Assembly (NCBI GenBank): GCA_015179125.1
Contig: WHVA01000004.1
Span: 1-64,000, forward strand
Length of the DNA stretch: 64,000 nt
Direction of reading: 5' to 3'
From: Gautieria morchelliformis
Taxonomy: Eukaryota > Basidiomycota > Agaricomycetes > Gomphales > Gomphaceae
The notes under the pieces were generated by a model. The model was given only the letters and a program-made list of their open reading frames with translations, was not told the DNA's origin and did not search any database. Made by a program: the position numbers and the translations under genes. The stretch's first letter is position 1. Each line of letters opens with the position of its first letter. Shown piece by piece: positions 1-64,000 of this stretch.

Positions 1-27
1 GAGCTTGAAGCAACGAAAGCGACACTT

Positions 28-498
28 TTGGCACTTACGGAGGACGAGCCGGATGACCATAAAGAGGTGATGAGGACGGAGAACGCAGAAAACCAGAGGC
101 AAGCGTGTCGAGACGAACATGAGGCCTTGAACCGCGCATGGAACCTGATCAAACGGCCGCCTGATATGAGGATAATCGGCACCCGACGCAGCTTTCGAAT
201 CGATCGAGATAACCCTGGAGAATCCGATGAGTTCCAATCGAAATTCATTGTTCAAAGTTACTCACAGATCCCAGAAGTCGAGTATTACTCCATAAAGATG
301 CAGCACACCCCCATTCCACTACTATCGATAACCCATCAGCCGTTACACTCTCAGACAACAGAAACACGGCAGTCAAAGGCGGACTCACGAGATATCGAGC
401 GATCGCGGACCCTGACGACCCCCTCACAACGCCGCCGGTAATACGCAAGCATCTCCACATCCCAGGGATACTAGGGATGCGTCGGGCTTGAGGGGGAG
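28..498 (+). mobile_element. Ty1/copia pol fragment (start of reverse transcriptase)
   Basis: The plus-strand ORF contains a copia RVT_2 signature: a tryptophan-containing linker, then MRIIGTRRSFRIDRD and a VQSYSQIPEVEYYS-like stretch, which match the start of copia-type RT. It runs into a purine-rich tract (GAGGGGGAG) directly before a TGTCATG start that looks like the 3' LTR. Most of RT and all of RNase H are absent, so this is a heavily reduced copia fossil with several breaks. Its 5' part lies outside the window. Family assignment is by motif recognition; age cannot be judged because only one LTR is seen. Confidence 0.65.
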
Positions 499-845
499 TG
501 TCATGAAATTGAGATAAGTACGTACACGACACGAACACACAATCACACTCGAACCCACGCGCACCCTCTCGAACCCACGCACATTCACACAACACATATC
601 ACAATACCCTGCCAACCCGTGGACATGCAGCTGATACGACGACCCGCCGGCCCATTCCTATATCAAGAAAGGGCCCGAGCCCGAGACACACTGATCCGAG
701 GAATAAGTCGACGGCTAGTCCGTCGAACACGATCTTTCTTTCTTTCCTTCTGTTCCCCATTCCAAACACACACCCCTTCTTCTGATCCTCTTAATCACAT
801 ATAATATTCCCCTATCAACTAGTACCATACACACTCACCGCAGCA
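499..845 (+). repeat. Probable 3' LTR of the copia fossil
   Basis: It starts TGTCATGAAATTG immediately after a polypurine tract, as expected for an LTR. It contains pyrimidine-rich stretches and a TATA-like stretch near 659. The right end is uncertain; I see CA-ended candidates near 820-845. No second copy is in the window. Confidence 0.5.
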
Positions 846-960
846 TCCGGCACCTCAATCACCGAGCCGCATTTACACTCCTTCTCACGCACAACCCCAT
901 ACGTCCTAGCCCATCCTACGCCTCAGATAAATAGTCAATCTATGTATCATGTCTAGCTAG

Positions 961-1197
961 TTAATCAAACTCACTTGTCACGCATACAAACATTCCTCTC
1001 GAAATACTCTGCTCGCAACCACTCTTATTCTTTACAAATATAATTTGAGGTTTCAAGTGCCTGATTAAGGCTATATAGGTGAACATAACGTCTGGATCCA
1101 TGTCAAGCAGAGCTGGCAGGTGGTGACAGTGCTCGTATAGTTCTGCGAAGGACGGCATACCGATGAAAGCTGCAGGGTTCGTTCGTTCCAAAGTCAC
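961..1197 (-). pseudogene. CxC5-like (KDZ-associated) N-terminal fragment
   Basis: A 78-residue minus-strand ORF reads SFAELYEHCHHLPALLDMD and IALIRHLKPQI. It resembles the N-terminal helical part of the CxC5 proteins found next to Kyakuja-Dileera-Zisupton transposases in mushrooms. The better-preserved CxC5 gene at about 41.8 kb has a comparable IDLIRHLKERI segment. The cysteine part that names the family is absent, so this is a remnant. The function of the family is not established; it travels with KDZ elements. Assignment rests on short similarity only, and the ORF could be coincidental. Confidence 0.35.
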
Positions 1198-2680
1198 GTG
1201 ATATATTGATACTAAGCAACGTGCGAGACATGTTTCATTTATTGAGCGCTATAGCCACTTGGCTATAGCCAACTTCCCAGTAGGCGGCTTACTCTCAGGA
1301 AGCTGGGGATAGATGGGCTCATTATCATTACTCCATTTGACCATTTGATCTTCAATAGAGGTCCAGAATGGTAGGAACACCTTGGTCCAGGAGTCCATCA
1401 GATCTTCACGTTCATGTCCATCCACATACATTCCATTTGCAGATTTACCATATCGGTAATTCATCGCATGCGTCCATTGACAAGTGGTGTGTTCACTAGG
1501 AGTTTTCTTGAGCCCAAGGTGCTCTTTGACCTCAGGCTTGGCCAGATACCAAATTATGCTTACTGCTTTGAGGTATTTCTTATTAAGGGACTGCAAATGA
1601 AGGTGAATCTCCTGTGCAAGATCCTCATCCTCAATTCTTGACTTTCTATGTTGCCCATAGAGACTTTCTGGGAGCTGATCATTGTCCTCTAGAAATTCCC
1701 ACACCCACACTCACAGAGAGTGGGCAAGACCTGCTCCTTTTCCAGCCGCAGTCACAGCCAGGGGTGATGCTTCATGCCACCTGATACCCTGGCCTGACAT
1801 GTAGAACCGCAGGAAAGCCAGCATCCCATTGAGACGACCCGAAAAACCATGTTTAGTGTTATTGCTTTTGATCGTTTGGTAAGAACGGTGACAGCTTCTT
1901 TGAGGGTCTGCGATGTGGGCAATGGTGGCCTTGCCCGAGCCTGAAGGATTGGATTCAATGGTGCCCAATTTGGCTCTTCTTCCACATCACTCTCATCCTC
2001 ATCCTCATTCTCATGTTCTTCTCTCGCTCCATGCTCAGTGGATGTTTTGCAATCCTCATCTTCTATCTCCTCAATAGTGACCCTGGGGACATGTTGGCCA
2101 TGTCTCTCATTCTTTTCTGACCCACTTGCAGAAGACCCTGTAATACTTTGAGGGTCAGTGGCTGTGCTCAGTCCTTTATTATTGCTTGCCCCTTCTTCTT
2201 CACTTTCCTCCTCCTCTTGCCTCAAATTAGCCCCTGTCATAGGCATAATAGGCACTACATCTTTTTCATCAACCTCTTCCTCTTCCTCCTGTCTTTTCTC
2301 AATCTGCTCCTTTGGTTTGTCACAAACAGCTGGTTGAATCCCAGAGTCTGTTGCGCACTCACGTGGCCGTTTCTGAAAGAATGAACTAATATCAGCATAC
2401 TCTTGTTCTCGGTAAGCTTTTCTACTCTTCTGCATGTCATGTTCATGCTGACATTTTGTCCATGGTGCAGGGTTGCCCATTTTATTATATCACATTGGCC
2501 GATTGCTTGTCTCAGCAGCATCCAGGAATTTTGTGATTCCCTGCTGAATTTTTGAGATAAATGTGAGTAAATGCCCTTCATCTTCAACTCCAAGGTCATC
2601 TGGTGTTGATTCAACATCATCAAATGATGTGATGCTACTACATGCTGATTGTGCACTGAATGAAACATCACTCAATGCTG

Positions 2681-3235
2681 CAGGGCTGTCCACGAGTCAA
2701 CCTGCAGGTTACCTGGACTTGAACTCACAGGTTTGCCAGCTTCCAGAAGTGGAACCTGGACTTGACCTGAGTTTTTCTGCAGGTTGACTTGGACCCGCAG
2801 GTTAAACCTGCGGGTGACTTGCAGTGACTTGCCAGATTATTCTGAGCTGACTCACCCCGTGCGAGTGCATGACGCGTCTCCTCCCGTGGGGAGGGCCCTC
2901 CTCCATGGAAAGACATGGGCCAGGTCCCTGGCCAGGTGCAGATCATATGAACAGATAGCGAGTCACACGGTCTGTTTGGACTCGCAAGTCTGCACAACTG
3001 ATGGCCCTACATAGGTCAATCAGTGGGCAGCAATGCTGCCACATCGGTGTGAGGAACAGGCATACTCACAGATCACCTGAGATCTGCAAGTTCTCTACCG
3101 GTTTGTGTTTTTTTTCTTCTGTGTTTCAGGTCTCTATTAAACTGTCTAGTAGTCAAGGGAGTCAACCCTGTAATCCATTGTGGAGGAACCAGCATACTCG
3201 CAGATACCTGAGATGACCGTCTTCTCTACTGGTGT

Positions 3236-3274
<39 letters not shown>

Positions 3275-3722
3275 CGTGTTTCAGGTCTTCATTCAACTGT
3301 CTAGGAGTCAAGGAGGTCAAGCCGGTACACCATTGCTCGCAGATATCTGAGATGAACGTCTTCTCTACCAGTGCATCTCTTTTTTTTTTTTTTTTTCTTT
3401 TTCATGTTTCAGGTCTTTATTCAACTGTCTAGTAGTCAAGGAGGTCAAGCCGGTACATCATTGCTTGCAGATACCTGAGATGACTGACTTCTCTACTCCA
3501 GAAGGAGGTAATAGTAGTTGAATGACATGTAAATGACATGAATTCTTGGCATTTAAGGCTTGCAGGTCTGTGAGTCACCTGCGGAATTCCAAAGGCCAAA
3601 CCTGGACTTGCCAGGTTTTTAGGCGCCGGGTCACCTGGACTTGTGGGAGTTGGATCTGCAGGTTAAAATCGCAGATTGAACTGCAAGTCACCTGCAGGAA
3701 CCTGGACTCGTGGACAGCCCTG
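2681..3722. mobile_element. hAT-like non-autonomous DNA element with 8-bp target duplication
   Basis: Terminal inverted repeats CAGGGCTGTCCACGAGTC at 2,681 and the reverse complement ending at 3,722 enclose 1,042 bp. They are flanked on both sides by the identical 8 bp CAATGCTG (2,673-2,680 and 3,723-3,730). An 8-bp duplication with CAGGG termini is the hAT pattern. Subterminal regions are rich in short motifs such as CCTGGACTTG, ACCTGCAGG and their complements, which resemble transposase-binding arrays. It encodes no transposase, so it would depend on another element. It lies inside the minus-strand transposase pseudogene. Confidence 0.82.
3121..3502. repeat. Three tandem repeats with long poly-T spacers inside the hAT-like element
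   Basis: Three copies of a unit starting GTGTTTCAGGTC begin at 3,121, 3,276 and 3,404. Each continues through TCAACTGTCTAG, AGTCAAGG, GCAGATAYCTGAGATGA and TTCTCTAC. The first two units are separated by about 38 T's (3,237-3,274); the second and third by an 18-T run and a second, shorter T-rich run (about 3,379-3,402). Units 2 and 3 are the most alike. The T-runs suggest slippage or reverse-transcribed junctions, but the origin is unknown. Confidence 0.78.
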
Positions 3723-3909
3723 CAATGCTGGATGGATGGACACTGCTTCTGGAGTATAGGGGAGGTTCGTTTGGGCTTCTGGTATGTTCAACAGGCAGAA
3801 ATGAGCAAGAAACGCCTTAATAGTGAGTAAAATAGTGTCAACATCACCTTTTTTGCATATTTACCCAGGTTTTCTGGTCGCTTTTTTGCCCCAGACTTCT
3901 TGGGAGCCA

Positions 3910-4558
3910 TATGGAATGTTTGGGACATTTATGTCTGGAGGTTTGGCCTGTGTCAACGACAGATGAACGATCAAGAGATGATGAGATCAGCGTACCTTTG
4001 AAAGAGACTCTAGGGTTCATGCCTGGAGGTTAGCCTGTGTTGACGATGGATGAACAATCAGTGTACCTAGACCCTAGAGGATCGGAATGGCTGATTTTGT
4101 GGTTTTTATTTGAGAGACTTACCCATCATTGGATTATTACCCCAAGTGGAAGATGTGGGCCCCAAGAGGATTCTGCTGTCAGGTTTTTACCCTAAATGAG
4201 TTCTGTGGGCTCTGTGGTAGCAGGATCCGCTTTCCTGTTCAAGAACAGAGGATGTTCAAACGGGCAAGCTGTAAAACGGCATCACCATGTCACACGAAAA
4301 AATAATTCAATCTCCACCATATTCTTATCTAATGTGGTGAAAATCGCCGGGACAGAAAATTGAACTTGTGTTTCCTGGACAGGGAATCACATTTTATGAA
4401 TTTTGAAATGAAAAAATGAAGAAAACATGTAATAGAAATTTTTATAAGCTTGATTTCAACAAAATAGCACCATATAGTTGTTGAATAGTGCCTTATGGAC
4501 AAACTTATGGTCTTAATTTTTTGATATTTCAAGTGTCTATAATAGGGAATGCGATCAG
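3910..4558. other. Non-coding flank of the transposase pseudogene
   Basis: No convincing gene. Two imperfect direct repeats at about 3,935-4,000 and 4,020-4,062 share GGAGGTT, GCCTGTGT and GATGAACRATCA. 4,260-4,558 is AT-rich. It is probably the upstream region of the transposase gene plus debris. Confidence 0.4.
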
Positions 4559-5082
4559 GTGAGATGGCTTAGTTGGGCACTTAGAGGGTGTGTGGTTTAT
4601 ACTGCCGCTATCTTATCAGAGGAAGGGGTCTTATTGTCCTATGCATTGCTTCTGATTGGGGGCAGAACTTCACATGCTATGCTCAAGATTCCAATTCTGA
4701 TTCATGAGGGTTCTCTATGTGACATCAAAAGAGGCTCACCACTGGCAGAACTTCTCAAGCAGGTCCATTTGATTATATGGGATGAGGTGCCTATGCAGCA
4801 TCATCTTGTAGTTGAAGCTGTGGACAGAACCTGCAGGGATATCCTAGAGCATCCAGATTGTCCATTTGGTGGTATTATTGTGGCTTGGGATGGAGATTTC
4901 CAGCAAACTCTGCCCATTGTTCCTTGAGGTGACAAGGAGATCATGGGCACTTCTTTCCAAAGATCTCCTTTGTGGGATCCATCTTACTCAAAATATGTGG
5001 GTCGACCATCATGATTCCCAGAGTGAACAATTTGCACGGTGGCTCTCTGATGTTGGTCAGGGAAAGGATTTCCCTTTGGACA
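4559..5082 (+). pseudogene. Helitron/PIF1-type helicase fragment
   Basis: The plus-strand ORF matches the middle of a PIF1-family helicase as carried by Helitrons. It has GGRTSHAMLKIPILIHE (motif Ia region), LIIWDEVPMQHH (Walker B, with the DE pair), a VEAVDRTCRDI helix, then GDFQQTLPIVP (motif III, GDxxQ-lP). The ORF stops after motif III, and similarity resumes in another frame with LCGIHLTQNMWV and EQFARWLSDVGQGKDFPLD, so a frameshift is present. Walker A, the Rep domain and Helitron ends were not found. At about 5,083 the sequence switches to gypsy-1 Gag, marking a junction between two unrelated mobile elements. Confidence 0.75.
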
Positions 5083-5739
5083 AGATTTCGATGACCTGGA
5101 AGGGTGGTACCAAGCTGTGCAAAGGGTGTCCTGAAACAGGGAAGCAAATGAGGCCTTTGTGGAGATGAAATGGAACACAACATGCAATTCCACTTGTCCT
5201 ACTCCACCTGTGCCGAAACCCTGAGCAGTATTCATTCCAACACAGAAGATATTTCTGATGGTTTCTCCACCTGCCCCTTCTCAGAACCCTAGCCCCCCTC
5301 CTTCAAAGAGTGACCCTACCTATGATCATGGAGGAGAAACTTGAGCTCCTTCCAGAGTTCCTCATGCTGGCAGACATAAGCAGAGTGCCCACTGCAGAAG
5401 GCAGTTCTGAAAATGTGGAACATGGTGTGTTGGAAGTGGAAGATGCGTCAGATTTTGTGATGTGCAGCAGGTGAGATGTGTGCCCTTGCTGCCTGTACAT
5501 AACCAGTTTTCCTGTCTTGAAGTAGAGAATGAGAAACTCCCAGTCCCTTCACTTTGTGCAGACCCACCGAATAAAGTCACACAAAAGCCAAGTCCAACAT
5601 CCCACCCACTCCGCATCCGCCCTTGGGAGAGACACCTCCTGAAATGCTATGTTGTTGCTGCCACACCTGGCCCCAAGTCACTGGTCATTAAGGTTGAGAT
5701 CCAGATGGCAGACACAGCGGAAGTCAAATCCAGACCCGC
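5083..5739 (+). mobile_element. Gypsy family 1 fragment (Gag C-terminal region), left of the LINE
   Basis: Plus-strand sequence matches the Gag region of the longer gypsy-1 copy at 13.6-19.9 kb (DFDDxxGWYQA-like start, EEKLELLPEF stretch, ADISxVPTAEG). It is a fossil with several breaks. Its right end (GAAGTCAAATCCAGACCCGC) continues at about 12.8 kb, beyond the inserted LINE. Lower CpG content than the full-length copy suggests it is older. Confidence 0.75.
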
Positions 5740-6147
5740 CCTTTTTTTTTTTTTTTTTTTTTCCAATTTATCGCCTTTTGGGGCCTCGCCATATGTAAGG
5801 CGGTAAGTACATTTTTGATTCTATTTTGCTTCCTTCTCTCCTTTCAACCTCTTTCTCTGCTTGCACTCTGTGGGCATGGCCCCGAGTGTGTCCGTGCCTG
5901 GGTGGGTGGGGGTGTGCATTGCTCTGTGTTCTTTGCCCTCTTGTCTTTCCCTTTATCTCTTTTCTTCACCCTGCTTTCTTGCTGGGAGCACCAAGTCCCC
6001 GTATGGCTTTTTGAAGCGCCGGGTATCATGTATGTACCTGAAGAGGTATTCCACTGCTTTGTGCCCTCCTAGTAATGTTTTGACAGACTTCGCTCCCCTC
6101 TTCAACTTTCCCTCTAACCTTTTTCTCTGCTGGCTGTACGCTGGGCA

Positions 6148-6900
6148 TCAAAATAGGTAATGGTGAACCGTTTCTTGTGCATTTTTGCATGCAGGGCACA
6201 GCAGCGAGTCTATCCTCCCTATCTTGTATAGGTGTTTGTTCAGTGCTATGTGTCCTGTCCTAAGCTGTACGAGTAGACTTATGTGCCTGCGCGGCATGCT
6301 CTTGGTGATTTTGGCAAAAGCCGCTGACGGCATTGTGGGATCAATTTCAAGGGCGAACTGGGGTCTGGGGGATTTGGCAAATGCTGTCCGTGCTTCTTGT
6401 TTAAGCTTTGCATTGTGCCTCTGGATCTCTGCCGCCCTGCTTGTTGGTAGCACCCTGCACAACTCGATCGGTATGTCTATCTCTTCGCTGGTTTCTCCAT
6501 TCCCCGCCTTTTTTGCTTCCTGATCGGCTCTCTCGTTTCCTTCTACCCCCTTGTGGCCAGGCACCCACCTCATGGTTACCTTCACCCCCGGCTGCTGCTC
6601 AACTACTCCATGCACCTGTCTATGCAGCGCATTGACAAGATACTGTCCAGGGATGGCGTTCTCCCTCCAGGTCGTTTTGATCGCGGCCTGGTTGTTCAGC
6701 ATTATCACATACCTCCTGCCCCTCTCTCTGTTCAGCATCTTCATACCCATGGCTGCCATGGCTATCTCAGCCTCGAACACTGTGTGTTCGTCTTCTGGGC
6801 CCATGTATAGCTTGACTGTTTTCTGCTCTTTCCTGTTTCTATACAACACAGCCACCGCCCCTACTCCCCCTTCGATGCATGATCCATCTGATTATACCAC
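6148..6900 (-). pseudogene. LINE RNase H domain and C-terminal zinc motif
   Basis: RNase H reads SDGSCIEGGVGAVAVLYRN (first catalytic Asp), FEAEIAMAAMGMKM (Glu), NNQAAIK and WVPGHKGVEGNERADQEA (His and final Asp). The third position is Asn in NNQAAIK where DNQAAI is usual, so a catalytic Asp is probably lost. A TAA at about 6,892 sits where a Tyr codon would precede SDGS. Downstream are a basic region and CPACKNAQETVHHYLF, the CPxC-H-H zinc motif that often ends this LINE class. Removing the RNA strand after target-primed reverse transcription would be its role. This copy is likely dead. Confidence 0.8.
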
Positions 6901-7112
6901 CACCTCTGCATTCTCTGAGGCGGCTTCTTCCAGCACTTGCTCCTTACTATGCAGGACGTGTATGGTGAACGCTGGGGTCCACTTTGGCCCTAGTATGACA
7001 GTCTGGACTTTCTCCATTCTGTCTGGCCTCAGATTGTAAGCGTGCATAATTTCATGAAGGGGCGAGCGATGTCGTTTGATGTATCTTTTTGCAGCCCTGT
7101 TTACTCCATCTG

Positions 7113-8248
7113 CTAGTGGATGGCTCTGCGGCAGGCATGCGAGTCGTACCACGGCCCTGTGCACCAGTTTTGAGACCAACATTGGGAATGGCAATAGGTT
7201 AGCGTGCGCATCCAGTCTATAGCTGTGGTTTTGAAAGCCCCTGTGATGTCCAGTGCCGCTTGCCATTGTATGCATGCCAGCTTGTTCATGTAACCTTTGG
7301 TGCCTTTGCTTTTCTCTGTTGCTGGCACTAGAAATATGTCAGCTGCGTAAAGCATTCTCAGCACTGCCACTGTTAAGTAGAATGTCCTCATGTGCTTAGC
7401 TGTAATTCCTCCCGTTGGTTTTGCAAGCCATCTATACTGAGTTAAGTATGCCTCCCCCTTCCTTAGCGCGTAATTGAAGTGTTCCTTGAACCTGAGCTCC
7501 TGGTCCATTATTACCCCCAAGAACTTATGTGTCGCCGTCGGCTTGACAACCTGCTGGCTGATTGTTATCGATGGTCTTGCTATTGGCTTGGTCTTATTTG
7601 GCTTCATGGGGTCCTTCTCCCTGCGCCTGGTGAGTCCCATCAGCCCAAATTTCTCCACCCCGAATTGACAGTGGTGTTTTGCAGCCCAGCTGTAAGCCCC
7701 ATCAGGTCTAACCATGATGTCGGTTAACTTTTTGAAGGCCTCCCCGAGTGTTGACCCCTCAGCTATGATTGTTGTATCGTCCACAAACCCAACACCGCCC
7801 TCTCCTTTTCTACTCTGTGCTATGTCGATCAGGTCCCCACTATAGAATTGATATGCAATGGTGGACAGGGGGCAACCCTGATCCATGCCCCGCTCTATCA
7901 GCCTGGATTCCGAGGTATAGTCGTCGAATCTGACTGTGGTTCGTCTGCCTTTGACTTTCCTTGTTATCAAGTCTGTGTACTCCCACAGCACCCCGCGCCT
8001 GCGCATATTGTGAGCCAATCTGTCTAGAATGATACTTGGGAAAGCTTCCTTATGTCCAAATATAGCACTCCCATGACTTTTCCCCATCTCCATGCGTCCT
8101 TCACTTTCCCTATCACGTAATGTATGGTGTCAGTCGTTGTGCACCCTGGCCAGCAACTGAATTGATTATCTGGTAGTAGGCAGTATCTTTCTGCCGCTTT
8201 TACTAGATCCTCCGCAATGCAGGTGGAGAGGACCTTGCCTATCGTATC
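7113..8248 (-). pseudogene. LINE reverse transcriptase, 3' two thirds
   Basis: The 326-aa frame carries RT motif B (GMDQGCPLSTIAYQFY) and motif C (FVDDTTI, the FVDD form of YxDD), followed by a thumb with ATHKFLGVIMDQ. The upstream 8,024-8,248 frame has TIGKVLSTCIAEDL, AERYCLLPDNQF and VLYLDI, the finger region and the first part of motif A. The frame changes inside motif A near 8,060, so motif A is broken. The RT start lies on the other side of the Tc1-like insertion (RPIALL at about 9,980); the LINE reads continuously there if one TA copy is counted once. Confidence 0.82.
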
Positions 8249-8590
8249 TACAGTCATGGACAACCAAAGTCCACTAAAAAAAATCAACCGGTTATGGGCA
8301 CCCCACCTGCATTAGAATATTGTTTTTAAGCCTAGATAGAGTCTATTTAGGTCCTTAAGGGCAGGTTTCCATGAGCCGATTCTTCAGAACATGCTATTTG
8401 AAAATTTGACCCTTCAAAATTTGGCTGGACACCAAAAAAATAGCTAAAAATATAGAAAATAGCGGAATTGATAGCTTTCTTCGAGCTGAATCTGATTCTG
8501 AAGAAATAAAAAAATTTCCACAACGGATGCAGGCGAAATAATTATTTTAATATTACATAACATACTCACATGATTTGGCCAGCTTGACGC

Positions 8591-8881
8591 ATGCGAGGCA
8601 AGAAACAAAAGCGTAATATCACTGGGCTTCGAAACCAAGCCCAGCATGTTGTCTCACCTGTGGATGCACCCTCCCAGGTGTCCCTGCTTCATTCAGCAGC
8701 AGCTCTCTCTACTGATCCCAGCAGCACAGAGGAAGATGACCCGGCCTGGGAACCTCACCAGAATGACAGTTTGCGGCCAACCTGGGAGGAATCGGAGGAA
8801 TCGAATGATGAAGAGGACGGGATTCTGACACTGGATGGCTGGGTTTGGGGCCGGAGGAGCATGTTTTGCATGGGAGACTCC
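8591..8881 (+). pseudogene. Transposase N-terminal fragment inside the Tc1-like element
   Basis: A 97-residue ORF starts MRGKKQKRNITGLRNQAQH and continues with an acidic segment (PAWEPHQNDSLRPTWEESEE, then TLDGWVWG). This layout (basic start, WEP and SLRPxWE motifs, acidic stretch) is what I recall for the N-terminus of the basidiomycete transposase family that also supplies the pseudogene at 1.2-3.9 kb. After the stop at 8,881 a related frame continues (DDPSDEDWMPE), then a possible intron start GTGAGTTATAAG. The catalytic domain is missing. The assignment is from memory of the family; it could be another acidic leader peptide. Confidence 0.5.
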
Positions 8882-9313
8882 TGAAATTTGCTGTGGCAAA
8901 TGGAGATGATCCAAGTGATGAGGATTGGATGCCAGAAGTGTCAAAGAGAAAGAGGATGAAGTGATTAATGGATAAAAAAGGTGAGTTATAAGTTTCTGCC
9001 GCACTCAAAAATAGACCAACCTTTGTTGTGCAGCTTGTCCCAAACAATATGTCAAAGGCCCAGATGTCGGCAGTAAATCAGAATGCACTCAGCATTGTTA
9101 TCGTTCCATGTTAATACAGTCTCATGCAGTGCTATGATGCATCTTGATGCAATTGTCAGCTGCAACTGACACGTACCTACTTTAGATGCCGAATAAATGA
9201 CCCTCTATATGTTAAATTTTTGTCCAAAAATCTGGCTGACCAAAAACCTCGTGGGAAAAATTCCAAAGGAGTGTTTTTCGATGTATTTTGCATTCCTGAG
9301 TCCGAATCTGAAG

Positions 9314-9935
9314 TCAGATTACCCCCCAAGGGAAGTGGTCCCTTTTTGGAGGTTGATCCTCCGGCACTGCTGTGCAACTGATCAGGTTCTCTACTAGTGA
9401 GGATGATATAAAAATGTTATCTGTGCACGTGTGATTTCCTGTGGACATGGCTCTGAGTGTTGGTAGTTCCTTCAGGAGTGCCATGTGCATCCCATGCTCC
9501 GCTACGGCATCCAACAGTGCTTGTGCTTTGTCTAGGTTGGCCCTAGTGAACAGGTGCAAATTTCGTAGTTCATCCCACATCGAGTGATGTCTATTGAAAT
9601 CACCCAGCCAGATCATCCCGCTCCCTTGTTCCCCTTTCTGCTGCTTTTTCTCGTAGGTAACGCTGGATAGCTCTAATACTGTCAGATCTTGTACAGTCCA
9701 AATAGATGTTGATTATTAGCACGTCACCGTTGTTTGTTTTCACCTGTACCACCGAAACGTCTGGCGAGCCTATGTCCACTGCACTCCATGCATTTGTGGC
9801 CAGCCTCTTGCTTATTAACAACATGGATCTTGTTCTTTCACCTTTATGCAGGTAATGGGTCTTTGGGTACACCGTGTACCATCTGGGTGTGGCTCTAGCA
9901 TTCCCCAAAAAGTCAATATATGAAATCTCTCAGTC
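9314..9935 (-). pseudogene. LINE endonuclease (EEP/APE) fragment trapped inside the Tc1-like element
   Basis: Two minus-strand frames give an exonuclease-endonuclease-phosphatase domain. The first has IDFLGNARATPRWYTVYP, TRSMLLISKRL and DVSVVQVKTNNGDVLIINIY. The second has MIWLGDFNRHHSMWDE (GDFN catalytic motif), TLRAMSTGNHTCTDNIF and PPKRDHFPWGV (the final DH pair). A frameshift falls near 9,600. In a LINE this nuclease nicks target DNA. Here it lies between Tc1-like TIRs rather than upstream of RT, and the LINE around it lacks this domain at the expected position. It comes from the same or a close LINE family and looks captured or relocated. Confidence 0.78.
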
Positions 9936-9977
9936 ACCAGCTACTAAGTTGGTGGACTTTGGTTGTCCACGACTGTA

Positions 9978-10724
9978 GCAGGGCGATAGGTCTGTATGCA
10001 CCTGGTACCGTGTAGTCGGCTTTGCCCGGTTTGTGAAGGACTTTCATGATGGAATCCCTCCATTCTGAAGGGTATGTCCTGAGCTCGAAGGTTGCGTGGA
10101 ATAAGGGCCCTATGTATGGTAGGAGCACGTCAATACATTGTCTGATGAGCTCGTTCGGTATACCGTTCTCCCCCAGTGCTTTGAATGGGTTGAGTTTCTC
10201 GACTGCTTTATGTATCTGCTTGTCTGAGATAGGGTGATAGTCGAATGCTGGAGGGGGATAGTCATAGCTTGTTGATGCTGGCTCCGTGCCCACATCTACC
10301 TTTGGAAAGAACATATTGAAGAGCATGTTAGTCTTCTGTTCGTTTATTTCTGCCACTTGCCTCATGCCGTTCGTTCTTTTTACTACCAACGTTGGCACGT
10401 GAGCATGCCCACCATCGCTTGCATCTGACGAGGCATACCTGTGCACCACCCAAATCGTTTTTGGTCAATGGTGTCTAAGAAGTCTTTCCAGTGCTCTTTC
10501 TTTGATTTTTCGATGGCTTCTGCGTAACGATTTCTGGCTGCTCTGTATTCTTCATGCGCTGCATCTGCTAAATCATTCCACCTCGCATATGCTCTCCTTC
10601 CCAATTGCCTCATCTCCGCCCTGATGTGTGTCAGCTGCAGGGACCACCACCATTTCACATACATGGACAGCTTGCTTTTGGGTACTAGCTCTTTGGTGGT
10701 TTCCTCTATGGCAGTTACTAGCAC
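9978..10724 (-). pseudogene. LINE ORF2 linker and start of reverse transcriptase
   Basis: The 10,383-10,724 frame is a basic helical linker (SKLSMYVKWWWSLQLTHIRAE..., AARNRYAEAIEKSKKEHWKDF) typical of the region between endonuclease and RT. The 9,934-10,449 frame has HPISDKQIHKAVEKLNPFKA (LNPxKAxGxNGIPNE, RT motif 0/1), LFHATFELRTYPSEWRDSI and PGAYRPIALL (motif 2). The two frames overlap with a shift. The RT is interrupted right after RPIALL by the Tc1-like element. Confidence 0.78.
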
Positions 10725-11120
10725 GTATAGAAGGTGTTGGAACTGCTACGGAGTAGACAGTGTTGGCATGCTGACTTTCTCCTCGAGCCTCGCCTTGAGC
10801 TGTATGTTGTAGTTCTTCCAATCTACTTGTCTGTAATTTGGCCTCAGGGCTTGGGTGCTGGCTTTGACTGCCGCATCTAGTACGGTATCTAATTTGTGGG
10901 ATTTCGTGGTTCATTATCGGTGTAGGTCATTTTCACTGCCACTTTGTCGTCTTGCCCATGTCTGGTTGTTGTTGCTGCCGATCCCATAATCATCTAGTCG
11001 ACTCTGTCTGATTTCTCCCTGCTCTAGCCTCTGCCAGCCCTGGTCCCTGCTGCCTATTTGTGGGTTCACGCCTCTTCTCTCTCCCCCCATACCTTCCCTA
11101 CCCTCCATCCTTTCCCGTAG

Positions 11121-12574
11121 TTATGGGTTGTCCTGTCTCCCTTGCCATTCTTGCTGGTCTCCATTATCTGTCCGTCCTCCGTTGTGGTGCATCTCCTGCG
11201 TTGCTCGCCACCTTCTGTCTTCTTGAGTGCTAACCTTCTTTAGTAGGTCCCCTGCATCTACTGTATCCACCATGTCGCCCTGCTGCTCCCATGTCCACGG
11301 GCTCTCATCCGGGAAGTATTTGTAGGTATGTTCCAGGTCGCTCCTTTCTACTGCTGCGCATGCTTCTCTGAACACGGGGCATTTTCTGTCCCATGAGGCA
11401 TGCCCATGGGTGTCGCAGTTTGCACAGTAAAATTTGCTCGGGTCATTTTCCTTGCAGTCAGTGGTTCTGTGCTCCCCTCCACACGTTCCGCATGTGTCCT
11501 GGCTGGTACACTCTGCTGCGATATGACGGGTGTTATACTTCTGGCACTTCAAGCATCGACACGGTTCTCTTTTCATTCTCCTCGCCCATGTATGCTTTCC
11601 GGCTACAATTATGCCATCTCTTATGCTCCAATTTGCAGCTTCAGTGGTGGCGAACTTGGCGATGATGTGGGTGGATTTTGGGCCCAGTGAGCTCCTATGT
11701 ATTGGTTTTATCCAGCGGGTTGAGAGCAGCAAGCTGTCAGGTAGCTTCGAGTCTCGCTCGATCTTCCTCATCTCCGCCAGGGCATCCGGTGAGTGACTTA
11801 GGGGTACGTACGTACTCGACTATTACTGACAATGCCCTGTCTTTTATAGTGACTGTGCCGCTGAATTTGCTTAGGAACGTCCTTTTGTTTGTCTGGATCC
11901 ATTTTGCCGCCTGCTCCATTTCTAGGTCAAAAACTATCCCTCCATTGGCGAGTTTTTTGGCAGCAATGAAAACTACGCTGTTTTGATCAACATCTTCCTC
12001 TAGGTTGTTGATAGCTTCGTTTGCTTTCGCAACCAACTCTTGTTCTGTTAGGCTAGCTAGCGTGTCCTGCTCTCCTTGTGGGTCTCTGTCGATTAGTATT
12101 TGTCTGGCTTTCACCAGGTTATTGTGGTGTGAGACCCGGTATGTTACCTCTTACTGCAGCTGCGTATGACGCATTCCCTGTTCCGTTTTCCCGCTCCTTT
12201 TCTCTCTGCTTGTCTATGCTTCCCAGGTGTTCTATTACATTGCAGGCTCCTTCCGTGGTTGTCTTCGCCATCTCTGCAGCTTCCCTCGTGTCCTCTATTG
12301 CTCTCTCAATCTTTGTGAGGGCCAGCTCTAGGCCCTTCTCTACGTGTCGCATCACCGCCGCTCCTACCGTCCTCGCCACCTCCTCCATCATCAAGATTAC
12401 CACGGCTCTGACGCCTTCTTGTAGGGTCTTTCCACTGACATTGTGAACTAGCGACAGTAGCATATAGCTCAGTTGTTCTGCTGATAGTGGGTCTTCTTTT
12501 GCGAGGTAGCCGTATCTATCAAGGAAGTGTCTAGCTTGCTCCCTGTTGCGCACTGTCGCGCTCTGCTCTGCCAT
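11121..12574 (-). pseudogene. LINE ORF1 (nucleic-acid-binding, three zinc knuckles)
   Basis: It starts MAEQSATVRNREQARHFLDR at 12,574. A helical domain with YAAAVRGNIPG is followed by a segment (ELVAKANEAIN, KWIQTNKRTFLSKFSG) in another frame, then the zinc-knuckle part: CLKCQKYNTRHIAAEC, CGTCGGEHRTTDC and CANCDTHGHASWDRKC. ORF1 would coat the LINE RNA. Frames change near 12,115 and 11,750, so this copy is broken. 12,575-12,798 is the 5' untranslated part, with no coding signal. Confidence 0.8.
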
Positions 12575-12798
12575 CAGCTCAGCTCTGGTCTTGCTAGCGG
12601 GTTGCTGGGTGGTGCTTGCCCTTGTGCAATGTCTTTTTGGTTGCTTCTTTTTGGTAGAAGCTTAGTGTTATCGCTGATTACGGCCCGGGATCCACTATAG
12701 TGTGGTATGGTTAGCGTGTGGGTTGGAAAAACGGTTTTGGGTATTGAAAGGATTCTTAAGCGCCCAGACTATGGTGGTGGTCGGAGTGCAAAAGAGTT

Positions 12799-13647
12799 CA
12801 GACCCGCACTTGTCAACTGCGGGGCCACTGGTCAGGTTATAGACCAGGACTACATTGAACGGAACCAACTGACCACACAGAAGTTGCAATGTGCAATCCC
12901 AGTGTTCAATGTGGATGGAAGCCCTAATGAGATGGGGTCTATCATGGAAATAGTAGACACAATTCTCTGCTACAATGGACACACGGAATGCACTTCCTTT
13001 GCAGTCACAAGCCTGGGGAAGCAAGATATCATCCTCAGGTTTACCTGGCTGCAGGAGCACAACCCAGAGATCAACTGGCAGACTCAAAAGGTGCTGATGA
13101 GTCGATGCCCAACCAAGTGTCACATGTGCAGGTTGGAAGTGCAGAAGGAGTGTCAGGAGCAGCAGAAGACTGAACAGCTTATACAGACATATCATTCTGG
13201 CCCTCACCCATTGCTTGCAAAAGAGGATTTGGGAGCGGAATATGAACCAGCTCCCACTCCCTATTCCAACTCCAACTCCAACGTCATCTGACTCAGCTCG
13301 GAAGACACTTTGGTGGAAGGGGAGTGCTTGCTGTACATAAACCTTCTGCTGGAAGCAGAACACATCCACGCCACCGGAAACATTTCACAATGCCTTGTGG
13401 AAGCCTCCAGGATCCAGGAAGCATGATAGAGTGGAGGTGGAGATTCCAGAGTACCTGTGGGAGTTTGAGGATGTCTTTGCCAAGGAGTTGTTTGATGCCC
13501 TGCCTCCATGGAAGCTGTGGGACCATGCCATCGAGTTGGAGCCTGGGTCAAAGCCCACCAACTGTAAGGTGTACCCACTGTTGCCTAGGGAGCAGGTAGA
13601 GCTCGATGCATTCTTTGTGGAGAACCTCCATACCGGGAGGATCCGCC
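12799..13647 (+). mobile_element. Gypsy family 1 fragment (protease to start of RT), right of the LINE
   Basis: Plus-strand continuation of the gypsy-1 fossil at 5.1-5.7 kb. It holds a retroviral-type aspartic protease region (VNCGATG, then FNVDGSPNE and GKQDIIL) and ends near the start of RT (ELDAFFVEN). It stops abruptly at 13,647 against a minus-oriented gypsy-1 LTR. It has a few breaks and is CpG-poor compared with the adjacent full copy. Confidence 0.78.
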
Positions 13648-14109
13648 TGTAAGGGCAACCCTGGCTAGTTGTGGAGATCACACTACCACACAACTGACAA
13701 GGGGAAATCCAAAGTATGTATAAATGAACAGAGCATACAAGAGAGGGGATTCTCACCTGACAAGGGGAAATCCAAAGAGAAAAGTCTAAGGACCCCCAAT
13801 GTCAGCGAGCCCGTATTATACTACGCTGCGCAGCCAGGGACAACACTTGGCACCCGCCATCAACCCTGCATCCCCCTGACCCTTGATCGACCCTTGATGC
13901 CACCTATTATGCGAGTCGCTTGATTTCCGACACTGTTCCGGGGCGGAAGTCGGAAATTGGAGTGGAACTGGCAAGGCGAATGGAACTGGTGGAAGTTCTC
14001 CCAGAAGCGGAATCGTTCCCGGGAGCGGATGCGGAGATGGAATCGGAACCGGAAGCGGAGTCGGAAATGGAGTCGGAACTGGAAATGGAAAACAGGGTGT
14101 CCCCTGACA
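13648..14109 (-). repeat. Gypsy-1 3' LTR (462 bp)
   Basis: TGTAAGGGCAACCC start and CCCCTGACA end. It matches 19,375-19,855 and 59,846-60,326 almost base for base but is slightly shorter. It contains a (GGAANYGGAA)-like degenerate simple repeat. The left flank is CCGCC. Confidence 0.88.
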
Positions 14110-17100
14110 TCACCCCCCCTCTAGCGTGCTGCGTCCTCGAAGCACGGGACACAAGGGATTGAAATGCCAGCGAGCGGATTCGGCGAGGGGCACCTGGATG
14201 TGTCCTATAGAACTCCCGGAGTTTGTCAGGAGCGGAAACATCTTGCTCTGGGACCCACGAATTCTCCTCGTACCCATACCCTTCCCATTTCACGAGGAAT
14301 TGGAGTCGTCCTCGCACAAACCGGCTGTCCAGGATCCGTTCCACCACGTAGTGCTCTTCCCCATCTACAATTTCTGGTGGAGGTGGCGGATGAGCATTCC
14401 GACGTGGAATCGGGTCCTCAAGCATAGGGAGTAACTTCACCACGTTGAAGACGGGGTGGAGGCGGGACATGGACATCGGAAGTCGGAGGCGGTATGCATT
14501 CCGTCCAACCCTCCGCGTCACTGTGAAGGGCCCAAGGTAGCGGTGGGCAAGCTTCTGCGAAGGGCGTGTGGTGCGGATGTCACTTGCATCTAGGTACACC
14601 TTGTCTCCAACTTGGTACTCTGGGGCAGGAACCCGGCGTCGGTTGTAGTACCTTGCCATGTCATCCTTGGCCTTCGCAAGGGCCGACTTGGCTTCCGAAA
14701 GGGTGGAGTCCATGCGGTCTCGGAACTCATTGACTGTCTCGAGTCGGGAGTCAGCCTGGCGTGGTTCGAAGCCCATCCGCGGGTGTCGTCCGGAGTCAAG
14801 CATGAAGGGAGTCTGTTGCGTGGCGGAATGGACATGGTTGTTGTATTGGAATTCCGCCAGCGGAAGTAACTCATCCCAGTCATCCTGCCTCTCGTTGACA
14901 AAGAGGCGGAGATATTGCTCCAACTCCTGATTGACCCGTTCCGTCTGTCCGTCACCCTGCGGATGGTACGCTGTGGTGGTAGCCAGCCTTATGCCGAGCA
15001 GGCGGTAGAGCTCCCGAGTCAGTTCCGCGACAAACTGCGGACCTCGGTCGGAAACGACTTGCTTCGGGAGCCCATGCAACTTCCAGACATGTGCAAGGAG
15101 CAGGCGGGCCGCTCCGAGGGCTGTGATCGTCGTGTGCGTCGGAATGAAGTGGGACACCTTGCTCACCGAATCCACGACGTTCATGATCGCGTCGTAGCCA
15201 TGAGACTCTGGGAGTTCAACGATGAAGTCGACACTGATGGTGTCCCAGCGGGATTCGGGAATCGGGAGCGGAACAAGTTCTCCGACGGGCGGACGTCGTT
15301 GCGCTTTGGTTCGGAGACAAAGGTCACACGTCTTCACGTACTGTCCGATGTAGCGGGACATCTGAGGCCACCAGTAATTCCGAGCCACTAACTCCAGCGT
15401 CTTCCACCTGCCAGCATGCCCAGCGACCCGTGTGTCATGGTGCTGGGACACGATGCGACGGCGGAGGTCCGCCCCACCCGGAACATAGACCTTGCCTCTG
15501 AAGTGGAGCAGTCCATCACGTTCCGACCATTCCGCTGCCCGTACAGACCGTGAGTGCCCTTTCCGGAGTTCCTCCACTGCCTTCACCACCGACTCCTCCT
15601 TCTCTCCATTCCGGTACTGCCTCCGGATATCCCGGAGCATTTCCGCTTCCGCCCCAACTGCAGTTACTCCTTCTAGGGCACGGATTGCAAAGAGACTTGG
15701 GCGGAGCAGTGTCATATCCGCGTTGTCTCCACTTCCGCTTCCGTGATCCGCGCGGCGGGATAGGGCATCGGGCTTGCCCATGGTGCGGCCGGGGCGGTGG
15801 TGGAGCATGAAGTCAAACCGGGACAGGTGTAGGGACCACCGTGCTTGTCGTCGGTTCAGCTTCTTAGACGTGCGGAAATACTCGAGGTTCTTGTGGTCTG
15901 TCCAGATCTCAAAAGGGCATAGAGCACCCTCGAGGAAGTGTCGCCACTCTTCCAGCGCTCGGATGATTGCCAGCATCTCCTTGTCATGGATCTCGTAGTT
16001 CCGCTCGACCGGACTGAGACTCTTAGAGAAGAAGGCAATCGGATGCCACCCCCCACCTTCTTCCGATGACTGTTGCGACAAGACCGCTCCGGTAGCTGCG
16101 TCGGAAGAATCCGCCTCCACTCGGTAAGGGCGAGAGTCGTCGGGAAAGATCAGGACCGGGGTGGAAGTGATCAGCTCTTTGAGTTTGTCAAAGGAGGCCC
16201 GTTCCGGCTCTCCCCACCGCCATTCAACCTCCTTCTTGGTGAGGTCGAAGAGGGCACGGGCGTGGCAGGAGAAGTCCTTGATGAACCGCCGGTAGAAATT
16301 GACAAACCCAATGAAGGACTGGACTTCCTTCTTGTTCCGCGGCACCGGCCAATCCGACACACCGGAAACCTTGACGGGGTCCATTTCCACCTTTCCTTCC
16401 GACACGATCACCCCAAGATACTCTATCCGCGTCCGCTCAAATTCGCACTTTTCCGGCTTGAGACACAGGTTGTACTCCCGGAGTCGTTCCAGCACTCTCC
16501 GCACGACTTCCCGATGTTCGGACATTGTTTTGTGAAGATGAGGATGCCATCGAGGTAGACGCAGACAACCCCTTCTGCTATCATGTCACGGAAAATGTCA
16601 TTCATCATTGTCTGGAACGTGGCAGGACTGTTGGTGAGGCCAAAGAACATGACCTGTGGCTCAAAGAGTCCTCGGTTGGTGCGGAATGCGGCCTTCCACT
16701 CATCTCCCTCCCGGATCCGGACATTATTGAAGCCCCAGCGGACATCCAGCTTGGTGAAGTACTTCGCCCCGCGGAGTTGTGTGATCAATTCGGAAATGAG
16801 CGGAATGGGGTACCGGTTCTTGATCGTGATCGCATTCAAGGCCCGGTAATCCTGCACAAGTCTGAGCGAGCCGTCCTTCTTCTTGATGAAGAACACCGGA
16901 GATGCCATGGGTGACTTGGAGGGGCGGATCCTCCCTGTACGGAGATTTTCCGCAAGGAATGCATCGAGCTCTACCTGCTCCTTGGGTGACAGCGGGTAGA
17001 CCTTGCAGTTGGTGGGCTTGACCCAGGCTCCAACTCGATGGCATGGTCCCACAGTTTCCGCGGAGGCAGGGCATCAAACGACTCTTGGAAAGACGTCCTC

Positions 17101-19374
17101 GAACTCCCGCAGGTACTCCGGAATTTCCGCCTCCACTCTATCATACCTCTTAGAGGCTTCAGCAAGGCGTGCGAAATATTTCCGGTGGCGCGGATGTGTT
17201 CCGCCTCCGGCGGAAGGTTTACGTACAGCAAGCGCTCCCCTTCCGTCAGAGCGTCTTCCAGGCCGAGTCGGATGACGTCGGAATCGAATCGGAATCGGAA
17301 TTGGAAGTGGGATCCGGGTCAAATTCCGCTTCCGAGTCTTCTTCTGCAAGCAGTGGATGGGGGCCGGAACGACATGTCTGTATGAGCCGTTCGGTCTTCC
17401 GCTGTCCTGGTGCTCCTTCCGCGCTTCCGACCGGCACATGTGACACTTGGCTGGACATCGACTCATCAGTACCTTCCGAGTCTGCCAATTGATCTCCGGG
17501 TTGTGCTCTTGAAGCCAGGTAAACCCAGGATGATGTCTTGCTTCCCCAGGCTGGTGACAGCGAAGGAAGTGCGTTCCGAGTGTCCATCGTAGCGGAGAAT
17601 TGTGTCACTATCTCCGTGATGGACCCTGCCTCATTGGGGCTTCCATCCACATTGAACACCGGGATTGCACGTTGCAACTTCCGCGTGGTCAGTCGGTTCC
17701 GTTCCACATAGTCCCGGTCATAACTGACCAGTGGCCCCGCAATCGACAAGGGCGGGTCCGGATTTGACTTCCGCCGTATCTGTCATCTGATCTCCACCTT
17801 AATGACTAGTGACTTGGGGCCAGGGGTGGCAGCAACAACGTAGCGCTTCGGAAGGCGTCTCTCCCAAGGGCGGATGCGGGATAGCGGGGTGTCGGATTTG
17901 GCTTTTGTGTGACTTTATCCGGTGGGTCTGTACGAAGTGAGGGGAGTGGGGCTTTTCATTCTCTACTTCAAGACAGGCAAACCGGTTATGTACAGGCAGC
18001 AGGGGCACACATCTCACCCACTGCGCGTCACAAAATCCGACACATCTTCCGCTTCCGAGGCACCATGTCCGCATTTTCAGAAATTCCTTCCGCAGTGGGC
18101 ACTCCGCTTATGTCCGCAAGTGCGAGGAACTCTGGAAGGAGCTCGAGTTTCTCCTCTGTGGTCATAAGCCGGATGTCAAATGCTTGGGGGCACTCGTGAG
18201 CATAGTGGCCTGGTTGTTGACATCGGAAGCAGGTGATAGTTCCGCGGCCTTTTCCGCGCATGCGGTCAACATCCATCAGGGCAGGGCCACTCTTCGAGGG
18301 AGGAGGGCTAGGGTTCCTAATAGGAGCAGGCGGAACAAGCGTCGGAAACATTTTCCGTGGGGAATGAATGCACTCCCGGGTTTTGGCACAGGTGGAGTAG
18401 GACGAGCGGAACTGCGTGCCATGTTCCGGTTTGTCTCCACGAAGGCCTCATTTGCTTCCCTGTTCCGGGACACCCTCTGTGCAGCTTGGTACCACCCTTC
18501 CGGGTCATCAAAATCCGGAGCTCCATCCCCGAGCAGTGCGACTTGGTTCTGGAGTGTCGGATCAAGTCCTCGTCGGAATTTGATGACGATCGCCTTGTCG
18601 TCGTTATACTCCGCAAGGTCGATGAGCTCCTGGAAGCGATCGATGTAGTCATCGACCGGATCCTTGGCCTGGTACCAGCTTGTCCCCTCGAGCTTCGTAA
18701 GGGCTGTGAGCTGCTCGTTTTTTGGGCAAAACTGGTCGGAAAATGTTTTCTCAAAGGAGTCCCAGTCCCGGAAGTAGTTCCCCTTGCCCTTCACTTCATG
18801 TGGGATCACCTTGTTTGCAAAACGGGCTGCGCGGTCCGACTTGAAAAAGGACAATGCCCAGTGGATCCGAGCCTGGTCGTTCGGAAAGAGGTCTCCGACA
18901 ATTGTGAAGTATATGCTGCATGTGTTGAAGAATGCGCGTCCTTTTTCCCGATCTCCGTCAAAGTCCGCCGGAGTTGCGGGTTTGACCTTTGCTAACTTCG
19001 CGGACATCCTCTTTTCCGCTAGTTCCGCTTTTCCGAAATCCGGATCATCCAGCATTTCATTTCCACCACTTTGTGGAATATCTAACTTAGCCAAAATCGC
19101 TTGTAAGGCTGTTTCAATCGCGTCGGTCTTCATCCGGTTCCGCGTCAATTCCTCCTCCATATTCCGAAGACGATCGTCCGGCTCCATGTCGGAAGGAGAA
19201 ATGTGGGACGGGATATCCGGGGTTGGGAGCTCGACGTAAGAAGAAGGGCTGTCGTACGCCGTGTGTGCGGAAGAGGTTGCGATCTCCGAGTCGCTGTCTC
19301 CGATTCCGAACGCACCTATGGCGGCTGCAACGTGCAGTACGACCGCCGGTCCTCTAGGGGAGAGACTTTTCTGC

Positions 19375-19855
19375 TGTAAGGGCAACCCTAGCTAGTTGTG
19401 GAGATCACACTACCACACAACTGACAAGGGGAAATCCAAAGTATGTATAAATGAACAGAGCATACAAGAGAGGGGATTCTCACCTGACAAGGGGAAATCC
19501 AAAGAGAAAAGTCTAAGGACCCCCAATGTCAGCGAGCCCGTATTATACTACGCTGCGCAGCCAGGGACAACACTTGGCACCCGCCATCAACCCTGCACCT
19601 CCCTGACCCTTGATCGACCCTTGATGCAACCTATTACGCGGGTCGCTTGATTTCCGACACTGTTCCGAGAGTGGAAGTCGGAAATTGGAGTGGAACTGGC
19701 GAGGCGAACAGAACTGGTGGAAGTTCTCCCCGAAGCGGAATCATTTCCGAAAGCGGAGGCGGAGATGGAATCGGAACCGGAAGCGGAGTCGGAAATGGAG
19801 TCGGAACTGGGTGTGGTGTCGGAACTGGAAATGGAAAACAGGGTGTCCCCTGACA
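19375..19855 (-). repeat. Gypsy-1 5' LTR (481 bp)
   Basis: Same termini as the other gypsy-1 LTRs and the same length as the solo LTR at 59.8 kb. The right flank TCATC is also the first base of the large inverted-repeat arm, so the LTR edge coincides with the palindrome edge. Confidence 0.88.
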
Positions 19856-20757
19856 TCATCGAGGAGCTTGGAATAGATCAAAATCAACCCACGTCACTCT
19901 AATCAGACAATCTAGGCGCCATCACCTTATGGCATGATCTAACATACCACATGCCTACTAAGCACATCAATGTCGCTTACCATTTCATCCATGAGAAAGT
20001 GGCCTCTCACGAGGCAACACTTACATATGTACCAACGGAGGAAAATGTAGCAGACATATTCACAAAGGGATTGGATTTACACCAACATAGGTATTTACTA
20101 GGGAAATTAGGGTTGAGAAGAAAGGACTTCTCGTTGAGAGGGAGTGTTAGTAATTGGGATGATGAGTCAGCCAAGGATGAGCCGGCAGGCACATAGCCAG
20201 ACGTTCGAGAGCATTCTTGACCCTGGGATGCTGGTGCACTGGCATGGCATCAGCACGGCAACAGCTTGAAGCGATTAGTAATATTGGACATCGTATTTAG
20301 TATGAAGGGAAGGAGATCTCGAGTAGATTGAATAATAAGATCACATTTTATATTTCCTTCATTCTACAGGTTATGGGCCCCAGCTGTAACTAAACTACTA
20401 CAGACCTAGCCTATCCTAACTGCATACAAGAGCACTCTATACTTCATCAATTCAATACTAATCAATAATGTCGAATAGCAACAACCTGTACAAGATTGAT
20501 CCTCTAAACAGGGATAACTATGCAGCATGGTGCTGGTGACTTGAGTGGACATGCAATGATTTGGATCTATGGGACGTGGCTATCGTCAGGGAGACGGAAC
20601 CAAGACTTGCAGATGCCGGCAACGTCACTGCAGCCGAGCAGCAGGAAATTGACGGTTGGAGAAAGAAGGGCAAGAAGGCTAGAAAGGAAATTTGCCTCAG
20701 GGTTGCCAATAAACAACTAGTCTACATTAATCAAACAATGTCTGTGTTCACAGTATG
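19856..20757 (+). mobile_element. Copia family 2: RNase H end, LTR, then Gag start
   Basis: In order: the end of copia RNase H (HINVAYHFIHEKV, ENVADIFTKGL), polypurine tract TTGAGAGGGAG, LTR 20,145-20,368 (224 bp, TGTTAG...TCTACA), primer-binding-like GGTTATGGGCCC, then Gag from 20,468 (NLYKIDPLNRDNYAAW; UBN2-type). One LTR is shared between the 3' end of one copy and the 5' end of the next, as recombination between tandem copies produces. It is cut at 20,757 by a gypsy-1 LTR. Fossil with a few breaks. An inverted copy is at 55.7-56.8 kb. Confidence 0.78.
20145..20368 (+). repeat. Copia family 2 LTR, left arm (224 bp)
   Basis: TGTTAGTAATTGGG start after a purine tract and TTCATTCTACA end before the primer-binding-like sequence. 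The inverted partner is 56,084-56,307, with the same length. Confidence 0.8.
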
Positions 20758-21705
20758 TGTCAGGGGACACCCTGTTTTCCAGTTCCAACAGCACCCTAAG
20801 GTCCAACCACTTCCAGTTCCAGTTCCATCTCCAACTCCGCTTTCAGAACTGATTCCGCTTCTGGGAGACCTTCCACCAGTTCTGTTCACTTTGCCAATTC
20901 AACTCCACTTTCCGACTTCCGCTCTCAGAACAGTGTCGGAAGTCAAGCAACCCACGTAGTATGTGGTATCAAGGGTCAATCAAGGGTACCTTGGGCCCTT
21001 CGCAGTGATGCGGAAGGTCGGACGGAACACTTACCACCTCCGACTTCCGAACTACATGTCCCACCTCCACCCCGTCTTCAATGTAGTGAATTCACTCCCA
21101 GCACCGGAGGATCTAATTCCACACCGGAGGGCTCACCTGCCACCTCCACCAGAAATCATAGATGGGGAAGAGCATTATGTGGTGGAACAGATCCTGGATA
21201 GCCAGTTCATGCGAGAATGACTCAAATTCCTCATCAAATGGGAAGGATATGGGTATGAGGAGAATTCGTGGGTCCCAGAGCAAGATATCTCCACTATGGA
21301 CAAACTCCGCAAGGTCTACAGGACACACCCTGGTGCCCCTTGCCGAATCCATTCGCTGGCCTTTCAATCCCTTGTGTCCCATGCTTCAAGGATGCAGCAT
21401 GCTAGGAGGACACCCTGTTTTCCAGTTCCATTCACCTTGCCAATTCCACTCCACTCTCCGACTTCCACTCTTGGAACAGTGTTGGGAGTCAAGCGACTCG
21501 CATAGTAGGTGGCATCAAGGGTCGATCAAGGGTCAGGGAGGTCAGGGGGATGCAGGGTTGATGGCGATTGTTGTCCCTGGCTGCAGACTAGCATAGTATA
21601 ATACAGGCTCGCTGACGTTGGGGGTCCTTGACTTTTCTCTTTGGATTTCCCCTTGTCAGTTGTGTGGTAGTGTGACCTCCACAGCCAGCTAGGGTTTCCC
21701 TTACA
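20758..21705 (+). mobile_element. Internally deleted gypsy-1 derivative, left arm
   Basis: Opens with TGTCAGGGGACACCC (gypsy-1 LTR in plus sense), passes into integrase C-terminus and chromodomain sequence ([37 protein letters not shown]) at about 21.0-21.4 kb, and ends in a second LTR part finishing CCCTTACA at 21,705. Most of gag and pol is absent. Many CpG sites of the full copy are TpG/CpA here, so it is older. Inverted copy at 54,738-55,694. Confidence 0.8.
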
Positions 21706-22083
21706 GTCTCCTCCTATCATGCACAGTTTCCTTAATGACAGTAGATAACTCTCACATAGTAAGTGCTTGTGCTTCAAGCACTATAATTGATATTCTCTCT
21801 CTCTCCCTCTGGGAGTGCCACTTGGAGTCTTCATGATTGAAAGAGAAGGGTTGGGGGTTAGAATGTTTGATATTTGGGTCTGGCCGAGTCAATATTATAA
21901 GGGTTCATGAATTGATGAGACGGTGCAGGAGCAGCCCTACGGTGACAGGCGCGAGAATACCTCTGACCATTGGATTTCCAGCCAGTCTGAACCCACCAAT
22001 ATGATCTGCAAATTATTGCCCTACATTGTATGGTGGCCAACCGTTTGCCACCCCTAATACTATGTTATGTAATTGGCTTAACA
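21706..22083. other. Unassigned TE-like remnant between gypsy-1 derivative and NLR 3' end
   Basis: No ORF of note. It contains a (CT)n run near 21,795-21,812 and ends ...TTGGCTTAACA at 22,083, where ankyrin sequence begins. The inverted partner starts TGTTAAGCCAATTAC at 54,360, an LTR-like TG start. It is probably the edge of an unclassified LTR element that truncates the NLR. Confidence 0.4.
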
Positions 22084-22505
22084 TGTCTGCACCCTACTCT
22101 ATGAGCAACTGGACAGTCATATCATGACCCTCTATTGCCGCAGCCTGCAGTGCACTCCCATACTCCCCTCCATGAGCAGTCACATCCACACCCTTTGCTA
22201 TGAGCAACTGGACAGTTGTATTATGACCCCCTGATGCCGTCGCCTGCAGTGCATGTTAAGAGTCATCACCACTGGGGATGGTGTCTAGATGTGATGTAGA
22301 TCCAAACTCCTAGGTGGGGTCAAATTGAGTTCAAGTGCAAGAATATGAGAAGTGAGGTTGCACAGGTTTTATGCGCCTTGGAATAATCAACAAGATAAAT
22401 TCAAGTGTTTTGGAGCACAGTAAGGTAACAAATAAGTGTGTTCGATTGACTTGACTGTTACTGTGTACATGGTAGCTATTTCACTGATGTGTAGAGTATG
22501 CTACT

Positions 22506-23196
22506 TGTTACGTATAGAGAATCCTGGAAGTTGGAACTAAAAGGACAGCAGCTTCAACTTATATGTTGCACCCTGAATGAACCATCATCCTAAGTATTTC
22601 AGATCAGAAGTCAGAAGTCATAAAGTGTCAAAGTAAGTTAAAGGTTGGAAACTAAGTCAGAAGGAGGAAGGTGGAAAGGCAGAAAGGCAGAAAGACAGAG
22701 GTCAGAAAGTGGAGGGGCAGAGGTCTTGCAATACTCACTGTACTGAGAACAGGAGATAGAATGAAGGGAGTCATATATCAAAGTCGATTATCTGATTGCA
22801 GGATAGAGAGCATACATGATGGGGTTTTATACAAAGAGCTGATGCAACATGTAATGTTGTACTACTAAGCATGTTCCAAAGAGAGCGGAAGCCAGATATG
22901 ATATATGGGGTAAGTAACTAATCAGGAACAAATAACTACAAGGGGGGTGCAGGGTAGTGTCAAGAACATAGGCAAAATAACAAGGGGACAGAAAGTTTAT
23001 ATGACATAATGGAACAATGGGACTCCAGAGGGGTTGGACATATTGTCTTGCTGTGCGGCAAGTTGAGTCCAAAGGGTCCGAGTAATAGAGTCAAATGGGG
23101 AAGAGATATAACAAGGGGCGAGACTATTGGAAGTATTGGAATGTCAGCAATGAAGCAGAACTGAGGATCGGAAGTCAGAATAGCATGGCCATAACA
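22506..23196 (-). repeat. Solo LTR of family D nested in insertion C, left arm
   Basis: TGTTACG...CATAACA ends flanked by CTACT (22,501-22,505 and 23,197-23,201). Homologous to the left-only copy at 25,075-25,754 but CpG-poor (CpG sites appear as TpG or CpA), so older. Inverted partner 53,240-53,938. Confidence 0.82.
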
Positions 23197-23346
23197 CTAC
23201 TACAGAAATGGTTGTACCGGTGGATGTGTGTATACGGCTCAGGTTACGGGGAATCGATGTGCCAGCTGCTGCAGTGAGTACATATCTTGTATATTGAATG
23301 GAAAGGGTTGTATATGGTTTGGATATCAGACAAGGGTATGTGTGTG

Positions 23347-23410
23347 TGGGGGGGGGGGGGAGGGGGGGGGAAGGAAGAAAGATAGGAAGAAAGATAGGAA
23401 GAAAGGTCTG
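23347..23410 (+). repeat. G-run and GGAAGAAAGATA simple repeat, left arm
   Basis: Two G-tracts separated by one A near 23,348-23,370, followed by tandem AGGAAGAAAGAT units. The right-arm partner near 53,040-53,090 differs in length, as expected for slippage. G-run chemistry could allow quadruplex formation. Confidence 0.7.
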
Positions 23411-24484
23411 TACACAATGGGCTAGCCATCATGTCATTCCTCAGATCAACTGGTCTCAGGCTCAGGTCTGTGTCTCAGATCAGGGACAAGTCCACAGATC
23501 GTTAGGTCAGATACTTGGCCACAGATTGATGAGATAATATGGAATGGGTGTTGTGAGTGTGTGTGGGCTTGGGCAGGCTCAGATGGATAGTTTGGGTGCA
23601 TATATGTGGTGTGAATAGGCATTGGGGGTGCATGTATGCAGTGTGGGATGAATAGAGTGGAGTATTGTGATGTTTTGGGTGAATGTGAGTGATTGCATAG
23701 TTCTGATATATTCATGACAGTGCACTTCCATACTCTCCTCCATGAGCAGTCACATCTGCACCCTTCTCTATGAGCAACTGGACAGTCGGATCATAACCCT
23801 CTACCACCACCTCCTCCAGCACACTCCCATACTCTCCTCTATGAGCAGTCACATCTGCACCCTTCTCATATCATCCTCACAATGCCATCTGCAGCACACT
23901 CCTATACTCTCCTCCATGAGTATTCATGGCCGCACCCTTCTCTATCTCTATGAGCAACTGGACAGTCCTTTCATGACCCCGTGATGTCGCCACCTGCAGT
24001 GCACTCCCATACTCTCCTCTATGAGCATTCATGTCCGCACCATTTTCTATGAGCAACTGGACCATTGTATCATCATCCTGTGATGCTGCCACCTGCAGTT
24101 CACTTCCACCATAGTATCCTCCCTGTGCATTCACATCTGCACCCTTCTCTATGAGCAGCCAAACAATTGTATCATCCCCCTGCGATGCCACCATCTGGAG
24201 CACACTTCCATTGTGTTCTCCCTGCACATTCACATCTGTGCCCTTTTCTATAAGCAACCAGACAGTCATATCATGACTGTGTGATGCTGCCACCTGCAGC
24301 GCACTCCCATACTCTCCTCCATGAGCATTCACGTCTGCACCATTTTCTATGAGCAACTGGACCATTGTATCATCACCTCGTGATGCTGCCGCCTGCAGTG
24401 CACTTCCATAGTATCCTCCCTGTGCATTCACATCTGCACCCTTCCCTATGAGCAAACGAACAATTGTATCATAACCCTGCAATG

Positions 24485-26195
24485 TGTCATGACCTGTCAG
24501 TTTCTCTTACCCCGCTGCCTCTACGTACCCCCTCATCACTCCCTAGCACCTTCACCAAAGTTCGCCTCACCCTCCGACCACTCCTCCTCTATGCCCACTC
24601 TATTCGCTGTTCGCCCCATTCTCCGAACCGCTATTCGCTGCTCGCACATTTCACCAGCAGGCGCGCCATCAAATACGATCGATACCATTTACCCGGCATG
24701 ATGGTTCATCACTAACCCCATCATCTTCTTAATCCAACCCCTTTGGGTATTCATATGGCCAAAGTGTGTTCGCATCCCTTTCGTAGGTCGTGTGGGATCA
24801 ACCCAGTAGACGAAGAGTCCGTGCAGGGTAGCATGTATGCGGGTTCCAAGACATGGTTTCGTACATAAGTGCCTTCGCCACCTTTACTCTCCGTCGTTTC
24901 ATGTTCACACTCTTCCCTCACTCTATTGTATGTTTATTCCATCTACTTAGTATCATGACTGCGCACCCCTATCCACCCCTGACTCACAACGGCCTCTTTC
25001 CTATTCGCTTATACCTTACGAGCATTCGATATAAGTAGTTTACATTTGCATGTATATTCCCCAGTTCAATTATCTGTTACGACCGTTCATTTCCGACTTC
25101 CGACCCTCAGTTCCGCCATACATTCCGCCCCTCCGATACTTCCGTCACACGTTCCGCCCCTCCGACATTTCCGACATTCCGCCCCTTGTACATTTCCCTT
25201 GTTCTTTCGACCCTATTACTCGGACCCACCGGACCCACCTCGCCATCCATCAAAACCATATATCCGGTCACCCTTGTAGTTCGTTGTCAGATATGTTTTC
25301 CCGACCCCTTGTTCTTTGCCATTGTTCTACCTTACCCTGAACCCCCCTTGTAGTCCCATTGTTCCCAATTAGTTAGTTCCCACACATTGTACTCGACTTC
25401 CGCTTCCTCTGGAATTTGTTTAGTACAACACCATTACTTGTTGCTCTGCGCTTTGTATAAAACCCCCTCATGTATGTCTGTTATTCTGCAATCAGATAAT
25501 CACCTTCGATACTTGATTTCCTTCGCTCCATCTCCTCTTCTTAGCACAGCGAGTCTAGCAAGATCTCAGTCTCTCCGTCTTCCGCCTTCCGCCTCAGTTC
25601 CAACTCAAGTTCCGACCAACCTCTAGTTCAGTACTTTCCGACTTCCGACTCAGTTCCGAAATACTTAGGACGATAGTTCATCGGGGGCGCAACCTATAAG
25701 TTGAAGCCGCCGTCCTTTCCAGTTCCGACTTAGTGGAAATCTCGATACGTAACATTATCATACGTCGTCCATCTTGTGCAAACTTGACCTCGCTGTGATT
25801 CTCGTCTTGAGCCTCCTCCTGGATATTTCTATCTTCGACCAGAAGAGGACTTAGGCATCACTGGTGAGTTCTCATACTCCATCTTCGTTACCTTAGCCTT
25901 CTAACTATTGTCTGTGCTGTCGGCGAAGGGCTCTGAAGGAGCACCTTCGCCGGCAAAGGGATTGTCGCTACTTAGACAGCCCTTCCATGGCACCTTGTAT
26001 GTCACATCATCAAGTGCCACGGGCTATTTCGCTACGACTGTAGATAGGGCGAGCTCCGTTCGGGCAACCCTCTTATCTTGTGAACATTTGTCGGTTCACC
26101 TATTCGCCGAACAGCATACTTATTCACACAAGTTATTTGGGCATTCACTGTGTCCACTAATACACAATATTAACGCCCAAAAACCAATCTTGACA
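24485..26195 (-). mobile_element. LTR-like insertion B in the NLR ankyrin region, left arm
   Basis: In gene sense it runs TGTCAAGATTGG ... CATGACA, flanked by CATTG duplications (CAATG on plus at 24,480-24,484 and 26,196-26,200). The right-arm copy is 1,031 bp. This copy is longer only because a family D solo LTR sits inside it at 25,075. No coding sequence. Interpreted as a solo LTR; the family is unknown. Confidence 0.78.
25075..25754 (+). repeat. Young solo LTR of family D, present in the left arm only
   Basis: TGTTACGACC...GATACGTAACA, 680 bp, with TTATC on both sides (25,070-25,074 and 25,755-25,759). The right arm has the uninterrupted empty site (GATAA at about 50,485). CpG-rich, unlike the older copies, with repeated TTCCGACTTCCG-like motifs. 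It was inserted after the inverted duplication formed. Confidence 0.9.
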
Positions 26196-29114
26196 CAATG
26201 CTGCCTTCTGCAGTGCAATTCCCTTGTTTTCTCCCTGCACATTCACATCTGCACCCTTCTCTATGAGCAACCGGATAGTCATATCATGACCCAGCGATGC
26301 CGCCATCTGCAGTGCACTTCCATAGATGCCTCTGTGGACATTCACATCTGTGCCCTTCTCTATGAGCAGCAGAACAATTGTATGATGACCCTCCAATGCT
26401 GCACTCTGCAGTGCACTTCCATACACTCCTCCATGAGCATTCACATCCGCGTCCTTCTCTAGGAGTAACTGGACAATGGTACCATGGCCCCGTAATGCTG
26501 CCACCCCCAGTGCCGTACCATCAAATCCTCCAGATCTATTCACATCAGATCCTTTCTGCAACAGATGTTGGCACACTCGTTCCAACCCAGTCTTAGCCGC
26601 AATGGAAAGAGTTGCCCCTATATTAAACTGATCATAAAGCCACATCCAGTGGACATAAACGGCACTTGTGGGCTCCAAGAGCATCATGATCAGTCCATGT
26701 AGATCATCCCAGTCTCCAGCCGGATCCCACCCAGCATGATCCAACCAGTTATGTGCAGCATAGTGAGATAGTGGATAGGACAGGGCTGTATTCCAGAGTA
26801 CTTTCTTTTTTTTTTTTTCTTACACCATTATCCTGGTCAAATTGCAGTAGGTATGCCAGACATGTCTTCGCAATGAATACATGTGCCATCTTTTCGTTAA
26901 AATAGTAATGTGAAATCGCAGTCGTGCTTGTGCGAAGGTGTTCGGAGATCAGATATTCTCGAACGGAAAAGTGGGCCAGTGTGATCTCTCCTGCTTCAGT
27001 GAGGAGTGCCCTGTTGTCATCATGGTAGTCAATACTGGCCCCATCACTGCTGCCCTCATAGTCATCATTGTCTCCATAGCTGTCATCACCATAGTTGTCC
27101 TCAGAATTGTCCCCCACAGAGTTGCAGTCCGCTCGAAATGTAATGGTGACAAGACTCAAACATATGGTCAGAATATCTCGTGGATCCCGAAGTCGTCGGC
27201 GTTAGTCAAATAGAGGTCCATCTTCTGCATCAGGGTCTGTAGCGATCACTTCCACGGCTTGATCCGTTGATAATGTGCCAAAAGAGAAAGCCAACCACTG
27301 CAGTAAGCGCAGAGCATCCCGCCTATCGTCTCCATCGATGGCCTCAAGAATCCGATCGTACGTCTCATATAGCGTCTTTGGGAGACCCGTGAGTGCCTTC
27401 TCGAGCGCCGCAGGAGTTCTGCATTTCCGTAGTGCATCTAGCTGACAGACAACCCATCGAAACCTTCCCGTTCTCTCAGCAGCTATCTCAAAATCATCAA
27501 ATGACTACTTACATTCCATGCGCGCCATTAATCAATGTAGTCTTCACCATCTCTTTCTCCTCTGCTGAGCACATCCTGAACCTTTTATCATGATCAAGTG
27601 TCCTGGAGACGTGAACTCGGATGTCACCGTCCACAAGACTCTCGTGCATGTATACCTCGTGTGAAATCAAGCCACCCAGTGTTTCTTCGATGTCCCGCTC
27701 TTTCCGACTCGTTGCCATCAAGTGCAATGTGTCAAACTTCCAGTCATTGATTTCTTCAATCACTTTCAGAAACCTGGATCATTCCGGGCATTCGTCAAGG
27801 GCATCAAACACGATATACACCGTCTGGTAGCTCTTGACGATGGACTTTAAAGCGTTCATTAGCGCCTCTTGACCCGGGTCTCGGTGCGCACCACCGTGCT
27901 TGTTCTGAGGGAATAAAGACTCCAGGATATGGAAAGTGTTCGTGCGTACAGACAATTGCTTGATCAGAGATCGAAGCACAGCAGTTGGAAGGGTGTCCTT
28001 GTTGTTAAAGTCAAAATAGAAAAACGCTATTGCAAGGGAGGGGTCAGAACGGCAGTGAAGTGAAAGTTCTTCAATGGCGGTCGAACTCGACGTGTTCATT
28101 TGTTAGATAGGGCGGATATCACGGCAAATGAGATACACATACCAAAGGATTGTCTTTCCTGCGCCAGCTGTAACCATCTATCAGCGAAAAGCAGATTAAT
28201 GCAGCTTATCTGACTCACGTATACCATGGAGCCAAAGGAACGAATGAGGGGTCACTCGCCATTCCTTGAAATGTTCTCCCCCCACAAACCATGAACCGGT
28301 CGCCTCCTGTCGGACGGCACGGGCAGTCCTATGCTTTGATTCGTGGTCAGGCGCCGCCAACCAACTATAGATCTTCTGACGATGTCCTTCTGCATAACAA
28401 AGCCGTCTGAATCAGTGACCCACCCGGGCGATATGCGATGTACGCTGTTTGGCCTGCCCCATAGCCCCACTTATCCCAGCGGTCGTTTCCTGCAAGGCCT
28501 GGACACCGCTTTTCATATCCTGGGTCAACTGGCTATTCTTGGCACCCTGTTCCAGCAAGGCTTCGACCCCACTATCTATTTTCAGCGTCAAGCATCTGCA
28601 GAGAAGATCAGGATGATATCAAAGATAGTAGAGGTAACATACGTCTGATCTAGGTCCATCGCCACGGTCAACAAGTCTTGGAGCTTGCCTAGCTTTTCGA
28701 GAGTCTTGTTGACCTCGCTCTCCTTTAGGGGCCAGATGAATGCCTGTATGCGGCCTTTGCGTCCAAGGTCTCTTTCCAGCTTCGAATTGAGACTATCCAG
28801 CTCGGCACGGCAACAAGGAATCACCTCATTCAAAACCAGCAAACGGGAGGCGGCTACTGTCTCATCATGTCCTACTAATCGACGAATAGTTTCGAGCACT
28901 TTTTGGAGTCCAAACAGCTGATCAATTGTCCTTTCCTTGTCTCTCGTTGCGTTCTTGATGCCATTCCCATAGCTGTAGCATGCACTGATAGTCGCCGCGG
29001 TGAGCTGGAGAACGGCAATGAACGGCAAGGATACTCGCTGGGGTGGTTAGCACGCTACCAACGGTTCTGATAAATTGTCGGCGACTTACCTGTTAATCCC
29101 AGGTCGTCAGCCAT

Positions 29115-31226
29115 AGTGCCGCGTTGGTTAGAGTAATAGAGAGCACAACGTTGACGCCTATGATCGCAGCGTCTATCGTGGTGCCATCATGCAGGTTTGG
29201 GGTCAATGCACAGGCGTGTCTACAGGGACCCACAGACAACTAATTATATACTGCAATCACTGGAGGTACCGGAAGGTTTCCCCGCTTGAAAAATCCTCAG
29301 GAAATCCTGAGAAGTGGTTCAATCTTCCCACTAGAATTTTATTCTGACACAAAATCCATTTGTAGCGTTATTTTTTTCCTATGGTTTTTGGATGCTGAAG
29401 CGTCATTGAAATAAAAGAAAATGCACATTTATGTCGCTCTAGAAAGGCTTTCTCCGCGACCACCATCTCCTCGTAGCGCTAATACCTCTTTTCGCATTCG
29501 CTACCCGTTCAAATCCACCTAAAAGAGCTCTCTCCACCATGAACCGACCGACTACAACCTAAAGCAAAGTTTGCTGGGAGGGTATGGAAGTCTATGTGGT
29601 GCATTCGCTATTCCTCTCTTCCCTCAATTTTTCGTCTTTCCGTCCCCACATCTCCACCGCGAGCACTCCGAGCCTGTAAATCCTTGCACCATGAAGCTCA
29701 TTGAATAGCCGGGCGGCAATGTTTTCCAGGTATAATGGCGGGACTGAGGATGTAATGGTGACCCTCAAGATGATCAAACAGCCCTGGGCTCACTTTAACT
29801 GCGCACTTGATAATCCCTCGAAGAACGTATCGATTCAGTTCTGCGCCGCTGTTGACATCGTTGCTTACTGTAACTTCGGACATCTCAAAAGGTATACTAC
29901 GTACTCGAAAATCTCTGTTTCATGCCAGGCTAATCGCTACTCAATATCACCCTATCTAGGAGGGCTGCTGTGTGCGACACATACACACTCCTCATTACTT
30001 TTCTGTGCCTCTTGCCATCTAGGGAGCGTCTGCACCTTCGAGTGGTGGCAAGCCGTCGTTCTTGTCTGTTTTCGGCACTGATGTTGCGATGGTCCTTCTA
30101 GACACTCCCTGGGACAGCCTTGCGAGTCAAAAACAAGCACTGGAAGAGAATGAACGCATTTATCGGGCCTAGAATACTATGTCCCGAAGGCTGCTTGCGG
30201 GCGTGAGGCTTTTTCTTTGGTGCGGCAGAAGCGATGTGGTCGAGCGTAGTCAGTATAGAGAGCGGGGCGGGTGGCGGTAAGACGGGAGGGGAGGTGCTGC
30301 CGGTGTGGGGGTGGGATGTACTAGCTCAGTCTTCCCCGTAACTGGGGCTGGCGAGGGAGGGAGATGGCGACAGTCCCGCTCGCGATTGTGTCCTGTAGGG
30401 AAGGAGGGGGCGCAGAGCGAGAGTCAGAATGGAAGGAGGTAGGAGAAACGCGGTTGCCACTGGCGGAGAAAGGGGCCAGCGGAGAGCTCGACGGAAATCT
30501 GAACTCAACAGGAAATGCGGCAGGGGTAGGGATTACATAAAACGGGACGGCAGGGTCCATGACGTGCGCTGTCACTGGTATTACTTTGGATAGTTTGGCG
30601 TACGAGGCTGACAAGTAGACCAGAACAGAGATGCATGGGAGGGAACAGTGCGGGTGACGGAAGTGGAAGACAAGGCGACAATATTACATAATGGGAGGCC
30701 GGCGCAAGTTGCATCCCAGGCACGCGCATGATCCAGTATGGAATCCGGGGTCCTGGACGAAATCAATGGGCTGGCTGGTGGTCCTGAGAAGCGATGGGTA
30801 AGCATCACGTGAGCGTGGGTGATTCCCGTCGCATGCATCGTGATGGCGCCCTGTGACGTCACTATCGATCGAATCACTATAATCCCCGATCCCTCACGCA
30901 CATGCTTTGGATTCGCTATTGCGATACCTCCTCCATTGCGAAACAGTCCTGATATCATCCCGAAATTGGGCCTCCAGACATAGAAAAGCCTTGACACCAA
31001 GGTGAAATCGGGCCCAGACTGCTGTTGAGCTCAAAGCTGGGCATAACTCGCGTTAGCCCTTGTATAGACTTGATTTCAGGACTGCAGATGGTCTTAAATA
31101 CCTATACTGCGTATGTATACAGTATATATCATCTAGCAAATTCGACGAACCATCGGGAGAGGCAGGAAGGATATAGATCGAAGAGAACTGATTACCAGGG
31201 AAGAGAGCAAGGAGAACAAGACATCT
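29115..31226. other. Intergenic region between left NLR and kinase, with HMG/Ser-Pro remnant
   Basis: It holds the upstream region of the NLR, an inverted HMG remnant piece (about 29.57-29.60 kb, plus), the main HMG/Ser-Pro remnant on minus (about 30.0-30.7 kb, listed separately), and about 0.5 kb of kinase 3' flank. A 29.70-29.96 kb ORF (MNSRAAMFSRYNGGTEDV...) is shared with the right arm but I do not recognise it. Confidence 0.45.
30085..30729 (-). pseudogene. HMG-box gene remnant with Ser/Pro-rich leader, left arm
   Basis: On minus, a Ser/Pro-rich stretch (SSSPLAPFSASGNRVSPTSF, SLPRQPQLRGRLS) at about 30.3-30.5 kb precedes a basic segment and the first half of an HMG box near 30.1-30.2 kb (AAPKKKPHARKQ-like, then IPRPxNAFILFR). 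HMG-box proteins of this type (MATA_HMG-like) bind DNA as transcription factors. A stop separates the leader from the HMG frame, and the second half of the box lies on the opposite strand near 29.58 kb, so an inversion has broken the gene. The spacer copy at 34.2-34.9 kb keeps the two halves together. Confidence 0.55.
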
Positions 31227-32420
31227 TCAAGGACAGAAGAGACGGAATCGATTTTTCACCTCGCGGATGCTAGGTCGGTGCGCTGCCTCGGCCCAACATT
31301 CCTCTAAAATACTCCAAAGCAGGTCCACATGGGCAATAGAATATCTCAGAGGCGACACTGCTTTGGATAGCGGTGATCCGGTCAGGATTCCGCTGATAAT
31401 CATGATGTCTCGATGTGAACCATACGGGACATCACCCGTCAATAACTGAACAAATAAAATACACAAGCTGTCAGAGTACACATCATGTCCAGAGAGCTTG
31501 TGGAATACCTGGAGCGCGGTAGAGGCCCACGCATAAACATCCGTCGCTTGTGACGCGTGCGCATTTTCGACAAGTATCAACTCAGGCGCACACCAACGGA
31601 TTGAAAACGACACAACGGACAGCGTGAATACGGGTGTGCCCGCGACGGTGTCCAGTACGCGGGACAAGCCAAAATCAATCAACTTGGCATGTCCCATGTC
31701 GTCAACCATCACATTGGCCTACGGCATCCATAAATAAACGACCCTACGTGCGTGAATGCGCTCACTCCTTTGATATCACCGTGAACGACACCACGGCCGT
31801 GCAGATACTCGATACCCGATGTGATCTGCCAAATCTGACCGCAAAATCCAGCGCTCAGCGGTGTGAATGGAACGATGTCCAACGTACCAATGTCATGGGG
31901 TCAGCATTAGGGTGGTTTCGCAGATAGACGTCCGCACTCCCATTTGCATACCAAGGTGAGACCATCGCAGGTGTCCCGTCCAAATGATACACAAAGCCGT
32001 GGAAGAGGGCGATACTTTCATGCTCAAGCTGTGACCAAATATGGATTTCACGCTGTAAGTGCTGGGAAAGGTATCGTTTATATTTTGTACGTGTGCTGTG
32101 TTCGAACGCTCACCAAGGCATATGTATGCTGGCTCGCATTGCCTCCAAAGCGCCGTAAAACTTTCACAGCAACCTGTAGCACCATGTTGTTTCAGGTGAC
32201 CGCCGTCTGCTAGATGGAACACGCTCACCGGTCCACATGTAACACTCCCCTCATTCATTAAGTTTCCCTTCCATATGTCTGAATACCCACCAAGGGCTAT
32301 GGGGCGTTCACCCAAAATTTGAACAAATTTATGGGTGCCTGTGCTGCCTTCGCGAGGGCCGTGCAGCCTAAAGGTCTCCCTCTTTGCGCCGGACGCCGAC
32401 ACATCGGCCAGGTGGGTCGC
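31227..32420 (-). CDS. TKL-like protein kinase, left copy
   Basis: Mushroom-type TKL kinase read through about six introns. The glycine loop is ALGGYSDIWKG, followed by VAVKV (catalytic Lys) after an intron. The catalytic loop is HGDIKGANVMV (Gly replaces Arg of HRD, frequent in this family). DFGLS follows, then WCAPELI (APE), then a C-lobe ending EECWAEAAHRPSIREVKN. Tyr/Ser-Thr phosphorylation is expected; targets are unknown. No extra domain or membrane segment is seen. The true start is unclear: the coding frame extends upstream of the first GTG/ATG-like start toward about 32.44 kb (SSALIHTLKDATHLADV). No disabling change was seen; it differs from the right copy at only a few residues near the C-terminus (Tyr/His, Ala/Pro, RF/QL). 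It is adjacent to the NLR in both arms. Confidence 0.82.
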
Positions 32421-32702
32421 GTCCTTTAATGTATGAATTAGCGCGGAGGATAGCAGACGGATGGACGGCTCATTACCATCGTACTACGTAGGGACTCAGA
32501 GATGCTGGGCTCGCTGCAGCGGAAGCATTCGAATTTGAAGGCGCAACTAGAATCATATTTTCCAAATCTGGCTCCCATTGGGAGCCAGAGAGTTGGAAGA
32601 TAAGCGCCCCGCTGCCCCCGGGCGCCACCCTGTCGGTACCCCTACATGCGCGCGGATGTTTTATTTTCACAAACAGCATAGCCAGCGGCTGGCGTGCCGA
32701 TA

Positions 32703-33332
32703 ATTGTGCGCCACGTCGCACTCACCTAGTAGCACCTGTTGTGGTCAGGGCCTAACTGGGCGTCTAGGGTGATCCATCGACGAATGGGGAGTACTGAGCA
32801 ACACCTGTGGCAGCAAACCTTGCGGCTTTAGAGTGCTCATGGAGCTCAAGAAAGCTAACTGCAATCTCCAGGCCGTGTGCGTATACAACAGTGGCAGTGT
32901 TTGTGCCGATCCCGATAACTTCTCAGGTTGATTTGGATTACGGCTACGTTGTATCCTAGGCTACCCAGCCACGCTTTCCTAATCAGCTGGCGCATCAGAC
33001 CTGGTGATAGGGCCATGCCGCAGCCTAGTCCACGGGTAGGTCGAAGGATACTGGGAGGATACATGGTAAGTTGTGAGGATGCCGACATGTAAAACCGATA
33101 TGGCTGGCTACTTCCTACCCGAGAAATATCCAGGGCACTAAATTGAAACCCCAAGACTGTTCAACGTGGAATAGCAACCACCCGAATATTGGCGTCCTCC
33201 ATTTAGATTTGTTGATGCATGATGATGCTTTCAGATCCTGTGCAGCCGGACAGAATATAAAGACAGCTTCATACCAGACTTCATTCCCACATCCTATTCC
33301 CATTCCCACTTTTCTGCGTAGTGCGTCGACCA
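32703..33332. other. Spacer segment upstream of the C2H2 gene
   Basis: No convincing ORF. It begins with a sequence sharing CACCTRTTGTGGTCAGGGC with 41,030-41,048 in the same orientation. 33,240-33,330 has a TATA-like AATATAAAGAC and pyrimidine-rich CCATTCCCACTTTTC just before the ATG of the zinc-finger gene, a plausible core promoter. Confidence 0.45.
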
Positions 33333-34298
33333 TGTCCAGTCAAGCCCCAGAGAAAGATCCGAAACCGTTCAAGTGTCCTCATCCTGGGTGCAAGTGGACG
33401 TTCTTTCCCCTGGAACATCAGGTATTCGCCACGCCACCTCCAGGTTAACTCGGTGCCTGTCTGACAAAAGTTTTTTCAGCGTCATCTCCGTACTCACAGT
33501 GGCGAGCGCGTCAAGATTCGCAAGAGGCGACGAGCTAAAACGACATACCCGGTTGATTCACGAGTATGACCGTGACACAAGTCACGAGGTAGGCGTAACG
33601 TAGCTGAGTCATGGCCGCGTCGGTGGTGGCTAACTCGACATTTTCTTCGAACAGGCTGCGCTCGCTGAAACAGATCAAGTCGTCTATACCACTGGCCATA
33701 ATAAAGACAATCGGAACAAGTTAACACTACATCGTGAGTTTCTTCTGCCTACGAGGATTCAATAGCGCTTGGCATTGCGTCAGATACGTGGCTGGAAGCA
33801 GTCGCACCACTGCGGCACCGCCTTCATTCGAGCAGTTCACGAATGCAGCTCCCCCCAAGACCGGCCACAGCAATGAACCACTATCAGTCAGGTTCGTTCG
33901 CAATGCCACCTCCACGGTCAAGCAGCCGTAGGACACTGGTTCAGCCAAACCCGTCATACCCCGGTGGACCGTCGTTCATGCCACCACCCCCTCCCCCCAT
34001 GATGCCGAGGCATGCTCCACTGCCAATGCAGTATACCTCATCATCATCACGGTCATTCACGCCGGTGCATCTGCCGCCGCTGCAGCCGTATGATGGGTAT
34101 GCCACAGACAGTGGGCGACGTGAGGGACGGGTCAAGCTCCCTGGATTTTCCGAAATTACCAGCCGACACCGCTTTGCGCATCCGGAGGTAAGCGACGTCC
34201 TCCACTGTTTTCCCTCACCCGCATTGTTCCCTCCTATGCATCGTCTCTTCTCTGTTCTGGTCTATTGTCCGCCTCGTGTGCCAAACTATGCAACGTAA
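33333..34298 (+). CDS. C2H2 zinc-finger protein gene (possibly broken)
   Basis: ATG at about 33,333 gives MSSQAPEKDPKPFKCPHPGC..., the first half of a C2H2 finger. An intron (GTATTCGCC...TTTTTTCAG) follows, then RHLRTHSGERV completes the finger. A second finger is represented only by its end (FARGDELKRHTRLIHEY) in another frame, suggesting a small deletion inside finger 2. Further introns (GTAGGCG...CAG, GTGAGTTTC...CAG) lead to a Pro-rich tail (SYPGGPSFMPPPPPPMMPRH, HLPPLQPYDGYATDSGRR). This is the layout of fungal C2H2 transcription regulators. A nuclear DNA-binding role is likely if functional. The frame problem in finger 2 means it may be a pseudogene or a sequencing error. Single copy in the spacer. 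Confidence 0.6.
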
Positions 34299-34860
34299 TA
34301 CTCTAAGCGACGGCAAAATGACAGCGCGCATCTCTGCCGTCCCCGTTTTAATCCCTATCCCTGCCGCATCTCCTGTTGTGTTCAGATTTCCCCCGTCGAG
34401 CTCTCCGCTGGCCCCTTTCTCCGCCAGTGGCAGCTGCGTTTCCCCTACCGCCTCCCATTCTGACTCTCGCTCTGCGTCCCCTCCTTCCCTACAGGACGCA
34501 ATCGCGAGCGGGACTGTCGCCCTCTCCCTGCCCCGCCAGCCCCAGTTACGGGGAAGATTGAGCTAGTACATCCCACCCCCACACCGGCAGCACCTCCCCT
34601 CCCGCCTTACCGCCACCCGCCCCGCTCTCTATACTGACTACGCTCGACCACATCGCTTCTGCCGCCCCAAAGAAAAAGCCTCACGCCCGCAAGCAGCCTT
34701 CGGGACATAGTATTCCACGCCCGAGAAATGCGTACATTCTCTTGAATATCTTCCAGTGCTTGTTTGTGAATCAGCACGCTGTCCCAGCGAGTGTCGAGAA
34801 GGACCATCGCGACATCCGTCGCATTGCTGGGAGGGTATGGAAGTCTATCACGTGCGCTCG
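34276..34860 (+). pseudogene. Ser/Pro-rich leader plus HMG-box fragment, spacer copy
   Basis: Third copy of the remnant found in both arms, in the same orientation as the right arm. The Ser/Pro-rich ORF (SSSPLAPFSASGSCVSPTAS ... QPQLRGRLS) ends at 34,566. From about 34,640 a separate frame reads TTLDHIASAAPKKKPHARK, then IPRPRNAYILL and VEKDHRDIRRIAGRVWKS, which is a nearly complete HMG box (RPxNAYIL start, VEKDHR...I..IxGxxWKS end). The leader and box are separated by a stop or intron. In this copy the box is contiguous, so it likely preserves the arrangement before the inversion seen in the arms. Confidence 0.62.
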
Positions 34861-35842
34861 CTATTCCTCTCTTCCCTCAATTTGGATACCCGCCCGGCAA
34901 GTCCTCTCTGTCGAAGATAAGTAGTTTGAGATTCAGGAAGACATTCATATTAATACCTGAAAGCTCCGCATGTCGAAGCTTACCCTCAATTTCCCATTGA
35001 GCCGTAAGCTGAGAGTTGGGAATGTGAGTGAGGCTAGGAGGGCGGCCTTCGCCTCATCGGAGGGGGAGCGTCTGCGCCTCTCCAGTCGTTGAATTACAAC
35101 GCCTTTGCAACCACCAGTATTGATGCATTGGATAGCGGCAGAACACCACATGGTGGAAGCTGCAAAGTGCAGCACGGCGACCACATGATTTTTGATATGC
35201 TCATTGTTGTCGTAGAGATTGGGGACAGCACGTTCCTGCCGTGCACAAGATGAGGCTGAAGGCATATTTGAACACTTACGATTTTTCTGATATTTGTACC
35301 ATTTTATTTCGTACATAAAATGATTTTATACAAGTTGGTGTCGTGCTCGTTGACGACGACGAGATGTCCGGCTTAGGTTCGGCACAAGCCCCATCTCCGA
35401 CTCAAAGTTCACGCTCCGCGAGCACCTTCCGGAGAAGGGGCTTGTACCAAGATGCCGCGCTAGGGGGGCCGTCTCCCGCCGCCTCTACCACCAGCCACAC
35501 ACTCTCTACGGCTTCACTCATTATAACAATCTACTAGACCATATGTCTCTTGAGCTCCCTAGCTAGTTAGAAATGCTTAATCACTGAGTAACTGTCTTAT
35601 ATCCCATTGGGAATAGTGGGGGTGGGCACAATTGTGCTATATCACTTGTCAATGCGTTACAGACGGCCGTTCACTGATTTTTAAGGACATCTATAGTTGG
35701 GAATGTAGGCCAGATGTCCTAAATATTTTTAGCAGGAAATGGGACAGCTCGATCGCTATGATAGTAGTGGTACGAATAAGTTGAGTCATTGACAGGCACG
35801 GTTTCAAACCTTCGGGCAAGAAGGAGAGAAGAGAAACAATAA
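34861..35842. other. Spacer segment with one unrecognised ORF and a small inverted repeat
   Basis: A minus-strand ORF of 123 aa (34,945-35,316; NMPSASSCARQERAVPNLYD..., LERRRRSPSDEAKAALLASL) has no family I recognise. 35,360-35,500 (AEMSGLGSAQAPSP-like, RRGLYQDAALGGPSP) is matched in inverted orientation at 40,830-40,935 (GSAQALKLRL, RRGLYQDAALGGPSP), so a short inverted repeat brackets the copia element. The rest shows nothing clear. Confidence 0.45.
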
Positions 35843-36017
35843 TGAAGAGAGTAGATGATGGTTATGAATAAAGATGATGATATTCGACCAGCGAGTCTCG
35901 GAAAAATATACAGCGCCTGTAACTACTGTAACTAAGGGATTCGGTAGGAGATGCAAATGGGAACCACAACCACGAGTGACCACAGGATGACTAACGGTTG
36001 AGCGATGGTATTCAACA
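35843..36017 (-). repeat. Copia 3' LTR (175 bp)
   Basis: TGTTGAATACC...CTCTCTTCA in element sense. Base-for-base the same as 40,176-40,350 by direct reading. Confidence 0.93.
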
Positions 36018-39000
36018 GACCCCCCCGAGCGAAACAAATCAAAAAGAAATATGATGGGATACAGGAGGGGATGGTCACAACATGCCTAATTTATGAATCA
36101 AGGAACGGTGTTGAACCAAAGGCAGGGCCTCCGTGAAAACGTCGGCGACGTTCTCAGCGGACCTGACATAGGTGATCTCGGTGTCACCGTGATCGATGAG
36201 CTCGCGGAGCCAATGCCCCTCGACGCGGAAGTGCTTGGTGCGGGGGTGATGGGAAACGTCCTGGAGATTGGAGATCGTCTGCATGTTGTCGCAGTAGATA
36301 TGGATCGGTCCGGCAAGGGGCAGCCCAAGTTCCTGGAGGAAATGGCGGACCCAAAGGGCGTGCTTGGCGCCAGGGATCAAGGCCATAGACTCGGACTCGG
36401 TCGTCGACAGAGCGATCCGGGTTTGCTTCTTAGACACCCACGCGGTAATACAGCCGTGATAAAAGCAGATAAAACCCCCCACAGAATGGGAGTCAGCTAG
36501 ACCCACGAAGTCGGCATCGGAATAGATCTCGATGAGGGGAGTGGAGGATGAGCGGCGTAACACAACGCCTGCGTCGCGAGTGCCCTTCAAGTAACGTATA
36601 ACGCGTTTAACCGCCGTCCAGTGAGCCTCACTGAAGTCATGCGTGTGTTGGCTCAGCTGCTGGACGGCGAACGCGATGTCGGGGCGGGATCCTAGGACGG
36701 CGTACATTAAGGAGCCGATCGCTTGGGCGTAAGGTGCGTCTGGTGCGGGACCACCATCAGGGCGAGGCTCGAGGGTCTTGATGTCATGCAGGACAGGAGT
36801 GTCGACCGGCGGTGCTTCATCCAGATTGAAACGCTGGGCAATGACGTCGATGTAATGGCCTTGGGAGAGTTTAATGAAATCGCGATTTGGATCGATCTCG
36901 ACCCTGATCCCGAGGATCTTGAGCATCTCGCCAAGGTCCTTCATAGTGAAATTAGAATGGAGGAGGGTTTTAACACTCGCCATCAGCGTCTTAGAACTAG
37001 CGAAAAGACCGAGGTCGTCGACGTAAATAGTGATGATGGTGAGCCGGTCGCCGGTCTTTTTGTAGAAAACGCAGTCATCTGCATGACACCGCGTGAAACC
37101 GTCATCGAGCAAGACCGTCGTGAGCTTCTTGTACCAGGAGCGGCCTGACTGCTTCAAACCGTAGATAGCCCGGTGCAATTTGAGCACGGTCCATCGTCAA
37201 AGCCGTCCGGCTGGCGCATGTATATCTCCTCATCTAGAGTAGAATTAAGATACGCGCCTTTGACATCCATCATCTCGATCTCCCATCCCTTTTGGATGGC
37301 GATAGCGAGGATGAGCCGGAGGCTGTCTAATTTGGCAACCGGTGATGTGACCTCAAAATAATCCATGCCGGGTCGTTGCGTGAACCCCTGCGCAACGACC
37401 CTCGCTTTTCCGAGGTCAAAATTCCCTTCTGCATTAGTCTTAGCCGCGTACACCCATCGGCTGCCTACCACGTTCTTCCCCACTGGTAACTCAGCCAGCG
37501 TCCACGTGCCCACCTCCGCATGCTGCTCCATCTCAGTCTCCATGGCTTTCTGCCATATTGGGTAATCTGGGCGGCGGAGCGCTTCTGCATAGGACGCGGG
37601 CTCTGTCACAATCTCCGTCGCTGACAGCGCCCGCTCTCCCTCATGCATGTGGCGGTAATCAGGCACGGGTCTACCCGCGATCCTGGTGCTGCGCCTCGGA
37701 TCCGCCCTCGGTTCCACAGCCACAGGCACAGCAGCGGCCTCGACTGGAGGCGTGGCAGCTGAAGCGGGGGCCGGGACCGGCTGGGCGGCCCTGGTGGTGT
37801 TCCCTGCAGGCGGCCCAACCACCAGGTCGTTGTCCTCAGGGACGGGATGAATGGCGTTGTCAACGTCATCGAAGATGACGTTGCGGGAGGTCTGGATGTG
37901 GCGCGTGTGGACATTGTAGAAACGCCAAGCCTTAGCATTAGGTGCGATGCCGGTCAAAATGTGTTGCTCGGATTTGGGTTCTAATTTAGTACGACGCTGG
38001 TCCGGAACTTGGACCCAGCACTTTTTACCGAATTCTTCCAACCTCCCGATGTCAGGTTTCTTGCCAAAAAAGGCCTCGAATGGCGTCATGTCTGCGCCAA
38101 GGGCTCGAGTGGGCGTCCTGTTCTTGATATAACAGGCGTAGGCGACGGCTTCGGGCCATAAGATCTTGGGCGCTTGTTTCGCAAAGATCATGGCGCGAGC
38201 ATGTTCGAGCAAGGTGCGATTCAGGCGTTCGGCAATGCCATTCTGGGCTGGTGAGTAAGGGGCGGTAGATTCCATTATGATCCCTTTCTGGGCGCAGAAA
38301 TCTCTGAATGGACCGTTAATATATTCACCGCCTCCATCGCTGCGCAGGCGCTTAAGCTGGAGCCCAGTCTGTGTTTCAACCAGGGCGGCATATTCCTTGA
38401 AACGATCAAGGACGCTGTCTTTGGTGTGGCTGAAATAGATGGTGGAGTACCTGCTTTTGGCATCGGTAAATGAATAAAAATACCGTTCCCGCGCCGGGCC
38501 CTCTGTATTCGCCGGTCCCCAAACGTCGGAGACGGTCAGATCGCCTACCAATGTAGCAGCGTCTTCCGACCGTTTGGGGAACGGTTCCACGTGATGCTTG
38601 CCCTGAATGCAAGCAACACATTGTGTCACCGGCGCGGCCGTGTCTACATCCATCCCGGTGACAAGATCGCGCGCTTTCATCAATTTGATCGCGCCGATGT
38701 TGACATGCCCGAGGATGCGATGCCAGGAGTCCCAGGACTTCGGCTTAGCCACAGCGGCAAAATCCGTCTGAATGGCAGGGCGGATCCGGGCACGCATGAG
38801 GTACACGCGCCCTACCTTGCGCCCCTCGGCGAAGACCGTCCCTGACTGGGAGCGGAATTTCACGCCGTTATTGGTGAACAGAGCCACATGCTCCATGTCC
38901 GTGAGCCTCCCGACGCTAAGGATGTTGTTTGGTGCGTCGGGAGCGTGCTTCACGTCCGTTAGTCTCACCGTAAACGTGCGATCGCCAGCCTTGAATTCCA

Positions 39001-40175
39001 TTTGGATAATCCCGCGGCCTAAAGTCTTCAAGGGGCTCCCGGGGGCAATGCCCTCAATCTCTGATGGGTCAGAACTGAACTCAATAAAATCCCCCCTGTT
39101 TCGGGCGATATGTGTCGTCGATCCCGTGTCCGCCAGCCATTCTGATGCAGAGATGGTGGCGCGACACGATAGATCTCCAGCAATGGATGACTGGTCGCCC
39201 AGCTCGGGGTCCGCGGACTCTATGGCGGCGAACGCAAAGTCGTCAGCAGCGTTTTTGCTTTCGGTAGCTTGTTTAGTAGAGTCTGCATTTGAGTTCTTAG
39301 CTGAATCTTTCCACCACTTCGGCGCTTGCCCCTCTTTGCCGCCACCCTTGGCCCAGCAGTCTTTGACCCAATGCCCCTTTTTGCCACAATTATTACACTT
39401 CCCTTTTGTGGCACCGCCATCATTACGTCCATTGCGCCCCTTTCCGCGCTTGTCCTGCGCCCTCAAGGCCGTCTCCATGCCGTGAGTGGAGCGCCGAGTT
39501 CGATCCTCTTCAAGGACGCGAGCTATGAGTACGTCAGAGGAGAGCGTGGGAAGGGCGGCGTTGATCGCTGTAAGGAACGTGGACCAGGAGCCGGGGAGTG
39601 AGGTGAGCAGCGCGTTGCAGAAGTTGTGATCGCTGACTAGATCACCGAGTGTGTGCAGCTGCTGTTGGAGGCTGCGCAGCTTTCGTATGTGTTCTTCCAT
39701 GTTGCCGCCCTTGGCTATGAAAGTGCGGAAGAAATCCCGACGTACATTTATTATACCCAACGGCCCTCTTGCTTCGAAGATCGTAAGCAGGGCTAGCCAC
39801 ACCTCGCGTGCCGTCGTGGCACCGTATGTATAGACTAGGTAATCATCACTGATACGCAAGCTGATTGCCGCGAAAGCCTGTTGATCTCTTTTCATCCAAT
39901 CTGCGATCGCTTGTTTCTCCGGGGCCGTTACGTTTTTGTCGTCGGCCGGCACTGGTTTCGTCGCCTGACCCGATGCGTGTTCCCATAGATCTTGCTCAAG
40001 CAAGATCCATCGCATCTTCTCCTTCCACGCGGGATAATTGTCTCCGGTGAGTGGTTCGATCTGGTATAGGGAGCTCGGCTGTGTGAGGGCAGACATAACG
40101 GCGATTGTTACAGGAAGTTTTTTTTTTTTCTACTTTACTTTGGAGATTATGGTTTAGAGCGCGGGGCCCATAACC

Positions 40176-40350
40176 TGAAGAGAGTAGATGATGGTTATGA
40201 ATAAAGATGATGATATTCGACCAGCGAGTCTCGGAAAAATATACAGCGCCTGTAACTACTGTAACTAAGGGATTCGGTAGGAGATGCAAATGGGAACCAC
40301 AACCACGAGTGACCACAGGATGACTAACGGTTGAGCGATGGTATTCAACA
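40176..40350 (-). repeat. Copia 5' LTR (175 bp)
   Basis: Identical to the 3' LTR. It is followed in element sense by the primer-binding-like GGTTATGGGCCC, also seen beside the older copia LTRs of the arms, so the two copia families share a primer type. Confidence 0.93.
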
Positions 40351-41244
40351 AATAATAGCTCAGAATATGAGACTCCCAGATGACTGATGAGAGAGAATAT
40401 GATCCCAAGCCTGTCCTCTAGAACATCTTTGCATGATAACAGCAGGATATCTCCCCAAAGTCGATGTCCATTTAAAACGCGAGCGTGATTAAAGTCACGT
40501 GACATAACGAACTGTCGACACCGTCGTCTGGAAAAGTGCCAGGTGCTGCGCCCACCGGTCACCGAGCAGCAAAGTAATTCATGGCATCACTTTAAAACAT
40601 ACTACAGGTCATTGTGATAATTTTTTTAAAATTATTCTTGAGTGACTGGTTCAACTACGTGCCTCACAAGCCATTTGTCACTCGTCCCAGAAGGCACATA
40701 CATCACGACATAATTAAAATGATTCTTAGCTACTCACACAGGACAAGTTGTCAGAATACATCTCTGTTACGATAATGTAAAGAAACCTTGACGCGAGAGG
40801 CGTTGTGGCCGACGCAGCACCGTGAGGAGACGGTCCCCCTAGTGCGGCATCTTGGTACAAGCCTCTCCTCTGGAGATGAAGTCGGAGCTTCAAGGCTTGC
40901 GCCGAACCTATGTCCGGCTGACCGCGAGGTCGAGTTCCGGCGCTTGTGGCATGACACAGGTCACCCTGTTCAGACCTATACTTACTTAGGCCGCGGCGCC
41001 ATATCAAATACTTAGGCTGTCCCGAATCACCTATTGTGGTCAGGGCGCTGATGCCACATGCTGGACGTATGGGTGATATACAGGACAGATGAGTCCGGAC
41101 AAGGCATGAGCAAGTGCTGGACGTGGCGCACTTTTTGTAGAATAGAAGAGAATTAACAGTCACATTTGAATATAAATCTTTTCATACTTACCTGATACTA
41201 GTAGTAAGCTTGAGAGATTGCAGAAGAACTCCCCATGGTGCCGG
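40351..41244. other. Spacer segment between copia and right arm
   Basis: It includes the inverted partner (40,830-40,935) of the 35.4-kb small repeat. A 145-aa minus ORF (40,726-41,163) contains RRGLYQDAALGGPSP, not recognised. 40,560-40,740 is AT-rich. Nothing else is supported. Confidence 0.4.
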
Positions 41245-41783
41245 GCACACCAGCCGCTGGCTATCCTGTTTGTCTGTGCTTTCACATCCGCGCGTGGGAC
41301 CGGCCACCGCCCGCCGCCCGCCCGGACGGTGCAAACATACGTATACACTTAATGTCTCCACAGCGGGGCGCTTATTTCCAACTCTGGCTCCCATAAATAT
41401 GAGAACGACCCGGCCGTTCACAACTCGTCCATGGACTTGGTCCATGGACCGCTAAATCCTAATGTTTAGTAATTGTGGGCACATACACCCACAACAAATT
41501 ATAATTCAATTATAATTCAATTATTATATAGAACTCGGGAACCGATAACTCTGCTCGTCGTCGGCCACGCTCACCGGATACATCGGGTGGATATAGATCG
41601 GTGCATCGCCACCATAACAGATCTCGTGAGCACAGACAACCACCCTCGGTTATCGAGTACTTCGCAGCCGCTCCCAGCTTACCATCCATCCTGCGGATAT
41701 AGACCGGTCACCGCACACACGAAGACACGGACCTTAACTCGACTTAGATTAAGTTGTACGCGAACACAAATACGCCGCTCACC

Positions 41784-42366
41784 ATGGGCCATGATCTCCT
41801 AGCAATTTTCTTGGAGTATCTGGCACTCACACAGCTCCCGTTCGACACTCTCGTGACATTCATCGATCTCATACGCCACCTTAAGGAACGAATACTCTGG
41901 AGCCAGCACTATGAGCTCACAGATCCACCCGATACCCTCCCCGGCAGCATCCATTGTTTCGTACGAGATTCTCTTGATCTCTCCGATGATAACACCAAGA
42001 TTTTGTGGGAGGTTTTCAAGGGGATCGGATGGATTGAACAGGCTGACAATCGCCTACGGTTGAGGATGAGGCAAGCGGCACTGCTTCCACTATTCTTGAG
42101 ATACGGTCCAACTTACGGTGTCGGTGAGTTTCTCTCAACATTTCCCTGTACTAAATAATCATTGAAGCTTTCGGCTCACAGCAGTTTATGAATTCTACCC
42201 TCCTCATCGGACCTGCATTAATACGGCCTGCACTAACCGAACAAGGGCCAGTGTAGACACGAAGCTCCAAGAACTTCGTGAACCAATCAAGTTTGCAGCT
42301 ACAGTCCTCACTAAAGACTATGGAGCGCTGCCGGGCTATAACTCCTCCTTTCTCTGCAGAAGTGAG
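41784..42366 (+). CDS. CxC5-like protein (KDZ-associated), truncated
   Basis: ATG at 41,784 (MGHDLLAIFLEYLALTQLPF) opens a helical N-terminal part with FIDLIRHLKERILWSQH. An intron follows (42,124-42,181, GTGAGTTTC...CTCACAG), then VYEFYPPHRTCINTACTN and a stretch ending YNSSFLC, i.e. the start of the cysteine cluster of CxC5. The family is known only as cysteine-cluster proteins encoded beside Kyakuja-Dileera-Zisupton transposases; its role in transposition or regulation is unproven. The second CxxC pair that normally follows is missing: the sequence changes to GC-rich foreign DNA near 42,410. TATA-like AATATAGA and intron signals look functional. It is probably a truncated passenger gene. 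Confidence 0.72.
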
Positions 42367-42400
42367 TGATGCTTTTATAGGAAAGAACTCCAGTCTCATG

Positions 42401-43090
42401 CTACCTGATGCGCGCGCGCGCACCCGGCGTGCCGTCCTTGTTGAACCACACCTCCGCGTCCTCGAGCAGCGCGAGGTCCACGATCGCGAGCCTGCGCTTG
42501 TGGAAGCGGGTGATGCGCGCATTGGTGTCGGCATCGACGATAGTGTTGGGATACCATGCGACTGGCGGAGGCGGCAGAGGCATTGCACGCGAAGGACGTG
42601 ACAGTGCCGGACGTGTAGAAGGTGGAGTTGTCGGAGCGGGCGGAGGGCATGGTTGGAGTCTGAGGTGGGGGGCGTGATGGTCTTGCGCTAGATCTACGAA
42701 GGATTGTGGATTGCCAAACGTCGCTGTCGATGAGGAGGCGGTGCCCGTGCCCGGGTGGTCGCGCGACGCGTGGGCGGGGACGAGCTGGAGCTGGAGATTG
42801 AGCGGGTGGTTCGACTTTGCGGGGCCGGCGGTCGACGACGAAGGTCTAATCTAATACGTGAGATCCCCGAGTGAAGGCAGGCAGAAATAGAGGTGCCCCG
42901 TTCTAAGAGAGCTTTTTTCCCCTGGTGCTTCATGTCCGAGTCCTCTTTGGGCGCGTCCTTGAGCCCCTGCTGGCTGGGCGCGCCGTCGGCGAGCTTGTCG
43001 AATTCCCGGCGAGTGTGGCTGGCAGGAAGAAGGAGACGCCGATCCCCCATTCCGCGGGCAGACTGCCACTCATCGATGTGCACCGTGGGC
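42401..43090 (-). pseudogene. GC-rich gene fragment of unknown identity inside the TIR element
   Basis: Base composition rises sharply compared with flanks. The minus-strand frame 42,401-42,583 reads PVAWYPNTIVDADTNARITR, then RRLAIVDLALLEDAEVW and FNKDGTPGARARI, coherent protein-like sequence preceded by a Pro/Ser-rich leader. Other frames to 43,090 contain EWGIGVSFFLPATLAGN. I do not recognise the protein. Low-complexity GCGCGCGC lies at its right edge in gene sense (about 42,412). Its position between TIRs next to a truncated CxC5 suggests a fragment of a host gene captured by the transposon. Confidence 0.45.
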
Positions 43091-43514
43091 GTGCGCTCAC
43101 TCTACCTCCTGTCTTGAGGAGCGTGCTGGCGGTCGCAGTGGCCGGATCAGGGGATGAGATGAAGGTAGCTGCCGAGTGTCGTGTTGAAGAGTAAATGGAA
43201 CCACACTGTTGTTGACTTGCATGCAACTCAGCATGAGGAGACAAGGAAAAAGAATTTTTTTTAGAGTAGTAATTAAATTTAGATATATTGTGGACGCGTC
43301 CTTGTTCGTTGTGGATTGACATGGTGGTAATATCACGTGATGTAAAATATTTTAGGGTTAGTGGGTCCATGGACACGTCCATGGTTGCGAACGGCTGGGC
43401 CTTTCTGATAAATATGCGCCTTCAAATTCGAATGCTTCCGCTGCAGCGAGCCCAGCATCTCTGAGTCCCTACGTAGTACGATGGTAATGAGCCGTCCATC
43501 CGTCTGCTATCCTC

Positions 43515-44733
43515 CGCGCTAATTCATACATTAAAGGACGCGACCCACCTGGCCGATGTGTCGGCGTCCGGCGCAAAGAGGGAGACCTTTAGGCTGCACG
43601 GCCCTCGCGAAGGCAGCACAGGCACCCATAAATTTGTTCAAATTTTGGGTGAACGCCCCATAGCCCTTGGTGGGTATTCAGACATATGGAAGGGAAACTT
43701 AATGAATGAGGGGAGTGTTACATGTGGACCGGTGAGCGTGTTCCATCTAGCAGACGGCGGTCACCTGAAACAACATGGTGCTACAGGTTGCTGTGAAAGT
43801 TTTACGGCGCTTTGGAGGCAATGCGAGCCAGCATACATATGCCTTGGTGAGCGTTCGAACACAGCACACGTACAAAATATAAACGATACCTTTCCCAGCA
43901 CTTACAGCGTGAAATCCATATTTGGTCACAGCTTGAGCATGAAAGTATCGCCCTCTTCCACGGCTTTGTGTATCATTTGGACGGGACACCTGCGATGGTC
44001 TCACCTTGGTATGCAAATGGGAGTGCGGACGTCTATCTGCGAAACCACCCTAATGCTGACCCCATGACATTGGTACGTTGGACATCGTTCCATTCACACC
44101 GCTGAGCGCTGGGTTTTGCGGTCAGATTTGGCAGATCACATCGGGTATCGAGTATCTGCACGGCCGTGGTGTCGTTCACGGTGATATCAAAGGAGTGAGC
44201 GCATTCACGCACGTAGGGTCGTTTATTTATGGATGCCGTAGGCCAATGTGATGGTTGACGACATGGGACATGCCAAGTTGATTGATTTTGGCTTGTCCCG
44301 CGTACTGGACACCGTCGCGGGCACACCCGTATTCACGCTGTCCGTTGTGTCGTTTTCAATCCGTTGGTGTGCGCCTGAGTTGATACTTGTCGAAAATGCG
44401 CACGCGTCACAAGCGACGGATGTTTATGCGTGGGCCTCTACCGCGCTCCAGGTATTCCACAAGCTCTCTGGACATGATGTGCACTCTGACAGCTTGTGTA
44501 TTTTATTTGTTCAGTTATTGACGGGTGATGTCCCGTATGGTTCACATCGAGACATCATGATTATCAGCGGAATCCTGACCGGATCACCGCTATCCAAAGC
44601 AGTGTCGCCTCTGAGATATTCTATTGCCCATGTGGACCTGCTTTGGAGTATTTTAGAGGAATGTTGGGCCGAGGCACCGCACCGACCTAGCATCCGCGAG
44701 GTGAAAAATCAATTGCGTCTCTTCTGTCCTTGA
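43515..44733 (+). CDS. TKL-like protein kinase, right copy
   Basis: Mirror copy of the 31.2-32.4 kb kinase, with visible introns at 43,732-43,786, 43,847-43,907, 44,073-44,125, 44,195-44,241 and about 44,452-44,515. Exons give the glycine loop ALGGYSDIWKG, VAVKVLRRFGGNASQ, an alpha-C/beta-4 segment with IWSQLEHESIALFHGF, HGRGVVHGDIKGANVMV, LIDFGLSRV, WCAPELI and a C-lobe ending HRPSIREVKNQLRLFCP, with TGA at 44,731. All catalytic residues are present (Lys of VAVK, Asp of HGD, Asp of DFG). The start exon is uncertain; the frame is open upstream of 43,558. It is the nearest gene to the NLR on the same strand, and the pair is duplicated together. A role downstream of the NLR is only a guess. Confidence 0.83.
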
Positions 44734-45280
44734 AGATGTCTTGTTCTCCTTGCTCTCTTCCCCGGTAATCATTTCTCTTGGATCTATATCCTTCCCGGCT
44801 CTCCAGATGGTTCTTCGAATTTGCTAGATGATATGTATACATACGCAGTATAAGTATTTAAGACCATCTGCAGTCCTGAAATCAAGTCTATACGAGAGCT
44901 AACGCGAGTTATGCCCAGCTTTGAGCTCGACAGCAGTCTGGGCCCGATTTCACCTTGGTGTCAAGGCTTTTCTATGTCTGGAGGCCCAATCTGGGGATGA
45001 TATCAGGACTGTGTCGCAATGGAGGGGAGGACGCGAAAGCATGCGTGAGGGATCGGGGATTATAGTGATTCGATCGATAGTGACGTCACAGGGCGCCATC
45101 AGCATGCGACTAGAATCTATGACTGACACCCACGCTCACGTGATGCTTACCCATCGCTTCTCAGGACCACCAGCCAGCCACCAAGTACCCATTGATTTCG
45201 TCCAGGACCCCGGATTCCATACTGGATCATGCGCGTGCCTGGGATGCAACTTGCGCCGGCCTCCCATTATGTAATATTGT
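44734..45280. other. Kinase 3' flank, right arm
   Basis: No convincing gene. It includes the kinase 3' untranslated region and sequence matching 30.73-31.22 kb inverted. ORFs here (MSSTAVWARFHLGV...) have no recognisable features. Confidence 0.4.
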
Positions 45281-45900
45281 CGCCTTGTCTTCCACTTCCG
45301 TCACCCGCACTGTTCCCTCCCATGCATCTCTGTTCTGGTCTACTTGTCAGCCTCGTACGCCAAACTATCCAAAGTAATACTAATGACAGCGCACGTCATG
45401 GACCCTGCCGTCCCGTTTTATGTAATCCCTACCCCTGCCGCATTTCCTGTTGAGTTCAGATTTCCGTCGAGCTCTCCGCTGGCCCCTTTCTCCGCCAGTG
45501 GCAACCGCGTTTCTCCTACCTCCTTCCATTCTGACTCTCGCTCTGCGCCCCCTCCTTCCTACAGGACACAATCGCGAGCGGGACTGTCGCCATCTCCCTC
45601 CCTCGCCAGCCCCAGTTACGGGGAAGACTGAGCTAGTACATCCCACCCCCACACCGGCAGCACCTCCCCTCCCGTCTTACCGCCACACGCCCCGCTCTGT
45701 ATACTGACTACGCTCGACCACATAGCTTCTGCCGCACCAAAGAAAAGGCCTCACGCCCGCAAGCAGCCTTCAGGACATAGTATTCCACGCCCGATGAATG
45801 CGTTCATTCTCTTCCGGTGCTTGTTTTTGACTCGCAAGGCTGTCCCAGCGAGTGTCTAGAAGGACCATCGCAACATCAGTGCCGAAGACAGACAAGAACG
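45281..45900 (+). pseudogene. HMG-box gene remnant with Ser/Pro-rich leader, right arm
   Basis: Same arrangement as the left-arm remnant. The Ser/Pro-rich leader (SSSPLAPFSASGNRVSPTSF) lies at about 45.46-45.63 kb. A frame with TTLDHIASAAPKKRPHARK and IPRPMNAFILFRCLFLTRK at 45.71-45.85 kb is the first half of an HMG box. A TAG follows where Glu of VEKDHR is expected, and the second half (IAGRVWKS-like) is found inverted near 46.67 kb. The leader lacks three bases relative to the left copy. Non-functional as it stands. Confidence 0.55.
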
Positions 45901-46364
45901 ACGGCTTGCCACCGCTCGAAGGTGCAGACGCTCCCTAGATGGCAAGAGGCACAGAAAAGTAATGAGGAGTGTGTATGTGTCGCAAACAGCATCCCTCATA
46001 GATAGGGTGATATTGAGTAGCGATTAGCCTGGCATGAAACAGAGATTTTCGAGTACGTAGTATACCTTTTGAGACGTCCGAAGTTACAGTAAGCAACGAT
46101 GTCAACGGCGGCGCAGAACTGAATCGATACGTTCTTCGAGGGATTATCAAGTGCGCAGTTAAAGTGAGCCCAGGGCTGTTTGATCATCTTGAGGGTCACC
46201 ATTACATCCTCAGTCCCGCCATTATACCTGGAAAACATTGCCGCCCGGCTATTCAATCAGCTCCATGGTGCAAGGATTTACGGGCTCGGAGTGCTCGCGG
46301 TGGAGATGTGGGGACGGAAAGACGAAAAATTGAGGGAAGAGAGGAATAGCGAACGCACCACATA
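45901..46364. other. Inverted middle part of the HMG locus and unrecognised minus ORF, right arm
   Basis: The 45,996-46,256 minus ORF (MNSRAAMFSRYNGGTEDVMV..., NPSKNVSIQFCAAVDIVAYC) is shared with the left arm (29,701-29,960) but I do not recognise it. The sequence lies in inverted order relative to the spacer HMG copy. Confidence 0.4.
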
Positions 46365-46671
46365 TTGGGATACGACAGTGTTGGTAAGCGTGGAACGCAG
46401 CAGGGCCGTGCCCGGCATCAACGTAGGGAGGATACTCGTAGCTTCGGTCATGCATGACCGAAGCTAGTATATAGTTCAGACGTACGAGCAGTCGCACCTC
46501 AGTGAAGCTATCGTTCACTGAGGTACGCATCGTCTCTCATAGTTACACACGCATCGCTAATCGTAATGTATAGCCCATCGTACTTAGGTAGCTATACATG
46601 TTACAGTGAAGCTATCGTTCACTGAGCCCATCGTACTTAGTCTACTGCGCATAACCCATTAACACCACATA
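46365..46671. mobile_element. 307-bp insertion present only in the right arm
   Basis: Flanked by CACCACATA on both sides (46,356-46,364 and 46,663-46,671); the left arm instead reads CACCACATAGACTTCCATACCC. Inside are a perfect 28-bp palindrome (46,439-46,466, centre TCATGCATGA), two copies of CAGTGAAGCTATCGTTCACTG (each a short hairpin) and two copies of CCCATCGTACTTAG. It looks like a MITE-like or composite insertion; the superfamily is unknown. Confidence 0.65.
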
Positions 46672-47140
46672 CCCTCCCAGCAAACTTTGCTTTAGGTTGT
46701 AGTTGGTCGGTTCATGGTGGAGAGAGCTCTTTAGGTGGATTTGAACGAGTTGCGAATGCGAACAGAGGTATTAGCGCTACGAGGAGATGGTGGTGGTGGA
46801 GAAATCTTTTCTAGAGCAACATAAATGCGCATTTTCTTTATTTCAATGACGCTTCAGCATCCAAAAACCATAGAAAAAAATAACGCTACAAAGGGATTTT
46901 GTGTTAGAATAATATTCTAATGGGAAGATTGAACCACTTCCCAGGATTTTCCTGAGGATTTTGCAAGTGGGGAAACTTTCCGGTACCTCCAGTGATTGCA
47001 GTATATAATTAGTTGTCTGTGGGTCCCTGTAGACACGCCTGTGCATTGACTGACCCAAACCTGCATGATGGCACCACGATAGACGCTGCGATAATAGGCG
47101 TCAACGTTGTGCTCTCTATTACTCTAACCAACGCGGCATT
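46672..47140. other. Upstream region of the right NLR
   Basis: It contains the inverted HMG tail at about 46.67-46.70 kb and about 0.4 kb of AT-rich sequence matching 29.12-29.57 kb inverted. Pyrimidine-rich TTCTTTATTTC lies near 46,835. No gene is seen. Confidence 0.45.
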
Positions 47141-50048
47141 ATGGCTGACAACCTGGGATTGACAGGTAAGTCGCCGACAATTTATCAGAACCGTTGGTAG
47201 CGTGCTAACCACCCCAGCGAGTATCATTGCCGTTCTCCAGCTCACCGCGGCGACTATCAGTGCATGCTACAGCTATGGGAATGGCGTCAAGAACGCAACG
47301 AGAGACAAGGAAAGGACAATTGATCAGCTGTTTGGACTCCAAAAAGTGCTCGAAACTATTCGTCGATTAGTAGGACATGATGAGACAGTAGCCGCCTCCC
47401 GTTTGCCGGTTTTGAATGAGGTGATTCCTCGTTGCCGTGCCGAGCTGGATAGTCTCAATTCGAAGCTGGAAAGAGACCTTGGACGCAAAGGCCGCATACA
47501 GGCATTCATCTGGCCCCTAAAGGAGAGCGAGGTCAACAAGACTCTCGAAAAGCTAGGCAAGCTCCAAGACTTGTTGACCGCGGCGATGGACCTAGATCAG
47601 ACGTATGTTACCTCTACTATCTTTGATATCATCCTGATCTTCTCTGCAGATGCTTGACGCTGAAAATAGATAGTGGGGTCGAAGCCTTGCTGGAACAGGG
47701 TGCCAAGAATAGCCAGTTGACCCAGGATATGAAAAGCGGTGTCCAGGCCTTGCAGGAAACGACTGCTGGGATAAGTGGGGCTATGGAGCAGGCCAAACAG
47801 CGTACATCGCATATCGCCCGGGTGGGTCACTGATTCAGACGGCTTTGTTATGCAGAAGGACATCGTCAGAAGATCTATAGTTGGTTGGCGGCGCCTGACC
47901 ACGAATCAAAGCATAGGACTGCCCGTGCCGTCCGACAGGAGGCGACCGGTTCATAGTTTGTGGGGGGAGAACATTTCACGGAATGGCGAGTGACCCCTCA
48001 TTCGTTCCTTTGGCTCCATGGTATACGTGAGTCAGATAAGCTGCATTAATCTGCTTTTCGCTGATAGATGGTTACAGCTGGCGCAGGAAAGACAATCCTT
48101 TGGTATGTGTATCTCATTTGCCGTGATATCCGCCCTATCTAACAAATGAACACGTCGAGTTCGACCGCCATTGAAGAACTTTCACTTCACTGCCGTTCTG
48201 ACCCCTCCCTAGCAATAGCGTTTTTCTATTTTGACTTTAACAACAAGGACACCCTTCCAAATGCTGTGCTTCGATCTCTGATCAAGCAATTGTCTGTATG
48301 CACGAACACTTTCCATATCCTGGAGTCTTTATTCCCTCAGAACGAGCACAGTGGTGCGCACCGAGACCAGGGTCAAGAGGCGCTAATGAACGCTTTAAAG
48401 TCCATCGTCAAGAGCTACCAGACGGTGTATATCGTGTTTGATGCCCTTGACGAATTCCCGGAACGATCCAGGTTTCTGGAAGTGATTGAAGAAATCAATG
48501 ACTGGAAGTTTGACAAATTGCACTTGATGGCAACGAGTCGGAAAGAGCGGGACATCGAAGAAACACTGGGTGGCTTGATTTCACACGAGGTATGCATGCA
48601 CAAGAGTCTTGTGGACGGTGACATCCGTGTTCACGTCTCCAGGACACTTGATCATGATAAAAGGTTCAGGATGTGCTCAGCAGAGGAGAAAGAGATGGTG
48701 AAGACTACGTTGATTAATGGCGCGCATGGAATGTAAGTAGTCATTTGATGATTTTGAGATAGCTGCTGAGAGAACGGGAAGGTTTCGATGGGTTGTCTGT
48801 CAGCTAGATGCACTACGGAAATGCAGAACTCCTGCGGCGCTCAAGAAGGCACTCACGGGTCTCCCAAAGACGCTATATGAGACATACGATCGGATTCTTG
48901 AGGCCATCGATGGAGACGATAGGCGGGATGCTCTGCGCTTACTGCAGTGGTTGGCTTTCTCTTTTGGCACATTATCAACGGATCAAGCCGTGGAAGTGAT
49001 CGCTACAGACCCTGATGCAGAAGATGGACCTCTATTTGACTAACGCCGACGACTTCGGGATCCACGAGATATTCTGACCATATGTTTGAGTCTTGTCACC
49101 ATTACATTTCGAGCGAACGGCAACTCTGTGGGGGACAATTCTGAGGACAACTATGGTGATGACAGCTATGGAGACAATGACGACTATGAGGGCAGCAGTG
49201 ATGGGGCCAGTATTGACTACCATGATGACAACAGGGCACTCCTCACTGAAGCAGGAGAGATCACACTGGCCCACTTTTCCGTTCGAGAATATCTGATCTC
49301 CGAACACCTTCGCACAAGCACGACTGCGATTTCACATTACTATTTTAACGAAAAGATGGCACATGTATTCATTGCGAAGACATGTCTGGCATACCTACTG
49401 CAATTTGACCAGGATAATGGTGTAAGAAAAAAAAAAAAGAAAGTACTCTGGAATACAGCCCTGTCCTATCCACTATCTCACTATGCTGCACATAACTGGT
49501 TGGATCATGCTGGGTGGGATCCGGCTGGAGACTGGGATGATCTACATGGACTGATCATGATGCTCTTGGAGCCCACAAGTGCTGTTTATGTCAACTGGAT
49601 GTGGCTTTATGATCAGTTTAATATAGGGGCAACTCTTTCCATTGCGGCTAAGACTGGGTTGGAATGAGTGTGCCAACATCTGTTGCAGAAAGGATCTGAT
49701 GTGAATAGATCTGGAGGATTTGATGGTACGGCACTGGGGGTGGCAGCATTACGGGGCCATGGTACCATTGTCCAGTTACTCCTAGAGAAGGGCGCGGATG
49801 TGAATGCTCATGGAGGAGTGTATGGAAGTGCACTGCAGAGTGCAGCACTGGAGGGTCATCATACAATTGTTCTGCTGCTCATAGAGAAGGGCGCGGATGT
49901 GAATGCCCACAGAGGCATCTATGGAAGTGCACTGCAGATGGTGGCATCGCTGGGTCATGATATGACTATCCGGTTGCTCATAGAGAAGGGTGCAGGTGTG
50001 AATGTGCAGGGAGAAAACACGGGAATTGCACTGCAGAAGGCAGCATTG

Positions 50049-51079
50049 TGTCAAGATTGGTTTTTGGGCGTTAATATTGTGTATTAGTGAACACAGTGAA
50101 TGCCCAAATAACTTGTGCAAATAAGTATGCTGTTCGGCGAATAGGTGAACCGACAAATGTTCACAAGATAAGAGGGTTGCCCGAACGGAGCTCGCCCTAT
50201 CTATAGTCGTAGCGAAATAGCCCGTGGCACTTGATGATGTGACGTACAAGGTGCCACGGAAGGGCTGTCTAAGTAGCGACAATCCCTTTGCCGGCGAAGG
50301 TGCTCCTTCAGAGCCCTTCGCCGACAGCACAGAAAATAGTTAGAAGGCTAAGGTAACGAAGATGGAGTATGAGAACTCGCCAGTGATGCCTAAGTCCTCT
50401 TCTGGTCGAAGATAGAAATATCCAGGAGGAGGCTCAAGACGAGAATCACAGCGAGGTCAAGTTTGCACAAGATGGACGACGTATGATAATTGAACTGGGG
50501 AATATACATGCGAATGTAAACTACTTATATTGAATGCTCGTAAGGTATCAGCGAATAGGAAAGAGGCCATTGTGAGTCAGGGGTGGATAGGGGTGCGCAG
50601 TCATGATACTAAGTAGATGGAATAAACATACAATAGAGTGAGGGAAGAGTGCAAACATGAAACGACGGAGAGTAAAGGTGGTGAAGGCACTTATGTACGA
50701 AACCATGTCTTGGAACCCGCATACATGCTACCCTGCACGGACTCTTCGTCTACTGGGTTGATCCCACACGACCTATGAAAGAGATGTCCCGCGAACACAC
50801 TTTGGCCATATGAATACCCAAAGGGGTTGGATTAAGAAGATGATGGGGCTAGTGATGAACCATCACGCCGGGTAAATGGTATCGATCGTATTTGATGGCG
50901 CGCCTGCTGGCGAAATGTGCGAGCAGCGAATAGCGGTTCGGAGAATGGGGCGAACAGCGAGTAGAGTGGGCGTAGAGGAGGAGTGGTCAGAGGGCGAGGC
51001 GAACTTTGGTGAAGGTGCTAGGGAGTCATGAGGGGGTACGTAGAGGCAGCGGGGTAAGAGAAACTGACAGGTCATGACA
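50049..51079 (+). mobile_element. LTR-like insertion B in the NLR, right arm
   Basis: 1,031 bp with TGTCAAGATTGG...GTCATGACA ends and a CATTG duplication (50,044-50,048 and 51,080-51,084). Without the nested family D LTR, it shows the empty site of the left-only insertion at about 50,485. Solo LTR of an unknown family. Confidence 0.8.
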
Positions 51080-51084
51080 CATTG

Positions 51085-52575
51085 CAGGGTTATGATACAA
51101 TTGTTCGTTTGCTCATAGGGAAGGGTGCAGATGTGAATACAGGGAGGATACTATGGAAGTGCACTGCAGGCGGCAGCATCACGGGGTGATGATACAATGG
51201 TCCAGTTGCTCATAGAAAATGGTGTGGACGTGAATGCTCATGGAGGAGAGTATGGGAGTGCGCTGCAGGTGGCAGCATCACACAGTCATGATATGACTGT
51301 CTGGTTGCTTATAGAAAAGGGCACAGATGTGAATGTGCAGGGAGAACACAATGGAAGTGTGCTCCAGATGGTGGCATCGCAGGGGGATGATACAATTGTT
51401 TGGCTGCTCATAGAGAAGGGTGCAGATGTGAATGCACAGGGAGGATACTATGGTGGAAGTGCACTGCAGGTGGCAGCATCACAGGATGATGATACAATGG
51501 TCCAGTTGCTCATAGAAAATGGTGCGGACATGAATGCTCATAGAGGAGAGTATGGGAGTGCACTGCAGGTGGCAGCATCACAGGGTCATGATACGACTGT
51601 CCAGTTGCTCATAGAGAAGGGTGCAGATGTGAATGTGCAGGGAGGACACAATAGAAGTGCACTGCAGATGGCGGTATCACAGGGTAATGATACAATTGTT
51701 TGGCTGCTCATAGAGAAGGGCGCGGACGTGAATGCACAGGGAGGACGCTATGGAAGTGCACTGCAGACGGCAGCATCACGGGGTGATGATACAATGGTCC
51801 AGTTGCTCATAGAAAATGGTGCGGACGTGAATGCTCATGGAGGAGAGTATGGGAGTGCGCTGCAGGTGGCAGCATCACAGGGTCATGAAATGACTGTCCA
51901 GTTGCTCATAGAGAAGGGCGCAGATGTGAATGTGCAGGAAGGACATGATGGAAGTGCACTGCAGATAATGGCATTGTGGGGTGATGATACAATTGTTCAG
52001 TGGCTCATAGAGAAGGGAGCGGATGTGAATGCACAGGGAGGACACTATGGAAGTGTGCTGCAGACGGCGGCATCACAGGGTGATGATACAATGGTCCAGT
52101 TGCTCATAGATAATGGCGCGGATGTGAATGCTCATGGAGGTGAGCATGGGAGTGCACTGCAGGTGGCGGCATCACAGGGTCATGATATGACTGTCCAGTT
52201 GCTCATAGAGAAGGGTGCAGATGTTAATGTGCAGGGAGGACACAATGGAAGTGCACTGCAGATGGCGGTATTGCAGGGTGATGATACAATTGTTCATCTG
52301 CTCATAGAGAAGGGTGCAGATGTGAATGCGCAGGGAGGACAATATGAAGTGCACTGCAGGTGGCGGCATCACAGGGTGATGATACAATTGTTCGGCTGCT
52401 CATAGAGAAGGGTGCAGATGTGAATGCTCATGGAGGAGAGTATGGGAGTGCACTGCAGGTGGCGACATCACGGGGTCATGAAAGGACTGTCCAGTTGCTC
52501 ATAGAGATAGAGAAGGGTGCAGCCATGAATACTCATGGAGGAGAGTATAGGAGTGTGCTGCAGATGGCATTGTGA
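51085..52575 (+). repeat. Ankyrin repeat array with 297-bp higher-order period
   Basis: About 14 tandem 33-aa (99-bp) ankyrin units. Three unit types recur in order: one ending VQLLIEKGADVNVQGGHN, one with DDTIVWLLIEKGADVNAQGG, one with DDTMVQLLIENGADVNAHGG. Types repeat every three units. Units are nearly identical at the DNA level, so the array is recent or homogenised. One unit has a 1-bp deletion; the array end has an extra Ile-Glu (LLIEIEKGAAMN). Confidence 0.88.
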
Positions 52576-52732
52576 GGATGATATGAGAAGGGTGCAGATG
52601 TGACTGCTCATGGAGGAGAGTATGGGAGTGTGCTGGAGGAGGTGGTGGTAGAGGGTTATCATCCAACTGTCCAGTTGCTCATAGAGAAGGGTGCAGATGT
52701 GACTGCTCATGGAGGAGAGTATGGAAGTGCAC

Positions 52733-54190
52733 TGTCATGAATATATCAGAACTATGCAATCACTCACATTCACCCAAAACATCACAATACTCCACTCTAT
52801 TCATCCCACACTGCATACATGCACCTCCAATGCCTATTCACACTGCATATATGCACCCAAACTATCCATCTGAGCCTTCCCAAGCCCACACACACTCACA
52901 ACACCCATTCCATATTATCTCATCAATCTGTGGCCAAGTATCTGACCTAACGATATGTGGACTTGTCCCTGATCTGAGACACAGACCTGAGCCTGAGACC
53001 AGTTGATCTGAGGAATGACATGATGGCTAGCCCATTGTGTACAGACCTTTCTTCCTATCTTTCTTCCTTCCCCCCCCTCCCCCCCCCCACACACACATAC
53101 CCTTGTCTGATATCCAAACCATATACAACCCTTTCCATTCAATATACAAGATATGTACTCACTGCAGCAGCTGGCACATCGATTCCCCGTAACCTGAGCC
53201 GTATACACACATCCACCGGTACAACCATTTCTGTAGTAGTGTTATGGCCATGCTATTCTGACTTCCGATCCTCAGTTCTGCTTCATTGCTGACATTCCAA
53301 TACTTCCAATAGTCTCGCCCCTTGTTATATCTCTTCCCCATTCGACTCTATTACTCGGACCCTTTGGACTCAACTTGCCGCACAGCAAGACAATATGTCC
53401 AACCCCTCTGGAGTCCCATTATTCCATTATGTCATATAAACTTTCTGTCCCCTTGTTATTTTGCCTATGTTCTTGACACTACCCTGCACCCCCCTTGTAG
53501 TTATTTGTTCCTGATAAGTTACTTACCCCATATATCATATATGGCTTCCGCTCTCTTTGGAACATGCTTAGTAGTACAACATTACATGTTGCATCAGCTC
53601 TTTGTATAAAACCCCATCATGTATGCTCTCTATCCTGCAATCAGATAATCGACTTTGATATATGACTCCCTTCATTCTATCTCCTGTTCTCAGTACAGTG
53701 AGTATTGCAAGACCTCTGCCCCTCCACTTTCTGACCTCTGTCTTTCTGTCTTTCTGTCTTTCTGCCTTTCCACCTTCCTCCTTCTGACTTAGTTTCCAAC
53801 CTTTAACTTACTTTGACACTTTATGACTTCTGACTTCTGATCTGAAATACTTAGGATGATAGTTCATTTGGGGTGCAACATATAAGTTGAAGCTGCTGTC
53901 CTTTTAGTTCCAACTTCCAGGATTCTCTATATGTAACAAGTAGCATACTCTACACATCAGTGAAATAGCTACCATGTACATAGTAACAGTCAAGTCAATC
54001 GAACACACTTATTTGTTACCGTACTGTGCTCCAAAACACTTGAATTTATCTTGTTGATTATTCCAAGGCGCATAAAACCTGTGCAACCTCACTTCTCATA
54101 TTCTTGCACTTGAACTCAATTTGACCCCACCTAGGAGTTTGGATCTACATCACATCTAGACACCATCCCCAGTGGTGATGACTCTTAACA
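52733..54190 (+). mobile_element. LTR-like insertion C in the NLR, right arm
   Basis: TGTCATGAATAT...GACTCTTAACA, 1,458 bp, flanked by TGCAC on both sides (52,728-52,732 and 54,191-54,195). It contains the nested family D solo LTR 53,240-53,938. No ORF of interest. Partner of 22,254-23,719. Confidence 0.78.
53240..53938 (+). repeat. Solo LTR of family D nested in insertion C, right arm
   Basis: TGTTATGGCC...TATATGTAACA with AGTAG on both sides (53,235-53,239 and 53,939-53,943). The left partner keeps a CpG (TACGTAACA sense) where this copy has TpG. Long CTTTCTGT-type runs are near 53,750. Confidence 0.82.
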
Positions 54191-54359
54191 TGCACTGCAG
54201 GCGACGGCATCAGGGGGTCATAATACAACTGTCCAGTTGCTCATAGCAAAGGGTGTGGATGTGACTGCTCATGGAGGGGAGTATGGGGGTGCACTGCAGG
54301 CTGCGGCAATAGAGGGTCATGATATGACTGTCCAGTTGCTCATAGAGTAGGTGCAGATG

Positions 54360-54737
54360 TGTTAAGCCAATTACATAACATAGTATTAGGGGTGGCAAAC
54401 GGTTGGCCACCGTACAATGTAGGGCAATAATTTGCAGATCATATTGGTGGGTTCAGACTGGCTGGAAATCCAATGGTCAGAGGTATTCTCGCACCTGTCA
54501 CCGTAGGGCTGCTCCTGCACCGTCTCATCAATTCATGCACCCTTATAATATTGACTCGGCCAGACCCAAATATCAAACATTCTAACCCCCAACCCTTCTC
54601 TTTCAATCATGAAGACTCCAAGTGGCACTCCCAGAGAGAGAGAGAGAGGATATCAATTCTAGTGCTTGAAGCACAAGCACTTACTATGTGAGAGTTATCT
54701 ACTGTCATTAAGGAAACTGTGCATGATAGGAGGAGAC
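54360..54737. other. TE-like remnant truncating the NLR 3' end, right arm
   Basis: It starts TGTTAAGCCAATTAC exactly where ankyrin similarity ends. A (GA)n run is near 54,632-54,650. The gypsy-1 derivative follows at 54,738. Family not recognised. Confidence 0.4.
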
Positions 54738-55694
54738 TGTAAGGGAAACCCTAGCTGGCTGTGGAGGTCACACTACCACACAACTGACAAGGGGAAATCC
54801 AAAGAGAAAAGTCAAGGACCCCAATGTCAGCGAGCCTGTATTATACTATGCTAGTCCGCAGCCAGGGACAACACTCGCCATAAACCCTGCATCCCCCTGA
54901 CCTCCCTGACCCTTGATCGACCCTTGATGCCACCTACTATGCGAGTCGCTTGACTCCCAACACTGTTCCAAGAGCGGAAGTCAGAGAGTGGAGTGGAATT
55001 GGCAAGGTGAATGGAACTGGAAAACAGGGTGTCCCCTGACATCACCCCCCTCCTAGCATGCTGCATCCTTGAAGCATGGGACACAAGGGATTGAAAGGCC
55101 AGCGAATGGATTTGGAAAGGGGCACCAGGGTGTGTCCTGTAGACCTTGCGGAGTTTGTCCATAGTGGAGATATCTTGCTCTGGGACCCACGAATTCTCCC
55201 CATACCCATATCCTTCCCATTTCATGAGGAATTGGAGTCATTCTCGCATGAACTGGCTATCCAGGATCTGTTCCACCACATAATGCTCTTCCCCATCTAT
55301 GATTTCTAGTGGAGGTGGCAGGTGAGCCCTCCTGTGTGGAATTAGATCCTCCGGTGCTGGGAGTGACTTCACTACGTTGAAGACGGGGTGGAGGTGGGAC
55401 ATGTAGTTCGGAAGTCGGAGGTGGTAAGTGTTCTGTCCGACCTTCCGCATCACTGCGAAGGGCCCAAGGTACCCTTGATTGACCCTTGATACCACATACT
55501 ACGTGGGTTGCTTGACTTCTGACACTGTTCTGAGAGCGGAAGTCGGAAAGTGGAGTTGAATTGGTAAAGTGAACAGAACTGGTGGAAGTTCTCCCAGAAG
55601 CGGAATGAGTTCTGAAAGTGGAGTTGGCGATGGAACTGGAACTGGTTGGACCTTAGGGTGCTGTTGGAACTGGAAAACAGGGTGTCCCCTGACA
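54738..55694 (-). mobile_element. Internally deleted gypsy-1 derivative, right arm
   Basis: Mirror of 20,758-21,705: LTR part, integrase/chromodomain tail, LTR part. Ends TGTAAGGGAAACCC and CCCCTGACA on plus. The flanking 5-mers (GAGAC, CATAC) differ, as they do in the left arm, so this derivative arose by recombination or deletion before the inverted duplication. Confidence 0.8.
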
Positions 55695-56767
55695 CATACT
55701 GTGAACACAGACATTGTTTGATTAATGTAGACTAGTTGTTTATTGGCAACTCTGAGGCAAATTTCCTTTCTAGCCTTCTTGCCCTTCTTTCTCCAACCGT
55801 CAATTTCCTGCTGCTCGGCTGCAGTGATGTTGCCGGCATCTGCAAGTCTTGGTTCCGTCTCCCTGCCGATAGCCACGTCCCATAGATCCAAATCATTGCA
55901 TGTCCACTCAAGTCACCAGCACCATGCTGCATAGTTATCCCTGTTTAGAGGATCAATCTTGTACAGGTTGTTGCTATTCGACATTATTGATCAGTATTGA
56001 ATTGATGAAGTATAGAGTGCTCTTGTATGCAGTTAGGATATGCTAGGTCTGTAGTAGTTTAGTTACAGCTGGGGCCCATAACCTGTAGAATGAAGGAAAT
56101 ATAAAATGTGATCTTATTATTCAATCTATTCAAGATCTCCTTCCCTTCATACTAAATACGATGTCCAATATTACTAATCACTTCAAGCTGTTGCCGTGCT
56201 GATGCCATGCCAGTGCACCAGCATCCCAGGGTCAAGAATGCTCTCGAATGTCTGGCTATGTTCCTGCCGGCTCGTCCTTGGCTGACTCATCATCCCAATT
56301 ACTAACACTCCCTCTCAACGAGAAGTCCTTTCTTCTCAACCCTAATTTCCCTAGTAAATACCTATGTTGGTGTAAATCCAATCCCTTTGTGAATATGTCT
56401 GCTACATTTTCCTTCGTTGGTACATATGTAAGTGTTGCCTCGTGAGAGGCCACTTTCTCATGGATGAAATGGTAAGCGACATTGATGTGCTTAGTAGGCA
56501 TGTGGTATGTTGTATCATGCCATAAGTTGATGGCGCCTAGATTGTCTGATTAGAGTGACGTGGGTTGATTTTGATCTATTCCAAGCTCCTCGATGAAGCG
56601 CCTTAACCAAATCAGTTGTTTAGTGCCCTCAGTAAGTGCCATGTATTTGGCTTCCATAGTAGATAATGTGATCGTTTGCTGCTTCTTTGAGCTCCATGTG
56701 ATAGCTCCTATTCCTAGTATAGCCACGTAGCCCCTAGGAGGTCGTTCGGAAACTATAAGAAGTATCA
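55695..56767 (-). mobile_element. Copia family 2: Gag start, LTR, RNase H, right arm
   Basis: Mirror of 19,856-20,757, but it extends further into RNase H (GAITWSSKKQQTITLST, MEAKYMALTEGTKQLIWLRR). LTR 56,084-56,307. The copia sequence ends near 56,765 against AT-rich DNA. Fossil with a few breaks. Confidence 0.8.
56084..56307 (-). repeat. Copia family 2 LTR, right arm (224 bp)
   Basis: TGTAGAATGAAGG...TTACTAACA on plus; same length as the left partner 20,145-20,368. Confidence 0.8.
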
Positions 56768-58465
56768 AACTCTAATATCTCCTTAAGATCATTTAAATAC
56801 TTGGAGTCTATTCTAAACATAATTTGGATTTTAAAACTTATTTGTACATCATGAAACAAAGCATCTTTTAAGAGATGAATAGATTATGAAACACTGTGGT
56901 GAGTTAGAACTTTAAGAATTTTAAAAGGTATACTCCCTTAGATAATACATTTCATACACATGTACGCCATTGACACCTTTAAATACATATGTGTTACCTC
57001 GGAATGGGTGAGTTAACTAGAATATATTTCTATTTGATTCAATATACTAAGAATACCTGGGTGGGTTTGCTTAATCCGGAAGGTTGTAGCATGAAAAATC
57101 TCCAATAATATCTTACATATTTTACATGAAAAGAACTGCAGTTTAGTTTTTAAAAAATGGAGTACCAACAAAAGTATTAACAGATATCTATAAACAGAAG
57201 GAAATCATATAAAATGGATTCTATTAAATGACCTTTAATTGTTTAGCATGCAACATGGAGAACTATTTCCCAGAATTGCTTTTTAATGATGGAATAGTTT
57301 CAGAAAAGATATCACTATTTAAAGATGAGTTTTATGGGAACATCACTTTTATTAGTAAACATCTGATATTATAGTAATTCCAAACACCCTCCTTGTAGGA
57401 CAATATGTTCACTTCATTCAGAAACAGGTTTAGTCTAGTCAATTATTTCTTTTAGTGCTTCAAAATCTTGGATTGTTGGTATTCGAGACATTAACTGAAA
57501 AGGTCCACATATTGGCCACTTTTTCTCATAAAGAATAGTTGCTGTCCTCCCTGGAATAGCTACTGCTGTCACAACACCCTTCATCTCCATCTGAGTTTCT
57601 GGATGTTTAAATGTCACCTTATCTCCTACTGTAGGGATATATGACATTGTTGATCCAGCTTGTATATTATATTAAACTCAGTTTGTATTCACTTTTTGTT
57701 TTGACAGGATTCAGCTCCTACCCTCTATTAGTTATAGAATCATATCATTATTATCTACAGTTGCAGAATTCTACTGGTTTGATGACATACAATATGCTAA
57801 ATAAAAACTGATTTCACAAAGTTGTCAATTCATATAGATGAAGGAGATGATGCTTACTATAAAAAGCATTGTTCATAAGATATCTACCTTTTTTGGTAGT
57901 ACCAAGACAACCGGAGACAGGTCTGTTGTTAAAATAGGAGATCTGATAATAAATATAGAAGTCTCCTCCTGTAATGACAAACATGAGTTCTTTGAACAAT
58001 GGTCAGTTTCTAGTGCACAATGGCTTACCCTTCCAACTCACTACGGTTGAGCTGTATAATTTTATAATAGGCAGCATCTCAGGTTTTAGGGTTTTGGAAT
58101 GGGTGTTAAGTCCCGATTCCCATTGTATAATTGTTGCAAAGGTTATATTGGATGGTAAAACAAAGTATCCTTTAGTTGTAGGATATGATAAATGTAATGA
58201 ATGCTGTATATATGATAGTCTGATAAAAGGCATGATGATTGCCTTATATTCTAACTCTCAACCACAAGAGACAATTACTGTTTATGGCATACTTGTACTA
58301 CAAGATGGAAGGATGAAGGTCTACAAAACAAATAATGAAAGGAGACATCGAATTCCTATTATTTTATATAGACCATTAAAAATCATAGAAGATTCAAAGG
58401 AGGTCTGTGACATTGTCAAATATATGCTTAAGCATATACTCAGAAGTACTACAAACCCCTCCAAA
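56768..58465. other. AT-rich island of unknown origin
   Basis: Composition drops to strongly AT-rich from about 56,770 to 58,465, unlike anything else in the window. 56,770-57,430 has no substantial ORF. Then come a 70-aa minus ORF and two overlapping plus ORFs (listed separately). No introns, LTRs or TIRs were recognised at the edges. Candidates are a linear-plasmid or virus-like fossil, mitochondrial DNA, or an unusual host segment; the sequence alone does not decide. Confidence 0.6.
57435..57647 (-). CDS. Small orphan ORF, possible SH3-like fold (70 aa)
   Basis: It reads MSYIPTVGDKVTFKHPETQM, then KGVVTAVAIPGRTATILYEK and WPICGPFQLMSRI. GDKVTF followed by short beta-rich segments suggests a small barrel, but I recognise no family. 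It starts with ATG and has AT-rich codon use matching the island. Its neighbours are two plus-strand ORFs in divergent orientation (57.8-58.5 kb). It could be a real gene of the element that brought in the island. Confidence 0.45.
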   Translation of the reverse strand: MSYIPTVGDKVTFKHPETQMEMKGVVTAVAIPGRTATILYEKKWPICGPFQLMSRIPTIQDFEALKEIID

Positions 58466-58516
58466 TATTCGATTAACCAGACCAGGGTTCGAACCTGGGA
58501 CCCCGTTAGTATATAG
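57838..58516 (+). CDS. Two overlapping orphan ORFs in the AT-rich island
   Basis: The first ORF (57,838-58,050) contains KSIVHKISTFFGSTKTTGDR and VVKIGDLIINIEVSSCNDK. The second (57,974-58,516) contains NGQFLVHNGLPFQLTTVELY, SPDSHCIIVAKVILDGKTKY and TITVYGILVLQDGRMKVYKT. They overlap in different frames. Neither belongs to a family I know. Both look like real protein sequence (mixed hydrophobic pattern, no low complexity). If the island is virus- or plasmid-derived this is a fossil, and I make no claim about an original product. The last 16 codons of the second ORF run into the tRNA-like sequence and are probably not native. Confidence 0.45.
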
Positions 58517-58522
58517 GGTGCT
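58478..58522 (-). other. tRNA-like 3' half (T-arm with B-box motif)
   Basis: On minus, CCAGG-TTCGAAC-CCTGG forms a perfect 5-bp T-stem with a canonical 7-nt T-loop (GGTTCGAACC B box), preceded by ACGGGGTC as a variable-loop-like stretch. No matching D-arm or acceptor 5' strand was found, so this is not a complete tRNA gene. It may be the 3' half of a tRNA gene cut by the adjacent LTR element, or part of a tRNA-derived SINE. Confidence 0.4.
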
Positions 58523-59078
58523 TTGGTTACGATACAATCCGTCATAGGGTTGGCCGAGGTCGGGAACGAAACCCGAGGCAAGGTCCGAGGTTACGGGGCG
58601 AGGTTTGGATGGGGAAGTCGGAGAGGGACTTGGCTTCAGCTTATGTGCTGCGCCGACCCTACGCACGAGTCCCAACTTCGGAGGCAAACGAATAAGAGGC
58701 GAAGTTTGGCTTAAGAGGCGAGGCTTAGAAACTAGCTAGGGATCGAAGGGATACGATAGTTGATTTTCAGACTGAGGAGTAGGAATGCATACAAGGGGGT
58801 TATATACGGACGAGGTGCAAGTCAGGGGTGAACATATTAGTGAAGGTCAGGGCGAGGTCAGGAGACTGAGGTCAGGGCGAGGTAATATACGAATGATGCG
58901 TGATGGAGCGGAATCAGTAACTAAGGGGATATGGGCATGGGATCAAGGTCGGATATGAGTTCAAGCTCGGGCTCGGGCGCGGATAAGTATCATATGTACT
59001 CGGGCACGAATATCACAAGGCTCGGGCTCGGAAAAAGGTTCTACCGGTAAGTAACCGGCCAAAGGCCGGGTCCTTACA
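58523..59078 (-). repeat. Gypsy family 2 3' LTR (left end approximate)
   Basis: In minus sense it starts TGTAAGGACCCGGCC at 59,078, directly after a purine-rich tract (AAGGGGGGAAT). It is rich in GAGGT/CCTCG motifs. The far end is near 58,523 (CAAAGCA) but is not certain because no second LTR is in the window. Confidence 0.6.
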
Positions 59079-59214
59079 GTATTCCCCCCTTATGGCCGAG
59101 ACCCTCGAGGCCGTAATGTGAACAAGGTTCGCCTATCCTCGAATCTAGATCCCGGCCCGATGTTAAGTAGCCGGAAAGGCGAAGCTTAAATCGTAGCCGA
59201 GGTTAGATAAAAGG

Positions 59215-60847
59215 GTGGGTAGGAGGCAGCGAACCCAAGTGCCAACGAATATGGTGCACCCGCAACCCCTCTTTAATTCAGCCGTCGATGAGAACAGCGC
59301 GAACAACGTGTTCGACCAGACTTTGTTGTCTGAGGAGAATGGAGCCTTGGGCGAGGTTATGCCCGAGGATCGACCTGAGGTTGGCGTACTGCCAATCGAT
59401 GACACGGGCGCCATTGACATGCAGCAGCCGTGGCAGGAGGGACCGAGTGGAAAGAAGGTGAGTACCATAGTTGTCTAGTCATGGGCGCTGCTGATTTGTC
59501 TAGTATAAACGCATGTTGTTTTCTTATCACCCGACCGACTTGTCCTTATATGGGTACAAGCTCACCGACGGGGGACCTCGCGAGTGGCAGCTCACGACCA
59601 AGGCCGAGGCGAGGTGCGCGCGCTGCGAAGAGCGCGACTATATGTGCCTTCGGGCCGTTAGTCTCGACTTCGGCCTCGCCGACCAGGGTGCCTGCGTGTG
59701 GTTCAGGACCCGTTCCTTGGGCTGTAGCATCACCCAAGGTCGCCGCAGCAAGGCGACCCCAGGGAAAGGTCAGGCGGGTGCAGCGAGCAAGAAGCGAGCG
59801 AGGAGCGAGGAGGCCGAGGGTGAACCGAGGCCGAGGAAAGGGGCCTGTAAGGGCAACCCTGGCTCGTTGTGGAGATTACACTACCACACAACTGACAAGG
59901 GGAAATCCAAAGTATGTATAAATGAACAAAGTATACAAGAGAGGGGATTCTCACCTGACAAGGGGAAATCCAAAGAGAAAAGTCTAAGGACCCCCAATGT
60001 CAGCGAGCCCGTATTATACTACGCTGCGCAGCCAGGGACCACACTTGGCACCCGCCATCAACCCTGCACCTCCCTGTCCCTTGATCGACCCTTGATGCCG
60101 CCTATTATGCGAGTCGCTTGATTTCCGACACTGTTCCGAGAGTGGAAGTCGGAAATTGGAGTGGAACTGGCGAGGCGAACAGAACTGGTGGAAGTTCTCC
60201 CAGAAGCGGAATCATTTCTGAAAGCGGAGGCGGAGATGAAATCGGAACTGGAAGCGGAGTCGGAAATGGGGTCGGAACTGGGTGTGGTGTCGGAACTGGA
60301 AATGGAAAACAGGGTGTCCCCTGACAGGGCCAAGGTTCGAGACGAGGTGGATGATGATGACAACGACTCGAGCGATTGGGTCGAGCGTAACCTCAAGACG
60401 AGGGTGGAGAGGATGGAAGCGAGGCTGAGCGAGGGGAAGGGAAAGGGAACAGAAGGGGCGAGGCAGAATGAGGGGAAGGAAACCGAGGTGGAGGAAACCG
60501 AGGTGGAAGGTTGGAGGGCGAAGAAGGACAAGAAGACGAAAAGATTGGAGCGGAGTGCAGAGATGAGGGAGTTGATAGCGGCTGTGAGGGATGTGGGACA
60601 GAAAGTTGGCGAGGTTGGGGAGAGGGTGTGCGAGTTGCTGGGGGAGTTTAGGGCTGCGAATGACAGGATGAACAGGGCGGATATGGAGTTCATGAGGATA
60701 AGGAGGAGGCGGAATTATTTGAAGCGGATGCAGGGGGCGAGGGACTTGGCAGATCATGGGGGACATGGGGTCTGGTGGAGCGAAGTAGTAGTAGTAATGA
60801 GGAGGAGTCAGGCGAGGGTAGCGAGGAGAGCGAGGGAGAGGATATGA
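59215..60847 (+). other. Antisense ORFs between gypsy-2 pol and its 3' LTR, split by a solo LTR
   Basis: On plus, opposite to pol, there are ORFs with MVHPQPLFNSAVDENSANNV (59.25 kb), a Cys motif CARCEERDYMC near 59.61 kb, and after the solo LTR an acidic and basic helical segment (WVERNLKTRVERMEARL, RERI end) to 60,847. They lie tail-to-tail with pol, which ends near 60,977. The C-x2-C-x6-C stretch recalls small zinc-binding motifs. I do not know the family. It may be an accessory antisense gene of the retroelement or a host gene into which it inserted. The gypsy-1 solo LTR (59,846-60,326) interrupts it. Confidence 0.55.
59846..60326 (-). repeat. Gypsy-1 solo LTR with target duplication GGGCC
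   Basis: 481 bp, TGTAAGGGCAACCC...CCCCTGACA, the same length as the 5' LTR of the full gypsy-1. GGGCC flanks it at 59,841-59,845 and 60,327-60,331. It shares nearly all CpGs with the full copy, so it is young. Confidence 0.93.
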
Positions 60848-60959
60848 GGATGGTGGAATAAACTAGTAAATGGAATAATAGAATTTTCTTGGATTTTGTT
60901 GATTTTTGTTGTTCGATTGCGAGGGGATTTTGATATCTAACTACTGGGGTCATGGGGGT

Positions 60960-63900
60960 TAACAAAGGAAACGATCATAGAGCAGTCAAGGGCCCGGCTT
61001 GCCCGGGTAAGATTCGTGGAAGTCAGTGACCAGCTCCGAGGCATGATCAAGCTCGGAAGCGAGGATCCACGAGGTTTCTTCGTCGGTACCTTCGTAACCA
61101 GTCCACCAAACAAGATAGAGCAGCTTTCAGCTCCTTCGTCTATTATCGATCTTCGAGTCGAGGATTTCGGAAACCTCGAACTTGGGTTCGCCGTCGATAA
61201 CGACTGGGGGCGGAGGCGGCTGAACTCGGTTTGGGATGGTGTTGGGCGAGGCTGGTTCGAGCATAGATACGTGGAATACTGGATGGACTGAATGCATGTG
61301 TTCTGGAAGTTGAAGGGTGAAGGAGTGAGTACCCGCTCGGGAAATGATCTCAAAAGGGCCCAAGAACTTCTCAGCGAGCTTCTTGGTAGGCCGAGTTGTT
61401 CGGAAGTACTGTGCCTTTACAAAGGCGAGGGATCCTACTTGGAAATCAGGAGCGGGCTTGCGACGAACATCGGCCGAGGCTTGGTAGGTTTTCTGAGCCT
61501 CGAGGATGGCGCGGCGAAGTTCTTGGTGAAGCTCGTCCAGGTCAACCACGAAGTCTCGGGCTCGTGCCGAGGCGAGGTCGCCCTCGGGGTGAACTGCGAG
61601 GTTCGGATGGTAACCTTTATTTGCAAAGAATGGGGAGATGCTGGTGGTTGCGCTAGGCGCGTTGTTGTAGGCGAACTCGGCTAGGGAAGGAGCGAAGCCC
61701 AATTGGACTGCTGATAGTTGCAATATATCCTGAGGTACTGTTCCAAGGTTTGGTTAGCACGCTCGGTTTGACCGTCACCCTCGGGATGATATCCCGAGGT
61801 GAAATGCAACCGCATGTCCAAGGCTTTCCCTAGGGAACGCCAGAAATGCGAGACGAACTCGGAACCCCTGTCCGAGGTGACGTGCGAGGGGACTCCATGC
61901 TTGGAAAAGACATGAAGACGAAGAGATGAGCGAGCTCTTGCGAGGTTATCTTGTCTGTGGTTGGAATGAAGATAACCTGCTTAGTGAAGCGGTCAACAAT
62001 CACTAGGATGGAGGTGAACTCGGATGAAGGGGGAAGTTGCTCAATGAAATCCATAGAGATGGAATTCCAAGGCTTCTCGGAACGGGAAGTTGTTTGAGGA
62101 GACCATAGGGTTTGTGACGTTGTGGCTTGCTTCGCATACAAGTGGTACACGTCTTGCAATACTCCTTGACAAAGGATCTAATCCCTGGCCAAGTATAGTC
62201 TCGTCGGATCAGCTCCAAGGTCTTGTTGACCCCGAAGTGTCCCGAGAGAATGTGTGATCGTGCTTGTATTGCAGGATGCGAAGTCGAAGGTCTTGGGCCG
62301 CTGGAACATAGGTTCGGTTGTCTAGCTTGAGAAACCCTCGGGGTCTGTGGTCCACCTCGGGTCATTAACCAAGCCGAGGTGCGACTTGGCTATGGGGTCC
62401 GAGGGGAGGTTTGCTAGTATGTCAGCTCGGATCTGTTCGGTATCAAGCAGTGAAGCGGCTCGGAGTATGACGGGAGCGAGGTTAGTAGCTCTAAGGGACA
62501 ATGCCAGCTGGTGTTGGGTAAACACTGGCCGTAGGTTCTGTGGGTTTATGGTGGCATAGTCGCTATTCCCCTCTTTAAGGTAGACGTCCCATCGTCTAGT
62601 GAGAGATTCAGGCTTCGTTCCGAGGTGACCAGGTCGGAACGTATAGCAAGGTTGAACTGGGAAAGGTATTCTGACCACTGAGCTTGTCGACGGGTCAAGA
62701 GCTTCATTGTTGAAAAGTATTCGAGGTTCTTGTGATCGGTGATCACGTCGACAGGGTCGCCAGAGCCCTCTAGGTAGTGTCGCCAGCGTTGAAAGGCTTC
62801 AAAAATGGCGAGGAGCTCTTTGTCGTGAACATCGTAGTTGAGCTCGGTAGAGGTGAATGTGCGGGAGTGGAAAGCGATGGGATGAAGTTCGCCTCCAAGG
62901 TTCGCAGTGATAAGATTGCCGCTAAGGCATAATCTGAAGCATCAGTCTCTACGATTAACGGAAGGTCAGGAATCCAGTGAGTAAGGATAGGAGCGTAGTG
63001 AATGCCTTCTTCAACAGGTTGAAGGCCTGTCACAATCCTCGGAAAAGTTCCAAGGGGTACCCTTGCGGGTGAGTCGGGTGAGAGGAATGGTGATGTCGGA
63101 GTAGTTGTGAATGAAACGTCGGTAGAAGTTGGCGAAGCCGAGGAAGGATTGGATGTCGCGAACTTTGCGAGGTTCAGGCCAGTCTTGAATGACCTTTACC
63201 TTGTCATCCGCCATAGTGAGGCCCTCGGGAGAGAGTATGTAGCCGAGGAATTCAACCGAGTCGCGATGAAACTCGCATTTGTCTTCTTTGGTGAAGAGGT
63301 TGTTGAGTCGCAGTCGTCGCAAGACTTCCTTGACATGTTCAACATGTTTGGAGGGGTCACTGGAATAGATTAGAATGTCATCCAAGTATACCACCACACA
63401 AACATCCAAAAGGTCGGCGAAAACCTCGTTCATGAATCTCTGGAAGCAGCAGGGCCTTAGTGAGACCAAATGGCATAACCAACCATTCAAAAGACCCATA
63501 GCGAGTCCTGAAGGCGGTTTTCCATTCGTCACCCTCGGCCACCGTATGAGGTGGTAAGCGTGACGAAGGTCAATCTTCGTATAGATGCGAGCATTCTTTG
63601 GAGCATCAAGTAAGTCAGCAATCAATGGCAATGGATACCGATCTTTTTTTGAGATTTGTTTAAACCTCGGAAGTCGACACACAACCGAAGTGAGCCATCT
63701 TTTTTGCGAACAAACAATACCGGTGCACCATGAGGCGAGCGTGAGGGTGGATGAAACCGATGTTAAAATGCTCGTCGATGAACTCGCGAAGTGCTTTGAG
63801 TTAGGAAGCTGAGAGAAGTAGATGGGACCGATAGGTGGCGAGGTCCCTTCTTCGAGTTGATTTTGATATCGTGGGGTCGGTGGGGAGCTAGAGTGTCAGC

Positions 63901-64000
63901 GCGTGCTTTGGCTGAACACATCCGCAAATTCGTGATATCTTCGGGAACATGTTTCTTACGTTCTCAGGAAGCTCGGAAGAGCTTCCTCCCGATGTTGCCC
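60960..64000 (-). mobile_element. Gypsy family 2 pol (continues past the window end)
   Basis: Minus-strand chromovirus-like pol. RT lies at about 63.7-63.0 kb ([48 protein letters not shown]), RNase H at about 62.9-62.5 kb ([11 protein letters not shown]), an integrase HHCC and core at about 62.3-61.4 kb (ILSGHFGVNKT, MDFIEQLP, FAYNNAPSATTSISPFFA), and a chromodomain end near 61.1 kb (FEVSEILDSK, LVWWTGYEG). It is broken, with several breaks. CpG-rich, so perhaps not very old. The 5' LTR and gag lie to the right of the window. Confidence 0.85.

Follow-up and report, generated by a model that had tools for sequence, protein, structure and literature searches.

How did one stretch of the genome of Gautieria morchelliformis come to carry the same kinase gene and the same broken NLR gene twice, in mirror orientation, on either side of a spacer? 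We addressed this question in the first 64,000 nucleotides of contig WHVA01000004.1 (the window), weighing a single inverted duplication against an assembly artefact, an older gene pair and two separate insertions.

Extent and divergence of the arms

The arms and the features private to one of them are as follows.

19,856-32,545, minus (genes on the minus strand): arm A of the inverted duplication, with kinase, NLR remnant and repeat relics (self-BLAST and alignment)
43,415-56,596, plus: arm B, with the same gene set as arm A (self-BLAST and alignment)
25,074-25,758, no strand: arm-A-private solo-LTR-like insertion of ~680 bp, with 5-bp TSD GATAA and an empty site in arm B
46,365-46,667, no strand: arm-B-private segment of ~300 bp (self-BLAST and alignment)
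51,080-52,734, plus: ankyrin-coding array of ~99-bp units in arm B (self-BLAST, Pfam and alignment)

As an earlier note on this DNA had claimed, arm A (19,856-32,545) matches arm B in inverted orientation (56,596-43,415) by self-BLAST, the match falling into the blocks 43,415-46,364 with 32,545-29,593 (96.9%), 46,668-50,490 with 29,586-25,754 (97.8%), 50,485-51,862 with 25,074-23,718 (91.6%, in the ankyrin array) and 51,972-56,596 with 24,484-19,856 (96.2%). These alignments are too long for chance to explain. Leaving out gaps, the segment private to arm B and the difference in array length, the two arms are unlike at 210 of 11,928 aligned positions (1.76%, the arms being 98.2% alike), and 72 of the 143 transitions between the arms are CpG transitions. 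Because so many bases differ, and with private stops and insertions besides, the description of the arms as near-perfect was an overstatement; the same divergence, private insertions and private stop codons also speak against calling the duplication recent. The arm-specific insertions that had been claimed are present in both arms (~680 bp in arm A; the segment at 46,365-46,667 and a 2-kb element in arm B), and the ankyrin array of arm B is ~890 bp, or about nine 99-bp units, longer than that of arm A (23,718-24,484).

The genome comparison of arm parts covered sequence outside 49,246-52,999, and the genome-wide copy numbers are lower bounds (best 40 of 185, 40 of 5,808 and 150 of 585 candidates scored). 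The closest relative of each arm was the other arm, followed by C244 at 90% and C604 at 88-91% (best 40 of 185 candidates), and no further near-identical copy of the queried parts was found in the assembly among the matches listed (best 40 of 185 and best 40 of 5,808). This last result would suit an assembler's head-to-head joining of a dikaryon's two haplotypes, in which case the arms would be alleles, and a divergence of ~1.8% with private insertions is compatible with alleles. Near-duplicate contig stretches also occur elsewhere (C15, C1023 and C882 at 99.4-99.85%; C141 with C226 at 94.9% over 4.1 kb). For the four places with an RPB2-type domain, however, no second locus is near-identical, a 220-bp fragment at 93% being all that matches, and the spacer and outer flanks bear further on this alternative (see below).

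The broken receptor gene and the open kinase gene

23,718-29,019, minus: NLR remnant of arm A, with N-terminal region, NACHT-type NTPase and ankyrin repeats; shared stop, private stop and frameshift
47,217-52,402, plus: NLR remnant of arm B, domains as in arm A; shared stop and private stop
31,227-32,185, minus: kinase gene of arm A, four-exon model; the real start is perhaps further upstream
43,775-44,733, plus: kinase gene of arm B, four-exon model as in arm A; Pfam PF00069/PF07714 on exon

The duplication does take in an NLR-kinase neighbourhood, as had been proposed, each arm having an open kinase model and a dead NLR. A Pfam search, done on the arm B NLR pieces only, returned PF24883 (NPHP3_N, E 4.9e-19) and PF00023 (Ank, E 1.5e-70), that is, the NACHT-type NTPase with ankyrin repeats that marks a fungal NLR. 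Neither NLR retains a reading frame able to encode a receptor, given the shared and private stops and the frameshift in arm A, and an automatic NLR gene model was discarded because it spliced around the stops. The stop common to both NLRs is absent from all seven paralogue frames spanning its position (L015, L016, L020, L022, L026, L027 and L031; the count leaves out L017, L018, L025 and L028-L030, which have no long frame across it). An already broken NLR was therefore copied, and the duplication postdates that lesion; the private NLR lesions and private insertions are later than the duplication. The two NLR pieces gave a dN/dS of 0.76 on 18 changes, too few to carry weight.

The kinase gene model is open in both arms (the Pfam match was obtained on the arm B exon, to which the arm A exon corresponds), and its closest other copy is C194 at 87% (best 40 of 185 candidates). 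Over a kinase tract of ~1.3 kb, at 43,417-44,700 in arm B, the arms differ at 3 of 1,284 positions in the arm alignment, or 5 of 1,267 in a three-way alignment of a slightly longer stretch, as against 207 of 10,644 in the rest of the arms. A scan test for a low-difference tract gave 0 of 10,000 permutations with all differences counted and P = 2e-4 with neighbouring differences collapsed; the tract boundary was picked post hoc, which the scan test allows for and the Fisher test on the alignment does not. Measured against outgroups, A-B differences relative to shared ones stand at 5:122 for the kinase tract, as compared with 47:174 for the NLR (P = 4e-6). Divergence was 1.71, 1.93 and 1.68% in the three outer arm segments and 1.7-3.0% in four of five arm segments. 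Differences outside the tract are still uneven (var/mean 2.13, P = 3e-4 for all differences; 1.49, P = 0.018 when collapsed), and more than one tract or process is therefore possible.

This pattern suggests gene conversion that was local to the ~1.3-kb tract and did not run along whole arms; conversion is probably what made the tract alike, although a difference in mutation rate may be another cause. Selection on the kinase was also considered, but is unlikely to be the sole cause: C194 is ~10% different (125 and 124 of 1,267), and of the three A-B differences in the tract, one lies in a modelled intron and the other two in the final modelled exon. Of the ongoing gene conversion raised by the earlier note, one local kinase tract is thus likely, whereas arm-wide conversion is not supported, given the overall divergence, the private insertions and stops and the even outer segments.

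Conversion is central to another explanation, in which repeated arm-to-arm gene conversion, as in sex-chromosome palindromes, secondarily homogenised 13 kb of an old inverted kinase-NLR pair. The one clearly alike tract and some of the unevenness outside it fit this account, as do two features described below, the sharp step from ~100% identity to a poorly matching inner extension and an older third partial copy within the spacer; the age of the pair would be set by the diverged inner repeats and that 86% copy. We nevertheless consider it unlikely: the three outer segments sit at one level of divergence (1.68-1.93%), as from a single event, the same dead-NLR stop and repeat relics occur in both arms, and none of four paralogous kinase loci compared (L019, L021, L023 and L024) yielded the inner sequence.

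The spacer, its boundaries and the outer flanks

32,699-41,243, no strand: spacer, with no inverted duplicate (self-BLAST, flank comparison)
34,210-34,883, plus: third partial copy of the kinase 3' flank, ~85-86%, with a small inverted tail (self-BLAST, genome matches)
35,374-40,910, no strand: multi-copy element of ~1 kb with terminal inverted repeats and 9-bp TSD TGTCCGGCT, split by a Ty1/copia element
35,843-40,350, minus: Ty1/copia element, two 175-bp LTRs 100% identical, 5-bp TSD AATAA
41,401-43,408, no strand: multi-copy element of 2 kb, 8-bp TSD TAAATATG, at the inner edge of arm B and missing in arm A
32,546-32,698, no strand: inner imperfect inverted repeat, A side; candidate fold-back seed (local alignment)
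41,244-41,392, no strand: inner imperfect inverted repeat, B side (local alignment)
13,648-19,855, minus: Ty3/gypsy-type element abutting the outer end of arm A; RVT_1 by Pfam, type judged by eye from ORFs

The two inverted copies flank a non-duplicated spacer, as in a fold-back duplication. The spacer measures 10.9 kb as present and 8.5 kb between the inner repeats; 5.5 kb is the nested pair of mobile elements, in which the Ty1/copia element is younger than the element it splits. The 2-kb element, 92-96% identical to six other copies aligned, separates the B-side inner repeat from arm B. The third copy of the kinase 3' flank appears, from its lower identity, to be older than the arm pair, and the remaining spacer had few or no other genome matches (best 40 of 239 and best 40 of 132 candidates).

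Matching TSDs flank each of three elements, the copia element, its host and the 2-kb element, and therefore no join lies within 35,365-40,919 or 41,393-43,416. The outer flanks (1-19,855 against 56,597-94,000) have no homology beyond repeats, whereas alleles would keep matching. On these two observations we reject allelic misjoin as a simple case; misjoined haplotypes in general appear less likely on the same grounds, and we rate them as improbable. What still speaks for a join is the gypsy element at the outer edge of arm A, whose LTRs are 92.6% alike and whose flanks, CCGCC and TCATC, form no TSD. Either a misassembly or an exchange after the duplication could have produced this edge, and the true outer end of the duplication may therefore differ from the present end of arm A; a foreign flank beyond an element without a TSD would look the same in either case. 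The contig's first 94 kb contained no telomere motif (two tandem TTAGGG units, either strand), and Rfam and tRNA scans of the window gave no match.

The fold-back model, as described for the human germline (PMC3907307), predicts short inverted repeats at the boundary between spacer and arm. Short inverted sequences do occur there, though imperfect (two blocks of ~30-60 bp with a poor middle). Their local alignment scores 52, whereas 2,000 shuffles reached at most 26. The inner extension that had been reported at 32,546-32,702 and 41,245-41,392 thus exists, but BLAST returns just two short blocks of it, 32,579-32,614 with 41,393-41,361 (91.7%) and 32,669-32,698 with 41,273-41,244 (93.3%), and its middle matches poorly. 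The inner repeats had no match in 62 other loci compared, and a promoter common to the kinase family was considered as their identity, but the extension was not found at the four paralogous kinase loci named above. Rather than a seed, they may represent arm sequence that genuinely continues inward and was bypassed by conversion.

If these repeats were incidental, the arms might instead stem from two separate insertions or template-switch copies in opposite orientation. The region is rich in repeats and holds a further rearranged fragment with an inverted tail (34,210-34,883), and 6 of 13 neighbouring same-contig NPHP3_N pairs less than 40 kb apart are oppositely oriented (best 150 of 585 candidates), so that orientation by itself is near even. 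Matched short inverted repeats at the inner boundary would then need an explanation of their own, and we hold this origin to be rather improbable.

A proposed fold-back origin and comparable structures

On balance, we lean towards a single-locus inverted segmental duplication of the fold-back type, now ageing, in an NLR-rich fungus; it is probably a new example of a kind of duplication already known. We infer both the fold-back step and the choice of arm A as the copy. A broken DNA end would have folded back on short imperfect inverted repeats ~3 kb apart (today's spacer minus the nested elements) and been copied, yielding a mirror unit with a kinase gene, relics of repeats and an NLR gene that was disabled beforehand. 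Arm B would be the original, since a copia relic continues beyond its outer end, and arm A the copy, cut by the gypsy element bearing a different flank. The arms would later have diverged, with many CpG transitions, acquired private mobile elements and lost or gained ankyrin units, and gene conversion probably made the 1.3-kb kinase tract uniform between them. Its chief effect is that an open kinase gene is present twice; a function of the structure itself is unlikely.

Fold-back inverted duplications are also described in yeast (PMC10164571). The locus resembles those of PMC3907307 and PMC10164571 in its inverted copies, non-duplicated spacer and short inverted boundary sequences. In a fold-back duplication the distal copy adjoins a terminal deletion or a translocated sequence; the different sequence past arm A (the gypsy-side flank) may be its counterpart, or may stem from the misjoin or later exchange mentioned above. 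The arms here, however, are just 13 kb, of some age and degraded, with many mobile elements inserted since. The dicentric step and terminal loss of the fold-back model are historical and lie beyond what the sequence of this locus records. Palindromes with arm-to-arm gene conversion are described in Folsomia candida, and for sex chromosomes as cited there (PMC5490193); large gene-bearing inverted arms and one nearly identical tract recall them, whereas arms 98.2% alike, outer segments with no homogenised stretch the size of the tract and a pseudogene retained in both arms do not. The arms lack very high identity along their whole length: they diverge by 1.76% overall, and four of the five segments by 1.7-3.0%. 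The NLR clusters and head-to-head pairs of Sordariales (PMC12258605) and fungal NLR diversity (PMC4986451) offer a likeness in neighbouring divergent NLRs within 40 kb in an NLR-rich fungus; here, unlike there, both are near-identical pseudogenes with kinase genes in between, and not a diverged functional pair. In the literature on inverted duplications and palindromes, and on inverted segmental duplications with NACHT genes, none of the titles listed (15 of 38, 10 of 14 and 10 of 200 papers) named a fungal inverted NLR duplication.

The genome holds at least one further inverted NLR pair, on contig C670, identical where matched, with arms of ~6 kb or more if continuous and a spacer of ~10-14 kb. 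Fold-back of the contig end was rejected as the source of this pair, because the contig end showed no match to its mirror counterpart and the central sequence is not palindromic. We raise, as a doubtful extension, recurrent fold-back copying of NLR loci, with C670 the young stage and the locus described here (C448) the old one, in which the NLRs die while the central divergent kinase pair stays open and converted.

If the fold-back duplication is real, this fungal immune-receptor locus would preserve a legible record of a large inverted duplication, one whose probable seed repeats and spacer can be located in the sequence, together with its decay and the succession of later insertions. Together, C448 and C670 make it testable whether fold-back copying, besides direct tandem duplication, contributes to the growth of NLR repertoires in such fungi.

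Extent and contents of the inverted arms

Self-BLAST of the window (the first 64 kb of contig C448, which has 652,507 bases in an assembly of 122 Mb and 1,113 contigs) recovered the large inverted duplication described in the earlier note, as four inverted blocks, collinear and 92-98% identical, with ends at 19,856-32,545 (arm A) and 56,596-43,415 (arm B). Global alignment of the arms gave 210 differences over 11,928 aligned bases, or 1.76% (gaps, an arm-B-private segment and a variable array are left out of this figure), and calling them near-perfect was therefore too strong. The differences comprised 143 transitions, 72 of them in CpG context, and 67 transversions. The features are as follows.

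Features of the arms and the spacer
Each arm, from the centre outwards: kinase gene, NLR remnant, about 3.4 kb of mostly dispersed-repeat relics
In the spacer: element of roughly 1 kb, present in multiple copies, with terminal inverted repeats and flanked by a 9-bp target-site duplication (TSD)
Inserted in the latter: Ty1/copia element whose two 175-bp LTRs are identical, flanked by a 5-bp TSD
41,401-43,408, at arm B's inner edge: a second multi-copy element, 2 kb in length and flanked by an 8-bp TSD

As proposed, an NLR-kinase neighbourhood is duplicated, with a kinase gene and an NLR remnant in each arm. The kinase exon of arm B matches PF00069 and PF07714 (Pfam), and a four-exon model, in which the start position of the gene is provisional, is open in both arms alike; it contains the motifs VAVK, HGD, DFG and APE. 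In the NLR of arm B, Pfam identified ankyrin repeats and a NACHT-type domain (PF24883, NPHP3_N; E 4.9e-19). When the NLRs of both arms were read against paralogues from contigs C604, C244 and C708, one stop codon proved common to both; each also has a stop of its own, and that of arm A a frameshift as well. Because the common stop is missing in 7/7 paralogue frames covering the site (loci L015, L016, L020, L022, L026, L027 and L031), the receptor gene had already been disabled when it was duplicated. A second common stop lies ahead of the QMN motif and may belong to an intron; several paralogue loci also have a stop before QMN. Among the genome matches listed, the closest relative of each arm was the other arm; next came C194 (87%) for the kinase and, for the NLR, C244 (90%) and C604, at three places (88-91%).

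Spacer, flanks and the possibility of a misjoin

The arms could be a misjoin of the assembly, which we consider improbable. Near-duplicate contig stretches are present in this assembly, at 99.4-99.85% (C15, C1023 and C882) and at 94.9% (C141 and C226), and may be redundant contigs, alleles or recent copies. Their loci are L027 (C15), L026 (C1023), L030 (C882) and the pair L021 (C141) and L023 (C226), the last two alike over 4.1 kb. At C448, however, the TSDs of the spacer elements match on both sides, so there is no contig stitching inside 35,365-40,919 or 41,393-43,416; elsewhere in the spacer, few or no other matches were listed in the genome; and the outer flanks (1-19,855 and 56,597-94,000) have repeats alone in common, whereas alleles would keep matching. 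These three points favour a real structure. An RPB2-type family was found in four places with no near-identical second locus except a 220-bp fragment (93%), and the assembly is thus not doubled at these genes. The fragment, L063 (C371:11,194-11,565), resembles the RPB2-type gene on C198 and has four TAG stops.

Six other copies of the 1-kb element were read, and the 9-bp TSD was seen in five (three exact, two with one mismatch) and not in the sixth. The 2-kb element is missing from arm A, which bears out the arm-specific insertions noted earlier; the matching right end could be read in two other copies, of which L039 has an 8-bp TSD and L041 none that is visible. Beyond this element, the diverged inner extension that had been described does exist as an inverted match (local alignment score 52 versus a maximum of 26 in 2,000 shuffles), but is confined to two blocks, each about 30-60 bp long, and the sequence between them matches poorly. 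One spacer segment has a single further genome match among those listed (C460, 91%), and the kinase 3' flank has an older copy within the spacer, 85-86% alike.

At its outer end, arm B continues through a relic classified by eye as copia; this relic is likewise unbroken in four other places read (C210, C250, C648 and C449), while in arm A it is cut at an LTR of a gypsy-type element. Because this element is flanked by CCGCC and TCATC, not a TSD, and self-BLAST shows its LTRs to share only 92.6% identity, the outer flank of arm A has been either exchanged or misjoined in assembly. A solo LTR at 59,845-60,326 (TSD GGGCC), adjoining a multi-copy element, is 96.7% like the LTR at the arm A outer edge. 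The stretch 56,740-58,525 is AT-rich, with no other match among those listed in the genome search; its ORF (57,959-58,513) had no Pfam match and by eye resembles one in locus L010 (L010:2,541-3,269), which also holds a minisatellite-like repeat that in several frames reads as recurring short peptide motifs (L010:5,817-6,515).

Divergence along the arms

Divergence was 0.23% (3/1,284) in the kinase tract at the inner end, 2.98% (49/1,642) just outside it, and 1.71, 1.93 and 1.68% in three outer segments. The longest identical run between the arms, 696 bases, starts at the inner edge (P = 8e-4). In a scan of all 1,284-base windows, the level of the kinase tract was reached by 0/10,000 permutations with all differences counted, and P was 2e-4 with neighbouring differences collapsed; the unevenness outside the tract gave P = 3e-4 and P = 0.018, respectively. 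In the outgroup comparison, the ratio of A-B differences to shared ones was 5:122 in the kinase tract and 47:174 in the NLR (P = 4e-6). The simplest reading of these patterns is one local conversion tract, and further tracts are possible. Of the recent duplication or ongoing gene conversion suggested previously, local conversion is likely at the kinase tract, while a recent origin and ongoing conversion across the arms find no support.

Probable origin by fold-back and wider context

In the published fold-back model (PMC3907307), a non-duplicated spacer and short inverted sequences at its boundary are predicted, and C448 has both. In that model fold-back can also yield duplications joined to translocated sequence, and the gypsy junction at arm A may be such a join. 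According to PMC10164571, inverted repeats in yeast can fold back in single-stranded DNA even when they are diverged and widely spaced. We infer that a fold-back origin is most likely, in which arm A would be the copy, and that the inverted segmental duplication in C448 is probably genuine and ageing, and of a known kind. Palindromic gene blocks occur in other genomes, with 11 in Folsomia candida (PMC5490193).

The genome is NLR-rich, with at least 154 NPHP3_N matches. The best 150 of the 585 candidates contain 13 neighbouring pairs less than 40 kb apart; by eye, we counted 6 of these as oppositely oriented and 7 as oriented alike, so opposite orientation as such is not special. In Sordariales, 13/225 two-NLR clusters are head-to-head (PMC12258605). 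Several pairs on different contigs score the same within these 150.

On contig C670, another NLR (NB-ARC) forms an inverted pair at 586,020-589,000 and 603,220-606,200 (L064 and L065; also L073/L074), 100% identical over 2,981 bp. Beyond this, samples were read: one of 100 bases, some 3 kb outwards, is also identical, whereas another, 2 kb towards the centre, does not match. We rejected a fold-back of the contig end as its source, since the pair stops short of that end. The interest of C448 lies in its readable history and in this second case, which looks younger, elsewhere in the genome.
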